DNA from: an uncultured Lachnospiraceae bacterium
GTDB lineage: Bacteria; Bacillota; Clostridia; Lachnospirales; Lachnospiraceae
Length of the DNA stretch: 64,000 bases
NCBI GenBank assembly: GCA_947384285.1
Contig: CANDGI010000004.1
Coordinates: 55,458-119,457 of the forward strand
Direction: 5' to 3'
Under the pieces are notes generated by a model. That model was not told the origin of the DNA. It was given only the letters and a program-made list of their open reading frames with translations, and ran no database searches. Positions 1-64,000 of the stretch are shown here, one piece after another (within the stretch, counting starts at the first letter, position 1; the number at the start of each line of letters is the position of its first letter). A program made the translations under genes and the position numbers.

Positions 1-109
1 ATATATTATTAGGAATTTCTATTTCAAATGAATTTTGATTTTCCCATCTTGTAAAACTTGTCCTGCGCTGCGCATAACTCCATCCAGTCACCCACATACC
101 ATTTCCCAT
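1..109 (-). CDS. 5' end of an unrecognised gene, possibly SGNH-type hydrolase (partial)
   Basis: An open frame begins with ATG at 109 and runs off the left edge, giving 36 residues starting MGNGMWVTGWSYAQRR. A GGAAGG ribosome binding site lies 6 bases before the start and the gene follows the FkbM gene on the same strand after 27 bases, so it continues the same operon. The WVTGWSYA opening resembles the N-terminal lectin-like part of some clostridial SGNH/GDSL hydrolases, but this is from memory of the pattern only. The other frame overlapping the FkbM gene end has no ribosome binding site. Confidence 0.5.
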   Translation of the reverse strand, partial: MGNGMWVTGWSYAQRRTSFTRWENQNSFEIEIPNNI

Positions 110-136
110 ACCCTGCCTTCCTTTTCCCTGATAACT

Positions 137-1246
137 TTACACAAATATAAATTCTGGTTCGTATGGCGCATACGGCTGATGTCCTAAAAATATCCGATAA
201 TCTGAATGAATCCCTAACACAAACTCTGGAATCTCCCACATATCAGCAATTTTATGGTAAGCGCTGATAAGCATCTGCGGATGGTTCCTCCTAATCACTT
301 CCATCCCGCCTCTCAATGCATCCATTTCGGCTCCCTCTATATCCATTTTAATATAGTCCACTTTCTTTCCGCTCAACATATTATCCAAAGAGTCCACCTG
401 TATCTCACTGATTACCGGGTTCTCACTGTTAAAACGGTTTGTTCCCACTGCTCCTTTCGTAGTTTTTTCCTCTGTAGAATAAACCTTATCTACGTATTTC
501 GCTTTTCCAACCCCCACATGAACTGCATGGACATTTTCTATTTTTTCTTTTTCTATCCATGCGGCCATTTCATTATAGTTTTCTGTCACCGGTTCAAAAC
601 AATATACCTCACAATTATTATTTGTAATTTTACGAAACAGCCTTGCCGTATCACCGTTGTATGCACCACAATCTAAAATAACCTCCCCGCCTTGCAAACC
701 AATCTGCGCTATCTCTGATTTATATCTATAGCTATCCACACTCCTTGGATTTGCTTTATAAAAAAAGGGATTCCTTGTTATACATGCTTTTAAAAAATTC
801 ATATAGTAATCCTTCGATTCCTGATCTGCCAACCGGGAACATATTTCCTGTACCCGCTCAAGATTCTCCCGGATCTTTCCTGGCTTATATCTCCATTTCT
901 CTACAATCTTATTAGAATTACAGAAAATCTGCCTCTCATCCATCCCTCTGTTTTTTACCAAATCTGAGGCGATTTCATATTGATAACCATTGGTTGAAAT
1001 CACAATAGCAGTTTCTTTTGTAATATAATTTTTTAAATCTGTTTCAGGAGATTTAACCTGAAACCCACAAATTATTTTCCCCCATTTCTCACGATTGTTG
1101 TCAAATACTGCATCTATTTTTTCCCTTCCAATCAAAGCGATTGTATCCTCATATGCAAAGCCAGCTCCCCATAAAACAATTGAATCAAACTTGTATACAT
1201 CTTCCAGTGTCCGTATCTTGACATTTTCCAAATCTTGGCTGCTCAT
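137..1246 (-). CDS. FkbM-family SAM-dependent methyltransferase
   Basis: A 369-residue protein. The C-terminal half is a class I methyltransferase of the FkbM type: the SAM-binding loop VILDCGAYNGDTARLF lies near residue 190, an acidic motif VYCFEPV follows, and DYIKMDIEGAEMDALRGG near residue 300 is the family signature. The N-terminal 130 residues look like the small nucleotide-binding-like domain (IVLWGAGFAYEDTIALI) often attached to sugar-modifying enzymes. FkbM enzymes O-methylate sugars or polyketides; here, in a flagellin-glycan cluster, O-methylation of a glycan is the likely role. The ATG has AGGAAAGG upstream. It sits 50 bases after the radical SAM gene and probably shares its transcript. 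Confidence 0.85.
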   Translation of the reverse strand: MSSQDLENVKIRTLEDVYKFDSIVLWGAGFAYEDTIALIGREKIDAVFDNNREKWGKIICGFQVKSPETDLKNYITKETAIVISTNGYQYEIASDLVKNRGMDERQIFCNSNKIVEKWRYKPGKIRENLERVQEICSRLADQESKDYYMNFLKACITRNPFFYKANPRSVDSYRYKSEIAQIGLQGGEVILDCGAYNGDTARLFRKITNNNCEVYCFEPVTENYNEMAAWIEKEKIENVHAVHVGVGKAKYVDKVYSTEEKTTKGAVGTNRFNSENPVISEIQVDSLDNMLSGKKVDYIKMDIEGAEMDALRGGMEVIRRNHPQMLISAYHKIADMWEIPEFVLGIHSDYRIFLGHQPYAPYEPEFIFV

Positions 1247-1296
1247 CTCTTTATCCTTTCCTTAACCGATATTTCATTTTGTGGTTCTTCCCTGTA

Positions 1297-2427
1297 TTAT
1301 ATGATCCATTCACCAATCTCTTTTTTAGACACACACCATGGTATCCCCGGCAAACGGTTCTGGGCATCACAAAATTCACACAAAGGCACCGCCCGGGAAA
1401 TCTTTTGTGTCAATTCTTCCATATTCTTTACCTGATGGATATCCACACCATTTTCTCTCGGACCTGGGAGGCCTTTTTTAAAATAGTTGTTAAACAAATC
1501 AATGTACGCACTATTCGCACAAGGATATAAAACCCCTTCCCTCAAAACATACTGCATGCAGAGACAGCAATCAAAATTATGCTGTTTATCCATGCCGCCT
1601 TCCAGCCTCATGGGAAGACCCCACATCTCTTTTGGTTTATCCTCCGAATTGCCTGTATTGCCAAATGTAACCCTTATTCCTTTTTCTCTTAAGCTATCTA
1701 CAATATTATGATAATCAATGTTGATCGGATATCTGGATATCCACAATTCTACATCATTATCTACACAGGACTGGAAAAACTCTTCCTGCATATCTTTGAT
1801 CTTGGTTGCATTTGTAATCATAATAATTTTTGTTCTAGGAAAATATCTTTTTGCAATATACGGAAAACTGTAAGCCCTTGGATGCAATGTAGGTTCTCCG
1901 CCTGACAGTTGTATTTCATCTATATCTCCACTTGTCAGTTCCGCTAATCTCCTGCAATCTTTCACAAAGTCCTCTTCCTTCAGATAAAACCCATCTTTCG
2001 GAGCTAATGGAGAAAAGTGGGAACACCGGACACAGCTCATATTGCAATGATCCACCAGATGAAACATAATGCAGGCAAATCTTTTTACTTTACTATTCAA
2101 TTTTTTCGCCTCAATGAATTCTTGAAAAGTAAAAACCTCCGCATGCTTTAATTCAGACAACTCTTTTTTTATCTCTGACACTGTCTCTTCTGTGCGAACC
2201 GTTATAATAATCTGGTATCTTTTTTTCTTATTTTCATATTTCTGTAATTCTTCCGGCAAAGCAATCCGAATGCCATAAAATAACTTTCCCCGCTTTTTTT
2301 CGTCCTTATCTATAATAGCGGCAACATGAAATCCAGCAGAAGTAATTGGCTGAAAGGCCATCCTAAGATTTTGTGTTCCTGCACCATACAAAATAACAGC
2401 CTCAGTCTCAGATTTAATATATTCCAT
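1297..2427 (-). CDS. Radical SAM protein with N-terminal nucleotide-binding-like domain
   Basis: A 376-residue protein. The canonical iron-sulfur motif CNMSCVRC (CX3CX2C) lies near residue 130, followed by IQLSGGEPTLHP, the GGEP motif that contacts SAM. Further cysteines in the C-terminal third (CCLCMQY, YPCANSAY, LCEFCDAQ) suggest an auxiliary cluster of SPASM/twitch type. The first 100 residues (VILYGAGTQNLRMAF, then IIDKDEKKRGKLFYG) look like the small Rossmann-like domain also present in the neighbouring FkbM protein. The substrate is unknown. Context among glycan genes suggests modification of a sugar or of a glycan-linked amino acid, which is inference. Confidence 0.8.
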   Translation of the reverse strand: MEYIKSETEAVILYGAGTQNLRMAFQPITSAGFHVAAIIDKDEKKRGKLFYGIRIALPEELQKYENKKKRYQIIITVRTEETVSEIKKELSELKHAEVFTFQEFIEAKKLNSKVKRFACIMFHLVDHCNMSCVRCSHFSPLAPKDGFYLKEEDFVKDCRRLAELTSGDIDEIQLSGGEPTLHPRAYSFPYIAKRYFPRTKIIMITNATKIKDMQEEFFQSCVDNDVELWISRYPINIDYHNIVDSLREKGIRVTFGNTGNSEDKPKEMWGLPMRLEGGMDKQHNFDCCLCMQYVLREGVLYPCANSAYIDLFNNYFKKGLPGPRENGVDIHQVKNMEELTQKISRAVPLCEFCDAQNRLPGIPWCVSKKEIGEWII

Positions 2428-2493
2428 GAATTTTACATTCCTTTTCTTTTAATAATCCTTCTTATTATCTATCACTTTATATCTCCCGCAGCC

Positions 2494-3567
2494 TTATCCC
2501 GTTATCCATCTTCCAAATTGCCGGATCAGCTTCGCCTGGATAATTGGTATAGGAATTTCATGGTTTCCAAAATATTCTGGCTCTCTGTACACCCATTCAT
2601 ATAATCGAATAATGGCATCCTTGTAAGCAGCAATCTCATGCTCCGTTAACACGCCTAACAATGCATCTAAAGGTTCATAGCAATGGAACGGCGATGCTGC
2701 ACAGGATAAATATCCTTCTGCTTCCCCTTTGTGAACTTCTTGGATGCGGTTCAGCTTCGATTTTATACTTTCCAAATCCATTTTATCCCTGTCTGCATTT
2801 ACCTCTCCCCGTACTATTTTTGATATAATTCTTCCAGCGAGATGGTAATATTCTTCTTCATAATGCACTTCCAAAATATCGTCTGCAAAATTGCAATCCG
2901 CTACAAAATACTTTGCCACATCCACGCTCTGAATCCCAAATTTCTCTATCACATGTTCTTCCAAATTACGGATACGTGCATTATCTCTATAGCTTCCAAG
3001 CCAATTTGGATTCTGCCTCCTGATTTCTTTAAGGGTGTTATCTCTATCTATGTAATATTTATTAAAATATACCCGATTCAAAATAATATGGTCCTTTCCA
3101 TATTTTTCCACCATAATCTGAAAATACTCATCCACTTTGCTATACCATAGAAATGCAGGCAAATCAATCCAGCGGAACACGCCTTCTATTTGATCTGAAA
3201 TCTTTTTCCAGTAATCTGTTTCATTAAAAAATGAGGTATGCGTGTAACTCCCATTACGATATGCCCACTGCACTCGGCCAAAATCATAAAAATCAACCAG
3301 AAGATATTCCGCATCGGATTGCAATAATTCTGAAACAACTGATTTGTTCAAATCCGTTATAATATTTCTTCTTAAATGCTCATCAATAGCAATCAATTCC
3401 TCTTCGGTAGGTTCTATATCAATTTTCTTTCCCATGGAACCAGCGATATTGATATGCGAAAAAAAATGATGATTGTCCAAGCAATCCAATTTAATCTGGC
3501 AGCCAGCTTCTGTTTCCTTCTTTAATATGCTGAAACTAACGCAGCTCCCATGCACATCCGCTTTCAT
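2494..3567 (-). CDS. DUF6270-like protein of unknown function
   Basis: A 357-residue protein with no signal peptide. It opens with VHGSCVSFSI, an SGNH-like G-S-C start, and contains YLLVDFYDFGRVQWAYRNGSYTHTSF in the first third. This pattern matches DUF6270 proteins often found in surface-polysaccharide and glycan clusters, whose fold may be related to SGNH hydrolases. The family assignment is from recognition of the pattern, not from a search. It begins 14 bases after the ThDP enzyme gene, so co-transcription is likely. A glycan acyltransferase or esterase role is possible but unproven. Confidence 0.6.
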   Translation of the reverse strand: MKADVHGSCVSFSILKKETEAGCQIKLDCLDNHHFFSHINIAGSMGKKIDIEPTEEELIAIDEHLRRNIITDLNKSVVSELLQSDAEYLLVDFYDFGRVQWAYRNGSYTHTSFFNETDYWKKISDQIEGVFRWIDLPAFLWYSKVDEYFQIMVEKYGKDHIILNRVYFNKYYIDRDNTLKEIRRQNPNWLGSYRDNARIRNLEEHVIEKFGIQSVDVAKYFVADCNFADDILEVHYEEEYYHLAGRIISKIVRGEVNADRDKMDLESIKSKLNRIQEVHKGEAEGYLSCAASPFHCYEPLDALLGVLTEHEIAAYKDAIIRLYEWVYREPEYFGNHEIPIPIIQAKLIRQFGRWITG

Positions 3568-3581
3568 GCCTTATCCTCCTT

Positions 3582-5354
3582 TTATTCCGTTTCATAAGGC
3601 CACATATCTTCCAACGCCCCAGATACCATTTTCCCATTCTCGCCTACCGCTGCCTTCACCCTTGGGGATACTGTTTCTTCTGGCAGCACCATCAGTTCAC
3701 ATAACATAGGGCTGTCATCCTTCATAATCTCCGGCAGTGCCCTGTCCAATTCTGCATTGTCTCTAATCCGGTATGTCTTGAATCCATAAGCCTCTGCTAC
3801 TTTGCTGATGTCCGGCATAGTCAATCCGCTGCCCGCATCGCTGCCCACATAATGGCCGCCAAAATTATTCCGCTGCATGGAACGGATGCTGGCATATCCT
3901 TGGTTGCTCCATATAAATATTTTTACTGGAAGTTTCAGCCTGTGCAGCGTTTCCAGCTCCTGTATATTCAGTTGAAATGCCCCGTCGCCATTGATCAGGA
4001 CAGTTCTTCTTTTCCCATTTGCAATGCAGGAACCTATGGCATAAGGAAGCCCGAATCCCATAGAACCCAGCCCCGCAGCATTCTTCATCTTCTGCCCTTT
4101 TTTCAGCCGGAACGCCTGATAGGTGATCTCCCCTGCCCCTCCGGAGCTTTCCGGGACAATGATGTCCTCCTCTTTCAAAAACTTGCACAGTTCCCCGATA
4201 AAATAATAGGCACTGACATAGCCTTTCACATTTTTATGCTCCTTCGTGACTACCGGATACCTGTTCCTGGTTTCCCTGCAAAAACTAAGCCAGCTCTCCC
4301 TCGCCTTCTGCGTTTTTTCACTCCATAGGACGTCTTTTCTTTGACGGACAGCTTCTAGGAGCTCTTTCAAAAAAAGCCCCGCATCACACGCCGCCGATGC
4401 TTCCTTTTCCATATCCATCCTGGCTATCTCATTTGGGTCAATGTCCACAATTACTTTCTTGGCGTTTCTGCCGAAATTCCTGTCATTGAAAGCAGTTATG
4501 CTCGTGTCCAGACGGCTTCCCACTGATAGGATAAAATCCGCTGACTGCAAAACCAGGTTTGCGCCCCTATCCCCCATAATGCCTGGATGACCCGCATAGA
4601 AAGCACTTTCTTCGCCTATTAAGTCTATGGCTTTCCAAGTTGTCTGCACTGGAAGATGCAATGTGTCCAACAAGCCGTCTAATAATTCTTCCGCCCCTGC
4701 CAGTTTCACACCATTCCCCGCCAGGACAAGGGGTTTTTGGGACATCTCCAATAATTTCACCGCTGCATCAATTGCCTCTGTAATATCCGGTTCCCCCTTT
4801 GCCGTGGAAACATATCCTCTCAGGCCGCTCTCCTCTATCATTACTGCCTGCACATCCAACGGAATATCCAGCCAGACCGGCCCCGGCCTTCCTGTTGTGG
4901 CTTCCTCATATGCCCGTTCCAGGTAATAGCGTATTTCTTCTGGTTTCAATATCTGTACTGCATATTTTGTAATTGGTTTTACCATGGGGACAATCTGGAC
5001 TTCCTGGGATCCCGTCTGCCTGACTCCTTTGTCCCCTACCAGGTCAGAACGCTTAGACTGTCCGGAAATGACCAGCATTGGCGTGGAATCAATCCACCCT
5101 GCCGCCACTCCAGTAATGGCATTGGTCGCCCCGGGACCGGAAGTCACCAGCACAAGGCCTGGTCTATTTGTATGCTGCCCATATGCCTCCGCTGCAATAG
5201 CCGCCGCCTGTTCATGGAGAAAACAGGTATATTCCATATTTGACTTTCCAATAGAATCATCCAAGTGCATGGCACCGCCGCCTGGAAGCATGAATGCATG
5301 GCTGACCCCTTTGCTTTCCAAAAACTGAAACACATAATCTGATAATTTTACCAT
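3582..5354 (-). CDS. Thiamine-diphosphate enzyme, acetolactate synthase-like
   Basis: A 590-residue ThDP-dependent enzyme with the three-domain layout of acetolactate synthase. The catalytic glutamate lies in FLHEQAAAIAAEAYG, followed by SGPGATNAITGVAAGW; the C-terminal ThDP/metal motif begins LINGDGAFQLNIQELETL and ends SNQGYASI. Genuine acetolactate synthase would normally sit with ilv genes. Here it lies beside CDP-glucose 4,6-dehydratase and a cytidylyltransferase, which resembles the setting of YerE, the ThDP enzyme that adds a two-carbon branch to CDP-keto-deoxysugars in yersiniose synthesis. That role is inference. It starts 3 bases after the HAD-SIS gene stop, indicating tight coupling. 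Confidence 0.85.
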   Translation of the reverse strand: MVKLSDYVFQFLESKGVSHAFMLPGGGAMHLDDSIGKSNMEYTCFLHEQAAAIAAEAYGQHTNRPGLVLVTSGPGATNAITGVAAGWIDSTPMLVISGQSKRSDLVGDKGVRQTGSQEVQIVPMVKPITKYAVQILKPEEIRYYLERAYEEATTGRPGPVWLDIPLDVQAVMIEESGLRGYVSTAKGEPDITEAIDAAVKLLEMSQKPLVLAGNGVKLAGAEELLDGLLDTLHLPVQTTWKAIDLIGEESAFYAGHPGIMGDRGANLVLQSADFILSVGSRLDTSITAFNDRNFGRNAKKVIVDIDPNEIARMDMEKEASAACDAGLFLKELLEAVRQRKDVLWSEKTQKARESWLSFCRETRNRYPVVTKEHKNVKGYVSAYYFIGELCKFLKEEDIIVPESSGGAGEITYQAFRLKKGQKMKNAAGLGSMGFGLPYAIGSCIANGKRRTVLINGDGAFQLNIQELETLHRLKLPVKIFIWSNQGYASIRSMQRNNFGGHYVGSDAGSGLTMPDISKVAEAYGFKTYRIRDNAELDRALPEIMKDDSPMLCELMVLPEETVSPRVKAAVGENGKMVSGALEDMWPYETE

Positions 5355-5357
5355 AAT

Positions 5358-6434
5358 TCACCTCTCCTGCCCTGTGTATCCCCCAAACATCCGGTATTCC
5401 ACATATTCAGCCAGGACATGGCCAATAAATATATGTGCTTCCTGGATTCTTGGCGTAATCAATGATGGCACTTTTATCGTATAATCCGCACTCCCCTCTA
5501 ATTCTGGACTTTCAAACCCGCCCATAAGGAGCACAGCCATCATCCCATGTTTCCTGGCGAACCGGAGCGCTTCCAAGACATTCTGGGATCTCCCACTCGT
5601 CGAAAGCCCTACCACCATATCCCCTTTCCGGGCTTTCGCCTCAAGCTGCCTTGCAAACACCTTTTCAAAACTATAGTCATTGCTGATAGCCGTCAATGTG
5701 GACGTGTTTACCGACAATGCCTCCGCGTTCAGCCCTGGCCGTTCCTTGTAGAAACGGCTGATAAATTCCGTGGCGATATGCTGGGCGTCTGCCGCACTTC
5801 CACCATTCCCGCACAGGTACAGCCCACCATGGCCGTCTAATATCTTTATCATCTCTTCTCCCACCGCCATGACTGTATCCATGAGTCCCTGGTCAGACGC
5901 CAGCTTCTTAAAAATGTCTGTATGCTCTTCCAGTCTCTGAAAGAAATAATTATGGGGGCTTTCTCCATTATTATGCTTTTCCAAGATAGAAACCAGCTCC
6001 CAGATGCACCCCTTCCCGCCATCTTTCTGAAGAATCATATCTGCGGCATCCCTTGCTATGTCAATGGCATCCGCCGGGCAAACCCCAAGCCCTGCATAAG
6101 CCAATGGCTCTATATCATATTTTCCGTCGCCCACATAACAAATATGTTCCCGGCTGATTCCTGTGCCCTGTTCAATCTGCTGCATAGTTTCCCTTTTGGT
6201 ATGGTTTCCCCTGTAAAAATATTCCCATGGAAAACGTTTTTCAAAATAATCAACAATTTCCGTGTCTTCTCCTGTAATCGCAGCCAGCTTATAACCTCTG
6301 CGATGAAGCTCAAAGATTGCATCTATATCCTTTAAGCTGATTTGTTTCTGCTCATTTCCCTTAGAATCAATAATAACGGTGCCATCTGTGATGACACCGT
6401 CAATGTCAAACACTATCAATTCAATCATTTTCAT
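5358..6434 (-). CDS. HAD phosphatase (KdsC-like) fused to SIS sugar isomerase domain
   Basis: A 358-residue two-domain protein. Residues 1-165 are a HAD phosphatase like KdsC or N-acylneuraminate-9-phosphatase: FDIDGVITDGTVI carries the nucleophile aspartates, LAAITGE the second motif and YVGDGKYDIEPL the metal-binding acid. Residues 185-358 are a SIS domain like GmhA/DiaA: LYLCGNGGSAADAQHIATEF and VVGLSTSGRSQNVLEAL are its phosphosugar-binding loops, and RIQEAHIFIGHVLAEYVE closes it. The pairing of a sugar-phosphate phosphatase with an aldose-ketose isomerase in one chain suggests two steps in sugar precursor synthesis. It follows the NeuB-like gene by 13 bases. The exact substrate cannot be read from sequence. 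Confidence 0.82.
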   Translation of the reverse strand: MKMIELIVFDIDGVITDGTVIIDSKGNEQKQISLKDIDAIFELHRRGYKLAAITGEDTEIVDYFEKRFPWEYFYRGNHTKRETMQQIEQGTGISREHICYVGDGKYDIEPLAYAGLGVCPADAIDIARDAADMILQKDGGKGCIWELVSILEKHNNGESPHNYFFQRLEEHTDIFKKLASDQGLMDTVMAVGEEMIKILDGHGGLYLCGNGGSAADAQHIATEFISRFYKERPGLNAEALSVNTSTLTAISNDYSFEKVFARQLEAKARKGDMVVGLSTSGRSQNVLEALRFARKHGMMAVLLMGGFESPELEGSADYTIKVPSLITPRIQEAHIFIGHVLAEYVEYRMFGGYTGQER

Positions 6435-6447
6435 TATCTTTCATCGA

Positions 6448-7272
6448 CTATCCTCTGAGTTTTCTCCTCACAGCTTCTTCTGCTTCCGAGAGAACCTTCT
6501 GCCCTGTTCCCATGATTTTTTCAACTTCCCTAATATCCCTCACCAATCTACAGAGTTCATATGGCTCCATTGATGCTTTCTGATCTGATCCATACATAGA
6601 TCTGTCCAGCGTAATATGACGTTCAATTGATGACGCCCCGGCAGCTACTGCGCATGTGCTGACCAACGTTCCTATTTCATGGCCGCTGTACCCAGCCTTG
6701 CATTGATAAGTGCTTTTTAATCTCCCTATCATTTTCAGGTTTGCCTCCTCAGCAGGCATGGGATAAACACTATTACAATGCAGCAATTCATATGGGCAGC
6801 CATGTTTCTGGAAAATTTTTACTGCATAGCTGATTTCATCCATAGAACTCATGCCCGTGGCAATGAATGTATATTTCCCTTCCTTTGCAACCTCTTCCAA
6901 CAATTCGCCACTTGCCAGCATTGCAGATGCTATTTTATTATAGTTACAGTCATATTGCTGCAGAAATTTCTGGGAATCAAGATCCCACGCAGATGCATAC
7001 CACTCAATTCCTTTTTCCTGACAATAACTATTTATGGCATCATATTCCCTTTTTCCAAGTTCCAGCCCTTCTTTTTGCGCCCGCTGAGTAGTTCCCCAAG
7101 GACTTTTCCTTGGGCTGTCCAGATACTCCTGTGTGTATACCTTATCAATCGTCCGTTTCTGGAATTTCACTGCATCGCAGCCTGCAACCACTGCCGCATC
7201 AATCAGCTTTTTTACCAGCTCCAGATCGCCATTATGGTTAATTCCAATTTCCGCTGTTATAAAAGTCCTCAT
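6448..7272 (-). CDS. Sialic-acid-synthase-like (NeuB family) enzyme lacking the SAF domain
   Basis: A 274-residue TIM-barrel enzyme starting FITAEIGINHNGDLELVKKLIDAA, with DAVKFQKRT, KIASAML, FIATGMSS, LLHCNSVYP and AGYSGHEIGT in the order seen in NeuB/PseI/SpsE. ERHITLDRSMYGSDQKAS supplies the usual catalytic histidine and arginine region. These enzymes condense phosphoenolpyruvate with an amino sugar or sugar phosphate. The protein stops soon after the barrel, so the C-terminal antifreeze-like (SAF) domain of ordinary sialic acid synthases is missing. I use ATG at 7272; a TTG four codons upstream is also possible. It is distinct from the larger homologue at 12795-14285. Confidence 0.82.
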   Translation of the reverse strand: MRTFITAEIGINHNGDLELVKKLIDAAVVAGCDAVKFQKRTIDKVYTQEYLDSPRKSPWGTTQRAQKEGLELGKREYDAINSYCQEKGIEWYASAWDLDSQKFLQQYDCNYNKIASAMLASGELLEEVAKEGKYTFIATGMSSMDEISYAVKIFQKHGCPYELLHCNSVYPMPAEEANLKMIGRLKSTYQCKAGYSGHEIGTLVSTCAVAAGASSIERHITLDRSMYGSDQKASMEPYELCRLVRDIREVEKIMGTGQKVLSEAEEAVRRKLRG

Positions 7273-7339
7273 TTTTGTTTTCAAATCCTTTCCTCGTTAT
7301 TTTCTTGCAAACGGCAGTTTCTAATTTGTGGTGATATCT

Positions 7340-8437
7340 TCAAGCATTTACTCTCTCCTCCAAACCTGCATAGGAACTCTCCATAAAAAAATCCCGAATC
7401 TGCTTGTCCATACATACCGCCATATCCTGCCCTTCCAGCCAAGCCTTTGTCCATTCAACCGTATGCAGCACTGCTTCCTCTATATGCCAATGCTGCTTCC
7501 AGCCAAATATACGTTTTAATCTCGAACAATCCAACTTTAAAAACTTTGCCTCATGCGGCCCCTTTTCCATGGAGCTTCCCCAGGAAATTCCATCATCCCA
7601 ATATTTGCAAAACAAACCGGCTAATTCCCCTGTTGTAATGCAGTCACAATCATCCGGTCCCACATTATAAGAACCCGCATATTTTTTATCTTTATACTGC
7701 TCTTTTGCAATCATCAAATAAACCGCCAAAGGTTCCAACACATGCTGGTAAGGCCTAATGGAGAAAGGATTGCGCACAATAATCTGTTTTCCTTCCATGG
7801 CTGCACGCACACAATCTGGAATAATCCTGTCTTTTGCAAAATCACCGCCGCCAATAACATTTCCTGCCCTAACTGTAGAAACCGCCACATCCATATCCCT
7901 AAAAAAGGAATTTGTGTAACCATGTGTAACTAGCTCAGAACAGGATTTACTGTTAGAATAGGGATCATAACCATCTAATATATCATTTTCCCGATACCCC
8001 CATTCCCACTCATTGTTACGATAAACCTTATCCGTAGTTACATTCAAAAATGATTTGACGCTAGATGCCAGCCGGACACACTCGCAGACATTCACTGTCC
8101 CCATTACATTGGCTGCATAGGTATAGACAGGTTTCTGATAAGATTTCCTCACAATGGGTTGTGCCGCCAAGTGCAGTACAATTTCCGGCTCTGCTTTTTG
8201 GAACACCTTTTCCAAATGCTCCAAGTCTCTGATATCGCCAATCACAGATTTCATTCTGCCATCCAGCCCTGCCATTGCAAACAGGCTTTCCCCCTCGGAT
8301 GGTTCTAAAGAATATCCGGTGACAATGGCTCCTGCATCCACCAATATCCTGCACAGCCATGTTCCCTTAAACCCTGTATGCCCGGTCACCAACACTTTTT
8401 TATTTTTGAAAAAAGACCCTTTTTCTGCCTGATCCAT
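7340..8437 (-). CDS. rfbG: CDP-glucose 4,6-dehydratase
   Basis: A 365-residue extended short-chain dehydrogenase. The NAD-binding loop VLVTGHTGFKGTWLCRIL lies at residues 14-31, and the YDPYSNSKSCSEL segment contains the YxxxK catalytic pair. Length and motifs fit RfbG/DdhB, which converts CDP-glucose to CDP-4-keto-6-deoxyglucose. The adjacent cytidylyltransferase gene (8512-9282), 74 bases away, would supply CDP-glucose, so the pair forms the start of a CDP-deoxysugar pathway. The RfbH-type dehydratase needed for 3,6-dideoxyhexoses is not in the window. Confidence 0.9.
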   Translation of the reverse strand: MDQAEKGSFFKNKKVLVTGHTGFKGTWLCRILVDAGAIVTGYSLEPSEGESLFAMAGLDGRMKSVIGDIRDLEHLEKVFQKAEPEIVLHLAAQPIVRKSYQKPVYTYAANVMGTVNVCECVRLASSVKSFLNVTTDKVYRNNEWEWGYRENDILDGYDPYSNSKSCSELVTHGYTNSFFRDMDVAVSTVRAGNVIGGGDFAKDRIIPDCVRAAMEGKQIIVRNPFSIRPYQHVLEPLAVYLMIAKEQYKDKKYAGSYNVGPDDCDCITTGELAGLFCKYWDDGISWGSSMEKGPHEAKFLKLDCSRLKRIFGWKQHWHIEEAVLHTVEWTKAWLEGQDMAVCMDKQIRDFFMESSYAGLEERVNA

Positions 8438-8511
8438 ATCATCCTCCTATCCATTGGCAAACTGCACCCTATCGCAGTCTCTTATCATACTCTCCCTTGT
8501 TTCCCCTTTTA

Positions 8512-9282
8512 TTATCTGTCCCAGGGTGCCTTCCCCTCTCCCCAGAGCATGTCCAAGTATTCTCTGTCATGGATATTGTCCATGGGATGCCAAAACCCTT
8601 GATGCCGGTAAGCTGCCATTTGTCCATCGGCTGCAAGACATTCAAAAGGAATCTCTTCCAACATAAATGTCCCATTTCCCAGGTAAGCGTATATTTCCGG
8701 TTCCATGACCATAAAACCAATATTTACCCATGCCTGGTCTGTTCTTTCTTTTTCCCGAAATCCCGATACTTTGCCAGAATACTTGTCTAATAATACTGTC
8801 CCAAAACGTCCTTGGGGCTGTGTAATGGAAATTGTGGCCGTCTTTTTTTGGCTTCGGTGATATTCCAAAAGTTTCTGGATATCCACATCTGCAAGGCCGT
8901 CCCCATATGTCAGCAAAAAAGGCGTGTTTCCTATGTATTCCCCAGCTTTTAAAATTCGCCCTGCCGTTAGTGTATTCAGTCCCGTGTCCACCAATGTCAC
9001 CTTCCACGGCTCACTGTTTTTTTCCATTACCTGCACCCCATTCCCATCCAGGCAGATTCTGACCTGGCTGTTATGACGGTAATAATTCACAAAATATTCT
9101 TTAATCATATGCCCTTTGTAGCCGCAGCAAATGATAAATTCCTGAAATCCAAAGGAAGCATATCTTTTCATGATATGCCACAAAATCGGCTTACCGCCTA
9201 TTTCCACCATTGGTTTAGGACGGATTCTGGATTCCTCACTGATCCGTGTCCCCTTTCCGCCCGCTAAAATAACTACTTTCAC
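8512..9282 (-). CDS. rfbF: Glucose-1-phosphate cytidylyltransferase
   Basis: A 256-residue nucleotidyltransferase beginning VKVVILAGGKGTRISEESRI, with PKPMVEIGGKPILWHIMKRY, a GDGLADVDI metal site and the C-terminal GFWHPMDNIHDREYLDMLW. All match RfbF, which makes CDP-glucose from CTP and glucose-1-phosphate. I choose GTG at 9282: GGGAGG lies 4 bases before it, and the GTG overlaps the stop of the upstream gene as GTGA (9279-9282). An upstream in-frame extension of 19 codons has no support. The active-site motifs are intact, unlike the neighbour at 9279-10055. Confidence 0.9.
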   Translation of the reverse strand: MKVVILAGGKGTRISEESRIRPKPMVEIGGKPILWHIMKRYASFGFQEFIICCGYKGHMIKEYFVNYYRHNSQVRICLDGNGVQVMEKNSEPWKVTLVDTGLNTLTAGRILKAGEYIGNTPFLLTYGDGLADVDIQKLLEYHRSQKKTATISITQPQGRFGTVLLDKYSGKVSGFREKERTDQAWVNIGFMVMEPEIYAYLGNGTFMLEEIPFECLAADGQMAAYRHQGFWHPMDNIHDREYLDMLWGEGKAPWDR

Positions 9283-10055
9283 TGTTCCTCCCATACCTTC
9301 CACGGAGCCTTTCCTGTCATCCATAACGATTCCAGCCATGTTTTATCACGTATTGTCTCAACTGGAGCCCAGAATCCGTCATGCCGGTATGTCCGTACCT
9401 CATATTCCCGAGCCAGGCAGTCAATCAAATTTCCAGGCAATTTCTTTTTTAAACTTGTCTCCAGGCAGCCAAAGGCTTCCGGTTCCAATAACATATTGCA
9501 CGCATTCACCCAGGCACCGCCGCCTTTTTGCTTTTCCCCCTGATACCGTCCATTTTCATCCACAAACAATGTTTCATTCCGCCCGGTGGGATGCGCTACT
9601 GTAAATGTTGCCATACATTCTGAAACTTTGTGCGCCTTTACTAGTTCGCTTATATCAATATTGGAAAGACAGTCTCCATATACTACCAGGGCAGGCTCCC
9701 CATCTATGTAATCTCCAACCATCAATAGCCGTTCTAATATGGAAGAATTCGCTCCAGTATCAATAATAGATACTTTCCAGTCTTCTGTTTGCTTCCGATG
9801 TATTTCTATTTCATTGGTCAGCAAATCTACCGTGATATCCGACTGGTAAATATAAAAATTCATAAAATAATCTTTAATCACTGAACCTTTATAGCCAGTG
9901 CATATTATAAAGTCATTGTAACCGTAATAAGCATACTGTTTCATAATATGCCACAGGATAGGCCTGCCGCCGATTTCTGCCATAGGCTTTGGCACTTTTT
10001 CATCCTGTTCAATTAGTGTACTGGGCAGACCGCCTGCCAGGATTATGGTTTTCAT
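9279..10055 (-). CDS. Cytidylyltransferase paralogue with degenerate active-site motifs
   Basis: A 258-residue homologue of the next gene, aligning along its whole length (PKPMAEIGGRPILWHIMKQY, IICTGYKGSVIKDYF, GFWAPVETIRDKTWLESLW). The nucleotide-binding loop, normally AGGxGTR, reads AGGLPSTLIEQ, so the conserved arginine is gone. The metal motif GDGxxDVD reads GDCLSNID, replacing one aspartate by asparagine. It is therefore likely to have lost or changed nucleotidyl transfer, though it keeps the overall fold and shares a 4-base stop/start overlap with the intact copy. A regulatory or heteromeric partner, or an enzyme for a different sugar phosphate, are the alternatives. Confidence 0.75.
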   Translation of the reverse strand: MKTIILAGGLPSTLIEQDEKVPKPMAEIGGRPILWHIMKQYAYYGYNDFIICTGYKGSVIKDYFMNFYIYQSDITVDLLTNEIEIHRKQTEDWKVSIIDTGANSSILERLLMVGDYIDGEPALVVYGDCLSNIDISELVKAHKVSECMATFTVAHPTGRNETLFVDENGRYQGEKQKGGGAWVNACNMLLEPEAFGCLETSLKKKLPGNLIDCLAREYEVRTYRHDGFWAPVETIRDKTWLESLWMTGKAPWKVWEEQ

Positions 10056-10078
10056 CTGGATTTTCTCCCTTTATGTCC

Positions 10079-11920
10079 CTATTTTTCTGTACATGCCTTA
10101 GTATATTCTATATACCAATAAGAAAATTCAATAACCATATCAGCATACTCGCTGTCCTCTAAATCAATGTCCAATTGCTTCACCTCATCTATTCCCGCCC
10201 TTAAAATATGATCATGCGCTTCTTTAAAACTACACTCAATCACTCTTCCTTGTCTCCGAATCAAGTCTATCAGCATAAAAACTTTAGCAACAGCGCTTCT
10301 ATAACAACATTTTATAATTGAAGGCGACAGCATATCTTTCCATTCATTCAACAGGTCTACAACACCCCTCAATTGCTTTAATCTGTTATCTACCGTCGCA
10401 AATTCTAAAACTTCCTTACTTTTAACTTCTCTATAAGATGCCGAAAATTCATCCTCTTTCCCCTCTTGAAACATCAATTCCCCAGATGTATAGATATCTG
10501 TTTCCAGTGCACATCGCATAGCTGCAACGTTGTGCGCATATCCTCTCTTAAAAAAATTACCTTGTCCACCTTCTGTCTGCCAGTGATACAAATTATATAG
10601 CTTTAACTTATGATAGATTTCTGTTTTAAACATAAGTCCAGACATATAATTTAAACCCCAGAAAACCCTTTGAAAAGCTGATTCACCTTTTTCGTATTTT
10701 TTATTAACATTATCATGATAATATCCTCTGCCCGCTGCATTAATAAAAGAAACCGTACTTTCATACTTCTGAATCAAATATAAATATTTCCATACATTTT
10801 CTAAATAAACCAAGTCCTCATCGCTGAGCAAGCAGCAAAATTTTCCAGCTGCTCTTTTCACTGTTTCTGCAGGAGACGGATTATCTCCTGGTTTATCAGG
10901 AAAACGATAATAAGTAATCCTGCAATCCTCTTCTGCCAGTTTCTCTATTTCCTGATACCCTTCAATATTCAACTGACTGCAGTTATCACATATCAAAAAT
11001 TCTATTTCTGAATCATAAAACAATCTTTGAAGATTCCTGACATTTTGCAGCGCTCTGTGTCCCCGGTTATAGCTAGGAATTCCAATTGTCAAAAGTATAT
11101 TCCTATTTTCTCTCCCCTCTTTAGAGCAGCGAAACTCATGTTCTGATTCCATCCATCTCTGGAACAACTCAGCCTCCTCCTGAATACCTTTAAATATTCT
11201 TGGAAGAGATAGTTCCTTATGCTCATGAAAAAATGCTTTCATGCCGCCTAGTTCATCAAAAATATGCCATTCTTTCTGAAACAGTTCTTCAAACTCAGGC
11301 AATTGGAGATAAGAAAAGGGAACTGAGGTATCAGACAGAAAGCATACCATTTGCTTATGGTTCCGCTGTTTCATTTTCATTGGTTCCGTATACTTCCAAT
11401 TCTTCCAAAAAACTACTGTGTCAAAAGCATTCTCCCCGCTGAAAATTTCATCATCCGAATATTCTATGGCGCTAACTGCAACCTTTTCACCAATCTGCTT
11501 CTCATTTTTACCATATAAATAATACACACCGATCTCTGCCGGAATAAAATAGACAGGCAATTCTTCGTACCCACAAATTTTCTCCGCATGAATCTGCTTT
11601 TTATATTCCCTTAAATTCTTTTCATAAATTGATTGAAATTCTTTTTTATTGGGCACTATAAATGCTTCTTCTATAATTTCACTGATCTCCTCCTTATGGC
11701 TGCCTTTTTCTTGCAGTTTTTTCCATGTTTCAATACTTTCCACATAAAAATGCTGTTCAAACAGGAAATATCCCATTTGGAACGCTGCTTCATCTGCTAG
11801 TTCTGTGTCTGCCGGCTTGTACTTATCTATGGCATCCAGAAAAATTGCCAGCGCCTGTTCTATTTTCCCTTCTAAAGCCAATTTTTCTGCATCTCGCACA
11901 ATCTTATTTATTTCCTGCAT
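10079..11920 (-). CDS. Large GT2-type glycosyltransferase with helical N-terminal region
   Basis: A 613-residue cytoplasmic protein. Residues 1-80 are helical and TPR-like (GKIEQALAIFLDAIDKYKP). From about residue 285 a GT-A glycosyltransferase domain starts: LLTIGIPSYNRGHRALQNV, then FLICDNCSQLN and CCLLSDEDLVYLENVW, the last containing an S-D-E-D variant of the metal-binding DxD motif. The middle segment (80-280) is unrecognised. The C-terminal 150 residues are also helical. The stop of the methyltransferase gene upstream overlaps the start by 13 bases. A role in building or attaching the flagellin glycan is inferred from position. Confidence 0.78.
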   Translation of the reverse strand: MQEINKIVRDAEKLALEGKIEQALAIFLDAIDKYKPADTELADEAAFQMGYFLFEQHFYVESIETWKKLQEKGSHKEEISEIIEEAFIVPNKKEFQSIYEKNLREYKKQIHAEKICGYEELPVYFIPAEIGVYYLYGKNEKQIGEKVAVSAIEYSDDEIFSGENAFDTVVFWKNWKYTEPMKMKQRNHKQMVCFLSDTSVPFSYLQLPEFEELFQKEWHIFDELGGMKAFFHEHKELSLPRIFKGIQEEAELFQRWMESEHEFRCSKEGRENRNILLTIGIPSYNRGHRALQNVRNLQRLFYDSEIEFLICDNCSQLNIEGYQEIEKLAEEDCRITYYRFPDKPGDNPSPAETVKRAAGKFCCLLSDEDLVYLENVWKYLYLIQKYESTVSFINAAGRGYYHDNVNKKYEKGESAFQRVFWGLNYMSGLMFKTEIYHKLKLYNLYHWQTEGGQGNFFKRGYAHNVAAMRCALETDIYTSGELMFQEGKEDEFSASYREVKSKEVLEFATVDNRLKQLRGVVDLLNEWKDMLSPSIIKCCYRSAVAKVFMLIDLIRRQGRVIECSFKEAHDHILRAGIDEVKQLDIDLEDSEYADMVIEFSYWYIEYTKACTEK

Positions 11921-12771
11921 CTTATTTCCTTTCTTCTTAAAAGAACGGCCAATGTGTCGGTTTTTTTTATCTCCTTTAATTTATCCGCATATGCAGCGTC
12001 TAACTTATCATCACATAAAAAATCCCATTTTATTTGTCCACCAGGCCCCTTACCTGACAACCAAAACAAATGATTTGCCAACGGGTACCGCTGGATATAT
12101 AGTGTCTGCTCTATGATATAACCACATTCTTCCGCCAGAATCCTCATACCAGTTTCGTTATATAAGTACAGGTGAGGACTCCAGTACGTGTAATCTGCAA
12201 AATCACTGCACTCATAAAGTTCCAATAAAGCATCTTCCGCATGAGGCACCTCAATATACACTCTGCCAGAACCTGTAAGATAATCTTTGAATTGATTTAA
12301 GAAAAATCTTGGCTTTTTCAAATGCTCAAACACATGGAACAGAGTTATCACATCAAATTTTTTACTATAGTTTTCAATATTGTTTTCTGCATCTATTCCC
12401 TTTTCTCTTAAAAACCCAAGTTCATCTTTTCCTAATTCAACACCCGATATTTCTTCTGCATATTTTTGCATATGGACAATTGCCCCGCCATAACCGCACC
12501 CAAAATCCAATACTCGTTTCCCCTGTATATATTCTTTTACAGTTTCCGCTTTTCTTACATTGTCTTTATCGTTCCATTCCGCAAATGCTATCGCCACATT
12601 ATCAGTTCCATGCATGCCGCCATTTTCATAGAACTCGTCTGTGGCATCTATTTTCTGATTGAGGAATTTTATCCCGCATTTTTTGCACTTATATACATCA
12701 ATGTTAGGATTATCCCTTGTTCCCTTATGCACTAATACGCACTCTTCGCCTCTGCACACTTCACACTGCAT
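11908..12771 (-). CDS. Class I SAM-dependent methyltransferase with N-terminal zinc-ribbon-like motif
   Basis: A 287-residue protein. It begins with two CxxC pairs (CEVCRGEEC, CKKCGIKF), a typical zinc-binding head of sugar C- or O-methyltransferases, followed by RVLDFGCGYGGAIVHM (SAM loop), ISGVELG and FDVITLFHVFEHLKKP. The family includes NDP-hexose methyltransferases and unrelated small-molecule enzymes. I choose ATG at 12771, preceded by GAGGGAAG at good spacing, over an ATG ten codons upstream that would overlap the previous gene. Context points to methylation of a nucleotide sugar or glycan. Confidence 0.8.
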   Translation of the reverse strand: MQCEVCRGEECVLVHKGTRDNPNIDVYKCKKCGIKFLNQKIDATDEFYENGGMHGTDNVAIAFAEWNDKDNVRKAETVKEYIQGKRVLDFGCGYGGAIVHMQKYAEEISGVELGKDELGFLREKGIDAENNIENYSKKFDVITLFHVFEHLKKPRFFLNQFKDYLTGSGRVYIEVPHAEDALLELYECSDFADYTYWSPHLYLYNETGMRILAEECGYIIEQTLYIQRYPLANHLFWLSGKGPGGQIKWDFLCDDKLDAAYADKLKEIKKTDTLAVLLRRKEIRCRK

Positions 12772-12794
12772 AATTCTTCCCTCTTCTATGTGTC

Positions 12795-14285
12795 TTACCA
12801 TTCCCTAATAATCGTTTTTCGATTTATTAAATCAAGTTTTGTTATCTCTGGGTCATCATAATATGAATCTCCTTTCACATGAGTAGTGGAAATTTCTTCA
12901 AAAACAGCTCCATTTCTAGAGGAAAAAGCGTGTTTCACATTTCTCAATACAGTTTGGATATCACCTGGCTGCATATTGATCACCTGCTCATCCACTTTAC
13001 ATTCCAAATCCCCATAAAGAAGTTGAAATGTCTCTTCTTTTACTTTATGGAAATGCATGGGATGCTGCTGTCCCGGCAATACCACAATCAGTTTTTTGCA
13101 GTATTCCCGATTGATAATGCTTATGATTACTGCTCCCGTGCGCCTAAATTGTTTTAACCCATAATGGTGGGATAATTCTACTTCAAACTGATTTCCCAAT
13201 GCGATTCCTGCTTCAAACAGCAGCCCCTTTGCGTCATGAATGACACTCCTTGCAAGATTGATGTCTGTATACCTTTTCTTCTCATATAAGGGGGCATTTT
13301 CACCGTAATCCTTTTGTGCAGCCATACCTGGACTAAACTCACCGCTTGTCATCTGTCCTTCCTGGCAAGGCATGGCAAAAAATACGTCTTCCATTCCGAT
13401 GGTATTTCCTGCCTGAATAGCCCTGCGGGCAAACACGCCCCTGCTAAGGGAACGCAGGGAATCCAACTCTCCCTGGCTAATGTACTTATCCTGTTCCTTC
13501 TTAATGGAACAAATATTCCTGGCATCCACAATTGCTTTTACCCATCGGTCTGCCTGTTCTGGGTTCATGGAATAAGCATTCAATGTAACCGTTTCCGCAG
13601 GCAATCCCACATGCCTTTCAAAAATATCTGCACCTTTTGCCACTGCCATCATTGGCACCGTGTTATCATCCGGATTTTCGTGGCCGGAATAGCCAACCAC
13701 AATTCCGCGGTAACGTTTTTTCATACGCTCAATAAAATCAAGCTGCAAATGTTCCATAGGCGCAGGATACTCTGCAATACAGTGCAGGAATGCAAACTCA
13801 CAATTCCGGTGTGTAAAGAAATTATATATCTTGTCAATATCTGAAACAGATTTTCCTCCGGTGGATATAATCAGAGGTTTCCCAGCTGCAGCAGCTTTTT
13901 CCAGCAAGGGCCAGTCCATGGAACTGCAGCTTGCAATTTTAATGATATCCAGGCCCTGGGACTGGCACCATTCCACTCCATCCTCATCGAAAGGCGTACT
14001 CATGGCAATCATCCCTTCTTCTTTGATGGCAGCGGCTAATACAGAAAACTGGTCATAAGTCAGTTTTGTGCTCTCAAACCGCGGGATATGCTTTACATCC
14101 TGCCTTCCTTTATAGTCTGGATGTATAAAAGTATCCAGATTCCGATATTGCAGCTTTACCGCTGCCTTCACATTATACTTCCGTGCAATCTTTGCCATTT
14201 CCCTGATAATGGAAAGCCCATGTTCCACGCTTCCCTGATGGCTGTTTGCCATTTCAAATATAACCAATCCATTAAAAATACCCAT
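12795..14285 (-). CDS. NeuB-family synthase with SAF and C-terminal cupin domain
   Basis: A 496-residue protein in three parts. Residues 1-275 are a NeuB-like barrel (LVIFEMANSHQGSVEHGLSI, KLQYRNLD, IASCSSMDWPLLE, IISTGG, VGYSGHENPDDN, ERHVGL). Residues 285-350 form a SAF domain (LRSLSRGVFARRAIQAGNTI). Residues 390-496 are a cupin with QQHPMHFHKVKEETFQLLYG, giving the metal-binding histidines. The NeuB-SAF part would condense phosphoenolpyruvate with a sugar to give a nonulosonic or related acid; the cupin could be an epimerase or sensor module. ATG at 14285 is chosen because AGGAGGAAGT precedes it, rather than an upstream start without a ribosome binding site. Confidence 0.85.
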   Translation of the reverse strand: MGIFNGLVIFEMANSHQGSVEHGLSIIREMAKIARKYNVKAAVKLQYRNLDTFIHPDYKGRQDVKHIPRFESTKLTYDQFSVLAAAIKEEGMIAMSTPFDEDGVEWCQSQGLDIIKIASCSSMDWPLLEKAAAAGKPLIISTGGKSVSDIDKIYNFFTHRNCEFAFLHCIAEYPAPMEHLQLDFIERMKKRYRGIVVGYSGHENPDDNTVPMMAVAKGADIFERHVGLPAETVTLNAYSMNPEQADRWVKAIVDARNICSIKKEQDKYISQGELDSLRSLSRGVFARRAIQAGNTIGMEDVFFAMPCQEGQMTSGEFSPGMAAQKDYGENAPLYEKKRYTDINLARSVIHDAKGLLFEAGIALGNQFEVELSHHYGLKQFRRTGAVIISIINREYCKKLIVVLPGQQHPMHFHKVKEETFQLLYGDLECKVDEQVINMQPGDIQTVLRNVKHAFSSRNGAVFEEISTTHVKGDSYYDDPEITKLDLINRKTIIREW

Positions 14286-14314
14286 ACTTCCTCCTACCGC
14301 CTGCCAGTATACTG

Positions 14315-15319
14315 TCAACAGAACAATCCTGTAATTTCCTCTATGCCTATCATCTTGTCATCTATGTAAAAATCCGCATCCGGTTTCTGAAATTTTAATT
14401 CATGGTATTTCACACCCCAATCCTCCATCTGCCTTTTGGTAATATCCTCCCAGTCAATTCCCGTCTTTGTCCCCCGGGCAGTAAAAAGGACAATATAGTT
14501 GCCATCGTCATACAGATGATTAATGGCTGATACCATTTTCCGGTTGGGCTTTGCATCTGCATAATCCAGATTTTCCCTGTATTCTGCAATCACTCCGTCA
14601 ATATCAAACACAAATTTCTTATTTCCTGACAAAAGCTTTAAATATCTGTCTGCCCTGGCAAACTCCTCTTCTGTATCAATATCATAATTGTGCTCCATCC
14701 TATATCCCAGAATATAACTGCCGCTCATGGAATGGGCATCTAATATTGTCCTGCTGCGGATAACATCAATACAGGCATTCTGGTAATAAATGGGTGGAAG
14801 CTGCTGCCTTGGCATATTGTATGCCTCCTCAATATCCCCTAAAATCGGCCTCAGCCTCCCGGCCTGATCCATACGCCACATTTTATATGCAATCTCCTTG
14901 GCCGGTGCAACACACCGTACAGAATCTGCCTCAGGATTTTGAATCAGCAAATCTACCATCCGGTCAATATCTTTAGGATCCCGAACCGGATAAGTGGGGC
15001 GAAGCTGCACAACAATATCCGGCACATAATTTTCTGTGTCTCTCAGATATTCCAGTGCATGTAAAAATACATCAAAATCCAATGCCGTATCTGCCGCATA
15101 TTCTGCCGGCCGCAGGAACGGCGTCTCTGCCCCGTATTTTCTTGCAATTTCTGCATATTTTCTGCTGTCAGTGCTTACTATAATCCGATTGATAGATTTG
15201 GATTCTTTTGCATGGCAAACCGAATAGGCCAGCATGGGCTTCCCACCTATATTGCGAATATTTTTATCCATCACTGATTTAGAACCGCTCCGTGCCGGAA
15301 TAAGCGCCAGAACCTCCAT
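14315..15319 (-). CDS. CMP-nonulosonate-type cytidylyltransferase fused to HAD domain
   Basis: A 334-residue protein. Residues 1-225 are an acylneuraminate cytidylyltransferase: LALIPARSGSKSVMDKNIR binds CTP, with GGKPMLAYSV, VQLRPTYPVRDPKDID and YDIDTEEEFARAD in the family order. Residues 230-334 are a small HAD-like domain (FVFDIDGVIAEY, LFTARGTKTG, DFYIDDKMIG) like those in capsule genes. The first domain would activate a keto-deoxy sugar acid with CMP. GGAGG 8 bases before ATG 15319 fixes the start; 16 in-frame upstream codons lack support. It lies 29 bases before the NeuB-cupin gene, the expected upstream enzyme. Confidence 0.85.
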   Translation of the reverse strand: MEVLALIPARSGSKSVMDKNIRNIGGKPMLAYSVCHAKESKSINRIIVSTDSRKYAEIARKYGAETPFLRPAEYAADTALDFDVFLHALEYLRDTENYVPDIVVQLRPTYPVRDPKDIDRMVDLLIQNPEADSVRCVAPAKEIAYKMWRMDQAGRLRPILGDIEEAYNMPRQQLPPIYYQNACIDVIRSRTILDAHSMSGSYILGYRMEHNYDIDTEEEFARADRYLKLLSGNKKFVFDIDGVIAEYRENLDYADAKPNRKMVSAINHLYDDGNYIVLFTARGTKTGIDWEDITKRQMEDWGVKYHELKFQKPDADFYIDDKMIGIEEITGLFC

Positions 15320-15335
15320 TTTTATTTCCTCCATA

Positions 15336-17186
15336 TTATTTGATTGACAACAGATTTTCTCTTGCAAAATTCCTCAGTAATTCTGCGCACTGCTCTAACA
15401 TTTTACTGTATTTCATACCTTGCTCCGCGGCTGCCTTTCCCTCTTCTTCCATAGTATCCAGTTCATAAAGGCTCTCACTTCTTACCACATATTCCGCTAG
15501 TTCCATGGTTGCAGAAATCAGCTCATAAGAGGGTTTTGATTCACATTTTTCTGATATCTTTTTTATCTTTTTTAGCTGCTTTAAATAAGCGTTTTTATCG
15601 ATACCGCCTGCCTTGCAGGCATTCATAATCTTGCGATAAGCCCGTTGGAGGTTCCTTGCTTCCTTACGTATCTCATCTAGTTCTTCTGGAACCGTATGAA
15701 TATATTTGATTACCAGTTCCTTCTCCTCAGACGTGAACTCCGTTTCCATATTCTCAATGCAAGAAGCAAAATCTACGGTTTTACAACACGTTTCCGTTAT
15801 AGCATCTGCCAATGTCATCACTTCTGTATTTTCAATAAATGCACCTCCTTCAGTTGCATTTATCACTCTAACACCACGATACTCCCGGATATCCTTTACA
15901 TACATATTAAACCAATCCAGGTATAGCTTGAAATCCTGACGTGTAAACACCATCTCCTCATAATTGCCTTTTACCTGTATTGCCCCTGTCATTTCTTCTC
16001 TGGGCATAACCTGCTGATAAGTCCCAGCGGCATGAGACTTATTTCCGGAATATGCTAAGTCCTGGCCCACTAAAATAATTGTATTAAATCCCATTTTATA
16101 AAGCAGAGAAAAGCCACTGCATGCTACAGAACCTCCTGTGGATGCGTCATAAAAAACTTTCCCTGCTGCATGATATGCCATAAATGGTATGATGCGTCCG
16201 TCATAATAAAAAATTTTCTTTCCCCGCTGTTCTTTTAAGATGTCATAGTTAGCAACCACTGGCGCAATAATTGGAACATCTTTAATCTCATCAATTTCCA
16301 CTAAAGAAGTAGGTTTTTTTGAATCTATGGTAATAAAGGCATCTGGCAATACTCCTGATTTTACTAATGGTTTTACTGCTGTATCTACCGCCAGGATAAA
16401 TGCCCTGTTTTTTGCTTTTTTTATATCCTGTATATTTTTATCCAAAGAAGGTCCTGCTGACACCAGAATTGCAGGAACATCTCGTGGGAGTGCCTCCGAT
16501 AACCGTTTTGTATTATATCCTTCGCATACATACTTCATATTCATAATCTGGTTTTTGGCCGAATGTGTAGAAAAAAGAATCCCCGTTTTGTTATTCGCAA
16601 AAACAAAATCTACCCGGTCTGAAATTTTTTTCATTGCCTCTAACATTTGCTCAGGAAATAGTTCCCGATAATTCGGATGCATCTCCTGTTTTAAAAATTC
16701 TAATGTTTCTAAAGACACTAGTTTCTCCACTACAGGCTTAAACTCGGCTCCATTCAGCCCTTCCACAATAAATGCAATTGGCCGCTCTAAAATCTTTTCT
16801 GACAAATCCTCTTCCTCCAGCATTTTTAAAAATATGCTTAAAGAAGGTTCATATGCAACCACAGCAACTGTCTTATCCGAATCTTCAAGCAGCCGTTTTA
16901 AATATCTGCCACTTCCAAGGCCAAGCAAAAATACAGGTGCATACTTGTGAATTTTTCCAATCCTCTCACTCCATATTTCAACCGGCTCCCTGGCATTTCG
17001 TTTCCCATTCAGATATAAACTACGGTTCCCTTTTTTTACTTTAAAAATCAATGCCTTATCCCAAGAATATTCTGCTTTGATCTCTATACAATCCCTTTCA
17101 TATTCCCCTTTCCGTATTAAATCTGCAAACGATGGATACCACTTTTCCATAGCTGTTAAATTTTTTTCATAAATATCTTTACCCAT
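15336..17186 (-). CDS. Maf (DUF115) flagellin-associated glycosyltransferase
   Basis: A 616-residue protein of the motility-associated-factor family. The DUF115 core spans about residues 235-420: VPAILVSAGPSLDKNIQDI, FILAVDTAVKPLV, AFITIDSKKP, STGGSVACSGFSLLYKMG and ILVGQDLAYSGNKSHA. Maf proteins transfer nonulosonic acids such as pseudaminic or legionaminic acid to flagellin. That fits the flagellin gene 400 bases upstream and the CMP-sugar synthetase just downstream. The ATG at 17186 has GGGAGG 6 bases upstream and overlaps the preceding gene by 8 bases, indicating translational coupling. Confidence 0.9.
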   Translation of the reverse strand: MGKDIYEKNLTAMEKWYPSFADLIRKGEYERDCIEIKAEYSWDKALIFKVKKGNRSLYLNGKRNAREPVEIWSERIGKIHKYAPVFLLGLGSGRYLKRLLEDSDKTVAVVAYEPSLSIFLKMLEEEDLSEKILERPIAFIVEGLNGAEFKPVVEKLVSLETLEFLKQEMHPNYRELFPEQMLEAMKKISDRVDFVFANNKTGILFSTHSAKNQIMNMKYVCEGYNTKRLSEALPRDVPAILVSAGPSLDKNIQDIKKAKNRAFILAVDTAVKPLVKSGVLPDAFITIDSKKPTSLVEIDEIKDVPIIAPVVANYDILKEQRGKKIFYYDGRIIPFMAYHAAGKVFYDASTGGSVACSGFSLLYKMGFNTIILVGQDLAYSGNKSHAAGTYQQVMPREEMTGAIQVKGNYEEMVFTRQDFKLYLDWFNMYVKDIREYRGVRVINATEGGAFIENTEVMTLADAITETCCKTVDFASCIENMETEFTSEEKELVIKYIHTVPEELDEIRKEARNLQRAYRKIMNACKAGGIDKNAYLKQLKKIKKISEKCESKPSYELISATMELAEYVVRSESLYELDTMEEEGKAAAEQGMKYSKMLEQCAELLRNFARENLLSIK

Positions 17187-17508
17187 CCCTGCCCTCCCCA
17201 TCATCTACTTCCGTAAAAATATCCGCCAGCCCCCGGATGCCATAATCTAACGTATCCACCATCAATACTGCATCTCGCTGCACAACCGCTTCCGCATAAT
17301 CTTTCAATGTCTGCAGGACATAATTTTGAAAATCTGCCTGTTCCTGCTTTGTATCGCAAATTTTATTTTCCAATAATACAGATGAAAATTGCTGAATCTC
17401 CTGTGTTAGCTCCATTCCCTTATCCACCGTGTTCGTTTGCCTGAAGTAATGGTAGCCGATACAAATATCATTTATTTGCTGCAGCAATTTCTTTGCCAAC
17501 TCTTCCAC
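17179..17508 (-). CDS. Small helical protein between flagellin and Maf genes
   Basis: A 109-residue mostly helical, acidic protein starting at GTG (MEELAKKLLQQINDICIG) with AAGGG about 11 bases upstream. It has no signal peptide or membrane segment and no motif that I recognise. Its stop overlaps the Maf start, and it lies just after the flagellin terminator. It might be a flagellin- or Maf-associated helper, by position only. Confidence 0.6.
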   Translation of the reverse strand: MEELAKKLLQQINDICIGYHYFRQTNTVDKGMELTQEIQQFSSVLLENKICDTKQEQADFQNYVLQTLKDYAEAVVQRDAVLMVDTLDYGIRGLADIFTEVDDGEGRDG

Positions 17509-17530
17509 TATATAGAATCCCTTTCTTATA

Positions 17531-17558
17531 AAACAAGGGGCACGAATAATCGTACCCC
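17531..17558 (-). terminator. Terminator after flagellin
   Basis: On the minus strand, arms GGGGTACGA and TCGTGCCCC (one G-U pair) enclose a 4-base loop and are followed by TTGTTTTAT. It lies 30 bases past the flagellin stop. It would separate high flagellin expression from the downstream glycosylation genes, which then depend on read-through or a promoter that I could not find. Confidence 0.8.
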
Positions 17559-17589
17559 CTGAAATATTATTTTTCTGCCCTGGGTTAGC

Positions 17590-18789
17590 TTACTGTAGTA
17601 AGGACAATACCCCCTGTGTGGATTGATTTGCCTGGGCAAGCATAGACTGGCCTGCTTGTGCAAGAATATTATTCTTGCTGTACTCAACCATTTCAGAAGC
17701 CATATCAAGGTCACGGATACGGGATTCTGCTGCCTGGGTATTCTCTGCTACATTATCAAGGTTTGCAATCGTATGCTCCAACCTATTCTGGATTGCACCA
17801 AGAGCAGATCTCTGTGAAGACACCGTATTGATCGCATTTTGAATTGCTGCCAAAGAATCATTTGCAATCTTATAATCTGTTACAGCTACCCGGCCTGTTT
17901 CTGTACCCCCGTCAACTGCCTCTGCCGTTTTTGCACTGGTTTTAAGATAATCCTTTAAGTTACTCATAATGGCAGCCGACATAGTCTGCGCTGCTTTAAT
18001 TTTGTCAGCAGACATGGCAAGAGCCAGTGATGAATATGTCAAACCTGTCTCAATTCCCTTATACTCTATTTTTCCAGTCGTAGTGTTAAGATTTCCAGCA
18101 TAATTTGCTGAAGTATATCTAGCTTTTATTTGAGCTGAGAATGCCTTAATAGCCGCTTTCTGATTTGCGGACATCGCAGACTTCACATTATAAGTATGCT
18201 CCAGTCCCTGATACTGAATTTTTACAGGTTCTGTTCCAGTCTGTGGATCTTTTTTAACCGTCTTCGTAATGCTTCGCAGCCCCAATGTTTGAGCATTCAT
18301 GTTCTGTATGCTAATTGCAATCTTCTGATTTGCATTTGCCCCTACATGAAGATTCTTATTCTGGAAAGTTCCATCTAACAAGTTCTGCTTATTAAACTGA
18401 GTTGTTGTAGAAATCCTATCCAATTCCTCTGTCAACTGATCCAATTCCTCATTGATTGCATCACGGTCAATACCCTCATTCGTATCATTTGCACCCTGAA
18501 CTGCCAGTTCATTCATTCTCTGAAGGATAGAATGAGCTTCGTTTAAAGCGCCTTCTGCCGTCTGAATCAGGGAAACACCGTCCTGTGCATTCACAGATGC
18601 ACGTGATAAACCGCGAACCTGGCTTCTCATTTTTTCAGAAATCTTTAATCCTGCTGCATCGTCGCCTGCACGATTAATTCTGTAACCAGATGATAATTTT
18701 TCGGAAGATTTTGCCTGTGCTCCTGTAGTAACGCCTAACTGACGATTGGAATTCATTGCTGTAAGGTTGTGTTGTACGATCATTGCCAT
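17590..18789 (-). CDS. fliC: Flagellin
   Basis: A 399-residue flagellin. The N-terminal D0/D1 region is classical (IVQHNLTAMNSNRQLGV, SSEKLSSGYRINRAGDDAAG, LIQTAEGALNEAHSILQRM, NELAVQGANDTN) and the C-terminal D0 ends SMLAQANQSTQGVLSLLQ. The middle 160 residues are short, variable and rich in serine, threonine and lysine, which offers O-glycosylation sites for the downstream Maf pathway. ATG follows AAGGAGG by 8 bases. No secretion signal is present, as expected for type III export. The gene is followed by its own terminator and preceded by a 180-base leader after csrA. Confidence 0.97.
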   Translation of the reverse strand: MAMIVQHNLTAMNSNRQLGVTTGAQAKSSEKLSSGYRINRAGDDAAGLKISEKMRSQVRGLSRASVNAQDGVSLIQTAEGALNEAHSILQRMNELAVQGANDTNEGIDRDAINEELDQLTEELDRISTTTQFNKQNLLDGTFQNKNLHVGANANQKIAISIQNMNAQTLGLRSITKTVKKDPQTGTEPVKIQYQGLEHTYNVKSAMSANQKAAIKAFSAQIKARYTSANYAGNLNTTTGKIEYKGIETGLTYSSLALAMSADKIKAAQTMSAAIMSNLKDYLKTSAKTAEAVDGGTETGRVAVTDYKIANDSLAAIQNAINTVSSQRSALGAIQNRLEHTIANLDNVAENTQAAESRIRDLDMASEMVEYSKNNILAQAGQSMLAQANQSTQGVLSLLQ

Positions 18790-18860
18790 AATATTTTCCT
18801 CCTTGTTCTTTATGGTCTTTTTCCGCCCCCTGCTATAGTTGTTGTCAATGGGGCGTATGG

Positions 18861-18909
18861 GTTATCTTCTGCTTTACAGATGATAACGAATGCCGCAAAT
18901 CCGTTTGCG
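18861..18909 (-). promoter_or_regulatory. Flagellin leader hairpins with a GGA loop (possible CsrA site)
   Basis: Two hairpins lie in the minus-strand leader of flagellin. One (18861-18887) pairs GTTATC with GATAAC around an inner CTG/CAG. The other (18894-18909) is CGCAAA-CGGA-TTTGCG, placing GGA in a tetraloop, the arrangement CsrA prefers. The flagellin ribosome binding site (GGAGGA) offers a second GGA. In Bacillus subtilis CsrA represses hag by binding two such sites; here csrA is the adjacent upstream gene. This is a structural inference. Confidence 0.5.
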
Positions 18910-18969
18910 AACATATGTGAATTTTTATAATAAGCAGGAGCCCTAGGTTACTCCCGCATATTAACTTGA

Positions 18970-19263
18970 TTAATTGAGCCTTGCCCGTTCTGCTTTCCTT
19001 GCCTTCCGCTTTTCTTCCATAAGGATTGCCTTAATCTTCTCCTTTGCTTCCGGCGAAAGCTCCCGGTCCTTGTGATGCTTTACTTCATTTCCTGGGTCTG
19101 CAGCCATCCCGTATTTTTGCAATGCACTGCTTCTTGCAATATTCATGGATTTTGGCGCATCTACCAGGATATGCATGTTGTTTCCGCTTCCTCCTGTAAA
19201 CACCACTTTAATTTCATCTCCAACCAGCAGGTACTCGCCGGCTTTTACTGTTAACTTCAGCAT
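18970..19263 (-). CDS. csrA: CsrA-family RNA-binding regulator with basic C-terminal extension
   Basis: A 97-residue protein whose first 50 residues fit CsrA (MLKLTVKAGEYLLVGDEIKVVF, then HILVDAPKSMNIARSSALQKY). Ordinary CsrA is about 60-75 residues; here a further 40 charged residues end KRKARKAERARLN. Some family positions differ (TVKAGEY for TRKxGE), so it may be a specialised paralogue. It precedes flagellin by 180 bases on the same strand. CsrA would act on flagellin mRNA translation; the antagonist FliW is not in the window. AAGGAGG precedes the ATG. Confidence 0.8.
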   Translation of the reverse strand: MLKLTVKAGEYLLVGDEIKVVFTGGSGNNMHILVDAPKSMNIARSSALQKYGMAADPGNEVKHHKDRELSPEAKEKIKAILMEEKRKARKAERARLN

Positions 19264-19349
19264 GGGAACCTCCTTGTTTCTTTCCTCTCATTGCCCTGGA
19301 AAACACCATTTATTAGGAACAATGAGGCAATCACTTCCTGATGACTTGG

Positions 19350-19382
19350 AAATGCAACAGTTGTTATTAAACTGTTGCATTT
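19350..19382. repeat. Palindromic element, copy 1
   Basis: Arms AAATGCAACAGT and ACTGTTGCATTT (12 bp, perfect) enclose a 9-base loop TGTTATTAA. A closely related element with the loop in inverted orientation lies at 20076-20114, on the other side of the Rpn relic. Confidence 0.85.
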
Positions 19383-19401
19383 TAAAAAGAAAAGTAACCG
19401 G

Positions 19402-19454
19402 GAAAAACGATACGCCCCGTTTCGCCAGTCCTCCTGGCAAAACGGAGCGTATCG
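19402..19454 (-). terminator. Strong terminator hairpin downstream of the Rpn relic
   Basis: Reading the minus strand, CGATACGC pairs with GCGTATCG, CCGTTT with AAACGG and CCAG with CTGG across small mismatches, with loop GAGGA, and then GTTTTT follows. It would end transcripts coming from the Rpn-like relic before csrA. The loop contains GGA, so it could also bind CsrA, which is speculative. Confidence 0.75.
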
Positions 19455-19541
19455 CTCTTTCCTATGATCTATGCACTTTTTAGATCTGGGCAAGGAATTC
19501 CTACAAAGACCCTGCCCTTGCCGCAGGCTTTACCCATTTTC

Positions 19542-19887
19542 TCAGGGTATCCAAATTCCTTTCTGCAAAAATAATTTCCTGTATGTTGTCCGGGACAATG
19601 CCATAATCCCCAGACAATTCATGACCGTTTCAGCCATTCCCTCTCTTTTTCCTTTTTCAATTCCAAACTCTATAAGGTTCATTTGCACTGCCTCCCATTA
19701 TTTATTGAATCCTCCACCTTTGATTCTCCTGGCCACGCATTAACAACGTTATATACTCATGCCTCCATTCCCTGTTTTTCTTCGCTTCCTGCACAGCTTT
19801 TTCCAATTTTTCAACATAGGAATCCTCCGGCTTCCGACCTGCCGCATAGTCCAGAAATGCCTTTAATTCCCTGCTGACATCATCCAT
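19542..19887 (-). pseudogene. Relic of an Rpn-family (PD-(D/E)XK) nuclease, C-terminal end
   Basis: Two frames joined by a shift near 19705 carry the typical C-terminal tail of Rpn recombination-promoting nucleases. The first frame (19702-19887) reads ELKAFLDYAAGRKPEDSY and ends KNREWRHEYITLLMRGQENQ; the second continues EFGIEKGKREGMAETVM and MALSRTTYRKLFLQKG before a stop at 19542. The catalytic nuclease domain is absent, so this is a decayed fragment. Family recognition rests on the R-E-W-R-x-E-Y-x-T-L-L-M-R motif. It is flanked by inverted copies of a palindrome. Confidence 0.75.
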
Positions 19888-20075
19888 TGTTCCGTCTTGT
19901 TATCTATTCCTATTATACACAGTCCCCACTTTTTTACCCAGTTCTCCTGTGTTTCCTGGAATAAAACTTGCTGGTTCTGGCGGATACCATGAAAACCAGA
20001 AACAAAAAATAAATTTTAAAAATTTTCATTTTCACTGTTAAGTAATTTTTGTTTCGTTCGATATATAAGGTGTAA

Positions 20076-20114
20076 GAAAAATGCAACATTATAATAACAA
20101 ATGTTGCATTTTTC
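20076..20114. repeat. Palindromic element, copy 2 (inverted relative to copy 1)
   Basis: Arms GAAAAATGCAACATT and AATGTTGCATTTTTC (15 bp, perfect) enclose a 9-base loop ATAATAACA, nearly the reverse complement of the copy 1 loop. With T tracts on both sides it can act as a bidirectional terminator. Confidence 0.85.
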
Positions 20115-20199
20115 ATATTTTTGTCTATAACAAGCAAAAACACATCGCATTTTTCATATTTTTTCCTTTTTTACACATACTTTTCCCGTAATAAACTTA

Positions 20200-20353
20200 C
20201 ATCATGCTCTGCCTGCCGTCCGGCGGGCCGCATGGCCATCCTTGCTATGGAAGCCGAAGGCTTTCATAACAAACCCTCATCATGCTCTGCCTGCCGTCCG
20301 GCGGGCCGCATGGCCATCCTTGCTATGGAAGCCGAAGGCTTTCATAACAAACA
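20200..20353. repeat. Two tandem 78-bp repeat units, dispersed family
   Basis: Two nearly identical copies start with CATCATGCTCTGCCTG at 20200 and 20278. Each contains a GC-rich palindromic part (GCCGTCCGGCGGGCCGCATG) and a small hairpin (AAGCC-GAA-GGCTT). The same family, in the opposite orientation, lies in the atpB-atpE gap at 41209-41384. Confidence 0.85.
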
Positions 20354-20375
20354 TTTAGGAAAGGAATATATTCTT

Positions 20376-21353
20376 ATGAAAATCGCTTTTTACACCACCA
20401 AACCCTACGACCGCATCTGGTTTGAGCCAATGGCAGAAGGCTACAAAATGGAAATCATTTTTCTGGAAGCTCCCTGCAAGCCAAATACCTTAAACCTGGC
20501 AGAAGGCTGTGATGCAATCTGTATTTTTATCAATGACCAGATTACAAAGGATATGATAGACCGGCTCTGTGAAATGAAGGTAAAAGCCATTCTGCTTCGC
20601 TCCGCTGGCTTTAACCATGTGGATATTGAAGCTGCAAAAGGAAGAATCCATATTCTGCGGGTGCCCAGCTATTCCCCGGAAGCAGTGGCAGAATATGCGG
20701 CCGCCATGCTTCTGACGGTAAACCGCTTCACCCACCGGGCGTATACCCGCACCCGGGATTTCAATATGAGTATCAATGGATTGATGGGTACGACTTTGTA
20801 CCAGAAAACTGCCGGGATCATCGGCACCGGGAAAATCGGCCAGTCCATGATCCGGATTTTAAAAGGATTTGATATGAAAATTTATGCTTATGATTTATAC
20901 CCAAATCCAGATTTGGATGTGGAATATCTGGATTTGCCGGAATTGTTTGCCAAGTCCGATATTATCTCTCTTCATTGTCCTCTAACCAAAGAAACACACC
21001 ATATCATTGACAAGGAGGCAATTTGTAAAATGCAGGAAGGCGTCTATCTTATCAATACCTCCAGAGGGGCCTTGATTGACACCAACGCTTTAATTGAAGG
21101 CCTCCTGTCCCGGAAAATCGCCGGTGTGGGGTTAGATGTATACGAAGAGGAAAGCGGCGTATTCTTCGAGGATCTCTCGGACAAAATCATCCAGGATGAG
21201 ACACTTGCAAGGCTTATGACCTTCCCCAATGTACTGGTAACCTCCCATATGGGATTTTTTACCACGGAAGCCATGCAGGCCATCGCCATTGAAACTATGG
21301 AAAATGCCTATGCCCTGGAACATGGCTTAGAATTGGTAAACAAAGTCTGCTGA
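20376..21353 (+). CDS. ldhA: D-2-hydroxyacid dehydrogenase, probably D-lactate dehydrogenase
   Basis: A 325-residue NAD-dependent dehydrogenase beginning MKIAFYTTKPYDRIWFEP. Family motifs are AAMLLTVNRFTHRAYTRTRD, the NAD loop TAGIIGTGKIGQSMIRI, VYLINTSRGALIDTNALI (catalytic arginine), GLDVYEEE and VLVTSHMGFFT (catalytic histidine). The length and the F-x-T-K-P-Y-D start fit LdhA-type enzymes reducing pyruvate to D-lactate. ATG at 20376 has AGGAAAGG about 10 bases upstream; the longer open frame upstream merely reads through the tandem repeats. It is monocistronic. Confidence 0.9.
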   Translation: MKIAFYTTKPYDRIWFEPMAEGYKMEIIFLEAPCKPNTLNLAEGCDAICIFINDQITKDMIDRLCEMKVKAILLRSAGFNHVDIEAAKGRIHILRVPSYSPEAVAEYAAAMLLTVNRFTHRAYTRTRDFNMSINGLMGTTLYQKTAGIIGTGKIGQSMIRILKGFDMKIYAYDLYPNPDLDVEYLDLPELFAKSDIISLHCPLTKETHHIIDKEAICKMQEGVYLINTSRGALIDTNALIEGLLSRKIAGVGLDVYEEESGVFFEDLSDKIIQDETLARLMTFPNVLVTSHMGFFTTEAMQAIAIETMENAYALEHGLELVNKVC

Positions 21354-21421
21354 CTCTCCCGTTTCCTGGACAGCCCTATAAAAATATGGATCTTTCGGTG
21401 AAAATTTCTGCCAGGGCATCC

Positions 21422-22531
21422 TTAAGATTTCCGCCCAAAGGGGAAGCGCCGTTCTTTCTTTTCCGGCTCCGCGCTTCCCTCCCCTTCCTTCCATTTAAAA
21501 TATTCCGCGTCCAAATCCACATGGATTTCTGGTGGAAGATTTGGAATCCTTGCTTCCTCCTCCAGATAATCCCCTGCCAATGAGGAAGATACAAAAAGGT
21601 TATCGTTAGCAGCAAACGCGGCTTTTGGTTCTTTCATCTCTTCCTCCACGACGGCTGCCAGCCCTGCTCCTGCCCGGGCTAAAATCTCCTCCAGCCTTGC
21701 CTCCTCTTCCAGCTTTGTCTGCACGCTTTTTCCGGCTTTAGGATTGGTCTGCCCTACGTTTTTTTCCAGTGACATATCCTCAAGCTCCAGGCCTCTTTCT
21801 CTGCTCCTTGCAGCCCTGCGGCGCAGATTTTCCGCAAATTCCTTGCCCGTTACCCTTGCCAGGCTCTCAGCAGCTTCATCCCGCTTATCTGAGCTCTCCT
21901 GCTCCTCGTCATAGTTCTTTCCCGTACGCTCGAAATAGGCCTGGTTAATCTTTATCTCCGGCTTGACCGCAGAATATGATTTCCCCTCATTTGGTATCTT
22001 CTTCTCTTTTTTTCCTTCTACCTGCAGACGATGCTCTTTTTCCGCCTGTTTGTTTACTTCCTGAATCAGCTTAACATATTTATCGGTATCGGCAAAATCC
22101 CGGAGCTGCCCTGTCAATTCCAGCTGGTTGCGTTTCACCCGGTCACGCTGGTTTTCCATGTCCGCATTCATTTTACGGAAAATGTTCTGGACGGCCTGCT
22201 GGGCGTCATCCATAATATAGCAAATCCGGTTAATGGCATCATCTGTGTACATAATGGATGCCGCATAGATATCATCCGCATGCTTGCTGGCCTTATCAAT
22301 GATTTCCTCTCCACGCTTTTCGCAGCGCCGCTCTGCAATCTCATGCTTTCTCGTTGTAACCTCATATTCATCCATTGCTGCATAAACTGCAAGATTCAAC
22401 TGTTCCAGCAGTTGGAAAACCGCCTGCTTTTCCACAATAATTTTATCGCCGCTTTCCCCATAAGGCAAACTCTGGGAAAACAGTAAATGTATATTTTTTA
22501 AAATGCGTTCTATTTTGTCCTGTACGCTCAT
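21422..22531 (-). CDS. Coiled-coil protein of unknown function
   Basis: A 369-residue soluble protein. Residues 1-180 are a long predicted helix region (KIERILKNIHLLFSQSLPYG, QLLEQLNLAVYAAMDEYEV, RDRVKRNQLELTGQLRDF), followed by a charged, low-complexity middle with many E, K and R and a C-terminal EARIPNLPPEIHVDLDAEYF. It has no catalytic motif or signal. The pattern is reminiscent of DivIVA-like or scaffold proteins of Clostridia, without firm family assignment. It converges with the dehydrogenase gene. Confidence 0.65.
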   Translation of the reverse strand: MSVQDKIERILKNIHLLFSQSLPYGESGDKIIVEKQAVFQLLEQLNLAVYAAMDEYEVTTRKHEIAERRCEKRGEEIIDKASKHADDIYAASIMYTDDAINRICYIMDDAQQAVQNIFRKMNADMENQRDRVKRNQLELTGQLRDFADTDKYVKLIQEVNKQAEKEHRLQVEGKKEKKIPNEGKSYSAVKPEIKINQAYFERTGKNYDEEQESSDKRDEAAESLARVTGKEFAENLRRRAARSRERGLELEDMSLEKNVGQTNPKAGKSVQTKLEEEARLEEILARAGAGLAAVVEEEMKEPKAAFAANDNLFVSSSLAGDYLEEEARIPNLPPEIHVDLDAEYFKWKEGEGSAEPEKKERRFPFGRKS

Positions 22532-22867
22532 TCTTTCATTCCTCTATTCCGCCTGGCGGATTTTTTGTCTCCGAAACTTGATATACTGCCCGGCTGCATC
22601 AATGACGCAGGGTTATGCGAATCAATTTTAAAAGAATTGCCTTACAGCTGCTTAACGATGTAAGGTATGCTTATCAATTTTAACAGAATTGCCCTGCAGT
22701 TGCAAGGAAAATCCCCTTTCGGAACCGCGCCATAGCAGCCTTTTTTCTTCCATACCCTTACCTTACTTTAATCTTACAATCCCGTCAACATACTTTTTCT
22801 TCCAAAATAAATATGGTACACTTTTTTCATAAAAATTTCTCATGCATTTTATGCAGAAAGGAGTATT
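22532..22867. other. Gap with two imperfect direct repeats
   Basis: Two related 39-base copies at 22613-22651 and 22665-22703 share ATCAATTTTAA and AGAATTGCC and are offset by 52 bases. No gene or clear promoter was seen; it lies between divergent genes, so promoters for both should be here. Confidence 0.6.
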
Positions 22868-23344
22868 ATGAAGTTTCATACCCTCAGCAAAAAAGCCATG
22901 GGCTGCATGTACACCGCCACCCTCCTGGGCATTGCCATTGCTGCTGCCATTTTAACTTTTATTATGTATTACTTTTCCCTGTTTTCCTACCCAATTTTAT
23001 CAGCACTCTACGCCTTTCTCATTCTTACACTTGCCATTGATGGAATATTTTCTCCGCCTTTCCGCTGCCGGAGATACCGGTATGCCATAGATGAGGAATG
23101 CATTGATATCAAAGAAGGCTATTTGTGGCTGGAAGAACATATCGTGCCCATTGAGCGGCTCCACCAGATTTCCATAGCGCAAGGCCCCATTGACCGCATG
23201 TTCGGCCTGACCAAGGTTATCGTTACCACAGCCGGCGGAGAAGCTGCCATCCGCTTCCTGGAATATGAAAAGGCCCAGCAAATCGCAGAATCCTTAAAAA
23301 AGAAAATCAACCAGATTGCACAATCCCAACGCCTGGAACAATAG
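22868..23344 (+). CDS. Membrane protein with bacterial PH domain (YdbS-like)
   Basis: A 158-residue protein. Two membrane segments (residues 15-60) precede a bacterial PH domain (bPH_2/DUF304) with YRYAIDEECIDIKEGYLWLEEH, IVPIERLHQISIAQGPIDRM and VIVTTAGGEAAIRFLE. This is the layout of YdbS, which works with YdbT. Both are membrane proteins; in Bacillus they confer resistance to some bacteriocins. AAAGGAG precedes the ATG, and the YdbT-like gene follows after 28 bases. Confidence 0.85.
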   Translation: MKFHTLSKKAMGCMYTATLLGIAIAAAILTFIMYYFSLFSYPILSALYAFLILTLAIDGIFSPPFRCRRYRYAIDEECIDIKEGYLWLEEHIVPIERLHQISIAQGPIDRMFGLTKVIVTTAGGEAAIRFLEYEKAQQIAESLKKKINQIAQSQRLEQ

Positions 23345-23372
23345 TGGACTTTTCATAGATTAGGAGGTAATT

Positions 23373-24881
23373 ATGAAAATTGAGAAAATGCGCTGTCATC
23401 CCACCATCATTTTAGAAAAAGCCGGAGGATTTCTCGCTGCCTGGATTGTAATTATTTTTTCCCAGACAGAAAATATAATTTCTTTTTTTATGGAAGAAAC
23501 CCTGCAAAAAGAAGACCTGCCTTTCATCTTTTTGCTCCTTGGATTACTGCTGCTTGCCCCTTTCCTTATTGCCGGTTACCAATTCCTGGTATGGCGCAAG
23601 ACCTGGATTTACATGGATGGGCATGCCCTTGTGATTGAGCGCAGCACCATGCATCGAAAGAAAAATACCTACAGCATCGCCCACATTTCCAATGTTAATA
23701 TGGAACAAAATCTTTTTGAGCTTATGGTACGCACCTGCCGCCTGAAGCTGGATATGGAAAATGCCTCCGATGCAGATTCCACGGATATTTCTATCCTGCT
23801 TTCTTTCCCAAAAGCCCAGGAATTAAAGTCAAAGCTTCTCGCCTGTTCCGGCCAGGAAATGGAAAATCCCCAAAACACTGCATCTGCCAAAGAAGACTGC
23901 GCTTCTTTTTCCCAAATCCTGGTTCACTGCATCTGCAGCCTTCCAGGTTATTACCTGGTACTATTTTCTCTTCTTGCGGCATTTTTCGCATTTATGCTTT
24001 TTGGCGGAGAATTCACCCTTTCCGACCTGTTGTTTGAGGAGAACAGCAGCAGCTTTTTTATGAAATCCCTTGCCATCGGCCTTTTTATCCTTACTTATGG
24101 ATACCAGCTGATGAAACGCCTGCTGGCCTTTTATCATTTTTCTGCTTGCCGCCAGGGAAATGATATCATCATCCACTATGGATTTTTCCGAAAACAAGAC
24201 TATACGATTCCCATAGACCGTATCCATGGATTACAGATTGTACAGGCGCCCTTTGCCCGTCTGTCCGGCCGTCTGGAAGCCAGGGTCGTCTGCGTTGGCA
24301 TCGGTGACACCAAAGAGGAGCTTACCCAGCTTTCCTTATGTCAGAAAAAAGAGGATGTTTTTCGGCTGATGGCTGAACTTTTACCGGAATTTCCTGTATC
24401 CTCCATAGATTATATGCCAAAGCCCCCAAAACATGCCTGGAAGCTATATGCCTGCGGCTGTCTCTCCTGGGTTCTTCTATGCTGCCTGCTCCCATATGCC
24501 CTGCTCCTTTCCCTGAATCCCCCGGAAAAAACCGGAGATTATGTTTTCCTGTCATGCGTATGCCTGTTTGCCGCCTGCTGCATCCTGGCATACTACCTGC
24601 TCCATTACTTCTGCCTGGGCTTTTATGGGGACGGCAGTTTTGCAATATGCTCCGGCGGCTCCCTGACCAAAACGGCTGCCCTGGTTCCCTACAGCCACAT
24701 CCAGCACTTGTGCCTGAAAGAAAATCCTATTTCCAGGCGCTTCGGCTTGTCCCATGGCGAAATCTATATCCTGGCATCCATGGCAAACCGCACCATTCCG
24801 TTTCCTTATATTACAGAATCCGAAAAAAAACTGTTGACAGAAAAAGTGGCTTGCTTGGCACACCAGCAAACCAGAAACTGA
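23373..24881 (+). CDS. Membrane protein with repeated PH domains (YdbT-like)
   Basis: A 502-residue protein with pairs of membrane segments near residues 15-70, 190-250 and 355-410, each followed by a bPH_2 module. Examples are LVIERSTMHRKKNTYSIAHI, IIHYGFFRKQDYTIPIDRIH and SIAIC-like parts near LVPYSHIQHLCLKENPISRR. This matches YdbT. A ribosome binding site TAGGAGG precedes ATG. The last ten codons (ACLAHQQTRN) lie in the first unit of a tandem repeat that continues past the stop, so the C-terminus is probably variable between strains. Confidence 0.85.
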   Translation: MKIEKMRCHPTIILEKAGGFLAAWIVIIFSQTENIISFFMEETLQKEDLPFIFLLLGLLLLAPFLIAGYQFLVWRKTWIYMDGHALVIERSTMHRKKNTYSIAHISNVNMEQNLFELMVRTCRLKLDMENASDADSTDISILLSFPKAQELKSKLLACSGQEMENPQNTASAKEDCASFSQILVHCICSLPGYYLVLFSLLAAFFAFMLFGGEFTLSDLLFEENSSSFFMKSLAIGLFILTYGYQLMKRLLAFYHFSACRQGNDIIIHYGFFRKQDYTIPIDRIHGLQIVQAPFARLSGRLEARVVCVGIGDTKEELTQLSLCQKKEDVFRLMAELLPEFPVSSIDYMPKPPKHAWKLYACGCLSWVLLCCLLPYALLLSLNPPEKTGDYVFLSCVCLFAACCILAYYLLHYFCLGFYGDGSFAICSGGSLTKTAALVPYSHIQHLCLKENPISRRFGLSHGEIYILASMANRTIPFPYITESEKKLLTEKVACLAHQQTRN

Positions 24882-25014
24882 GCGGCAACGCTTGCTCCTC
24901 AAACCAGAGAAAGCGGCTTGCTTGGACACACCAGCAAACCAGAAACTGAGCAGCAACGCTTGCTCCTCAAACCAGAGAAAGCGGCTTGCTTGGCACAAAC
25001 CAGCAAACCAGAAA
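24846..25014. repeat. Tandem repeat, about 68-bp unit, 2.5 copies, at the ydbT-like 3' end
   Basis: Units start at 24846, 24913 and 24981 with GCGGCTTGCTTGG (first copy GTGG) and run through CCAGCAAACCAGAAACTGAG and CTTGCTCCTCAAACCAGAG. The third copy is truncated. The first unit encodes the last residues of the PH-domain protein. Confidence 0.85.
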
Positions 25015-25023
25015 GATGCAAAG

Positions 25024-25122
25024 GGGGCTGTCGGGAAATGATAAGTTATCCACAATATATGCTGTGACGCTTTCAGTGGCACAACTACATATTGTAGACA
25101 AATTTCATTTCCCGACAGCCCC
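25024..25122. terminator. Long inverted repeat between converging genes
   Basis: Perfect 17-base arms GGGGCTGTCGGGAAATG (25024-25040) and the reverse complement (25106-25122) enclose 65 bases. An inner pair, ACAATATATG with CATATTGT, extends the stem. It lies between the convergent ydbT-like and hydG genes and may terminate both, although T tracts are weak; it also resembles a small MITE-like insertion. Confidence 0.65.
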
Positions 25123-25139
25123 TTCTCTCTAATTTTATA

Positions 25140-26558
25140 TTAAAATCTGAAATCCCGCTGGCCATTCTGGATATTTGCCAGATAATCCATGACTTTTTCT
25201 TTCACCTTGGGATTAGTGATGACATCCAGCTCCTTTTCAATCAATGCGTCTCCGATTGCTTTCGTTTCCTCCGATGCATAATCCTCCAGATACTCTTTCA
25301 GTGTCATCAGCGCATTGGGATGGCAGCAGTTCACAATCTGCCCGCTTTTCAAAAGTGTCATAAAGCGGTCTCCGGTTCTTCCTTCCCGGTAACATGCCGT
25401 ACAGAAGCTGGGCACATAATCCATCTCCATCAGCCACCGCACCACCTCATCCAGGGTACGGTTATCACTAACGTCAAACTGTGCCGAATTCTCCTCCTCA
25501 GGCTCCGGCTCCACGTAGCCGCCTACGCTTGTTCTGGAAGCGCCGCTGATTTGGGAAATCCCCAGATGAAGCACCTTTTCCCGGCAGGCCTGGCTTTCCC
25601 GGGTAGATACAATCATTCCCGTATAGGGCACTGCAATTCGGATACATGCTACAATTTTCGCAAAGACCTCATCGGAAATTCCGTTGTCAAACACATCCGG
25701 GTCGATGTCATCTGCCCGGCGCAGCCTGGGTACGCTGATTGTATGGGGTCCCACACCTTTATACTGTTCCAAATGTTCTGCATGCATAAGAATTCCGGTA
25801 AAATCGTAGCGGTAATTATTCAGTCCAAACAAAACGCCAAGCCCAACATCATCAATACCGCCCTCCATGGCACGATCCATGGCTTCTGTGTGATATGCAT
25901 AATCATGCTTTGGCCCTGTTGGATGAAGCTTCTCATAAGATTCCTTATGATAGGTCTCCTGAAACAGAATATAGGTTCCGATTCCCGCCTCCTTTAATTT
26001 CTGGTAATTTTCCACTGTAGTTGCCGCAATATTCACATTGACGCGGCGGATGGCGCCGTTCTTATGCTTGATGCCATAAATGGTATGAATACATTCCAGG
26101 ATATATTCAATGGGATTGTTCACTGGATCTTCCCCGGCTTCTAAGGCTAACCTTTTATGTCCCATATCCTGCAGTGCAGCCACCTCCTTGGCAACCTCCT
26201 CCTGGGTCAGCTTCTTTCTGGCAATATGCTTATTTTTCGCATGGTACGGGCAGTATTCGCATCCATTCACACAGTAATTGGACAGATACAGCGGCGCGAA
26301 CATCACAATACGGTTTCCATAGAAATCCTTTTTTATCTGCTGCGCCAAGGCGTAAATTTCCTGGTTTTTATCCTCCAGCTCGCAATCCAGCAAAACAGCT
26401 GCCTCCCGGTGGGAAAGCCCCTTGCGCAGCCTGGCCTTTGCCAGGATTTCATCAATCAGCTCCCGATTATTTTTGTTGGACTTGGCATAAGCCAAAGATT
26501 CCAAAATTTCCTCATGGTTAATAAATTCTTCTGCTTTTGGTGACATTACATTGTACAT
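25140..26558 (-). CDS. hydG: [FeFe]-hydrogenase maturation radical SAM enzyme HydG
   Basis: A 472-residue radical SAM enzyme. The SAM cluster motif is CVNGCEYC (CX3CX2C) near residue 96. The C-terminal cluster signature SFCTACYREGRTGDRFM followed by VNCCHPNALMTLKEYL is diagnostic of HydG. HydG cleaves tyrosine to make the CO and cyanide ligands of the H-cluster. Its start overlaps the hydE stop by 13 bases. HydF and the hydrogenase itself are not in the window. Confidence 0.95.
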   Translation of the reverse strand: MYNVMSPKAEEFINHEEILESLAYAKSNKNNRELIDEILAKARLRKGLSHREAAVLLDCELEDKNQEIYALAQQIKKDFYGNRIVMFAPLYLSNYCVNGCEYCPYHAKNKHIARKKLTQEEVAKEVAALQDMGHKRLALEAGEDPVNNPIEYILECIHTIYGIKHKNGAIRRVNVNIAATTVENYQKLKEAGIGTYILFQETYHKESYEKLHPTGPKHDYAYHTEAMDRAMEGGIDDVGLGVLFGLNNYRYDFTGILMHAEHLEQYKGVGPHTISVPRLRRADDIDPDVFDNGISDEVFAKIVACIRIAVPYTGMIVSTRESQACREKVLHLGISQISGASRTSVGGYVEPEPEEENSAQFDVSDNRTLDEVVRWLMEMDYVPSFCTACYREGRTGDRFMTLLKSGQIVNCCHPNALMTLKEYLEDYASEETKAIGDALIEKELDVITNPKVKEKVMDYLANIQNGQRDFRF

Positions 26559-27610
26559 ATTTCTTCCTCCTTATAATCGCCCCGGCTGACGGCTAATTCA
26601 TATCCTATCTGTTTCATTTTCTGGTTCAGATGATTCCAGGATTCTGCCGCTTCATCGCCTGTACAGATTTTATTGTCGTATAATTCATATTTTTTTCGCA
26701 CAGAAATGGGGGATAAATTGGGCATCACCACATTTGCCCCTGCCAAAACCCCCTTTTCCCTGCCCATCGGGTCTATGGTTCCCAACGCGGTGGTGGCTGG
26801 CAGCAAAAGCTTTGGCATCATAATGCGCAAAAGCCCCAGCAAAAACAAGGTCAGCTCCACGGTTCCTCCCGGCTCCCTGGCAAAGGGCGTCTCATGATGG
26901 GGTACAAAAGGCCCGATCCCTACCATGTGGGGCTCAAGCTCCCGGATAAACATCATGTCTTCTGCCAGCTGCTCTGGAGCCTGCCCCGGACTTCCCACCA
27001 TGAATCCCGTCCCTGTCTGATACCCGATGTTCTTCAAATCAAATAAACATCTTTTCCGGTTATCCAAAGACAATTCCGGCGGATGAAGCTTGCGGTAATG
27101 GCTGCCGTCCGCTGTCTCATGGCGCAGAAGATACCGGTCCGCCCCTGCCTGGAACAGCCCCAGATATCTTTCATAGGACAACTCCCCCATGGAAAGGGTG
27201 ATGGCGCAGTCTTCATAGCTGTCCTTAATCGCGGAAACCAAATCCTCCAGCATCTTTTGGGAGTATGCGCCATCCTCCCCACCCTGGAGCACGAATGTGC
27301 GGAATCCCAAATCATAGCCCAGGCGGCAGCATTCCATAATTTCCTCTTTTGCCAGGCGGTAACGCTGCAGGCTTCGGTTGCTTCTTCGGATGCCGCAGTA
27401 ATAGCAGTCATTTTTGCAAAAATTCGTGCATTCAATTAAGCCTCTGGTGTAAATTTTATTTCCAAAATATTTTTTCTGCCATTTTCTGGCCTTCTCAAAG
27501 AGGTATTCTGCGGCTTTGGGGCTGCGGCCTTTTAGCAACGCAATCCACTCTTCTCTGGCGAGGCAGTTTTCTTCTTCCAATTTATCTATCAATTCAAAAA
27601 TTCTTTCCAT
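26546..27610 (-). CDS. hydE: [FeFe]-hydrogenase maturation radical SAM enzyme HydE
   Basis: A 354-residue radical SAM enzyme. The motif CKNDCYYCGIRRSN (CX3CX2C) is near residue 65, and FVLQGGEDGAYS and HETADGSHYRKLHP follow in the HydE order, ending with VMPNLSPISVRKKYELYDNK. HydE processes the organometallic precursor made by HydG during H-cluster assembly. It is first in the hydE-hydG pair. The organism therefore probably makes hydrogen during fermentation. Confidence 0.93.
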   Translation of the reverse strand: MERIFELIDKLEEENCLAREEWIALLKGRSPKAAEYLFEKARKWQKKYFGNKIYTRGLIECTNFCKNDCYYCGIRRSNRSLQRYRLAKEEIMECCRLGYDLGFRTFVLQGGEDGAYSQKMLEDLVSAIKDSYEDCAITLSMGELSYERYLGLFQAGADRYLLRHETADGSHYRKLHPPELSLDNRKRCLFDLKNIGYQTGTGFMVGSPGQAPEQLAEDMMFIRELEPHMVGIGPFVPHHETPFAREPGGTVELTLFLLGLLRIMMPKLLLPATTALGTIDPMGREKGVLAGANVVMPNLSPISVRKKYELYDNKICTGDEAAESWNHLNQKMKQIGYELAVSRGDYKEEEICTM

Positions 27611-27808
27611 ATGTTCTCCATGCCAGTATAATAAGGAACTTTTTATATTGGGATACGGAGGTCAAGGCAGGGTGCCCCTTTGTATCAAAATATAGATTGT
27701 TCGCTGTAGTACTGGAAAAATAAATCACTCCGATGCAAGTATAGGGGTATGCTGTTCTGGCTTCTTCAGAACGCTGCCAGCAGGGGTATTACACTCGTGA
27801 AGAGAAAT

Positions 27809-27853
27809 AAAAGCTGCCGCACAAGGTGGAATCTTCCTGGTGCGGCAGCTTTT
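27809..27853 (-). terminator. Terminator after the 5'-nucleotidase gene
   Basis: Perfect 14-base arms AAAAGCTGCCGCAC and GTGCGGCAGCTTTT with a 17-base loop. On the minus strand it is followed by ATTTCTCTT, and it lies about 200 bases after the nucleotidase stop. It is symmetric and may work in both directions. Confidence 0.8.
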
Positions 27854-27871
27854 GATAGACTTTTAGAGGGG

Positions 27872-28004
27872 CTGTCTGATATGGAGCGAAAGAGCATGCT
27901 TCTTTGCGAAATGATTTGCCTTTTTCTTAGAGCTGCAGAAATGTTAGCAAATCTTTTGCTGCGAGTATAAGCGAAGCATGCTTATCCCTCAGGTTCCTAG
28001 ACAG
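27872..28004. repeat. Long imperfect inverted repeat
   Basis: Three nested arm pairs share one centre: CTGTCT (27872) with AGACAG (27999), AGCATGCTTC (27893) with GAAGCATGCT (27973), and ATTTGC (27914) with GCAAAT (27947). The right end is followed by TTTTCTTTTTT. It could be a terminator, a folded RNA or a MITE-like element. Confidence 0.6.
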
Positions 28005-28057
28005 TTTTCTTTTTTGCTGCGCCATTACCTTCAGGAATCACCTTGTGCTCTGGCCTG

Positions 28058-30010
28058 CTAATGATTATTTTTCTTTCGGTTTCGTTTTTTTATGCTTCTT
28101 ACAATCAGGATGATCGCAAGGATTAATAGGAAAATGACACCGCCGGCAATACAGAAAATAGTTACGGCAATGCGGTTCGGGCTTTTCATGATTGCACCGA
28201 AGCTTTTGTCATTCTCGATATTCTTGCGGTTGTGGGTGGTACTGTAATACTCTGGTATTTCCGCTGACTCCGTTGTTTCTTCAAAAGAATCCAGATATTC
28301 TGCCACGCATACCCATGCTTTTAATTCCTGTCCATTGATATGGATGATATGATCCTCCAGCTTATCCATTGGGATCTCATTTCCCTGGGCATCCTTGGGG
28401 ACAATGGATAAAATTCCGTATGACTGGTCTGATACAGACCCCATCATCTGCCCACTGTAGAGATCCGCCACTACGCGGTACAGCTTATCGTCTTGAATTT
28501 CCTGGACATTGCCTTCCATATCCTGAAATTTTACATCCGTCACCTTATTCAAAATCATCCGGTTTGGATTGGCGGTATAGGAAAGGCCGCTGACATACAA
28601 TTGGGCTGTGGTCATTATGGGCGAAATAGATGCATCCACTTCCGTGATTGTCTTTAATTCTTTTCCCGTAAAATATACGCTGACCAGTGGGTATCCTGGC
28701 ACTCCATCCGGGCCGATTCCCAGAGAAAGGGTCTGGAAAGCGTCTGCCACCGTGATATCTTTATCCTTATGAAAGGTTTCCCGGATACAGCCGCTGGGCA
28801 CTATTGCAGCCATAGCTGGATTTTCATCCCCGGTATCGCTGTTGCTGACTGTAAATAAATAGGAATCCGCCAGCAGGTTTCCAAGAGGTTCCTCCTGAAG
28901 CTTTTCCCCCAGCCCATTTACTTTTGTAAATTCCCAGGGATTGTGGGCAAGCACCTGATCCTTGGCAAATCCAAACTGATCCAGATAATCTTCATCAATG
29001 GTCTGCCCCAGCTCTTCTATTTTTTCCTGGGCTTTCTGATCCTCTCCATAGGTTTCATCCATCAAAACCAGCTGGTAATCTTCAAGGCTCCATCTGCCAT
29101 TCTCTTTCTGCACCATGCGAAGGCTTCCTACCCGGGCGCCGTATTCCCCGGCAGATACAATGGCTGTGTCTCCATGGATGATGGGTTCCTCCAGAATACT
29201 GTGCGTATGGCCGCTGACAATCAAGTCCAATTCCGGCACTGCCTTGGCCAGCAATTCATCTTCTGATTTCTTCTCTTCCTCCCAGGTTCCGCTGTGGGAT
29301 ACGCATACAATCATATCCGCATTTTCCTGCTGCTGAATCTCTGCTACTGTCTCTTTTACGGCCTCGATAGGGTCGCAGAATGATAATGCGCAAGTAGGGG
29401 CACACTCCAAGGCATCCGTTCCGAACACTCCGATAATTGCAATTTCTACATCCCCTTTTTCAATTACCGTATACGGCGCTACGCCGTATGCTTCAAAGGC
29501 TTCCTTGAGCAAGGCTCCATCCTCCGCCTGTTCCCCAGCCAAGGTGGCATCCCAGTCGATATTACACACCACCAAAGGCGGTACGGTATCGCCGCTGTCT
29601 TTTGCTGCCTGAAGCATCTCTGCCAATCCCTTGCTGCGATAATCAAATTCATGGTTCCCAAAGGTGGTAACATCCGCCCCAAGAAATCCCAGCATGCGAA
29701 GCTCAGCGGCCTGGGTGGAATATACGGTCTGATACAGCGTTCCCATGGAAAAATCGCCGCCATCCAGATACAGTAAATCTTCCTTTTGGTTCCGCAATTC
29801 TTTCAGATAGTTCATCATCCTGGCAGAACCGCCTACCAGTTTCTCCTCTCCATCCTCCTCCAGATAAAAAGGCTCCAGGTGGGAGTGCAGGTCATGGGTA
29901 AAAGCAATTTGAACCTCCTTGGGCTGGGCTGCCGACGCGGCACCAACGGGCACTCCGATGCCTATCAGGAACAATAACAGTACTCTCCATGCTTTCTTTC
30001 TTAATTTCAT
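28058..30010 (-). CDS. Surface-anchored 5'-nucleotidase / metallophosphatase
   Basis: A 650-residue exported enzyme. A signal peptide spans residues 1-27 (VLLLFLIGIGVPVGAASA). The metallophosphatase domain has FTHDLHSHLEP, LDGGDFSMG, TTFGNHEFDY, VCVSHSG and VSGHTHSI, supplying the two-metal ligands. The second half is the 5'-nucleotidase C-terminal domain (PSGCIRETFHKDKDITVADAF). A C-terminal membrane segment (AVTIFCIAGGVIFLLILAI) followed by KKRNRKK anchors it. It would release nucleosides and phosphate from extracellular nucleotides. Confidence 0.92.
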   Translation of the reverse strand: MKLRKKAWRVLLLFLIGIGVPVGAASAAQPKEVQIAFTHDLHSHLEPFYLEEDGEEKLVGGSARMMNYLKELRNQKEDLLYLDGGDFSMGTLYQTVYSTQAAELRMLGFLGADVTTFGNHEFDYRSKGLAEMLQAAKDSGDTVPPLVVCNIDWDATLAGEQAEDGALLKEAFEAYGVAPYTVIEKGDVEIAIIGVFGTDALECAPTCALSFCDPIEAVKETVAEIQQQENADMIVCVSHSGTWEEEKKSEDELLAKAVPELDLIVSGHTHSILEEPIIHGDTAIVSAGEYGARVGSLRMVQKENGRWSLEDYQLVLMDETYGEDQKAQEKIEELGQTIDEDYLDQFGFAKDQVLAHNPWEFTKVNGLGEKLQEEPLGNLLADSYLFTVSNSDTGDENPAMAAIVPSGCIRETFHKDKDITVADAFQTLSLGIGPDGVPGYPLVSVYFTGKELKTITEVDASISPIMTTAQLYVSGLSYTANPNRMILNKVTDVKFQDMEGNVQEIQDDKLYRVVADLYSGQMMGSVSDQSYGILSIVPKDAQGNEIPMDKLEDHIIHINGQELKAWVCVAEYLDSFEETTESAEIPEYYSTTHNRKNIENDKSFGAIMKSPNRIAVTIFCIAGGVIFLLILAIILIVRSIKKRNRKKNNH

Positions 30011-30025
30011 AAATGCAAGCCTTTT

Positions 30026-31141
30026 CTAAATTTCCACTAATTCATATTCCCTGCTGCCAATGCCGATTTTTTCTGCATGCTCCACACAGGATTTCCAATT
30101 GGTATCAGGATGGGTCATATGAAAATGGTCGCAGCCTTCTTCGTGGCTATGATTTTTGTTTTCCTGAAGCACACTTCCGTCAATTACCGGCTGGCGGTTG
30201 CAGGCATCTGCGCAGGCAACGTCCAAAGCCACCGGGTCAAAAGAAGCAAACATTCCCACATTGGGAATAATAGGAATATCATTTTCTGTATGGCAGTCGC
30301 AGTTGGGCGACACATCACAGACAATGGAAATGTGGAAGTGGGGGCGATCCTTTAACACTGCTTTGCTGTATTCTGCCATTTTGTAATTCATGATATCATT
30401 GGACTCACCAAAGCTGGGTTCTACCGCATCTTTGGGGCAGACGCCGATACAGCGGCCGCAGCCAACGCAATGATCGTGATTGATGGAAGCCTTTTTATCG
30501 GTTACCGTGATTCCTGTATGGGCGCATACTTTGGTACACATCCCACAGCCAATGCAATTTTCCTGATTGACATAGGGCTTTCCTTCACTGTGCATCTCCA
30601 TTTTTCCTGCCCTGGAGCCGCAGCCCATCCCAATATTCTTCAATGCTCCCCCAAAGCCTGCCATTTCATGGCCCTTAAAGTGGGTCAGGGAAATAAACAC
30701 ATCTGCATCCATAACGGCACGGCCGATTTTTGCTTCCTTGACATACTCTCCGTCTATGGGCACAAGCTCTTCATCTGTCCCCTTTAATCCGTCCCCGATA
30801 ATCACATGGCATCCAGTAGAAAAAGGGGTAAAACCATTTTCATAGGCAGTATCAAGATGATCCAAAGCATTCTTCCTGCTCCCCACATACAAGGTATTGC
30901 AGTCTGTAAGAAATGCCTTGCCGCCCAGCTCTTTTACCACGTCCACTACTACCTTTGCATAATTGGGACGTAAAAACGCCAGGTTGCCAAGCTCTCCAAA
31001 ATGTATCTTGATTGCTGCGTATTTATCTGTAAAATCAATGTCTTTGATTCCCGCTGCCAAAATCAAGCGTTTTAGCTTGGCAGGGATATTCTCTGTAAAA
31101 GAGGTTTTGAATGTTGTAAAATATACCTTTGGCTTTTCCAT
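30026..31141 (-). CDS. DUF362 protein with two 4Fe-4S clusters
   Basis: A 371-residue protein. Residues 1-185 and the C-terminal third are DUF362 (KVYFTTFKTSFTENIPAKL, ADVFISLTHFKGHEMAGFGG, ALKNIGMGCGSRAGK). In the middle, CIGCGMCTKVCAHTGI and CVGCGRCIGVCPKDAV are two ferredoxin-type cluster motifs. The function is unknown; these proteins are thought to act in electron transfer or metal-cluster handling. A cluster of histidines near the end (NKNHSHEEGCDHFHM) is notable. ATG at 31141 follows AAAGGAG by 7 bases. The longer upstream frame lacks a ribosome binding site. Confidence 0.87.
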   Translation of the reverse strand: MEKPKVYFTTFKTSFTENIPAKLKRLILAAGIKDIDFTDKYAAIKIHFGELGNLAFLRPNYAKVVVDVVKELGGKAFLTDCNTLYVGSRKNALDHLDTAYENGFTPFSTGCHVIIGDGLKGTDEELVPIDGEYVKEAKIGRAVMDADVFISLTHFKGHEMAGFGGALKNIGMGCGSRAGKMEMHSEGKPYVNQENCIGCGMCTKVCAHTGITVTDKKASINHDHCVGCGRCIGVCPKDAVEPSFGESNDIMNYKMAEYSKAVLKDRPHFHISIVCDVSPNCDCHTENDIPIIPNVGMFASFDPVALDVACADACNRQPVIDGSVLQENKNHSHEEGCDHFHMTHPDTNWKSCVEHAEKIGIGSREYELVEI

Positions 31142-31690
31142 ATAAGCGCTCCTTTCGTAGTTGCCTTTGACATGCATAATTCATTATACCTGCCAGCCTT
31201 TTTAATTGCAAGAATTTTTATGAAAACCGTCGCTTTTCCGCCTTTTTCAACACCTTTTCCAGCTAACGTTTTTTTTACTTTTTCTTCATAATTTCTTTTG
31301 AATTCTTTATCTTTCTTTTAGAAATTGTCCACAATTTGCACACATTTTTATTCTATACTCATTATATCAAATGAAGTTGATAGCACAAACAAGCGCGCAT
31401 GGTTATCAGCTTCGACAAACAATAATTTAACTTTATTTTTGAAGTTATTTTACATATATTGGTGCCACCGCCCAAGATGTGGCACCCCATGAAACATTTC
31501 ATAAATTTACTCCCCCAAAAAGCGTTGCCGTCAGGCAGCGCTTTCCTTCCTTTTTGGAATCATTATTATTTACCTGCCGATTGATACACGCTCTGGTTTT
31601 ATGCCAGAAACCTATCTCCTAACCTGGATAAACCCAAAAAGCGCAATATAAAAATTTTTCCATTTTGCACAAGAAATTGTTTCTAAATGC
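31142..31690. other. Large gene-free stretch between minus-strand genes
   Basis: It contains three hairpins, a possible plus-strand promoter and a terminator-like stem, described separately as a possible structured RNA. No credible coding frame was found. Confidence 0.6.
31372..31555 (+). ncRNA. Candidate structured small RNA
   Basis: On the plus strand, a weak promoter-like pair (TTGCAC at 31336, CATTAT at 31360, 18-base spacing) precedes a run of hairpins. GAAGTTGATA (31373) pairs with TATCAGCTTC (31404). GGTGCCAC (31461) pairs with GTGGCACC (31479). AAAGCGTTGCC (31519) pairs with GGCAGCGCTTT (31534), followed by CCTTCCTTTTT. There is no coding frame and no plus-strand gene nearby. It might belong to a known Clostridia RNA class such as raiA or 6S, which I cannot check. 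The last hairpin could instead just terminate the amidohydrolase transcript. Confidence 0.45.
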
Positions 31691-32881
31691 CTAAGGCAAA
31701 TCAATTCTTCTGGATTTCATCGCAGAATAAGTAACGTTCCCGTCAATCAAAACATATTTAATATTTGTGTCAGACACCATAGGATTCCCGTCTGTAATCA
31801 CAAAATCTCCGTCTTTTCCTATTTCCAGGGAACCTACCCGTTCCTCTACCCCAATATGCCTGGCTGCATTTATGGTGATTGCCTGCAAGGCTGCAAATGA
31901 ATCCATGCCGGATTTTACCGCAAGGCCCGCACACAATGGAAGATACTGCTGGGGAATCACCGGAGAATCTGTGATAATCGATACCTGGCAGCCTGCCCTT
32001 GCCAAATCCCCCGGGGTCGCAAAGCTTTTATTTTTCAATTCAAACTTTGTGGCGTGGGTTAAGGCAGGCCCTACCGCTACCGGATAGCCCTCCTTTGCCA
32101 AATCATCTGCAATCAGAGAACCATCTGTACAATGGTCAAGCGCTAACCCCAAATGAAATTCTTTTGCAATACGAATCGCCGTATAAATGTCATTTGCCTG
32201 GTGGACATGGGCTTTCAGCGGCAATTCCCCTTTGATGGCCGGAATCAGCGCTTCAAGCTTTGGGTCATAGGCCGGCTGTTTTAACACATCTTCTCCAGCT
32301 GCTTCCTTCCTGGCCATATACTCTCTGGTTCGTTCCAGCATCACACGCAGCCGGGATGCAATGGTCATCCGGGAATAAATGTTTTTATCCTTATAACAAA
32401 GCTTGGGATTTTCCCCAAAGGCGCATTTCATAGCCGCTCTTTCTTTGATTACCATATCGTCAATGCGTTTTCCTGCTGTTTTGTACACAGCAAAAGTCCC
32501 GCCCAGTATATTGGAACTGCCCGGCCCTGCTGCCACACAGGTAACGCCGCCTTCCATGGCAAGGCGGATACTCTCATCCTGGGGATTCAGCCCATCCACT
32601 GCAGATAATTCCGGCGTCAAAGAATCCGTCATCTCATTGTAGTCTGCTCCTTCAAAACCGATGGCATATCCATCCAGCCCCAAATGGCAGTGAGCCTCCA
32701 CAAAGCCAGGGTATACCTGCAGGCCAGATGCATCTAACACCTCTGCATCCTCGACGGCCTTTCCATCCAGAACAGGCTCTATCCTGGCAATCCTGCCGTC
32801 TTCCACCAAAATGTCTGCTTCATACGGCCTTTCATGGACTGAATCATGAATGATTCCTTGTTTTATTAACAGCTGCTTCAT
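31691..32881 (-). CDS. Amidohydrolase-superfamily metal-dependent hydrolase
   Basis: A 396-residue protein of the imidazolonepropionase/adenine deaminase-like group. The metal site starts VYPGFVEAHCHLG (HxH), with KAHVHQANDI, LALDHCTDG and a conserved SIITDSPVI aspartate; the C-terminal beta-sandwich ends VGSLEIGKDGDFVITDG. The substrate is unknown; several such proteins are prolidase- or dipeptidase-like. ATG at 32881 with AAAGGAG is preferred over a TTG six codons upstream. It lies alone between the possible RNA and the anti-sigma gene. Confidence 0.85.
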   Translation of the reverse strand: MKQLLIKQGIIHDSVHERPYEADILVEDGRIARIEPVLDGKAVEDAEVLDASGLQVYPGFVEAHCHLGLDGYAIGFEGADYNEMTDSLTPELSAVDGLNPQDESIRLAMEGGVTCVAAGPGSSNILGGTFAVYKTAGKRIDDMVIKERAAMKCAFGENPKLCYKDKNIYSRMTIASRLRVMLERTREYMARKEAAGEDVLKQPAYDPKLEALIPAIKGELPLKAHVHQANDIYTAIRIAKEFHLGLALDHCTDGSLIADDLAKEGYPVAVGPALTHATKFELKNKSFATPGDLARAGCQVSIITDSPVIPQQYLPLCAGLAVKSGMDSFAALQAITINAARHIGVEERVGSLEIGKDGDFVITDGNPMVSDTNIKYVLIDGNVTYSAMKSRRIDLP

Positions 32882-32969
32882 TTTCGTGTCTCCTTTCAAT
32901 TTGCATAAAATGCTTTACCCATATTATACCAAATTAAGAGACATTTATGTTACTGGCTGTTACGGCAGT

Positions 32970-33126
32970 TTCCATAATGATGTGATGCACCAGGATATGG
33001 CTCAATCGGCAGAACAGCTGGCTTGCAATCAGTGATGGCTGCTTCCATAATGATGCTGCACCAGGATATGGCTCAATCGGCAGAACAGCTGGCTTGCAAT
33101 CAGTGATGGCTGCTTCCATGATGATG
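32970..33126. repeat. Tandem repeat, 70-73 bp unit, overlapping the anti-sigma 3' end
   Basis: Two units start with TTCCATAATGATG at 32970 and 33043 and share GCACCAGGATATGGCTCAAT and GGCTTGCAATCAGTGATGGC. A third start (TTCCATGATGATGG) lies at 33113. The unit end encodes the last residues GSSHH of the anti-sigma factor on the other strand. Confidence 0.85.
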
Positions 33127-33876
33127 GTGCCCTCCCTCCTCATGGCTGCAGCCTCCCTGCAAGTCCTGTAATTCTTCTTGATTTACCGTTTCTTCCCTGC
33201 CGCCCTCATATTGTGCCAAAAGCTGATACAGGCGGCACATGGAGATATTCTGGCATTCTTCCGGCGCCAGCCCTGAATTATACTGGGAAAGAAGCTGATA
33301 CATCTGATATTTTCCCAAAGACATTCCACAATCGTGGGCAGATGCAGCTGTTTCCATATCTGCACTTCTGCACAAGCCATGGTAATGGGTCGTCACCGGA
33401 CTGCTCTCCAGGCCGGAAAGAAGCTCCTCCGCCTTAGAGGATGCCACCGTAACCGTCAACTCCGCATTCCGTGTAAGATAAGGCTGCATCTTTTTACTTT
33501 TCATTAAAAGCTCTACTGCTTCTAAATAGTCTTTGCCTTTTATCTGAACATCTGCAAGAACCTGTGCTCCTTCTTTATTCCGGCTCTCGGCATCCGTCAC
33601 ACGGTTCCTGCGGTTCAGCGTCAATTCTATGGAGGGATTCACATCCACACTAAGATAAGATACAGGCATCTCCCAAAAATACCAGTTTCCTATTCCTGCA
33701 CAAAGCAGCAAAAGAGCGCAGATCGAGACCAGCGGCCGCAAACCAAGCCTGAAAGAACCTCTTGCTGTTCCTCTTTCAGCCTTTCGCCTATTTTGAACTA
33801 AATACTCTGATACAGACTGTTTCATCTGTTCTGTGGCATGAATCTGCTCAAATGCTTCCCTTATTTCATCATACAT
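33100..33876 (-). CDS. RsgI-like anti-sigma factor with His-rich tail
   Basis: A 258-residue single-pass membrane protein. The cytoplasmic part (1-45) starts MYDEIREAFEQIHATEQMKQ; the membrane segment is LVSICALLLLCAGIGNWYF. Outside, YLSVDVNPSIELTLNRRNRV and AVELLMKSKKMQPYLTRNAE match the middle domain of RsgI-type anti-sigma factors. The end is glycine- and histidine-rich (GGCSHEEGGHHHHGSSHH). ATG at 33876 with GGGAGG 8 bases upstream overlaps the sigma gene by 8 bases. It would hold the upstream ECF sigma factor inactive at the membrane until it senses a signal. Confidence 0.85.
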   Translation of the reverse strand: MYDEIREAFEQIHATEQMKQSVSEYLVQNRRKAERGTARGSFRLGLRPLVSICALLLLCAGIGNWYFWEMPVSYLSVDVNPSIELTLNRRNRVTDAESRNKEGAQVLADVQIKGKDYLEAVELLMKSKKMQPYLTRNAELTVTVASSKAEELLSGLESSPVTTHYHGLCRSADMETAASAHDCGMSLGKYQMYQLLSQYNSGLAPEECQNISMCRLYQLLAQYEGGREETVNQEELQDLQGGCSHEEGGHHHHGSSHH

Positions 33877-34351
33877 TCCTGCCACCTCCCAACTTCTGCT
33901 TTAGCAATTCTCTTCCTCTTGACAAAAGGGAATATACCGTATTCTCCTTCTTGTGCAGCATCGTCCCTATTTCCCGGGCAGTATAGCCTTCATAATAATG
34001 AAGATATATAACATCCTTATATTTCACAGGCAGGGAAAGCACAATCTCCAGTATTCCCATCTGCTCTGGCATCACGCTGGCAGCCTCCTCTGAAAGCACC
34101 TCTAAGGGCACTGTACTGTGACGGAATAATTTCCTTTTAAGATCCTTGCAAGCATTGATTGTGACCCGAATCAGCCAGGCTTTCTCATGTTCCTTGCTGG
34201 CAAATTCCACAGAATGAAGGACATACTTCAAAAACACCTCCTGAAGCACATCCTCCGTATCCTCGTGACTATTCAGATGCAAAAGGCAAATCCTCCGAAT
34301 CATATCAGAGTACGACTCAATTGCCTGTTCAACCTCCTGCTCACTGCGCAT
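33869..34351 (-). CDS. ECF-type RNA polymerase sigma factor
   Basis: A 160-residue sigma-70 family protein with only regions 2 and 4. Region 2 contains DMIRRICLLHLNSHEDTEDVLQEVFLKY; region 4 contains LPVKYKDVIYLHYYEGYTAREIGTML and VYSLLSRGRELLKQKL, a helix-turn-helix. AAAGGGG precedes ATG. It is the middle gene of an operon with a secreted protein upstream (21 bases) and its probable anti-sigma factor downstream (overlapping). No extra SnoaL-like domain is present. Confidence 0.92.
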   Translation of the reverse strand: MRSEQEVEQAIESYSDMIRRICLLHLNSHEDTEDVLQEVFLKYVLHSVEFASKEHEKAWLIRVTINACKDLKRKLFRHSTVPLEVLSEEAASVMPEQMGILEIVLSLPVKYKDVIYLHYYEGYTAREIGTMLHKKENTVYSLLSRGRELLKQKLGGGRNV

Positions 34352-34372
34352 AACCTATCCCCTTTGTGCTGC

Positions 34373-35113
34373 TTACCAGTGATGGCCTCCATGGTGTCCG
34401 CCGCCATGGTGTCTGCCGCCTCCGCCGTAATTGCCGCCTCCGGTATAATTATCGCAAACGCCGTCTCCATTAGAATCTACATAATTGCCGCAATGGCCGC
34501 TTCCGTTATGGGTGCAGTAATCACAGACGCCATCCCCATTGACATCTACATAATTGCCGCAGCTTCCGCCATGGGCACAGTAATCACAGATGCCGTCCCC
34601 GTTATAATCTACATAATTATTGCAGCTTCCGCCATGGGCACAATGGTCGCAGATCCCATCTCCATTGGCATCAACATAACTAGGGCAAACCGGAGTAGCT
34701 GCTGTATCCGCAACTCCTGTATCTGTAACATCTGCTGGCACATCCTCCGCTGGAATGTCTGCTGGCTCGTCTGCCGGCGTTTCATCCACTGGAACATCCG
34801 CTGGTTCATCTGCTGGCTGGGTATCGTCCACATCTGAATCCCCGTTTCCTTCTATGCCAGCAGTTTCATCCAATACGGAAGAATCCACAAAAGCCTCTTC
34901 ATCTGTCGGCTCTGTTTCCTCAGGACTCTCCTCACTGCCGTATAACATCTTTGACTCCAAAATCATGTTGCACACTCCAGTATTCCTGGTGCGCACCTTC
35001 TGCTCCACGTTTGTGCCAGTCTTCTGTATATTCGCTGCAATTACCGGTACAGAAATCCCGCATATTACAATACAGGCTAACACTGCCACTAACACCTTCT
35101 TCATTTTCTTCAT
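34373..35113 (-). CDS. Secreted protein with four D-x-N-x-D-G-x-C-D repeats and His-rich C-terminus
   Basis: A 246-residue exported protein. Residues 1-27 are a signal peptide (VLVAVLACIVICGISVPVIAA). Residues 60-140 are acidic and rich in PADEPAD-type repeats. Residues 140-220 hold four repeats of the form C-x-x-Y-V-D-x-N-G-D-G-x-C-D, each with a calcium-loop pattern (DANGDGICD, DYNGDGICD, DVNGDGVCD, DSNGDGVCD) plus paired cysteines. The last residues are glycine/histidine rich (RHHGGGHHGGHHW). Metal binding, calcium at the loops and transition metal at the tail, is inferred. AGGAGGG before ATG fixes the start. It is the first gene of the sigma/anti-sigma operon. Confidence 0.8.
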   Translation of the reverse strand: MKKMKKVLVAVLACIVICGISVPVIAANIQKTGTNVEQKVRTRNTGVCNMILESKMLYGSEESPEETEPTDEEAFVDSSVLDETAGIEGNGDSDVDDTQPADEPADVPVDETPADEPADIPAEDVPADVTDTGVADTAATPVCPSYVDANGDGICDHCAHGGSCNNYVDYNGDGICDYCAHGGSCGNYVDVNGDGVCDYCTHNGSGHCGNYVDSNGDGVCDNYTGGGNYGGGGRHHGGGHHGGHHW

Positions 35114-35472
35114 AGCGCCCTCCTAAACATCAACTTTTCAGACCAGAAATAAGCTTTCAAACATACTAAAAATTCCAATCCTGTTTCATGTACTTCACTT
35201 ATAATACGTCAGGCAATAAGAAATACTTGCATTTTTTTGAAATTTTTTTATTTTCAAAGGATTTTCTTTTGTGAAACAATCCAAGATCCTTTTTTTGAAG
35301 AGCCCTCCCGATGTATGATTCCGTCTTTCTGGAGCCTCATCAAAAAAACACCGCAGACACCAGTTCTTTCCTCTGGCATCTGCGATGCTTTCTTCACTAT
35401 TATAAAGCTCCTCGGCTTCCATATAAGGATATCCATACGCCTTGCAAAACAGCAGCCGCCCATCACGGAAGC
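35114..35472. other. Gap between atpC and the secreted-protein operon
   Basis: It contains the ATP synthase operon terminator (35342-35384) and AT-rich DNA where the sigma operon promoter should lie. Short frames here cross the terminator and are not considered genes. Confidence 0.6.
35342..35384 (-). terminator. Terminator of the ATP synthase operon
   Basis: On the minus strand CGCAGATGCCAG pairs with CTGGTGTCTGCG (two G-U pairs), loop of 9 bases, followed by GTGTTTTTTT. It lies about 90 bases past the atpC stop. Confidence 0.85.
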
Positions 35473-35880
35473 TTACCCTTTCACACCAATGCGGACCAAA
35501 GCCTTCTTCAGCGCAATCTCTGCACGGGCCACATCCACGTCAGCGCTATGGCTGCGCAGCCGTTCTTCCGCACGGGCTTTTGCTGCCTGGGCGCGGCTTA
35601 TATCAATCTCATCCGGCCATTCGGCAATCTCTGCAAGAAACGTTACCTTTTCTCCAAGAATCTGCACAAAGCCTGCATGAATTGCTGCTTCCTTTTTGCC
35701 GTTCGCCTCTGTAATCGTTACAATGCCGGGCACTAGCACGGTAGTCAGAGGGATATGATGCTTATAAACACCCATCTCCCCATCTACGGAAGTAAACTCT
35801 ACCATGGAAGCTTCTCCCTTGTAAAACACACGGTCCGGCGTTATGATTTCCAATTGAAAGTATTTATTTTCCTCTGCCAT
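35473..35880 (-). CDS. atpC: ATP synthase epsilon subunit
   Basis: A 135-residue protein: beta-sandwich domain at 5-85 (YFQLEIITPDRVFYKGEASM, VDGEMGVYKHHIPLTTVL, HAGFVQILGEKVTFLAEIAE) and a two-helix C-terminus (ISRAQAAKARAEERLRS). It forms part of the central stalk and restrains ATP hydrolysis. It is the last gene of the operon, 11 bases after atpD. Confidence 0.95.
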   Translation of the reverse strand: MAEENKYFQLEIITPDRVFYKGEASMVEFTSVDGEMGVYKHHIPLTTVLVPGIVTITEANGKKEAAIHAGFVQILGEKVTFLAEIAEWPDEIDISRAQAAKARAEERLRSHSADVDVARAEIALKKALVRIGVKG

Positions 35881-35891
35881 GTGCTCACCCC

Positions 35892-37358
<1,467 letters not shown>

Positions 37359-37371
<13 letters not shown>

Positions 37372-38216
37372 TCCGCGCCAGCGATAATCTCTGTCAGCTC
37401 CTGTGTGATAGAGCCCTGGCGCGCTCTGTTATATTTCAATGTCAAATCACTAATCATTTCTTCTGCATTGCTTGTTGCGGAATCCATTGCCTGCATTCTG
37501 GCGCCATTTTCACTGGCTACAGCCTCCACCAGTGCGCCATAAAAAAGACTTGTCATATATTTAGGAATAATCAAATCCAATGCCTCTTCCTCATTTGGCT
37601 CATAATTCATCAGCACATTACTGTCTGCCTCTTTGATTTCTGCTTCCTCAAATTCCACTGGAAGCAGCTTCATCAAAGTAGGCTCATGGCTGACAGTATT
37701 TTTGAAATGAGTATATGCAAGGTAAATTTCTCCGATTTCCCCTCTGGTAAAAGCGCCCAAAACTTCTTCGCAGATAGCAGAAGCATCCTCATATGTGGGG
37801 CCTTCGATTACATCCGAATAGTCCCCTTTCATCTCATAACCTTTCCGCTGCAAGGATTCCTTTGCTTTGCGTCCGATAATATAAATCTGAGCATCTTCCT
37901 TGGAAATTCCACTGTCAGTCACAAGCTTGACAATGTTGGAATTATATCCGCCAGCAAGCCCACGGTTAGAAGCAATCGTAATAATTGCTTTCTTTTGGGA
38001 GCTTCCCGCTTTCAGATAAGGATGATTCATGCTTCCAGACCTTGCAAGCATTGAGGTTACTGTCTGATACATATAATTAAAATATGGATTGGACTGTTCC
38101 GCACGATTTTTCGCTTTTTGCAGTTTAACGGTAGAAACGAGCTTCATGGCTTTTGTGATTTGCTGCGTACTTTGTATGCTGCCTTTTCTTCTTTTGATGT
38201 CCCTCATGGACGCCAT
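37359..38216 (-). CDS. atpG: ATP synthase gamma subunit
   Basis: A 285-residue central-stalk subunit: MASMRDIKRRKGSIQSTQQI at the N-terminus, TIASNRGLAGGYNSNIVKLV in the middle and ALIVEA-like and SNAEEMISDLTLKYNRARQG at the C-terminus. It transmits rotation from the c ring to the beta subunits. ATG at 38216 is preferred over the one two codons upstream because of the GGTGGTG spacing. Confidence 0.95.
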
Positions 38217-38234
38217 AAACATTCACCACCCGTC

Positions 38235-39740
38235 TTACTTAAATTGTGCCTTACATTCCTCAATCGCTTTTACAAGCTTAGTTTCCGTTTCTTCTTTGAT
38301 TTCTTTATCGTTACGGATTGCTTCTGGTATTTCCGGATACTTGGTATCTACAAACTCAAACATCTCCTGTTCAAATCTTAAGATATCTTCTACTGGAACA
38401 TCCAAAAGATATTTCTTAGTTGCCGCATAGATAATCATGACCTGATATTCCACCGGCATAGGCTGATACTGGGGCTGCTTTAACATCTCACGGATTCTTT
38501 CACCTTGCGCTAATTTCTCCGTGGTATCTGCATCCAATTCGGAACCAAACTGTGCAAATGCTGCCAACTCACGGTACTGTGCCAGCTCCACACGAATCGG
38601 CGCTGCAATTTTTTTCATAGCCTTAATCTGCGCGGAACCACCTACACGTGATACGGACAGACCAGCATTGATTGCGGGGCGGAAGCCAGCATTGAACATT
38701 TCTGTTTCCAGATAAATCTGACCATCTGTAATAGAAATTACATTGGTAGGAATATATGCAGAAACGTCTCCTGCCTGAGTTTCAATAATGGGCAGCGCTG
38801 TCAAAGAACCGCCGCCTAACTTCTCAGAAAGCCTTGCTGCACGTTCCAGCAACCTGGAATGAAGATAGAATACGTCACCAGGATAAGCTTCACGCCCTGG
38901 CGGACGGCGAAGCAGCAAGGAAAGGGTACGGTATGCAGTCGCATGTTTACTCAAATCATCATAAACTACCAGCACATCCTCACCGTTTTCCATCCATTCT
39001 TCTCCGATGGCACATCCAGCGTAAGGAGCAATATACTGTAACGGCGCAAGCTCACTTGCGGTAGAAGCCACTACCGTAGTATAATCCATAGCGCCAAACT
39101 CTTCAAATGTCTTCACAATTGTTGCAACAGTAGAAGCCTTCTGACCGATGGCAACGTAAATACATTTTACGCCCTGTCCCTTCTGATTGATAATTGTATC
39201 CACCGCAATAGCAGTTTTACCTGTCTGACGGTCGCCGATAATCAACTCACGCTGTCCTCTTCCGATGGGCACCATGGAGTCAATTGCCTTAATACCTGTC
39301 TGCAATGGAGTATCTACAGATTTTCTTGAGATAACACCGGATGCCACTCTTTCAATCTGTCTAAACTTTGTTGTTTCAATGGGGCCTTTTCCATCAATCG
39401 GCTGTCCCAGTGCATTCACAACACGTCCGGTCATGGCGTCGCCTACCGGAACCTCAACCACTCTTCCCGTAGTCTTAACGGTATCCCCTTCATTGATATT
39501 TTTCTGGTCACCCAACAATACGGCTCCCACATTATCTTCTTCCAGGTTCAACACCATTCCATAGACTTCTCCGGGAAATTCCAATAATTCGCCCTGCATG
39601 GCCTTTTCCAAGCCGTGAATACGGGCAATACCGTCTGCCACCTGAATTACCGTACCAACATCCGATACTTCAAGCTGCGCCGCATACCGTTTCACCTGCT
39701 CTTTTATAACTGAACTTATTTCCTCCGGTTTTAAATTCAT
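38235..39740 (-). CDS. atpA: ATP synthase alpha subunit
   Basis: A 501-residue F1 subunit beginning [19 protein letters not shown]. The P-loop is [19 protein letters not shown], and [29 protein letters not shown] is the family block. ATG at 39740 shares an ATGA overlap with the atpH stop, and AGGTG lies 10 bases upstream; a start three codons earlier has a ribosome binding site too close. Confidence 0.97.
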
Positions 39741-40303
39741 GGAGCGCATTCACCTACTTTCAACTGTATTTTTGATAATTCCCTGGTAAGGCTCTGCAAT
39801 TTATTTTTCACACTGCTGTCAACCACCCTATCACCAATCCGAATTACCATGCCGCCGATTAAACTTTCATCCACATCATAATGCATCTCAAATTCTACAT
39901 ATCTGGTGGTTTCCTGTAGCTTATTTCTTATCTGCTCTTTCTGACTGTCTGTAAGCGGCATCGGTGCAGTCACATAAGCAGTGCCAATATTTTTATATTC
40001 CTTTACCTGGTCAATGAAATATGTGAATACAGATTCCATTTCACCATAGTGACCCTTAAACACAAGCATACGCATAATCCCTGTAATTTCATCACGGACT
40101 CTGCCTTTAAAAATTTGTTCCAGAATCTCTATTTTTTCTTCTTTTACGATTTTCGGGTGATTCATCAGTTTGGAAAGCTCGTTGTCTTTTTGAAGAATCT
40201 GCTGTATGCTTCTTGCTTCTTCCAACATTTCATCCACCTGACCAGATTCCACAGCAAGCTCAAACAGTGCATCCCCATAAGTTTTGGATACTAGCTTTGC
40301 CAT
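39737..40303 (-). CDS. atpH: ATP synthase delta subunit
   Basis: A 188-residue peripheral-stalk protein ([20 protein letters not shown], then [17 protein letters not shown], and the C-terminal [20 protein letters not shown]). It links F1 to the b subunits. It overlaps atpF by 13 bases and atpA by 4. Confidence 0.95.
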
Positions 40304-40806
40304 GTACTTTCACCTATTTCCTTTAATGTTTCCTCCACCAGTGCGTCCTGAATGGATGTATCAATGGAGGCTGTTACTACCTTGCCTGCCATCATTGAGG
40401 CTATGGCTATCATTTCCTGTTTTGCCTCGTCCATAATACGTTTCTTCTCCAACAATGCTTCCTCGTTGGCACGTTTTATAATACGGGCAGCCTCTTCCTT
40501 CGCCTCATCAACAATCCTGTTTTCACTTTTCAGGGCTTTCTGGCGGGCCTCACTTAAGATTTCCTCAGCTTCTTTGTCGATTTCTTTGATTTTCGCACTA
40601 TACTCTGCTTTCACAGCAGCAGCTTCTTCCCTGTCCTTTTTGGCAGTATCAATATCATTCTTAATGCGATCCTGTCTGTCCTTTAACATCTTCTTTGCTG
40701 GGTTAAACAGCAGGTAAGACATCAATGTAAACAGAAATAAAATGGCAAGAACCGAAAGAACCGTATCATGCAAAAGCTGCGGATTTAAGCCAAATAACTG
40801 TTCCAA
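40291..40806 (-). CDS. atpF: ATP synthase b subunit (TTG start)
   Basis: A 171-residue stalk protein: one membrane segment (TVLSVLAILFLFTLMSYLLF) then a long charged helix (KKMLKDRQDRIKNDIDTAKK). The likely start is TTG at 40806, since AAAGGAGG lies 7 bases before it. The ATG six codons upstream is itself part of the ribosome-binding-site segment and has none of its own. Confidence 0.93.
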   Translation of the reverse strand: MEQLFGLNPQLLHDTVLSVLAILFLFTLMSYLLFNPAKKMLKDRQDRIKNDIDTAKKDREEAAAVKAEYSAKIKEIDKEAEEILSEARQKALKSENRIVDEAKEEAARIIKRANEEALLEKKRIMDEAKQEMIAIASMMAGKVVTASIDTSIQDALVEETLKEIGESTWQS

Positions 40807-40861
40807 GGCCGGTCCTCCTTTCATCTGATTTGTGCTGCTCTTTGCACATAAAGGTATGCCC

Positions 40862-41164
<303 letters not shown>

Positions 41165-41208
41165 TTATTTTTTTATTGACCGGGCATAGACCCGGATGTT
41201 ACCTGAAT

Positions 41209-41384
41209 TTGATGGCCATGCGGCCCGCTAAACGGCAGGCTGTGCATGATGGGGGGTACTATAAAAGTCTTTGACTTCCATAGCAGGGATGGCCATGCGG
41301 CCCGCCAGACGGCTGGCCGTGCATGATGAAAGTTTACTATAAAAGCCTAAAGCTTCCATAAATAAGAGGCCATGCGGCAAAGCC
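41209..41384. repeat. Dispersed repeat family, one full and two partial copies, in the atpB-atpE gap
   Basis: Inverted relative to the 20.2 kb copies. GATGGCCATGCGGCCCGC occurs at about 41212 and 41290, each followed by an ACGGC and a GCATGATG end. A third partial copy (GAGGCCATGCGGC) runs to the atpB stop. The region between two essential genes of the operon has tolerated this insertion. Confidence 0.8.
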
Positions 41385-41386
41385 GC

Positions 41387-42121
41387 CTACTCTTCCTCCC
41401 CGATGGCATTGCTGATGTATGTCATGGTCAGCATACAGAACACATAGGTCTGGATGCATCCTGAGAACACATCAAAATATGCATGCAATGCGCCCGGCCA
41501 GAAATAAGCAAATTTTGACAGCAAGGCATAAATCAATGCCATAATAATGGTTCCAGACAATACGTTTGCAAACAAACGCAATGACAATGAAATCGGAACA
41601 GCAATCTCACTGATCAGGTTGATGGGGAACCAAATAGGCAGCCATGGCGGCAGCGGGGAACACATATCGGTCCATATCGCCTTGGGCGTCTGGTATTTAA
41701 ACTGGTTAAAATGAATCAGAATAAAACTCAGCAATGCCAGGGGCAATGTCACGCCGTAATCTGCGGTCGGCGGCCTTAACCCAAACAAGCCGGAAAGATT
41801 GGATATCAAAATAAAGATAAATATCGTTCCCACATAATTGACAAACCTGCTGCCGCTTTTTCCCATAACGCCGTGAACCATGCCATCCAGTTTTTCCACA
41901 ATCAGCTCCACCACATTCTGAAAGCCCCCTGGAACCTCTGATGCGTGCTTCATGGCACGATTGGCCGCAATGGAAAAACCAATCAGTACAATCATCACAA
42001 TCAGAAGGCTTACATGGGTTGTGGTAATCCAGAATGTATGTCCGAACAGCTCATAGGAAAACAGCCCGTGCACCATAATATCAATATCTGCACCGGAAGA
42101 CAATAAAATTGAGCTCTGCAC
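41387..42121 (-). CDS. atpB: ATP synthase a subunit
   Basis: A 244-residue membrane protein with five or six membrane segments. The conserved arginine of the ion half-channel lies in ISLSLRLFANVLSGTI; other markers are GGFQNVVELIVEKLDG and FLAVFSG-like YVFCMLTMTYISNAIGEEE at the end. It forms the stator channel against the c ring. Confidence 0.95.
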   Translation of the reverse strand: MQSSILLSSGADIDIMVHGLFSYELFGHTFWITTTHVSLLIVMIVLIGFSIAANRAMKHASEVPGGFQNVVELIVEKLDGMVHGVMGKSGSRFVNYVGTIFIFILISNLSGLFGLRPPTADYGVTLPLALLSFILIHFNQFKYQTPKAIWTDMCSPLPPWLPIWFPINLISEIAVPISLSLRLFANVLSGTIIMALIYALLSKFAYFWPGALHAYFDVFSGCIQTYVFCMLTMTYISNAIGEEE

Positions 42122-42260
42122 TCTCTCACCTCCTTATCCATTTTCTTTCAAAACAGTTCCCATGCCCTGCCTTTTCTCATGCAGTCTCCATGGGCATTTC
42201 TACTGCGAAAAGCTTATTCACAGTAATTATTTACAATATTTTCTAAATCTATCACCTCTT

Positions 42261-42674
42261 TTAACTTTTTCCATGAGAATGTTTTTTCAAAAAAACTGCT
42301 AAAAATCTATGAATGAAGGGCTGCAAATAAGCTGATATTTTCAACCCCATTACACCCAGAAACATAACGACAACATTGCCCAGGTTAAAATATCCTACAA
42401 TTCCAAATGCCAATACAACCGCCAGATACCGCAGAACCCCGTACAGGGCAGCCCGTCTGGAAGACCTGCCCTCTGCCATCTCTTCTACTGTGTCAAAAAT
42501 GATAACCGCCATATTCACTGCCATTCCCATTGCCAGCCCAATGCCAGCCCAAAGGCCTGTAGAATATCTTATCTTGTCGCCCACAAACCAAATTCCGGTT
42601 ATCTGGATCAACACGCCGTACATCAGAATCCCTGCCAGCAATTCCGGCAGCGCCTGATTAATTCTTCTTAACAT
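42261..42674 (-). CDS. atpI: AtpI-like ATP synthase accessory membrane protein
   Basis: A 137-residue protein with four membrane segments (ELLAGILMYGVLIQITGIWF, LWAGIGLAMGMAVNMAVIIF, VVLAFGIVGYFNLGNVVVMF). AtpI/AtpZ proteins at this operon position help c-ring assembly or magnesium handling. Sequence conservation in the family is low, so the call relies on topology and position. Confidence 0.75.
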   Translation of the reverse strand: MLRRINQALPELLAGILMYGVLIQITGIWFVGDKIRYSTGLWAGIGLAMGMAVNMAVIIFDTVEEMAEGRSSRRAALYGVLRYLAVVLAFGIVGYFNLGNVVVMFLGVMGLKISAYLQPFIHRFLAVFLKKHSHGKS

Positions 42675-42725
42675 AAGCTGTATCCTTTTCTTTCTTGTCC
42701 GGCTCCGCCATAAATAGCTGCTCCA

Positions 42726-43037
42726 TTACCGCTTTTTTTGCTTTTCAGGCGTAGACTGATGGCTGGAAAACATTTCTTCATTATCCGGCTGCTTCGCAGA
42801 TATGGAAGAATGCCGGGAAGACGCCTCATCAGAATAAATTTTCTTCGCCATAATGAAAATATTTCGGAACCCTGCCAGCGCACCTATGGCAAACATGGGA
42901 ATCGTAATCCAGTTTATCTCAAATCTCCTGCCAATATAAACACCTGCTGCCACACATAAAAAAATAGGCACCAGCATGTTAATGCCAAACTGCGTAATTA
43001 ATGCCAAAGAACGATATACGCTTTTTTTGTATTTCAC
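42726..43037 (-). CDS. atpZ: AtpZ/AtpI-family protein, first gene of ATP synthase operon
   Basis: A 103-residue protein with two membrane segments (ALITQFGINMLVPIFLCVAA, INWITIPMFAIGALAGFRNI) and a hydrophilic tail ending QSTPEKQKKR. This fits AtpZ/AtpQ-type small proteins that precede atpI. The start is GTG at 43037, with GGAGG 6 bases upstream; the ATG seven codons earlier has no ribosome binding site. Confidence 0.78.
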   Translation of the reverse strand: MKYKKSVYRSLALITQFGINMLVPIFLCVAAGVYIGRRFEINWITIPMFAIGALAGFRNIFIMAKKIYSDEASSRHSSISAKQPDNEEMFSSHQSTPEKQKKR

Positions 43038-43082
43038 AGGGCACCTCCAAATTACCATGCAACATTTTCACCATATGAAATC

Positions 43083-43111
43083 ATTATATCTACTTTCTGT
43101 ACAAATGTCTA
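43083..43111 (-). promoter_or_regulatory. Promoter of the ATP synthase operon
   Basis: On the minus strand TAGACA (43106-43111) and TATAAT (43083-43088) are separated by exactly 17 bases, a strong sigma-A-type promoter about 45 bases before the first start codon. Confidence 0.85.
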
Positions 43112-43148
43112 TTCATTTCTTTCATTTTTGAGAAGTTATTTGTATCCT

Positions 43149-44081
43149 TCATTTCTGCATCCTGGAAATCTCCGCCACTCTTTCTTTATACTGCCTGGGA
43201 GAAACCCCGTAAACATTTTTAAAAGCTCTGGAAAAATGAAGCTGGTTGGGATACCCCACCGCATTTCCAATTTCATTGACAGAAAGGTTTGAGGTAATCA
43301 GCAGCTGGGCCGCTTTTGACATGCGGTATTCCATTAAATATGCCTGGGGGCCTTTCCCTATCTTGTCCTTAAAAATTTTCAGCAGCCGGTTCCTGTGGAT
43401 GTTGCATTGGGCGGCAATGGATTCCACGGTAATCGGATCCTGGAAATTATGTTCAATATAGGTAAAAGATTTCTGTAGATAGTAGTCCGCCATAGAGCCG
43501 TCCGAATGGCCGCTTTTGGCAGAAGCGGAGGTCCTTGCCAGGCAGTCTGCAAAAAGATAAAGCTTGGACATTTTGTAAAACTGAGTCTCCTCAGAAACTC
43601 CAACCAAAGGCCTTGAGGACAATTCCCCGGTTGCGGCATTGAAATATTCTGCATCCCTGTCCGGTTTTGCCATCTCCATCATAGCATCCAGCATCACCCG
43701 GCTTAGAATCCTATCGTTTGAAGTGTAGATCGGAGCCTCGATGGTCAATCCGCTCATCCGCAGGATTTCCGGTGCAAGCATCCCGTCAAATTCAATCCAG
43801 ACGTACTCCCAGGGATGGTGCTCATCTGCATAATAGGTAGTAATCTGGTTGGGAAAAATCATAAACCCCTGGCCGGAATGGATATGGAAATGGAGCTCCG
43901 TGCCATCAGGGGCATTGGATGTCAGCGCGCCCGCACCGGAAATGACATAATGGAACAGGTAATGATTGCGGACAGCGGGGCCAAAGGATGCATTTTTGGC
44001 ATTGTCCGCATACCCGGACTGATAAGGGCGCAGATCCAGATAATTTTGATTGGGAAATAAATAAAACATACCAGGTTTCAT
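43149..44081 (-). CDS. AraC-family transcriptional regulator of the galactoside locus
   Basis: A 310-residue protein. The N-terminal half is a cupin sugar-sensing domain (YLFHYVISGAGALTSNAPDG, GQGFMIFPNQITTYYADEHH). The C-terminal 100 residues contain two helix-turn-helix motifs (SIAAQCNIHRNRLLKIFKDK, SVNEIGNAVGYPNQLHFSRA) ending GVSPRQYKERV. It is divergent from the ABC transporter and galactosidase genes, and a large inverted repeat lies between them, so it probably regulates both. This resembles MsmR/RafR-type activators. Confidence 0.9.
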   Translation of the reverse strand: MKPGMFYLFPNQNYLDLRPYQSGYADNAKNASFGPAVRNHYLFHYVISGAGALTSNAPDGTELHFHIHSGQGFMIFPNQITTYYADEHHPWEYVWIEFDGMLAPEILRMSGLTIEAPIYTSNDRILSRVMLDAMMEMAKPDRDAEYFNAATGELSSRPLVGVSEETQFYKMSKLYLFADCLARTSASAKSGHSDGSMADYYLQKSFTYIEHNFQDPITVESIAAQCNIHRNRLLKIFKDKIGKGPQAYLMEYRMSKAAQLLITSNLSVNEIGNAVGYPNQLHFSRAFKNVYGVSPRQYKERVAEISRMQK

Positions 44082-44126
44082 AGCTTTCCTCCTTCGGATT
44101 TGAATATGCCCACAACGCTTTCATTC

Positions 44127-44188
44127 ATTATATACCAAAATGCACACCTTGGAAACATAATTTTTTTAGGGTGTGCATTTTGGTATAT
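44127..44188. promoter_or_regulatory. 19-bp perfect inverted repeat, probable operator
   Basis: ATATACCAAAATGCACACC (44130-44148) and its exact reverse complement (44170-44188) are 21 bases apart. A minus-strand TATAAT (44127-44132) of the araC promoter overlaps the left arm, so autoregulation is likely. The right arm lies about 20 bases upstream of the -35 position of the plus-strand promoter. No T tract suggests a terminator. Confidence 0.8.
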
Positions 44189-44208
44189 TAATCAGGTCAT
44201 AGAGATAT

Positions 44209-44237
44209 GTCAGGGAAAAAAGATGGGTTGCTATAAT
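44209..44237 (+). promoter_or_regulatory. Promoter of the sugar ABC/galactosidase operon
   Basis: A perfect -10 TATAAT lies at 44232-44237, but the -35 position (44209-44214, GTCAGG) is poor. A weak -35 just downstream of the inverted repeat fits an activator-dependent promoter driven by the AraC regulator. Confidence 0.7.
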
Positions 44238-44268
44238 ATCCATATCAAAAAATAAAAGGAGGCAGGTT

Positions 44269-45543
44269 ATGAAAAGCAAGATTAAAAAAAGAGCCGCTGC
44301 ACTTGTGCTTGGCATACTGGCGCTGGGTCTTACCGCCTGTGGAAATTCCGGTTCAGATTCTGGAAATAAATTGATCTTCCAAATCTGGGATCAGGGGCAA
44401 AAAGCTGGCATGGAAGCCTTGGCAGAGGCTTACACAAAGGAACATCCAGACGTGGAAATTGAGGTTCAGGCCCTTGGATGGGATGAATACTGGACGAAAT
44501 TGGAGGCTTCGGCAGTCAGCAATACCATGCCGGACATCTTCTGGATGCATTCCAACCAAATGTTCAAATATGCAGACGCCGGAATGCTGGCAGACTGCAC
44601 TGAAATTGTGGATGCCGGTAATTTTGCCGAAGCATCGGTGGAAAATGCAAAAGGAAGCGACGGAAAAGTCTACGGCGTTCCAAAAGACAAGGATATTGTG
44701 GCGCTGCTCTACAACAAAAATGTGTTTGACGCAGCAGGCGCAGAGTACCCAGACGACACCTGGACCTGGGAAAACCTGGAGCAGGCTTCTGAAAAAATTT
44801 TCCAGGAAACCGGAAAATATGGGTATATGGCATATTCCCATGACCAGATTGGGTACTGGAATTTCGTATACCAAAATGGTGGCACAATCTTAACGGAAGA
44901 CGGATCTGCAGCCACTTATACAGACCCTGCAGCCAAAGAAGCCATCGCCTATTACATAGGGCTTCAGGAAAATGAATGGTGCCCCTCCCAGGCCCAGTTT
45001 GCCAATACCGGGGCAGCAGAATTGTTCTTTTCCGGCCAGGGCGCCATGTACTTTGCTGGAAGCTGGGATCTTGTCAATCTCTGCAAAACCTATGAGGACA
45101 TGAATGGAGCGTGGGATGCAGCCGTCCTTCCCAAATGTCCGGATCCAGAGAGCGGCGACGGCCGGGCTTCTATTTCCAACAGTGTTTCTTATGCCACTTC
45201 CGCAAAAGGCAGGAAAAAAGAGGCTGCTATGGACTTTCTGGCATATTTGGGTTCCGAAGAAGGCCAGCGGCTCCAGGGCGAAACAGGCGTTGCAATTCCC
45301 GCATACAATGGGCTGGAGGATACCTGGGCCAAAACTTTTGCAGAAAACGGCTACGACATCCATCCAGAAAATATCCTGCCCATGTTTGACTACAGCGTCA
45401 AATATCTGACCAACCCTTCCAGGCCGGCATGGGAGCCAAAGGTGGAAGTCGGCGTGCTTGATATTTACGCTGGAAACATCAGCATTGAAGACGGCATTGA
45501 AAATATTCAAGATATTGTAACAGAAGAAATACGCAAATATTAA
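44269..45543 (+). CDS. Sugar ABC transporter substrate-binding lipoprotein
   Basis: A 424-residue lipoprotein: signal with lipobox LTAC at residues 21-24 and a serine/glycine linker. The family-1 sugar-binding domain includes IFQIWDQGQKAGMEALAEAY, MPDIFWMHSNQMFKYADAGM, YGVPKDKDIVALLYNKNVFD and MYFAGSWDLVNLCKTY. It would capture oligosaccharides such as melibiose or raffinose, judged from the galactosidase in the same operon. AGGAGG precedes ATG. Confidence 0.92.
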   Translation: MKSKIKKRAAALVLGILALGLTACGNSGSDSGNKLIFQIWDQGQKAGMEALAEAYTKEHPDVEIEVQALGWDEYWTKLEASAVSNTMPDIFWMHSNQMFKYADAGMLADCTEIVDAGNFAEASVENAKGSDGKVYGVPKDKDIVALLYNKNVFDAAGAEYPDDTWTWENLEQASEKIFQETGKYGYMAYSHDQIGYWNFVYQNGGTILTEDGSAATYTDPAAKEAIAYYIGLQENEWCPSQAQFANTGAAELFFSGQGAMYFAGSWDLVNLCKTYEDMNGAWDAAVLPKCPDPESGDGRASISNSVSYATSAKGRKKEAAMDFLAYLGSEEGQRLQGETGVAIPAYNGLEDTWAKTFAENGYDIHPENILPMFDYSVKYLTNPSRPAWEPKVEVGVLDIYAGNISIEDGIENIQDIVTEEIRKY

Positions 45544-45613
45544 AGCTCCGGCTTTTTCCATTACAAAAAGCAGACCGTAACTACAGATTCCCCTCAAGAA
45601 AGGAGACAAAAAA

Positions 45614-46501
45614 GTGAAAAAGAAACATAAGGTTCGCATGAACCAGGATCATCTCTATGGATATTCCTTTGTGGCTCCCACAATTATCGGACTTTTGATT
45701 TTAAACGTATATCCATTAATCCAGACCATTTATCTAAGCTTTACCTCTGCAAAAGCGTTCGGAGATTATGATATCGTGGGACTTGGCAATTACCTTACCA
45801 TGTTTACCAGCAAAGAATTCTGGAGAGCTACCTGGAATACGCTGCTGTTTTGCATTCTGACAGTTCCCGTCGGCGTGCTGCTTGCCCTTTTGGTGGCAAT
45901 CCTCCTCAATTCCAGAGTCAAAGGCAAAGTGGTATTCCGGGCTATTTTCTTCCTTCCAATGGTAGTGGCTCCTGCAGCCGTCGCCATGGTCTGGAAATGG
46001 ATGTTTAATTCGGAATACGGCATTATCAATACCATTTTCCATTTGGACACAGAGTGGATTACCGACCCGAACATTGTAATTGTTACAGTAGCAATCGTAG
46101 CAATCTGGAGTTCCATCGGGTACGATGCAGTCCTTCTGCTTTCCGGCATCCAGAATATTTCAAAATCTTATTATGAAGCGGCAAGCTTAGACGGTGCCAC
46201 AAAAATCCAGCAGTTTTTCCGCATTACGCTGCCTATGGTGTCCCCCACGCTGTTTGTGGTAATGATTATGCGGCTGATGGCCTCCATCAAGGTTTATGAT
46301 TTGATTTACATGATGGTAGGCGAAGGCAACCCAGCTTTAAGCAAATCCCAGTCCCTGATGTACCTGTTTTACCGGGAATCCTTTGTTTCAGGAAACCGGG
46401 GCTATGCGTCCGCAATTGTAATTTTTACGGTAATTTTAATCGGAATCATCACGGGCATCCAGTTTATCGGCCAGAAAAAATGGGTCAGCTACGAAGTGTA
46501 A
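45614..46501 (+). CDS. Sugar ABC transporter permease 1
   Basis: A 295-residue membrane protein with six segments, of the MalF/MsmF type. The EAA loop is YYEAASLDGATKIQQFFRITLP near residue 190. The start is GTG at 45614 after AAAGGAG. It pairs with the next permease; no ATPase gene is nearby, as is common when a shared MsmK-type ATPase serves several transporters. Confidence 0.92.
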   Translation: MKKKHKVRMNQDHLYGYSFVAPTIIGLLILNVYPLIQTIYLSFTSAKAFGDYDIVGLGNYLTMFTSKEFWRATWNTLLFCILTVPVGVLLALLVAILLNSRVKGKVVFRAIFFLPMVVAPAAVAMVWKWMFNSEYGIINTIFHLDTEWITDPNIVIVTVAIVAIWSSIGYDAVLLLSGIQNISKSYYEAASLDGATKIQQFFRITLPMVSPTLFVVMIMRLMASIKVYDLIYMMVGEGNPALSKSQSLMYLFYRESFVSGNRGYASAIVIFTVILIGIITGIQFIGQKKWVSYEV

Positions 46502-46516
46502 AGGAGGAAGGCAACG

Positions 46517-47341
46517 ATGGCAAAAACAAAAAGATGGCGTACAATAGGAACTTATATTGCATTGATACTTGGTTCCATTGTAATGATTTTCCCTTTTATC
46601 TGGATGCTTTTAACAGCATTTAAGACAAATTCAGAGGTAATGCAGATTCCACCTTCCATTTTACCCTCTCAATGGAATATGGCTTCCTTCCAAAAGGCAC
46701 TCGACCTTCTGCCTTTTGGAAATCTGTATCTAAATACTGCATTGATGATTCTGCTGCGCGTCCTCTGTGCGGTTGGATTCTGCTCCATGGCAGGCTATGC
46801 TTTTGCAAAGCTGGAATTCAGGGGAAAAAACCTGCTTTTCGTGCTGGTGATTATCCAGCAGATGATTCCGGGGCAGATTTTCATTATCCCCCAGTACCAG
46901 ATGCTTGCAAAGGTGGGATTGACCGACAGCCTGTTTTCCCTGGTATTTCCAGGCCTGGTCAGTGCCTTCGGCGTGTTCTTTCTCCGGCAGGCTTATATGG
47001 GAATCCCCGATGAGGTTGCAGAAGCTGCCTGCCTAGACGGCTGTACCAGATGGCAGACCTTCACGAAAGTGCTGTTTCCCTTGACAAAATCCTCGGTAGC
47101 AGCCCTCTCCGTATTTACGGCAGTCTTTGCCTATACCGATTTGATGTGGCCTTTGGTTGCCAACACCAATATCAACCACACCACATTGTCCGCAGGGCTT
47201 TCCACATTAAACGGACAGTTCAGCACCAATTATCCGGTGCTGATGGCAGGTTCCCTTTTGGCAATGCTTCCAATGGTGCTCTTATACCTTGTATTCCAGA
47301 GACATTTCATTGAAGGAGTGGCAATGACTGGTGGAAAATAA
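46517..47341 (+). CDS. Sugar ABC transporter permease 2
   Basis: A 274-residue membrane protein of the MalG/MsmG type with six segments; the EAA loop is EVAEAACLDGCTRWQTFTKVLFP. It starts 15 bases after permease 1 with AAAGGAGG. The last codons (VAMTGGK, TAA) lie in the first copy of a short tandem duplication that continues into the next gene start. Confidence 0.92.
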   Translation: MAKTKRWRTIGTYIALILGSIVMIFPFIWMLLTAFKTNSEVMQIPPSILPSQWNMASFQKALDLLPFGNLYLNTALMILLRVLCAVGFCSMAGYAFAKLEFRGKNLLFVLVIIQQMIPGQIFIIPQYQMLAKVGLTDSLFSLVFPGLVSAFGVFFLRQAYMGIPDEVAEAACLDGCTRWQTFTKVLFPLTKSSVAALSVFTAVFAYTDLMWPLVANTNINHTTLSAGLSTLNGQFSTNYPVLMAGSLLAMLPMVLLYLVFQRHFIEGVAMTGGK

Positions 47342-47390
47342 GAAATTTTTTATGAAAGGATTGGCTATCACTGGTGGAAAATAAGAAACT
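47311..47390 (+). repeat. 38-39-bp duplication spanning permease end and galactosidase start
   Basis: TGAAGGAGTGGCAATGACTG (47311) is repeated at 47352 as TGAAAGGATTGGCTATCACT, both followed by GGTGGAAAATAAGAAA. The second copy re-encodes the permease tail as a stranded 10-codon frame ending ITGGK. Confidence 0.8.
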
Positions 47391-49782
47391 TCAAATGGAC
47401 TATATTACTTTACACACAAAACATACCACCTATCAGATGGGAATTACAGAATCTGGATTCTTGCTGCATCTCTACTACGGACCCAAAACCCAGGGAGAGC
47501 TGGACGGCCTTCTGACTTTTGCAGACAGAGGCTACAGCGGCAATCCTTATGAGCTCCGGGACGACAGAAGCTTCTCCTTAGACGCGCTTCCCCAGGAATA
47601 TCCCAATTATGGGAACGGCGATTTCCGCAGCCCGGCTTTTCGGCTGCGGGATGCAGCTGGCATATTCGGAACAGACCTGCGCTATGAAAGCCACCGTATG
47701 GTTCCTGGAAAATACGAAATTCCCGGCCTTCCGGCTGCCTATACGGTGGAAGATTTTCCTGGGAATTCTTCTACGCCCTGCAGCACAAAGGATTGTCCGC
47801 CTTCTGCAGCCTGCAGCACAAAAGATTGCCCTCCTTGTGCAGCCTGCAGCACAAAAGATTGCCCGCTTTCCGCAGCCTGCAGCACGAAGGATTGCCCGCT
47901 TTCCGCAGCCTGCAGTACAAAGGAGTGTTCGCCTTGCGCATCTGCCCCTATCTTATATCACAGGGACAAGTACACCTCTGCTTATACCGTGGAGGTTACC
48001 CTTTGTGACCAGCGGACAGGTGTGAAGGCTGTGCTTCTCTTTGGGATTTTTCCAGAGCTTGACGTGATTACCAGGTGCGCGGTCATCAAGAATGAGGGAA
48101 ATGGCTCTGTCTTTTTGAATAAGGCCTATAGCATGTGCCTGGATTTTCTAACGGGCAGCTATGACCTGATTCATTTCCACGGAAGGCACGCCATGGAACG
48201 GAATTTTGAACGGATACCTGTGATTTGCGGAACCCAAAGCTTTGGGAGCAGGAGGGGGACCTCCAGCCATCAGCACAATCCCTTTTTCATCCTTGCAGAC
48301 AAGGATACAACAGAGGATTACGGCAGCTGTTACGGCATATCCCTTTTGTACAGCGGAAACTTCCGGTTTGAAGCGGAGCGTGACCAGTACTGCCAGACCA
48401 GGCTGCAGATTGGCATTTCTGACGAAATGTTTGATTATGAGCTGAAACCGGGAGAAGAATTTTATACGCCGGAGGCAGCACTGGCCTACACCGGGAATGG
48501 CCTTGCCGCTTTGTCCCATATTTACCACAAACTTATCCGCCAGCATGTCTGCCGGGGATTCTGGAAGGAAAGGCGCAGACCCATTTTAATCAATAACTGG
48601 GAAGCAACCTATTATAATTTTACCGGAAAACAAATTCTCTCCATTGCAAGGGAGGCAGCAAACCTGGGCGTGGAAATGTTTGTTTTGGACGACGGATGGT
48701 TTGGAAAACGGGATGATGACAACAGCGGACTGGGCGACTGGTACGTCAATGAGGAAAAGCTAGGCAGATCCCTGGCAGAAATCTCGGAAGAAATCCATGG
48801 CATGGATATGCTTTTCGGCCTTTGGATTGAGCCGGAAATGGTCAATGAGGACAGCAGCCTTTACAAAAAACACCCAGACTGGGCTTTTGTGATTCCAGGC
48901 AAAAAGCCGGTCATGTGCAGAAACCAATTAGTGCTGGATTTTTCCAGAAAGGAAGTGGTGGACGGCATTTTCCAGGAGATTGCGAAGGTGCTGGATTCCA
49001 TTCGGGTGGAATATATCAAGATGGATATGAACCGAAGTATCTGCGACGTTTACAGCGCAGTTTCTGGTTATCAGAATTACGGAAAGATTATGCATCAATA
49101 TGTGCTGGGCGTATATGATTTCCTGGAACGGCTTCACACCCGGTATCCCGGGATTTTGATTGAGGGCTGCAGCGGCGGAGGCGGAAGGTTCGACGCAGGA
49201 ATGCTTTATTATACGCCTCAGATTTGGTGCAGTGATGATACCGATGCCATAGAACGGATTAAAATCCAGCATGGCACTTCCTTCGGCTATCCAATTTCTG
49301 CCGTAGGCTCCCACGTATCAGCCGTCCCAAACGAGCAGACCGGAAGAAGCGTACCCCTGGGCACACGGGCAGTATGCGCCATGGCCGGAAGCTTTGGATA
49401 TGAACTGGATATCAGCAAACTGGATGCAGAAGAAAAGGAATACATCAAACAGCAGATTCTTGATTATAAAAAATTTTGGAACCTTTTTCATAACGGACTT
49501 TACTATCGGCTGCACCAGCCCGCAAAGGATACAGAAGCAGCGGCATGGATGTTCGTTTCAGAAGATAAAAACGAAGCGCTCCTCAATATCATTTCCCTGG
49601 ATGCCCATGCGAATGCACCGACGGTTTATGTCCGGCTGAAGGGACTGGATGCAAGAAAAAATTATCTGGTGAGAAACAATGGAAAGGTATTCAACGGGAA
49701 CGTGCTGATGCATGTGGGAATTGCGGTTCCGTTTCATGCTGGAGAATATCATGCATGGCAGTATCATCTGCAGGCATTGTAA
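47374..49782 (+). CDS. Alpha-galactosidase (GH36) with a cysteine-rich minisatellite insert
   Basis: An 802-residue GH36 enzyme. Catalytic motifs are MFVLDDGWFGKRDDDNSGLG, GLWIEPEMVNEDS, VEYIKMDMNRSICD (nucleophile aspartate) and WCSDDTDAIERIKIQHGTS (acid/base aspartate). It hydrolyses alpha-1,6-galactosides such as melibiose. Residues 136-190 hold five 11-residue repeats of the C-S-T-K-D-C-P type that are not normal in GH36 and come from a 33-bp tandem repeat. No signal peptide is seen, so it is cytosolic. The start could be GTG at 47374 or ATG at 47395; neither has a clear ribosome binding site. Confidence 0.92.
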   Translation: MENKKLQMDYITLHTKHTTYQMGITESGFLLHLYYGPKTQGELDGLLTFADRGYSGNPYELRDDRSFSLDALPQEYPNYGNGDFRSPAFRLRDAAGIFGTDLRYESHRMVPGKYEIPGLPAAYTVEDFPGNSSTPCSTKDCPPSAACSTKDCPPCAACSTKDCPLSAACSTKDCPLSAACSTKECSPCASAPILYHRDKYTSAYTVEVTLCDQRTGVKAVLLFGIFPELDVITRCAVIKNEGNGSVFLNKAYSMCLDFLTGSYDLIHFHGRHAMERNFERIPVICGTQSFGSRRGTSSHQHNPFFILADKDTTEDYGSCYGISLLYSGNFRFEAERDQYCQTRLQIGISDEMFDYELKPGEEFYTPEAALAYTGNGLAALSHIYHKLIRQHVCRGFWKERRRPILINNWEATYYNFTGKQILSIAREAANLGVEMFVLDDGWFGKRDDDNSGLGDWYVNEEKLGRSLAEISEEIHGMDMLFGLWIEPEMVNEDSSLYKKHPDWAFVIPGKKPVMCRNQLVLDFSRKEVVDGIFQEIAKVLDSIRVEYIKMDMNRSICDVYSAVSGYQNYGKIMHQYVLGVYDFLERLHTRYPGILIEGCSGGGGRFDAGMLYYTPQIWCSDDTDAIERIKIQHGTSFGYPISAVGSHVSAVPNEQTGRSVPLGTRAVCAMAGSFGYELDISKLDAEEKEYIKQQILDYKKFWNLFHNGLYYRLHQPAKDTEAAAWMFVSEDKNEALLNIISLDAHANAPTVYVRLKGLDARKNYLVRNNGKVFNGNVLMHVGIAVPFHAGEYHAWQYHLQAL
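47779..47943 (+). repeat. In-frame 33-bp minisatellite, five units, in the alpha-galactosidase
   Basis: Five 33-bp units encode C-S-T-K-D/E-C-(P/S)-(P/L)-(S/C)-A-(A/S). The units differ at a few positions. Each begins TGCAGCACAAA or close to it. All are in frame, so copy-number change would lengthen or shorten the protein by 11 residues. Confidence 0.95.
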
Positions 49783-49856
49783 ATGCACTGTCAAAATTAC
49801 CATATTAAAAACGCTGATTCTCTTTTTGGGGTGTCAGTATATAAGTGTGGACAGGA

Positions 49857-49911
49857 AAAGCCGAACAATCTATACTATCAAGTGAACGAGTAAATCTTTC
49901 GGCTTTTTTTG
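49857..49911 (+). terminator. Terminator after the alpha-galactosidase operon
   Basis: AAAGCCGAA and TTCGGCTTT form a 9-bp stem around a 35-base loop and are followed by TTTTT. It lies about 75 bases past the galactosidase stop and overlaps the end of the small converging frame at 49870. Confidence 0.7.
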
Positions 49912-50142
49912 TCCAAAGTATTGGCATAGGTCCAGTTTTAAATTTATGGAATTTTTCGGAGAACCAGTTTCCCCAGAATCTTTCCACTTTATTATTTTAT
50001 TAGGGGCATCATCATAATCTATGGAAGGCAGACCGATAGAGCCATAGCTATATTTATATGTGTGATAGCTCTTTCCCCTTGTTTCCTTTTCGATAATTTC
50101 CATTATTTTAGCTATATGAAGCTCCTTTTTTTCGCCATTCAT
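49870..50142 (-). CDS. Small hypothetical protein downstream of AbiEii
   Basis: A 90-residue frame, MNGEKKELHIAKIMEIIEKE, ending KPKDLLVHLIV, overlapping the AbiEii end by 35 bases. It has no signal or membrane segment and no motif I recognise. The ribosome binding site is poor. It may be a real third gene of the AbiE operon or only a chance frame. Confidence 0.35.
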   Translation of the reverse strand: MNGEKKELHIAKIMEIIEKETRGKSYHTYKYSYGSIGLPSIDYDDAPNKIIKWKDSGETGSPKNSINLKLDLCQYFGQKKPKDLLVHLIV

Positions 50143-51025
50143 TTACCGAGGAAATCCAACAATCCGTTAGGTCATTATCGGTAACAGCCGCTATAAATGG
50201 CTTGGCGAGGAAGCTGTTTATCTTTCTCAAAACAATTCCATATCCCTCTGTATCTGTATCAATTTTTCGGCAGAACGCTTTCCATTTTTTCTGCATTGCT
50301 TCATCATTTCCAAATCCTATTACCTGTTCAAATTGTCCAACAGTAAAGGCATGCCCCCTGTTTTTAAAGGTCTTTTTTAGAGCCTTGGTAAGTGTCGCAC
50401 CGTCAAAATCAAATCTATTTGCAAGGTAGTAGATGTCATAGTAGTCTTTCATTCTACTGGAGAACTCCATTAGGCTGAGTATTGCGTCTATCTTTTCTGC
50501 AATTGTTGTTTCAAGTGAATAAGTGTTCACTGCAGGGGAAGGAAAATCATCAAGCTGCGTGGGGATTTTTCGTTTTTGCTGTTTTGGTACAATGACATCG
50601 CCAACACCAAAATCAATACTGAATGGTGTTCTGGTATTCTTAATTCTCGCCACAAGAGAAACCCCGATACCAGCATACTTTTTTGCAACAGCAATCGGAG
50701 CAATTTCTTTGATTTCAAAGCTAATAAAATCATTTCCTGTAGACGTTCCGATGATTTCTTCTAATACAGGTTTTAATTCTTCGGGCGTATTTGGTACTTT
50801 CCGAAGAAGGAAATCAACATCCACTGTGACACGGCTGTCGAAATTGGTAACAGAATAAATAAACAAACCGCCTTTGAGAATGAGATTATCAGCGTATTTG
50901 GATTTCTCCAAACGACGTAAGAACTCTTCCTGGCAGAAAAGCTGCAGACAGAGCTGATAAGTTCTGCCGCTTTCAGCGGCTTTGTTTTTCAATCTTGCGA
51001 GCACAGACGCAGCTATATCAGCCAT
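50108..51025 (-). CDS. AbiEii-type nucleotidyltransferase toxin
   Basis: A 305-residue nucleotidyltransferase of the AbiEii family. Markers are ADNLILKGGLFIYSVTNFDS and TVDVDFLLRK, the catalytic D-x-D, then SLETTIAEKIDAILSL and RMKDYYDIYYLANRF, the family C-terminal motif. AbiE pairs are type IV-like toxin-antitoxin/abortive-infection systems; the toxin transfers nucleotides to a cellular target, shown for relatives to be tRNA. Its start overlaps the antitoxin gene by 8 bases. Confidence 0.9.
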   Translation of the reverse strand: MADIAASVLARLKNKAAESGRTYQLCLQLFCQEEFLRRLEKSKYADNLILKGGLFIYSVTNFDSRVTVDVDFLLRKVPNTPEELKPVLEEIIGTSTGNDFISFEIKEIAPIAVAKKYAGIGVSLVARIKNTRTPFSIDFGVGDVIVPKQQKRKIPTQLDDFPSPAVNTYSLETTIAEKIDAILSLMEFSSRMKDYYDIYYLANRFDFDGATLTKALKKTFKNRGHAFTVGQFEQVIGFGNDEAMQKKWKAFCRKIDTDTEGYGIVLRKINSFLAKPFIAAVTDNDLTDCWISSVNEWRKKGASYS

Positions 51026-51653
51026 TCAAAAGCACCTCCATTATATTCATGACCTTTGTATAAAGTTTCATTTCTTTTGCATATCTGGAAAGATTTACAA
51101 GGTTTTTGTTCTTATCAATGGCATAGGCATTGACCGCTTTATTGAAAATTTCATTGTCCAATTTCGTGCGATACTTGAAGCAATCACAAAGCGTCCGCTC
51201 ACGGTCATAAACGGCCAGAGAAATGCCGTTAAAATTATCTATTGTTTTACCCAGATTCAAAAAATTCTTTTGGATAAAGTATGGTTTCAAGGGTATTTCC
51301 TGTACCCGTTTTACTGTTCTTGAGGCTGTCCGTGGTACTGCAACCGACCATTTACGAGGAGAAAAATCACTATACCCATAATGAAATAGAGCAGATTCTA
51401 CGCAGATGATTCCTCTTGGAAGCATTTCTTTTAATATTTGTTCATCTGTCACAATGGCATTTTGAGGAAGTTGATAAAAGCCACGGCGGATTCTTTCTAT
51501 TACGCCTTCTTTACAAAGTGCGGCTACTTCATAATTTTTAATTCCGTCTAAAACAAAGTCCGATGTTTTTGCTATGCCGCCTTTATTTAAAATTACTTTT
51601 TTTGCAAGTTCCCTTTTATTCAAATAAACACCAACTTTCTGCACGCAAAACAC
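51018..51653 (-). CDS. AbiEi-type antitoxin/repressor
   Basis: A 211-residue protein: N-terminal winged-helix (ILNKGGIAKTSDFVLDGIKN, LCKEGVIERIRRGFYQLPQN), then GIICVESALFHYGYSDFSP and VYDRERTLCDCFKYRTKLDN of the AbiEi C-terminal domain. It neutralises the toxin and represses the operon. The exact start is uncertain: GTG at 51653, GTG at 51644 or TTG at 51623 are possible and none has a strong ribosome binding site. Confidence 0.87.
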   Translation of the reverse strand: MFCVQKVGVYLNKRELAKKVILNKGGIAKTSDFVLDGIKNYEVAALCKEGVIERIRRGFYQLPQNAIVTDEQILKEMLPRGIICVESALFHYGYSDFSPRKWSVAVPRTASRTVKRVQEIPLKPYFIQKNFLNLGKTIDNFNGISLAVYDRERTLCDCFKYRTKLDNEIFNKAVNAYAIDKNKNLVNLSRYAKEMKLYTKVMNIMEVLLNG

Positions 51654-52350
51654 TTTTGTTGTGTGCTTTTATTATATGGAAATGCAAAACAAATTTCAAT
51701 AATTTTAGGCAGACATTTTACAAAAGCTGCCTGCTGTCTTAAACACAATTTTTGAGTTTTGTCCTTATCTGGTTTCATACTTCGGGCATATTTGGATAAA
51801 GACGAACCGACATATATCGGAGAGAAAAGTCTTTGTGGCTTGCCAGAGACATCTGCAAAGCAGCACAGCTTATGGCCAATAATCCCCATTCGATTATTTC
51901 TCTATGGTGATCTTACCTCGAAGTTATCAGAGTTATTTCTTTCCTGTAAATCTTGGTTTTGTATATATTCTCTGATAATTTCATCTGTAACATTTCCACT
52001 ACTTGCCACAAAATATCCTCTTTTAGATCCCTCTAAAGATAACATTGCCAAATTTCTAACACTCAATTTAACAACAGGAGAATATGAACCAATAGAGAAT
52101 AACAAACGGGCACAAACCGCCATTCTTCATACCGGAATAAGCAGGGAACCTCTTGTAAAAGCCCGCAGAAGAATAACCATCCGCTTTCTAAAGCACGCCT
52201 TCGCTGCGGCAACGCAAAAGAGTTCACCGATGAATGGATGCTCCTAAAAAAAGATATGGATTATCCCAGCCTGTATGAAGAATTGATAAATGCCTGTAAT
52301 GAAGGGGTTGCCGGTACATACTTCAGTTTTTTAAAAACTGCCTGTCATTT
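51654..52350. other. Decayed DNA between AbiE and the upp operon
   Basis: It holds a transposase relic (51902-52060) and, on the plus strand near 52198-52355, a coding-like relic reading EFTDEWMLLKKDMDYPSLYE that matches no family I recognise. A perfect inverted repeat CAGTTTTT/AAAAACTG near 52325 may terminate the dCMP deaminase operon. No intact gene. Confidence 0.5.
51902..52060 (-). pseudogene. IS200/IS605-type TnpA transposase relic
   Basis: A fragment reading SKRGYFVASSGNVTDEIIRE followed by YIQNQDLQERNNSDNF, matching the C-terminal end of IS200/IS605 single-strand transposases (R-G-Y-F-x-x-x-x-G-N-V-T). The catalytic HUH and tyrosine region is missing, and no TnpB follows. Confidence 0.6.
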
Positions 52351-52836
52351 TTATAATACCATCTTCACTTCCCGCCCCGTATGGGTATACTGATAGTACC
52401 GCACTCCTGACGCGTCCAGCATACGCTTAGAAGCAATGACCGACGGCGTATCCTTATATTTGTCACTGTCATACACTATCGTTTTAATGCCCGACTGAAT
52501 AATCGCCTTGGCGCATTCATTGCAGGGGAACAGGGATACATACAGCTTCGCCCCCTCCAGGCTGCCGCCCCTGTAATTCAAAATCGCATTCAGTTCACTG
52601 TGGGTAGTATACAAATACTTGTTATCCAAAGGTTCTCCCTCCCGGTTCCAGGGGAATTCATCATCGGAACACCCGATCGGGAACCCATTGTAGCCCATGG
52701 ACAAAATCTTGTTATCCGGACTGACAATGCAGGCTCCCACCTGTGTGCCCGGATCTTTGGAGCGCATGGCGGAAAGCATTGCCACCCCCATAAAATATTC
52801 ATCCCAGGTAAGGTAATCCTGTCTTTTATTACTCAC
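52351..52836 (-). CDS. dCMP deaminase-family protein
   Basis: A 161-residue zinc-dependent deaminase. LYTTHSELNAIL carries the HxE zinc/proton residues and LYVSLFPCNECAKAIIQSG the PCxxC zinc cysteines; DYLTWDEYFMGVAMLSAMRS is the family start. It would make dUMP for thymidylate synthesis. GTG at 52836 gives the normal length; a longer frame would overlap upp. It is the last gene of the sua5-upp operon. Confidence 0.9.
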   Translation of the reverse strand: MSNKRQDYLTWDEYFMGVAMLSAMRSKDPGTQVGACIVSPDNKILSMGYNGFPIGCSDDEFPWNREGEPLDNKYLYTTHSELNAILNYRGGSLEGAKLYVSLFPCNECAKAIIQSGIKTIVYDSDKYKDTPSVIASKRMLDASGVRYYQYTHTGREVKMVL

Positions 52837-52855
52837 AATTATCACTTCTTCCTTC

Positions 52856-53485
52856 CTATTTCGTGCCGAAAATCCTGTCTCCGGCATCGCCAAGCCCTGG
52901 AACAATATAGCCGTGGCCGTTAAGTTTTTCATCCAGGGCTCCTATATAGACGTCCACATCCGGGTGGGCGGTTTTCATTGCTTCCACGCCTTCCGGTGCG
53001 GCAATAATGCAGAGGAAATGGATGTTCTTGACCCCTTTGTTTTTCAGCATCTGGATAGCTGCTACCGCAGACCCGCCTGTGGCAAGCATTGGGTCAACCA
53101 CAAACACTTCCCGTTCGGAACAGTCCTCTGGCAGCTTACAGTAATATTCTACCGGATCCAATGTCTCTGGGTCACGGTACAATCCGATATGCCCTACCTT
53201 TGCCGCCGGAATCATTGCCAGCATTCCGTCTACCATCCCAAGACCCGCCCGCAGAATGGGCACCACTGCCAGCTTCTTGCCTTTCAAGCCTTTTACTGTG
53301 GTGGCGCAGATGGGGGTTTCAATCTCTATATCCTCCAATTCCAGATTCCTGGTGGCTTCATAGCACATCAGCATGGCGATTTCGCCCACCATTCCTCGGA
53401 AATCCCTGGATCCTGTATCGCTTTTGCGTATCCACCCTATTTTGTGCTGAATCAGCGGATGATCCATGATCATTACTTTTGCCAT
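52856..53485 (-). CDS. upp: Uracil phosphoribosyltransferase
   Basis: A 209-residue enzyme, the usual length for Upp. [20 protein letters not shown] opens it; [16 protein letters not shown] and [17 protein letters not shown] (PRPP loop) follow, ending [18 protein letters not shown]. It salvages uracil to UMP. ATG at 53485 follows AAAGGAG by 11 bases; GTG four codons earlier is less likely. Confidence 0.96.
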
Positions 53486-53513
53486 ATTATTTACCACTCC
53501 TTTATCTATATCC

Positions 53514-53969
53514 TTATCCTTCGTTTATCAAATTCACTAATTTTTTAATGGTCTTATTCAAAGTCTCATAGCAGAGACCGTAGGATTGAAGGGTTCCGCC
53601 GTAAGGATTTAAAATCTCCAGTTCATCTCCGGTTAAATCTGTCAGAACCTCCACATCCGCTTCCAGGCTCTCTTCATATTCTTCCAGAATCTTCTGCTTC
53701 TGGACAGCTTCCATGGCAATCACCAAATGGCCCTGCTGCAAATCCTCTGCCGTAAGCTGTCTTGACATCTGATTTTGTGCGTTAATCCCATTGCTGATTA
53801 GCACAGCCTCTGTTTTCTGGTTCAGCGGTTCAGGAAAAAGCACTACAAGGCCTCTGCTCTCAATTTCCACTGGGTATTTTATCATATATTCCTTCATGAT
53901 AGCTTCTGCCATAGGCGCACGTGCCGTACCGCTGTCGCATACAAAGATAATTTTACTGTATCTTTTCAT
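53514..53969 (-). CDS. Low-molecular-weight phosphatase-like protein with altered general acid
   Basis: A 151-residue protein of the LMW-PTP/arsenate reductase fold. The phosphate loop [18 protein letters not shown] keeps the C-x5-R motif. The general-acid motif, usually DPYGG, reads [17 protein letters not shown], so aspartate is replaced by asparagine. This position in the sua5-upp operon is usually YwlE, a protein-arginine phosphatase or relative. ATG at 53969 with GGAAGG is preferred over GTG three codons upstream. Confidence 0.82.
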
Positions 53970-53986
53970 ATCCGCCACCTTCCTGT

Positions 53987-55048
53987 TTACACTTCTATCA
54001 CCTGATGCCCCGCCGCTTTTTGCATGCGGTTTTTGATTGCCTGTCCGACTCCTGATGCAGGAAAACTCTCTGAATATATAATCTCCACATCCAGCTGGTC
54101 AAATTCACGCAAAACCCCATATAAATGGCGGGCAATGGAATCTGCATCTGTTCTGGTTCCAATGCTTTTTACCACCCCATGGCCATATCCGGCTCTGGTC
54201 TCTTCCGTTGCGATAATGCCCACAGATTTTCCCTCTCCCAAAGCTTCCTCTGCCAGCTCATTGATTTTCCTCTGCACCTTTTCTCTGGAACCTTCCACCA
54301 GAACCAAATCAGCCTTAGGCGCATAATGGCGGTACTTCATTCCCGGCGCTTTGGGATGAGCCTCGGCATCCCTGGCAGTTAAGCCTGGGTCTATCCTGAT
54401 TTCCCCGATTACCTCCTGGATCATTTCTGCCGTAATATATCCAGGCCTTAAAATCATGGGCGTCCCCTCTGTGAAATCCACAATGGTCGATTCAATGCCG
54501 ATTCCCACAGACCCTCCATCCAAAATCAGAGGTATCCTTCCCGTCATGTCCTCTGCCACATGCTCTGCCCTGGTAGGGCTTGGCTTCCCGGAGGTATTGG
54601 CGCTAGGCGCGGCGATAAATCCACCGCTGGACGCAATCAGCCGCAGGGCAATGGAGTGGTTTGGCATACGCACCGCCACCGTCCGAAGCCCTCCCGTAGT
54701 CTCCAGCGGCACAATATCGCTTTTTTCAAAAATCATGGTCAAAGGTCCCGGCCAGAACTTTTCTGCCAGCTTCCTTGCCGGTCCGGGCACGTTTTTTGTT
54801 ATTTTCTTCAAATCTTCCATATTGGAAATATGTATAATCAAGGGATTATCCGACGGGCGCCCTTTTGCTTCGTATATCCGCCTGGATGCCTGGGGACTGA
54901 GGGCGTCGGCTCCCAATCCGTACACCGTTTCTGTGGGAAATGCCACCAGGCCTCCCTGCCTTATCACCTGTCCTGCCGCATGAATTTTTTCCCTGATTGC
55001 TTCTTCGCTCTGTTTCTCATCTGTAAGAGTTACAATTGTTGTTTCCAT
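53987..55048 (-). CDS. sua5: Threonylcarbamoyl-AMP synthase
   Basis: A 353-residue protein: YrdC domain at 1-210 (GGLVAFPTETVYGLGADALS, EAKGRPSDNPLIIHIS, APSANTSGKPSPT, ESTIVDF) and a Sua5 domain at 240-353 with the linker PKAPGMKYRHYAPKADLVLV. It makes the threonylcarbamoyl-AMP used for t6A37 in tRNA. It is first in the operon followed by LMW phosphatase, upp and dCMP deaminase; the rpiB gene often found here is absent. Confidence 0.95.
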   Translation of the reverse strand: METTIVTLTDEKQSEEAIREKIHAAGQVIRQGGLVAFPTETVYGLGADALSPQASRRIYEAKGRPSDNPLIIHISNMEDLKKITKNVPGPARKLAEKFWPGPLTMIFEKSDIVPLETTGGLRTVAVRMPNHSIALRLIASSGGFIAAPSANTSGKPSPTRAEHVAEDMTGRIPLILDGGSVGIGIESTIVDFTEGTPMILRPGYITAEMIQEVIGEIRIDPGLTARDAEAHPKAPGMKYRHYAPKADLVLVEGSREKVQRKINELAEEALGEGKSVGIIATEETRAGYGHGVVKSIGTRTDADSIARHLYGVLREFDQLDVEIIYSESFPASGVGQAIKNRMQKAAGHQVIEV

Positions 55049-55796
55049 GGTATTCCCTGCTTTTCGCTTGCTTTTTTAACCTTCGATTACTCTGGCAGTT
55101 AAATATCGCAGCAGATGAAAATTTGACTGGGCAAGATGTTACGATATTTAACCACTGGAGTAATTGTTCCTTCTACCACATATTATCCCATACTCGTGCC
55201 AGATTGGCAACCACTATATATAGATGTCGACGTCTTGCAAAGAAATCTCTATTTTTCTCATCTGCCAGCCCTTACCAGAACTTTGTTCGGGTCTTTGACA
55301 GCTGGAAATTTAATTAAGCCGTTAAACCCCTTATAATATCTACATTTTCTCCGTCAAGTATTTTGTCTTGATATTTAGCAATGTCGTAATCTCTTGATTT
55401 TTTTCTGTTGTATGTGTAGTATACTTATATACATGCCAAAACGAACTCTTTATCTCATAACCCCGCATAATATCAGGATATCATAAAAAATCTAAGAATT
55501 GAAAAAAATACTGTATATTATAACTTGGATTCAAACTGCTGCAACGCTTATAAATCAAGGGCTATAGCAGTTTTATTTTTTCAAAGTGTCAAAGATAAGG
55601 AACCCCAGACCCACAAACCATGCAGGCATTTATTGCAGACTCAACTCCAAATCCATGCGGTGCATTCTCTGTATTATGAAAGAACTCAACATCAGAAAGC
55701 AAGTGGTCACGGTGCTGGCCGCTTTATTTGTAAATTTTTTGCACCTCAAAATGCTGTTTGGTGTTTTATATTTTTTCTCTTACAGGAGTGTATTTA
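55049..55796. other. Gene-free decayed stretch
   Basis: No intact gene. On the minus strand a short remnant reads SRDYDIAKYQDKILDGENVD before a stop near 55315. A plus-strand hairpin AAACTGCT/AGCAGTTT (55533-55573) with TTATTTTTT resembles a terminator for a lost gene. The sua5 promoter should lie near 55060-55120 but is not obvious. Confidence 0.5.
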
Positions 55797-56305
55797 TTAG
55801 TCTGCGTTTTGGCATGGATAAGTTCTCCTTCGGAAATAGCTGGTAAGAGCCTTCCCGTCCTTATGAAGCAAATGCTCCTCCAGCCCATATGCCTTGGCAG
55901 CATTCCCCACTGTTTCTATTTCAAACCAGATTCCCGGTATTATCCCAGCTTCTTTGATTTTCTCCACAGTTTTATCAATCTCATTGGGAAACAGCTCTGC
56001 GGACACCTTACAGCCCCCATGGAGATATCCCAGGGAACGTCCTTTTCCTTGTACCATCCGCAGTCAATGACAAAATAGCCAAATCCCTTTTCCTTGATGG
56101 CTTCCACAATACTGCAGATATTCTCATGAGAAGGATTTCCCCATGTGGTACAATACTCATTGAACACAATAGGAAGATCACGTTCTGTTTCCGGTATATG
56201 CTCCATTCCTTCTAAGACAGCCTTTGCCAGCCTTCCGGCAAAAATATCCAAAGATTCCGTGCAGGCAGCACTTACAATTGCCTTTAGCGTTACAAATTCC
56301 TGGCT
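55797..56305 (-). pseudogene. Broken alpha-galactosidase-like glycoside hydrolase
   Basis: Two frames, shifted near 56040, together read like the barrel of a GH36-type enzyme. The first (56305 to about 56040) has IVFNEYCTTWGNPSHENI and GFGYFVIDCGWYKEKDVPW; the second (56057-55797) continues ELFPNEIDKTVEKIKEAGII, PGIWFEIETVGNAAKAYG and a final LLHKDGKALTS. The 5' part and the rest of the barrel are missing. It is not a copy of the intact galactosidase at 47374. Confidence 0.75.
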
Positions 56306-56673
56306 CTATGGTTTATTATATTTTAATAAGAGAAATGCCAACAGGCAATGGTTTTGCCGATATGGTCTTTCTGCATAAGCGCACTTCTTATGGAAATCAC
56401 TTGCGTCAAAGCCTGCCCGGAACATGGCAAATACTTTGACGGCCCTGCCTTCTTATCCCATGTAACCTTCAACAGCAAAAAGATGGAAAATATGTGATGC
56501 ATCAAAGCCATATGACGCAAGATGATAAGGAAGATGATAAGCCGGTAATATGTTTAAAATCTTTTCCCCACATTAAAATTGTTTTAGGCGAAATATTTGA
56601 AGGTGCAGTATAAAAAAACCAGCAGCAGCCGGAAACCTTTCCCATAAGTTTCCGGCTCTTATTATGTATATTC
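56306..56673. other. Gap with amidase terminator and a short relic
   Basis: It includes the terminator at 56612-56657 and, around 56330-56450, scraps of a frame with FRAGFDASDFHKKC that resembles a TLDc-type segment. No intact gene. Confidence 0.5.
56612..56657 (-). terminator. Terminator after the amidase gene
   Basis: On the minus strand AGCCGGAAAC pairs perfectly with GTTTCCGGCT around an 11-base loop, followed by GCTGCTGGTTTTTTT. Confidence 0.85.
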
Positions 56674-57335
56674 CTAATTTCCCTGCTGCCCTGACGCTTC
56701 GGACTTATTTCCCTCCTGCTGTCCTGACGCTTTAGGCTTATTTCCCTCCTGTTTTTCTGTCGTTCCTGCTGCACTCCGGCCTAGATATTCCAGAATCCCG
56801 TCTCTCACTGCATTTGCCACCTTCTTCTGGTACTCCTCCGTTGTCAAAAGTGCAGCTTCCCCGGAATTGCTTAAGAATCCGCACTCCACAATTACAGTGG
56901 GGCTTGGGGTCTTTTTCAGCAGAAAATAGCTTTCATTTGCCTTTGCCTGCCTGTGGTTTTGAGGGTCTAACTGCTCCACCAGGATTTTCTGCAAAACCTC
57001 CGCCAGCTTTTTCCCTTCCGCAGACTGTCCGTAGTAAAAGACTTGAGCGCCCTTTACCGATTCCTCCGGGTAGCTGTTTTGATGGATGCTTACCGTAAAC
57101 ACTGGTTTTGCTTCCGTTATGATTTCACAGCGCTTGCGCATATCTTCTACTTTTTTGTTTTTGGAGGACTGCTGGTAAAGCCCGCCTTCATCTGTCCGTG
57201 TCATAACAATTTTTATCCCGTCCTTTTCCAAAAGCCCCTGCAGCTCTTTGGCAATTTTCAGGTTGATATCTTTTTCCTTTGCTTTGTTGATGCCGATTTT
57301 CCCCGGGTCATCCCCGCCGTGGGGCGGCGGTAACT
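56674..57335 (-). pseudogene. cwlD: N-acetylmuramoyl-L-alanine amidase (CwlD-like), 5' end lost at a mobile-element junction
   Basis: The frame continues upstream of the first possible start as HGGDDPGKIGINKAKEKDIN, then IKIVMTRTDEGG, FTVSIHQNSYPEESVKGAQV, SYFLLKKTPSPTVIVECGFL and VRDGILEYL, all typical amidase_3. The first zinc histidine survives in HGG but the usual D-P/A-G before it and the signal region are replaced by foreign sequence at about 57335. A large serine recombinase gene starts 75 bases beyond. The tail has two 33-bp repeats. Without its start it is probably inactive, unless a TTG at 57231 is used for a shortened form. Confidence 0.8.
56679..56755. repeat. Two 33-bp repeats in the amidase 3' end
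   Basis: The segment encoding EGNKPKASGQQ and EGNKSEASGQQ is a 33-bp tandem duplication with few differences, in frame with the amidase. Confidence 0.8.
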
Positions 57336-57390
57336 TGCGGAAAAAGGTACGGATTGAATTGTATCTTGTAGATGTGGACTTTTACTGTAT

Positions 57391-57415
57391 CGGCTGATGT
57401 TTAATACATCAGCCG
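57391..57415. terminator. Hairpin at the recombinase stop
   Basis: CGGCTGATGT and ACATCAGCCG (10 bp, perfect) enclose a 5-base loop; the recombinase TGA stop lies inside the right arm. The T tract is weak, so it may be a terminator or part of the element end. Confidence 0.55.
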
Positions 57416-59016
57416 ATATTCTCTTTGTTAGTGTAAACTGTTTTGAAAAGCGTTTCTAACTCACTTGAAAAATTGTAAGTAATTTTGATTTTGTGGTTTT
57501 CATATACCGTTATTTGATGTATCATTTCTACCACAATATCCCTGTCCAATTTTTCGATAGTTCTAAGCTCTAACAGACGTTTTATCCACGGGCTGTCAAA
57601 AATATCCGGCGTAGCTTCGTCCTGCCTGTTGTCTATGCTTTCAAGCTGTTTTTCCAGTAATTCTTCTTTCTTTAGGTAATCCTGCCGATATGTGACAAAT
57701 TCATCTTTGGAAATCAGCTCACTTCGGTAATCCTCATAAACCGCTTTTTTCAGCTTCCGTACCTTTTCCAGTTCGGCGGTCAGACGGGTTTTCTCATTTT
57801 CATTTACCCGCTTCATCGTAACGGCTGCCTCTTGGTTCTGTTCGATAACTTCACGCATATTGTCAATGTTTAGCATAATTACTTTCAAATCTTCCAAAAT
57901 GATTTTTTCTAAAAACCAATGCGGTATAGGGTGTGGAGTACAATATTGTCTGCCGGAGCGTACATATGTCCCACAATAGTAATTGACTGTACCACCATTA
58001 TTTTTTGAACCGATTTTCTTAGTTAAAGCCCTGCCGCAGTCCCCGCATTTCAAAAAACCTGCAAAAATACTCATGTTGCTGTTTAAGTCAAGATTGCGTG
58101 TCCTGCGCTTTAACAAATCCTGCACCTTGTTCCATGTTTCATCATCAATGATCGCTTCATGTGTGCCTTTTACTATAATCCAATCTTCTTTGTCCTGGGC
58201 TTTGGACTTCCCTCTCATTCTCTGGCTTTTCTTGTTCTGCACCATATTACCGATATACATTTCATTTTGAAGAATACGGTTTATGGTAGAATATGTCCAA
58301 TAAGAGGTACCTTCTAAACGGTTGCTGTTCCTGTAATGATCTCCGTTTATCTTTTTGTATTCAGACGGGCATACAATTCCGTCCTCATTCAGCATAGCCG
58401 CAATACGGATTTTTCCATATCCTTCTATATAGAGTTTGAAGATTTTGCGGATAACTCCGGCGGCATATTCATCAATAACCAGCTTGTTTTTATCAGCAGG
58501 CGATTTTTTATATCCATAGGAAGCAAACGCTCCTATAAATTCCCCTGCCCTCTGTTTGGTTTTCATGGAAGCATGGACTTTTTTTGAAATGTCCCGTGCG
58601 TACTGCTCATTAAAGATATTCTTTATAGGCAGCAGCATATCATAAGCCTGCTTCATGCTGTCGATATGATCCGTAATGGAAATGAAACGTACTTCATGAT
58701 CCGGGAAATAGCGTTCCAAATATTTTCCTGTGTCAATGTAATCACGTCCGAACCTTGAAAGGTCTTTCACAATCACACAATTCACTTTTCCGGCTTCTAT
58801 GTCTGCAATCATTCTCTTAAATGACGGGCGGTTAAAATTCGTTCCCGTGAAACCGTCATCTATGTAAGTGTCATACAAAACAAAGTCGTCCTTGTCTTTT
58901 AAGTAATCTGTAATCAGTTTCCTCTGGTTTCCAATACTGTCACTCTCTGCCTTATCGCCGTCCTCTCTTGATAACCGAATATATTCAGCCACGTTGAAAA
59001 GTATATGTTTCCTCAT
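57409..59016 (-). CDS. Large serine recombinase
   Basis: A 535-residue site-specific recombinase. The resolvase domain starts AEYIRLSREDGDKAESDSIG (catalytic serine in RLS) and has DDGFTGTNFNRPSFKRMIAD and VIVKDLSRFGRDYI. A recombinase domain follows (SYWTYSTINRILQNEMYIGN), then a zinc ribbon FLKCGDCGRALTKK with a later YYC and C, and a coiled-coil near 420-470. It closely resembles recombinases of Clostridia integrative elements. Its stop lies 75 bases from the broken amidase gene, as expected for an element integrated in that gene. Confidence 0.93.
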   Translation of the reverse strand: MRKHILFNVAEYIRLSREDGDKAESDSIGNQRKLITDYLKDKDDFVLYDTYIDDGFTGTNFNRPSFKRMIADIEAGKVNCVIVKDLSRFGRDYIDTGKYLERYFPDHEVRFISITDHIDSMKQAYDMLLPIKNIFNEQYARDISKKVHASMKTKQRAGEFIGAFASYGYKKSPADKNKLVIDEYAAGVIRKIFKLYIEGYGKIRIAAMLNEDGIVCPSEYKKINGDHYRNSNRLEGTSYWTYSTINRILQNEMYIGNMVQNKKSQRMRGKSKAQDKEDWIIVKGTHEAIIDDETWNKVQDLLKRRTRNLDLNSNMSIFAGFLKCGDCGRALTKKIGSKNNGGTVNYYCGTYVRSGRQYCTPHPIPHWFLEKIILEDLKVIMLNIDNMREVIEQNQEAAVTMKRVNENEKTRLTAELEKVRKLKKAVYEDYRSELISKDEFVTYRQDYLKKEELLEKQLESIDNRQDEATPDIFDSPWIKRLLELRTIEKLDRDIVVEMIHQITVYENHKIKITYNFSSELETLFKTVYTNKENIG

Positions 59017-59086
59017 AATCGTTTACCTTTCAACCGCTTCCCTTGATCGTATTTTACTACAAAGGAGCGAATTTTCCAATGATTTT

Positions 59087-59227
59087 TCACGGGGAAGCAA
59101 CTTCTTTTTTTGTTTGTTCTTGTGCATGGGTCTGAATAATTCGGTTTACAAGCTCTGCGACAGTGATTTTGGCTAAAAATTCTCTTTCAATGGTATAGCG
59201 TATTGTTTCCTGCCTGCCATTTTTCAA
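59087..59227 (-). CDS. Small protein upstream of the serine recombinase
   Basis: A 46-residue protein starting at TTG (KNGRQETIRYTIEREFLAKI) and ending TKKEVASP. AGGAGGG lies 8 bases before the start, which is a strong site. It precedes the recombinase by 70 bases on the same strand. Similar short proteins accompany recombinases in Clostridia integrative elements. Function unknown. Confidence 0.6.
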   Translation of the reverse strand: MKNGRQETIRYTIEREFLAKITVAELVNRIIQTHAQEQTKKEVASP

Positions 59228-59410
59228 TCGGCTATCCCTCCTGCATATAATCAATTAAAAGTTATGCAATCTATTCATAACAGCATATTAGATACAGCTT
59301 GTCCAATATGCTAAGGTATGCTGCTTATATTTTCCTTTTGGGTTCGGCTTTATGCTGCCACCGCCCCATGCCTGCGGAGAAAAGTTGTTTCAAAAATTTT
59401 TAGTCAAGGC

Positions 59411-59446
59411 ATAATAAAACCCGCTGAAAATGGTTATCAGTCGGGT
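59411..59446 (-). terminator. Terminator downstream of the response-regulator relic
   Basis: On the minus strand ACCCGACTGA pairs with TCAGCGGGT around 9 bases and is followed by TTTATT. Confidence 0.6.
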
Positions 59447-59584
59447 GTGCTGAATGGTGTGTCGTAATGATAGAGGGAAGAATAGCAGGCATAGGGATTG
59501 AGTACCCAATCCCGTTTTTTCTATTTCAGACATACCGTCCGAGCGCGAAAAATGCTTGTTGGGAATATGTCTAAAAAATAAAAA

Positions 59585-59692
59585 GGCAAAAAACGGCGGC
59601 GGGCGAAGCAGCCGGAACGGGAAAAGGAAACAGCCATTGCCGCCCGGAAAAGGATTTCTAAGCGTCCACAAGAAAAGAACACCGGGAAATGA
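59585..59692 (+). pseudogene. Relaxase/mobilization-protein-like tail relic 1
   Basis: A plus-strand frame reads KRRRAKQPEREKETAIAARK and ends RPQEKNTGK before TGA. A similar lysine/arginine-rich tail with AKQPERE lies at 61492-61602. Such tails are typical of mobilization proteins, but no catalytic part is present. Confidence 0.4.
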
Positions 59693-59720
59693 CAATGTAT
59701 CTATCATCATTTCCCGGCGT

Positions 59721-59909
59721 TTATCCGCTGAATTTATAGCCGACACCTAACACGGTTTTTATGTAGGTCGGGTTTTTGCTGTCCGGCTCTATCTTTTTCC
59801 GCAGGTTGTAAATCACATTGACAACGCTTGAATGGCAGCTATCACTATCCATGTTCCAAACAGCTTCAAAAATCTGTTCTTGTGTAAAGACAATACCCGG
59901 ATTGGACGC
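59721..59909 (-). pseudogene. Response regulator, DNA-binding-domain relic
   Basis: The frame reads LASNPGIVFTQEQIFEAVW, then SSVVNVIYNLRKKIEPDS, KNPTYIKTVLGVGYKFSG and stop. This is the end of an OmpR-type winged-helix domain as in VanR-like regulators. The receiver domain is missing; upstream the frame is closed by a stop. Confidence 0.8.
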
Positions 59910-59962
59910 AAGGAATACTCAACACTAATAATTTACTCATATTTGACTTTGTATGTGTATTA

Positions 59963-61383
59963 TCATATATTTCTTTTTGATATATATTCAAGAATGATGT
60001 CAGCACATTTCTGAGTGCCAACAGAGCTGTCAATACAGAGTTCATATTGATGTGGGTCGCCCCACTTCTTCCCGGATATATTTCTGTAATAAGCTGCCCG
60101 TGCCGTGTCAGAGCGTTCAATATTCTTTTTTCCCTCGTCCCATGTGTCCCCGTACATTTCCATAACTTTTTTCGTGCGGTAGTCTTTCGGGGCATATATG
60201 AAAATCCTTACTAAGTTCTTTTGGCGGCGTAGGACATAATCGGCTGAACGTCCAACAATGACGCATGAACCAGCTTCTGCAATCATTTTTATAACTCTGT
60301 CCTGTGCGATTACGGCTTGCTGTATCACATTGGTACTCAAATACAATTCACGCATGGCAGCATTTTCATCAGAATTGATATTGGAAATAAATTCACTTGC
60401 AAGACCGCTTTCTTTTGCGGCAATCGCAGTCATTTCTTTGTAGTAGCAGGGAATGTTCATTTTTTCCGCTACTGACTGCCCAATCTGCTTCCCGGCTGTT
60501 CCGTGTTCGCGGGCAATCGTGATGATAACGCCGGGAGTGGAAGCCTGTATTGTCTGTACGCCTATTTTCGGCTGCGATTTATGTTTCTCCTGCTCTAATG
60601 TTTTCCACAATCTTACCATGACGATACCTGTAATGAAAATAGCAATTATATCAGCAATCGGGGCAGCCCAAAAGATACCTGTAACGCCGCTGAATATTGG
60701 AACAATAAGCGAAAATATAATGAGCAGTACATCTCTTAAAACGGATAAAGGAGCTGCCGTTTTTGCGTGTCCTATGGATTGCAGGAAAATCGCACACACT
60801 TTTTGTACGCAAGTAAAGATTATTAAGGAAAGATAAATGCGCAGGCATAAAACGGCGAATTGTGTGTAAAGTTCTCCGTCTGCGCCAAACATCTTAATAA
60901 ACAACAGCGGGAATGCTTCAAAAAGGATTGTGCATATAATACAGACAATGACCGTCCACTTGATAATGAGCTTTAATAATTCCTGCACCCGGCTAAACTG
61001 CCGTGCGCCATAATTATATCCTACGATTGGCTGTGTTAAAAAACTGGAAGTACCCAAAGCCATAACACGCTTCAAAACCCTTGCATTTCAATAAAACTTT
61101 TAAGGGAAATTTTGAAAGTCTTGCTTTTTGTCAGATATGGGGCGCAAATAATAAAGCTAACGAACTGCCCTAATATGGTTGCATAGGCAGCTCCTTTAAT
61201 TCCCAATCCTAAAACGAAAATTGCTATCGGATCGCCTATGATATTGATAACTGCACCGACTAACATGGCACACATGGCATAGCGGGGGCTTCCGTCTGCA
61301 CGAATGATAGAAGCAAGAGTATTCTGCACGAATGCTAAAGGTATCATAGCATAAATGATAAACCCATAGTCGTGTGCCAGTGA
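59963..61383 (-). pseudogene. MATE transporter fused to cytidylate-kinase-like domain, truncated and frameshifted
   Basis: Two frames. The first (61383-61072) covers middle membrane segments (YAMIPLAFVQNTLASIIRAD, AVINIIGDPIAIFVLGLGIK); the second (61075-59963) has the rest of the MATE fold (GTSSFLTQPIVGYNYGARQF) and then a cytidylate-kinase-like domain starting VIITIAREHGTAGKQIGQSV with CVIVGRSADYVLRR and YYRNISGKKWGDPHQYELCI. The shift is in a GGGTTTT run near 61078. The first 90 residues or so of the transporter are missing. It is therefore probably dead. Confidence 0.8.
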
Positions 61384-61783
61384 TAATCAGCTATTATATC
61401 AAAATCAGTTTTCAAAAGTCAAGAAAGCAAATTTTAAAAAAATGCACAAAAAAGTAAGCAATGGCACTGTACATGTTGCCATTCCCCGGCGTATAGGAAA
61501 CAGCAAAAGAAAGTAAAGCAGTATGACACGATCAAGCAGAACGTAGACAGTATTTTGCGGCAGGCGAAGCAGCCGGAACGGGAGAAACAGACAAAGAGGT
61601 AATGCGGACAGTTAAGGCTAATATGATTTTTCCTATAAGTTTTTCTTCGCTGTCTTTAGCAGTAATGATGATTACTTTTGCCATTTATATTTCTTCTTCC
61701 AATTGCTTTTTGACTTCTGCATCCAGTTCCAAGAAAAATTTTTGAAACAATACTACGATTAGGGATACAATACATGGTGTTTA
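61384..61783. other. Gap with relaxase-like relic
   Basis: It contains a plus-strand tail relic (61492-61602) and a short hairpin AATGGC/GCCATT near 61463. Nothing else was recognised; the DNA is AT-rich near both ends. Confidence 0.5.
61492..61602 (+). pseudogene. Relaxase/mobilization-protein-like tail relic 2
   Basis: The frame reads RKQQKKVKQYDTIKQNVDSI, then LRQAKQPEREKQTKR and stop. It shares AKQPERE with the relic at 59585. Consistent with the C-terminus of a relaxase from an integrative element. Confidence 0.4.
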
Positions 61784-62218
61784 TTATTTAATTTTATTGA
61801 TACCGTCACGGTACAGGCTGCAGTAAAGTTCAAGCAGACGGACTAATTCCTCGCTCTCGTTTTTTCCCATATCTGTGATTACGCATTCCTCTTTTTCCCA
61901 AAGGGGCGCAACCACTTCCTCACAATGCTTTCTCCCCTTTTCTGTCAGTACAATATATTTGTGCCTGCGGTCAGTGGGAATTTCTTTCAGTTCCACATAT
62001 CCGTCCTCCCAAAAGGATTTTACAACAAGGTTGACGGTCTGTTTTGGATAATGGGTGTCACGGCTGATTTGTTTCTGTGTGCAGCCACTGCCTGTTTCGT
62101 ATATTTCTTCCAAAATGACAAGGCTGATATAAGTCATGCCTTTTGCTTTTGCGTATTCTTCGTATGCGTCATCTATGCTTTTCAGATAGTTTATCAGTTT
62201 GTCCTGCTCCTTTTTCAT
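61784..62218 (-). CDS. MarR-family transcriptional regulator
   Basis: A 144-residue winged-helix protein: SLVILEEIYETGSGCTQKQI, SRDTHYPKQTVNLVVKSFWE (recognition helix) and LKEIPTDRRHKYIVLTEKGR (wing, with the conserved D-R-R). It is the second gene after a MATE exporter (14 bases), and a palindrome overlapping the promoter is its probable operator. It would repress the exporter until a ligand binds. Confidence 0.9.
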   Translation of the reverse strand: MKKEQDKLINYLKSIDDAYEEYAKAKGMTYISLVILEEIYETGSGCTQKQISRDTHYPKQTVNLVVKSFWEDGYVELKEIPTDRRHKYIVLTEKGRKHCEEVVAPLWEKEECVITDMGKNESEELVRLLELYCSLYRDGINKIK

Positions 62219-62232
62219 GCTTCTGCCCCTCC

Positions 62233-63573
62233 TTATGCGTAGTGAAATTTTGACTTCATTTTGTTAAAATAGAATACCGACAATAAAATGCTTAAAACCT
62301 CTGCTGCCGGCATGGAAATCCATACGCCGTCCACACCGAAAACCGCAGGAAAAACCAAAAGCGGAATGATAAGGAATATCAGTGTCCGAAACAGGGATAG
62401 GATCGCAGAGGTTTTTCCGTCATTGAGTGCTGTGAAAAAGCCAGACGCAAACAGGTTAACGCCCATTAACAGAAACGCACCCGCAAAAATAAAAATCCCA
62501 CGGACAGCCATATCAAGTACGCTTTTTACATCCCTCGCAAACAAAAGCGCAATTGGTCTTGCCAGTGGGAAGGAAATCAAAAAGGTAATCACGGACATGA
62601 CAGCAATCGTTTTTAGTGCAATACGGTACAGTTTATTCAGTTCTGTGTAATTTTCGCTTCCGTAATGGAAACTGATAACAGGGGCTATCCCTTGAATATA
62701 TCCGGCATAAGCAGCGGAAAGGATTGTCTGCACGGATAAAATAATTGCAGCCGCCGCAACGCCGTTGGAACCCGCCAAATTCATCAGAATAATATTCATG
62801 GCAATCATGGTAATCGTTACGGCAAGCATACCAACCATTTCACTCATGCCGTTACTGCAAGCCTTTAATAGTGCCTTGCCATTAAACCACGGGCGCACAA
62901 AGCAGAGTGAACCTTTTCGGTTGGCAAAAAAGAAAACCAGTCCGATTACCGACTGTAAAATATAACCTGCCGCCGTAGCGTAGGCTGCACCCGCCACCCC
63001 GCAGGGGATTACCTTAATCAGCACATAATCCAAAATAATGTTCGTTATGCCGCCTGCAAGGGAAAGCCCAAAGCCAAGACTGGGTTTTCCCGCTGCAACA
63101 AGGAAAATCTCAAAAATAATACTGAGCATTGCAAACGGTATCAGAAGAAAAATGGGTACGGCATAGGCTTCACAAAGAGAATACAGCATTTCATCTGCGC
63201 CCATTGCGTGTAAAATCGGTTTTCTAAATACAATGCCAATGATACAGAAGACCGTACTGACAATGACAGCAAACAGCACAAAGAATGTGAAGTTTTTCCG
63301 TGCCTCTTCATCTTTTCCCTTTCCCATTTGGTTTGATACCAATGCGCACCCTCCAGTTGCAATCATTGTACCGATTGCAAGGGCAATCGCAAGAAACGGA
63401 GCTGCAATGCTGACAGCCGAAAGTGCGTCTGTTCCAAGCAGGTTGGAAACAAAGAGTTCATCTACAAGACTGTAGATGTTCATAAAGATGTTGGATAGTA
63501 TCGTAAGCAGGGCATATTTCAGCAACGAAGCCGTTGATACTTTGATGTTAAGTGTGTTTTTCAGCTGTTCCAC
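62233..63573 (-). CDS. MATE family multidrug efflux transporter
   Basis: A 446-residue protein with twelve membrane segments in two similar halves. MATE markers are IYSLVDELFVSNLLGTDALS, IATGGCALVSNQMGKGKDEE and the second-half GIAPVISFHYGSENYTELNK. It would export drugs or cations using a sodium or proton gradient. It is the first gene of the MATE-MarR operon. Confidence 0.93.
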   Translation of the reverse strand: MEQLKNTLNIKVSTASLLKYALLTILSNIFMNIYSLVDELFVSNLLGTDALSAVSIAAPFLAIALAIGTMIATGGCALVSNQMGKGKDEEARKNFTFFVLFAVIVSTVFCIIGIVFRKPILHAMGADEMLYSLCEAYAVPIFLLIPFAMLSIIFEIFLVAAGKPSLGFGLSLAGGITNIILDYVLIKVIPCGVAGAAYATAAGYILQSVIGLVFFFANRKGSLCFVRPWFNGKALLKACSNGMSEMVGMLAVTITMIAMNIILMNLAGSNGVAAAAIILSVQTILSAAYAGYIQGIAPVISFHYGSENYTELNKLYRIALKTIAVMSVITFLISFPLARPIALLFARDVKSVLDMAVRGIFIFAGAFLLMGVNLFASGFFTALNDGKTSAILSLFRTLIFLIIPLLVFPAVFGVDGVWISMPAAEVLSILLSVFYFNKMKSKFHYA

Positions 63574-63606
63574 TTTTTACCTCCTTATAAGTCTGGTTAA
63601 TTAACG

Positions 63607-63652
63607 GTCAATAATATTGACTATTCTAACACGGAATAGAAAATTGTCAATA
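63607..63652 (-). promoter_or_regulatory. Promoter and MarR operator of the MATE operon
   Basis: On the minus strand TTGACA (63645-63650) and TAGAAT (63623-63628) are 16 bases apart. Immediately after the -10 lies the perfect palindrome GTCAATAATATTGAC (63607-63621). A further GTCAATA half-site overlaps the -35 (63646-63652). This layout fits repression by the MarR protein encoded in the same operon. Confidence 0.8.
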
Positions 63653-63819
63653 GAATTTTGTTATATATAATAAAAAAATGGGAAACAGCAGTCCGCAGAC
63701 CGCCATTCCCCGGCGTTTTATTACTCCATATCTTCAGCAGGCAGAAACACAAGCTCTGCAAATTCTTTCTCGGTCAGTTTCTTCAAAGTTGAATTGTTCT
63801 ACGCGCTTATACCATTTTT

Positions 63820-64000
63820 TTATTGCAGAGAAGTAACAACGGGATTATTCTTAAATCCATATACCCGCTTTACTTCATTGGGATTTCTCGTATCTAACAT
63901 CTGTGGGTGGTGTAAATCAAGTTTGGAAATCTCCTCCATATCATAATCAGACAATTCAAAATCCCAAATGTTGAAATTTTCTTCCATTCTGTTTTTATGG
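63820..64000 (-). CDS. Aldo/keto reductase, C-terminal end (partial)
   Basis: A frame open to the right edge reads HKNRMEENFNIWDFELSDYD, then EISKLDLHHPQMLDTRNPNE and VKRVYGFKNNPVVTSLQ before TAA at 63820. This is the typical C-terminus of aldo/keto reductases such as 2,5-diketo-gluconate reductase-like enzymes. The catalytic part lies outside the window. Confidence 0.8.
   Translation of the reverse strand, partial: HKNRMEENFNIWDFELSDYDMEEISKLDLHHPQMLDTRNPNEVKRVYGFKNNPVVTSLQ

Follow-up and report, generated by a model that had tools for sequence, protein, structure and literature searches.

The window, the whole 64,000-nucleotide stretch analysed here, holds at positions 137-17508 fifteen minus strand genes which run on from a flagellin gene at 17590-18789, neighbours within this island overlapping or lying fewer than 80 nt apart. 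An earlier note had described the gene set beside flagellin and maf, and Pfam and NCBIfam scans bear out its named parts:

17590..18789, minus strand: flagellin, opening the run (Flagellin_N 145 bits, Flagellin_C 97 bits)
17534..17561, minus strand: terminator-like hairpin separating flagellin from the glycan genes (stem of 12 pairs, loop of 4 bases, T-rich tail)
17179..17508, minus strand: small protein of 109 aa, labelled FliS-like from position only (no Pfam or NCBIfam match)
15336..17204, minus strand: Maf-type flagellin glycosyltransferase (MptE-like PF01973 136 bits, cut-off 34.6)
14315..15367, minus strand: CMP-sugar synthetase (CTP_transf_3 80.6 bits) with a C-terminal HAD-like part (residues 250-347, weak EcbF-BcbF match, 24.5 bits)
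12795..14318, minus strand: NeuB-cupin fusion, 507 aa (NeuB 158 bits, Cupin_2; PDB 3g8r 324 bits; also a weak lyxose-isomerase-like Pfam match)
11908..12801, minus strand: class I methyltransferase (Methyltransf_23 67 bits)
10079..11920, minus strand: glycosyltransferase with a GT2 domain (28.5 bits)
9279..10055, minus strand: second glucose-1-phosphate cytidylyltransferase-like protein, a diverged copy (TIGR02623 278.6 bits, below the cut-off of 300.25)
8512..9339, minus strand: DdhA/RfbF glucose-1-phosphate cytidylyltransferase (TIGR02623 344 bits, cut-off 300)
7340..8437, minus strand: DdhB/RfbG CDP-glucose 4,6-dehydratase (TIGR02622 428 bits, cut-off 278)
6448..7284, minus strand: short NeuB-type 3-deoxy-2-ulosonate synthase, 278 aa, no SAF match (NeuB 244 bits)
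5358..6434, minus strand: HAD (KdsC/KDN-9-phosphatase-like) fused to a SIS (GmhA-like) isomerase (gmhA 164, KdsC 96 bits)
3582..5354, minus strand: predicted YerE-like ThDP carboligase (PDB 8rph 392 bits)
2494..3567, minus strand: DUF6270 protein (46.6 bits)
1297..2427, minus strand: radical SAM protein with an N-terminal Rossmann-like part (Radical_SAM 31.5 bits)
137..1246, minus strand: FkbM methyltransferase with an N-terminal Rossmann-like part (FkbM 88.8 bits)
1..109, minus strand: start of a GDSL hydrolase gene cut by the window edge, the run going on outside the window

Terminator-like sites overall are no more frequent than in shuffles (15 versus 14.6), nor are promoter-like sites (44 versus 50), and the FliA-type promoter pattern matches once, no more than expected by chance and not upstream of flagellin. 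The Maf protein has the MptE-like domain and adjoins flagellin, as members of the Maf/PseD family do, but stays under the NCBIfam PseD cut-off (122 bits against 670).

The window truncates the cluster, around 11.7 kb more of which lies to the left (L005, C4:43804-55566). This part has ten genes including one split by the window edge, and these encode GDSL, FkbM, radical SAM-SPASM, hexapeptide acetyltransferase, pyruvyltransferase, CoA_binding, radical SAM, a 712-aa protein of unknown type, SDR and RfbH/DdhC proteins; all ten were scanned with Pfam and six of them also with NCBIfam. RfbH/DdhC, at C4:43804-45240, scores 720 bits against a cut-off of 423 and matches PDB 3bcx at 3e-150. DdhA, DdhB and DdhC, the set for a CDP-3,6-dideoxyhexose, are thus present in one cluster, and no DdhD reductase was found among the cluster proteins scanned. 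Since RfbH/DdhC belongs to the same gene run, a YerE-type route appears nearly complete, and by sequence the three Ddh enzymes and the ThDP enzyme would form such a route to a CDP-activated branched sugar.

The ThDP enzyme has a GDG motif at 456, and its Glu48, which we take to be the catalytic Glu position, aligns with Glu in all rows shown. A housekeeping acetolactate synthase was rejected as its identity, since it reaches 371 bits in TIGR00118 where the cut-off is 538; two separate genes, L140 and L141, fill that place in this genome and pass with 723 and 756 bits. The best PDB match, 8rph, extends over nearly the full length at 392 bits and is JanthE, a YerE-like enzyme (PMC12188165), whereas the best acetolactate synthase (AHAS) structure gives 252 bits, so that the island enzyme resembles a YerE-like enzyme of known function more closely than it does AHAS. 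When pockets are compared, 16 of 20 rows linked to a short NeuB, and few others, carry S, A or G in column 285, but this column aligns with a JanthE residue described as FAD-stabilising and so is not used as proof of donor size.

In the CMP branch the NeuB-cupin fusion is the likely source of an ulosonic acid destined for CMP activation. Legionaminic and pseudaminic Maf islands likewise have Maf, a NeuB-type synthase and a CMP-synthetase, but differ from the present one in that here no UDP-GlcNAc dehydratase, route aminotransferase or NeuC reaches its cut-off among the proteins scanned. The claim that the usual Pse and Leg enzymes are missing from the island holds, with PseB, PseC, LegB, LegC and NeuC all below cut-off and none of PseB/C/G/H or LegB/C/G reaching it among the window cluster and left-hand proteins scanned. 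Complete Pse or Leg genes elsewhere in the genome, together with a role of the present genes in capsule synthesis, had been named as a reason to abandon the idea of a new glycan, and this has half come about: contig C15 has a legionaminic-type set (NeuB, NeuC, NeuD-like, NeuA-type, LegB and PtmE-like genes, with LegB at 517 and NeuC at 431 bits, both above cut-off), but in a separate island beside another flagellin and Maf, and the genes described here continue from a flagellin and Maf of their own, apart from that set. The best LegC candidate, on C1, has 374 bits, below the cut-off of 420; with the assembly 83% complete, absences elsewhere in the genome carry little weight.

The short NeuB, 70-76% identical to four relatives, was rejected as an ordinary NeuB equivalog (NnaB 252 bits against 400, PseI 188 against 340) and is SAF-less. 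Its neighbour, the HAD-SIS fusion, has PDB matches of GmhA and KdsC type and falls under the NCBIfam cut-offs for both (164 bits where GmhA needs 209, and 96 where KdsC needs 107). The two proteins would provide an isomerase-synthase-phosphatase set, converting a ketose phosphate and PEP to a free 3-deoxy-2-ulosonic acid, for which more than one fate is conceivable. It could itself be CMP-activated by the island CMP-synthetase, which lies about 8 kb away inside the window, with the ThDP enzyme using pyruvate in plain YerE chemistry to make a yersiniose-like octose. Alternatively it would be the donor for the ThDP enzyme, and this is the reading we prefer: we put at roughly 0.55 the probability that the island makes two activated sugars, a CMP-ulosonic acid and a CDP-branched sugar built with a NeuB-derived donor.

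In the preferred scheme the NeuB-cupin fusion and the CMP-synthetase/HAD protein would yield the CMP-ulosonic acid which Maf sets on flagellin. DdhA, DdhB and DdhC would produce a CDP-3,6-dideoxy-4-ketohexose, to the C4 of which the YerE-like enzyme, having decarboxylated the second ulosonic acid, would add the remaining chain; an SDR may then reduce the newly formed ketone, and the outcome would be a branched CDP-sugar with some 13-15 carbons (C13-C15). The GT2 protein, a candidate for the adder of this sugar and 27% identical to proteins directly after Maf in L022 and L032, would place it on the glycan, with methyl, acetyl and pyruvyl transfer as decoration. DUF6270 relatives also occur near ThDP genes in L022 and L026 (37% and 35% identical). 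The sequence itself shows which genes are present, the families to which they belong, how they are linked and how loci compare, whereas all the substrates, the use of an ulosonic acid as the donor, the sequence of assembly steps and the transfer to flagellin are what we infer.

Comparison of loci bears directly on the fate of the second acid. Among 80 relatives of the short NeuB, a ThDP gene (at least 500 bits) lies within 6.5 kb in 13, and a CMP-sugar synthetase (at least 130 bits) within the same radius in none of these 13 against 40 of the 67 others (p 8e-5), a contrast which persists when the three most divergent ThDPs are left out (0 of 10, p 3e-4). A tree-aware test is weak, with 5 independent pairs in which traits that differ always do so in opposite directions (median p 0.25), and L043 has a weak NeuA match of 48 bits 2.4 kb away, which counts against the pattern. 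The 40 CMP-synthetase-linked relatives are also what would be expected were the short NeuB a maker of CMP-activated acids, as is G250, which reads NeuA-NeuB-SIS-HAD with ThDP absent in the stretch read. Two Lentisphaerota loci, L039 and L040, speak the other way, having a same-strand series of DdhA-DdhB-DdhC-NeuB-ThDP-HAD, and so all the steps, with no CMP-synthetase match in the stretches examined.

Viewed from the ThDP side, an HMGL-type protein lies within 5.2 kb in 14 of 58 loci, 8 of these also with a Gph-type HAD, and a cupin-NeuB with a Gph-type HAD is found in 2 of 58. An HMGL-type or NeuB-type synthase occurs within 6.5 kb in 24 of the 58, whereas just 1 of 37 DdhC loci taken as controls has one, the HMGL class having been picked after the ThDP neighbours had been seen; with the count limited to NeuB the figures are 10 of 58 and 0 of 37 (p 0.006). 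HMGL relatives also exist away from ThDP, at 58 places in 53 genomes and in L270 and L271, which weakens the association. The other 34 of the 58 loci have no such synthase, and many YerE-like enzymes therefore probably use pyruvate, as plain YerE chemistry would have it here. Given that none of the 80 relatives combines a CMP-synthetase with ThDP within 6.5 kb, and that other YerE-like loci have a different candidate acid-making enzyme near ThDP, the short NeuB and HAD-SIS are probably not a second CMP-nonulosonate route, and the pyruvate scheme seems unlikely. The earlier proposal is thus supported in part: the idea of an unusual flagellin-linked glycan that draws on both CMP- and CDP-activated sugars and on a YerE-like ThDP enzyme is kept, and the role of the second NeuB is changed.

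Known systems offer partial parallels. In the described cases of YerE (yersiniose A), ErwE (erwiniose) and MMAR_2332 (caryophyllose) an acyl unit is transferred by the ThDP enzyme onto a CDP-4-keto-3,6-dideoxyhexose; ErwE, which has a preference for 4-hydroxy-2-oxo acids, has been assigned the formation of erwiniose from CDP-4-keto-3,6-dideoxyglucose, the in vitro work having used an acceptor analogue (PMC12247030). Those enzymes are described for envelope sugars, whereas the donor proposed here would be the much longer product of a NeuB-type PEP synthase. The CDP-paratose flagellar glycosylation island of Clostridium butyricum DSM 10702 shares RfbF, RfbG and RfbH with the present one but has RfbS and paratose as its predicted sugar, and the words thiamine and acetolactate are absent from the main text of its description (PMC13317340). 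The closest precedent, by analogy, seems to be sfmAB of the Shewanella oneidensis sfmABCDE operon, which as described encodes a 290-aa NeuB-domain protein and a 581-aa ThDP enzyme together with a methyltransferase and an SDR of reductase type, and adjoins a maf gene. Flagellin is reported at its unmodified mass in mutants without SO_3261 to SO_3264, in the SO_3265 mutant somewhat less so, and the outer moiety is left unsolved there; an ATP-grasp gene appears in place of CDP-glucose genes, which are not described in the operon (PMC3765264).

The sfm pair also lends itself to another chemistry, in which the ulosonic acid would be the acceptor and would receive at its 2-keto group an acetyl from pyruvate, the ThDP enzyme working in an acetohydroxyacid synthase-like manner, and the branched acid then becoming linked to the glycan. 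The sfm operon has NeuB and ThDP with CDP-sugar genes absent from its description, and the outer moiety given as C9H16O7 (PMC3765264) fits a C7 ulosonate + C2 + 2H - H2O, an arithmetic that is not unique. By strict scores (DdhB at least 400 bits, DdhC at least 500 bits) DdhB or DdhC was seen, in the stretches examined, in 5 of the 13 ThDP-linked NeuB loci against 3 of the 67 others, leaving 8 of 13 with neither, which also counts against the preferred scheme; L029, L030, L042 and L043 are without strict Ddh genes in the stretches examined, that of L042 being a 4.7-kb contig. Across 392 genomes of the order, however, DdhC occurs in 50 of the 57 that have this ThDP and in 37 of the 335 that lack it, in a search that scored few candidates per genome and so may miss further copies, and all five short-NeuB/ThDP genomes of this sample have DdhC, although the gene is on a different contig in G381 and about 26 kb away in G142. 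Furthermore DdhA, DdhB and DdhC share a strand with NeuB and ThDP in L039, L040, L094 and L106, and ketosugars are the substrates of described YerE-like enzymes (PMC12247030), all of which makes the acceptor role improbable.

That these genes serve a cell-wall polysaccharide and stand next to flagellin by chance is the least credible of the alternatives. It would suit the relatives G367 and G142, which have no flagellar gene in the stretches examined, but not the unbroken same-strand run from flagellin and Maf, nor L022, L032, L033 and L094, where the stretch likewise includes flagellin or Maf, nor the further genomes that have ThDP no more than about 16 kb from flagellar genes.

Overall the sequence evidence suggests that the cluster probably makes a large branched flagellar sugar by C-C joining of two fragments, one of them from a sialic-acid-synthase relative. 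A wider form of this, to which we give slightly less than even odds, is that the flagellin glycan derives from two different 3-deoxy-2-ulosonic acids, one CMP-activated and used by Maf and the other ThDP-joined to a CDP-ketosugar, with NeuB, across several phyla, taking over from pyruvate aldolases the making of the donor. Flagellin sugars bear on the motility of bacteria and on their sensing by hosts. A 2025 review of these ThDP enzymes allows that such sugars may occur in other cell structures, and the string 'flagell' is absent from its main text; among literature matches for yersiniose with flagellin neither word is in any title or abstract. If the proposed route is right, NeuB-type enzymes, known for sialic-acid-like sugars, would also supply a C-C-joining enzyme that builds very large branched sugars, some of which would be on flagella, and ThDP enzymes with long polyhydroxy donors would be gained. 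It would also offer a possible explanation of NeuB-ThDP gene pairs, including the Shewanella sfm pair, described as genetically proven and chemically unsolved (PMC3765264).

Fifteen same-strand genes lie behind flagellin and reach down to position 137, overlapping or with gaps of less than 80 nt, and the run extends left of the window to C4:43804 on the same contig by ten genes (including one cut by the window edge), among them an SDR and a DegT-type protein that is RfbH/DdhC. The window itself spans C4:55458–119457. The gene families named in the earlier note, which proposed a flagellin-linked cluster for an unusual CMP- and CDP-activated glycan, are borne out by family profile matches (Pfam/NCBIfam).

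3582–5354, −, ThDP enzyme (acetolactate-synthase-like, YerE-like)
5358–6434, −, HAD-SIS fusion
6448–7284, −, short NeuB
9279–10055, second, diverged glucose-1-phosphate cytidylyltransferase-like gene
12795–14318, −, NeuB-cupin
17561–17534, terminator-like hairpin after flagellin
17590–18789, −, flagellin, head of the gene run
18970–19263, CsrA-like protein just upstream of flagellin
20121–21353, VanH/D-2-hydroxyacid dehydrogenase-like ORF

Terminator-like sites taken together are no commoner than in shuffles. The CsrA-like protein (97 aa) has a long C-terminal tail and an 81% identical copy at the same position in another compared stretch, L032. A near-identical peptide stretch occurs twice at the start of the VanH-like ORF, where some DNA ahead of the true start has probably been duplicated. 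A similar N-terminal Rossmann-like part is carried by different cluster enzymes (window 137–1246 and 1297–2427, and L005:13730–14131 and L005:17327–18517 of the left-hand extension), with E about 1e-5 between some pairs, and one small protein of the set is little beyond that part.

For the CDP branch, DdhA and DdhB (RfbF and RfbG) of the island score above family cut-offs, and DdhC gives 720 bits with NF011936 against a cut-off of 423 and E 3e-150 with PDB 3bcx. The best match of the island ThDP enzyme is 8rph at 392 bits, the best acetolactate synthase giving 252 bits, and 8rph is JanthE, described in PMC12188165 as YerE-like. Across 392 genomes spread evenly over the order, ThDP (E up to 1e-90) is present in 57 and DdhC (E up to 1e-150) in 87, with DdhC in 50/57 genomes with ThDP versus 37/335 without. 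At the stretches examined, 47 of 58 ThDP loci hold DdhA, DdhB or DdhC at strict scores, and for a 48th, in genome G142, a Ddh gene lies elsewhere on the contig that carries ThDP. From these neighbours, the co-occurrence and the JanthE match, it seems that the ThDP enzyme belongs with CDP-deoxy-ketosugar branching. Tried as an acetolactate synthase it reaches 371 bits, under the cut-off of 538, which two other genes of the same genome pass at 723 and 756 bits. The diverged cytidylyltransferase-like protein, of which a comparable pair exists in G142 (L019), may act on a different sugar phosphate.

Maf, a CMP-synthetase that carries a HAD-like part at its C-terminus, and NeuB-cupin are grouped at 12795–17204, and the cupin part weakly matches a sugar isomerase family. 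From their domains, NeuB-cupin and CMP-synthetase/HAD would together supply isomerase, synthase, phosphatase and activation steps, a route complete in itself. The absence of Pse/Leg precursor enzymes remarked on earlier holds, in that none reaches cut-off in the island. A legionaminic-type set does exist elsewhere in the genome, on contig C15 (NeuB 509 bits, NeuC 431, LegB 517), but beside another flagellin and Maf, with a NeuD-like gene, a NeuA-type gene and a CBS-nucleotidyltransferase, and the LegC candidate on contig C1 scores 374 bits, under the cut-off of 420. So the cell is probably able to make a legionaminic-type acid, from a different flagellin locus. Another ThDP-NeuB pair is present in the C15 island (L006:4911–19500, L007:3655–17339), as are genes of FabA-like, AMP-binding and LuxC-like type; the product of this island is perhaps an acyl-decorated nonulosonic acid.

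A NeuB-ThDP pair in flagellin modification is already in print: Shewanella oneidensis sfmABCDE, which adjoins maf and is required for normal flagellin modification, encodes a NeuB-domain protein of 290 aa together with a ThDP enzyme of 581 aa; the outer moiety there was C9H16O7 plus methylated forms, its structure left unsolved in that paper (PMC3765264). A flagellar island of Clostridium butyricum contains RfbF/G/H/S (PMC13317340), RfbF/G/H being common to the window island. The NeuB-ThDP pair joined to RfbF/G/H, with a donor role, was not found in the literature searched, full texts being checked only in part. Flagellin, Maf, FliW or FlgL shares a stretch with ThDP, or is no more than about 16 kb away from it, in the window and at L022, L032, L033, L094 (a Verrucomicrobia MAG with weaker matches), L148, L164, L183/L205, L207, L215 and L220, which is a lower bound because flanks are unequal in length and most loci were not extended. 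The window's order of Maf, then a GT2 protein (27% identity), then NeuB/Ddh genes recurs in L022 and L032.

The short NeuB (278 aa, 70–76% identical to four relatives) has no SAF match, which we take to point to an acceptor lacking an acetamido group. The adjoining HAD-SIS has a KdsC/KDN-9-phosphatase-like part and a GmhA-like part, and the SIS part suggests a ketose phosphate as putative substrate. Among the best 80 of 581 short-NeuB loci from a contig scan over many phyla, profile searches within 6.5 kb place ThDP (at least 500 bits) at 13, and CMP-synthetase (at least 130 bits) at 0/13 of these versus 40/67 of the remainder (p 8e-5), L077 with ThDP at 8.2 kb being scored ThDP-less here and ThDP-positive on the NeuB tree. 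The counts are 0/12 versus 33/53 for loci with at least 4 kb of flank on each side, and 0/10 (p 3e-4) once three divergent ThDPs (L029, L043, L100) are dropped; L043 has a weak CMP-synthetase match of 48 bits. In the same 80, a HAD match accompanies 11 of the 13, and DdhB or DdhC at strict scores 5/13 versus 3/67 (p 0.002). The ThDP label requires 8 changes on the NeuB tree (85 rows), and a paired test on it gives 5 independent pairs, traits opposed wherever they differ, with a median p of 0.25, so several lineages show the exclusion, though without significance in that test. On the 43-row ThDP tree the window is one of 10 rows that form a supported set, every one short-NeuB-linked; the short-NeuB label overall requires 6 changes, long branches leaving some placements unsure. 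L039 and L040 (Lentisphaerota) hold the full set in series, DdhA, DdhB, DdhC, NeuB, ThDP, HAD. At ten loci (L087, L090–L092, L095, L096, L102, L104, L105, L107), several from Gastranaerophilales, a KdsC-type HAD comes immediately after short NeuB, and the stretches examined give no CMP-synthetase or ThDP match.

Neighbourhoods were read at all 58 ThDP places of the order sample, window included. Short NeuB is at 5/58 (window, G041, G142, G367 and G381, the last interrupted), cupin-NeuB with a Gph-type HAD at 2/58 (L148, L156), other NeuB types at 3/58 (L191, L195, L199) and an HMGL-type protein of roughly 540 aa within 5.2 kb at 14/58, 8 of these 14 also with a Gph-type HAD. Pyruvate aldolases making 4-hydroxy-2-oxo acids occur among HMGL-like enzymes, and the proteins here may be of that subtype. 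A NeuB- or HMGL-type synthase, the HMGL class having been picked after inspection of ThDP neighbours, is found at 24/58 versus 1/37 control DdhC loci from genomes lacking a close ThDP (p 1e-5), the one being L247, which like L248 has a weaker ThDP itself; NeuB on its own gives 10/58 versus 0/37 (p 0.006). Neither synthase type was found near ThDP in the other 34/58 neighbourhoods. HMGL relatives occur without ThDP too, as in L270 and L271, where the HMGL-type protein has a KdsC-type HAD on one side and, on the other, a CMP-synthetase-like match that is weak (67–70 bits), with no ThDP in the stretch.

YerE-like enzymes require a 2-oxo acid, and a 3-deoxy-2-ulosonic acid is a 4-hydroxy-2-oxo acid. 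ErwE prefers 4-hydroxy-2-oxo acids and is credited in PMC12247030 with forming erwiniose out of CDP-4-keto-3,6-dideoxyglucose, the in vitro demonstration using an acceptor analogue. Given that preference, the product of NeuB or the HMGL-type protein can be read as the ThDP donor: either protein with its phosphatase would make the acid for the enzyme nearby, an acid that for the short NeuB may be Kdn-, Kdo- or C10-like, and such donor-making would be the simplest account of their occurrence there.
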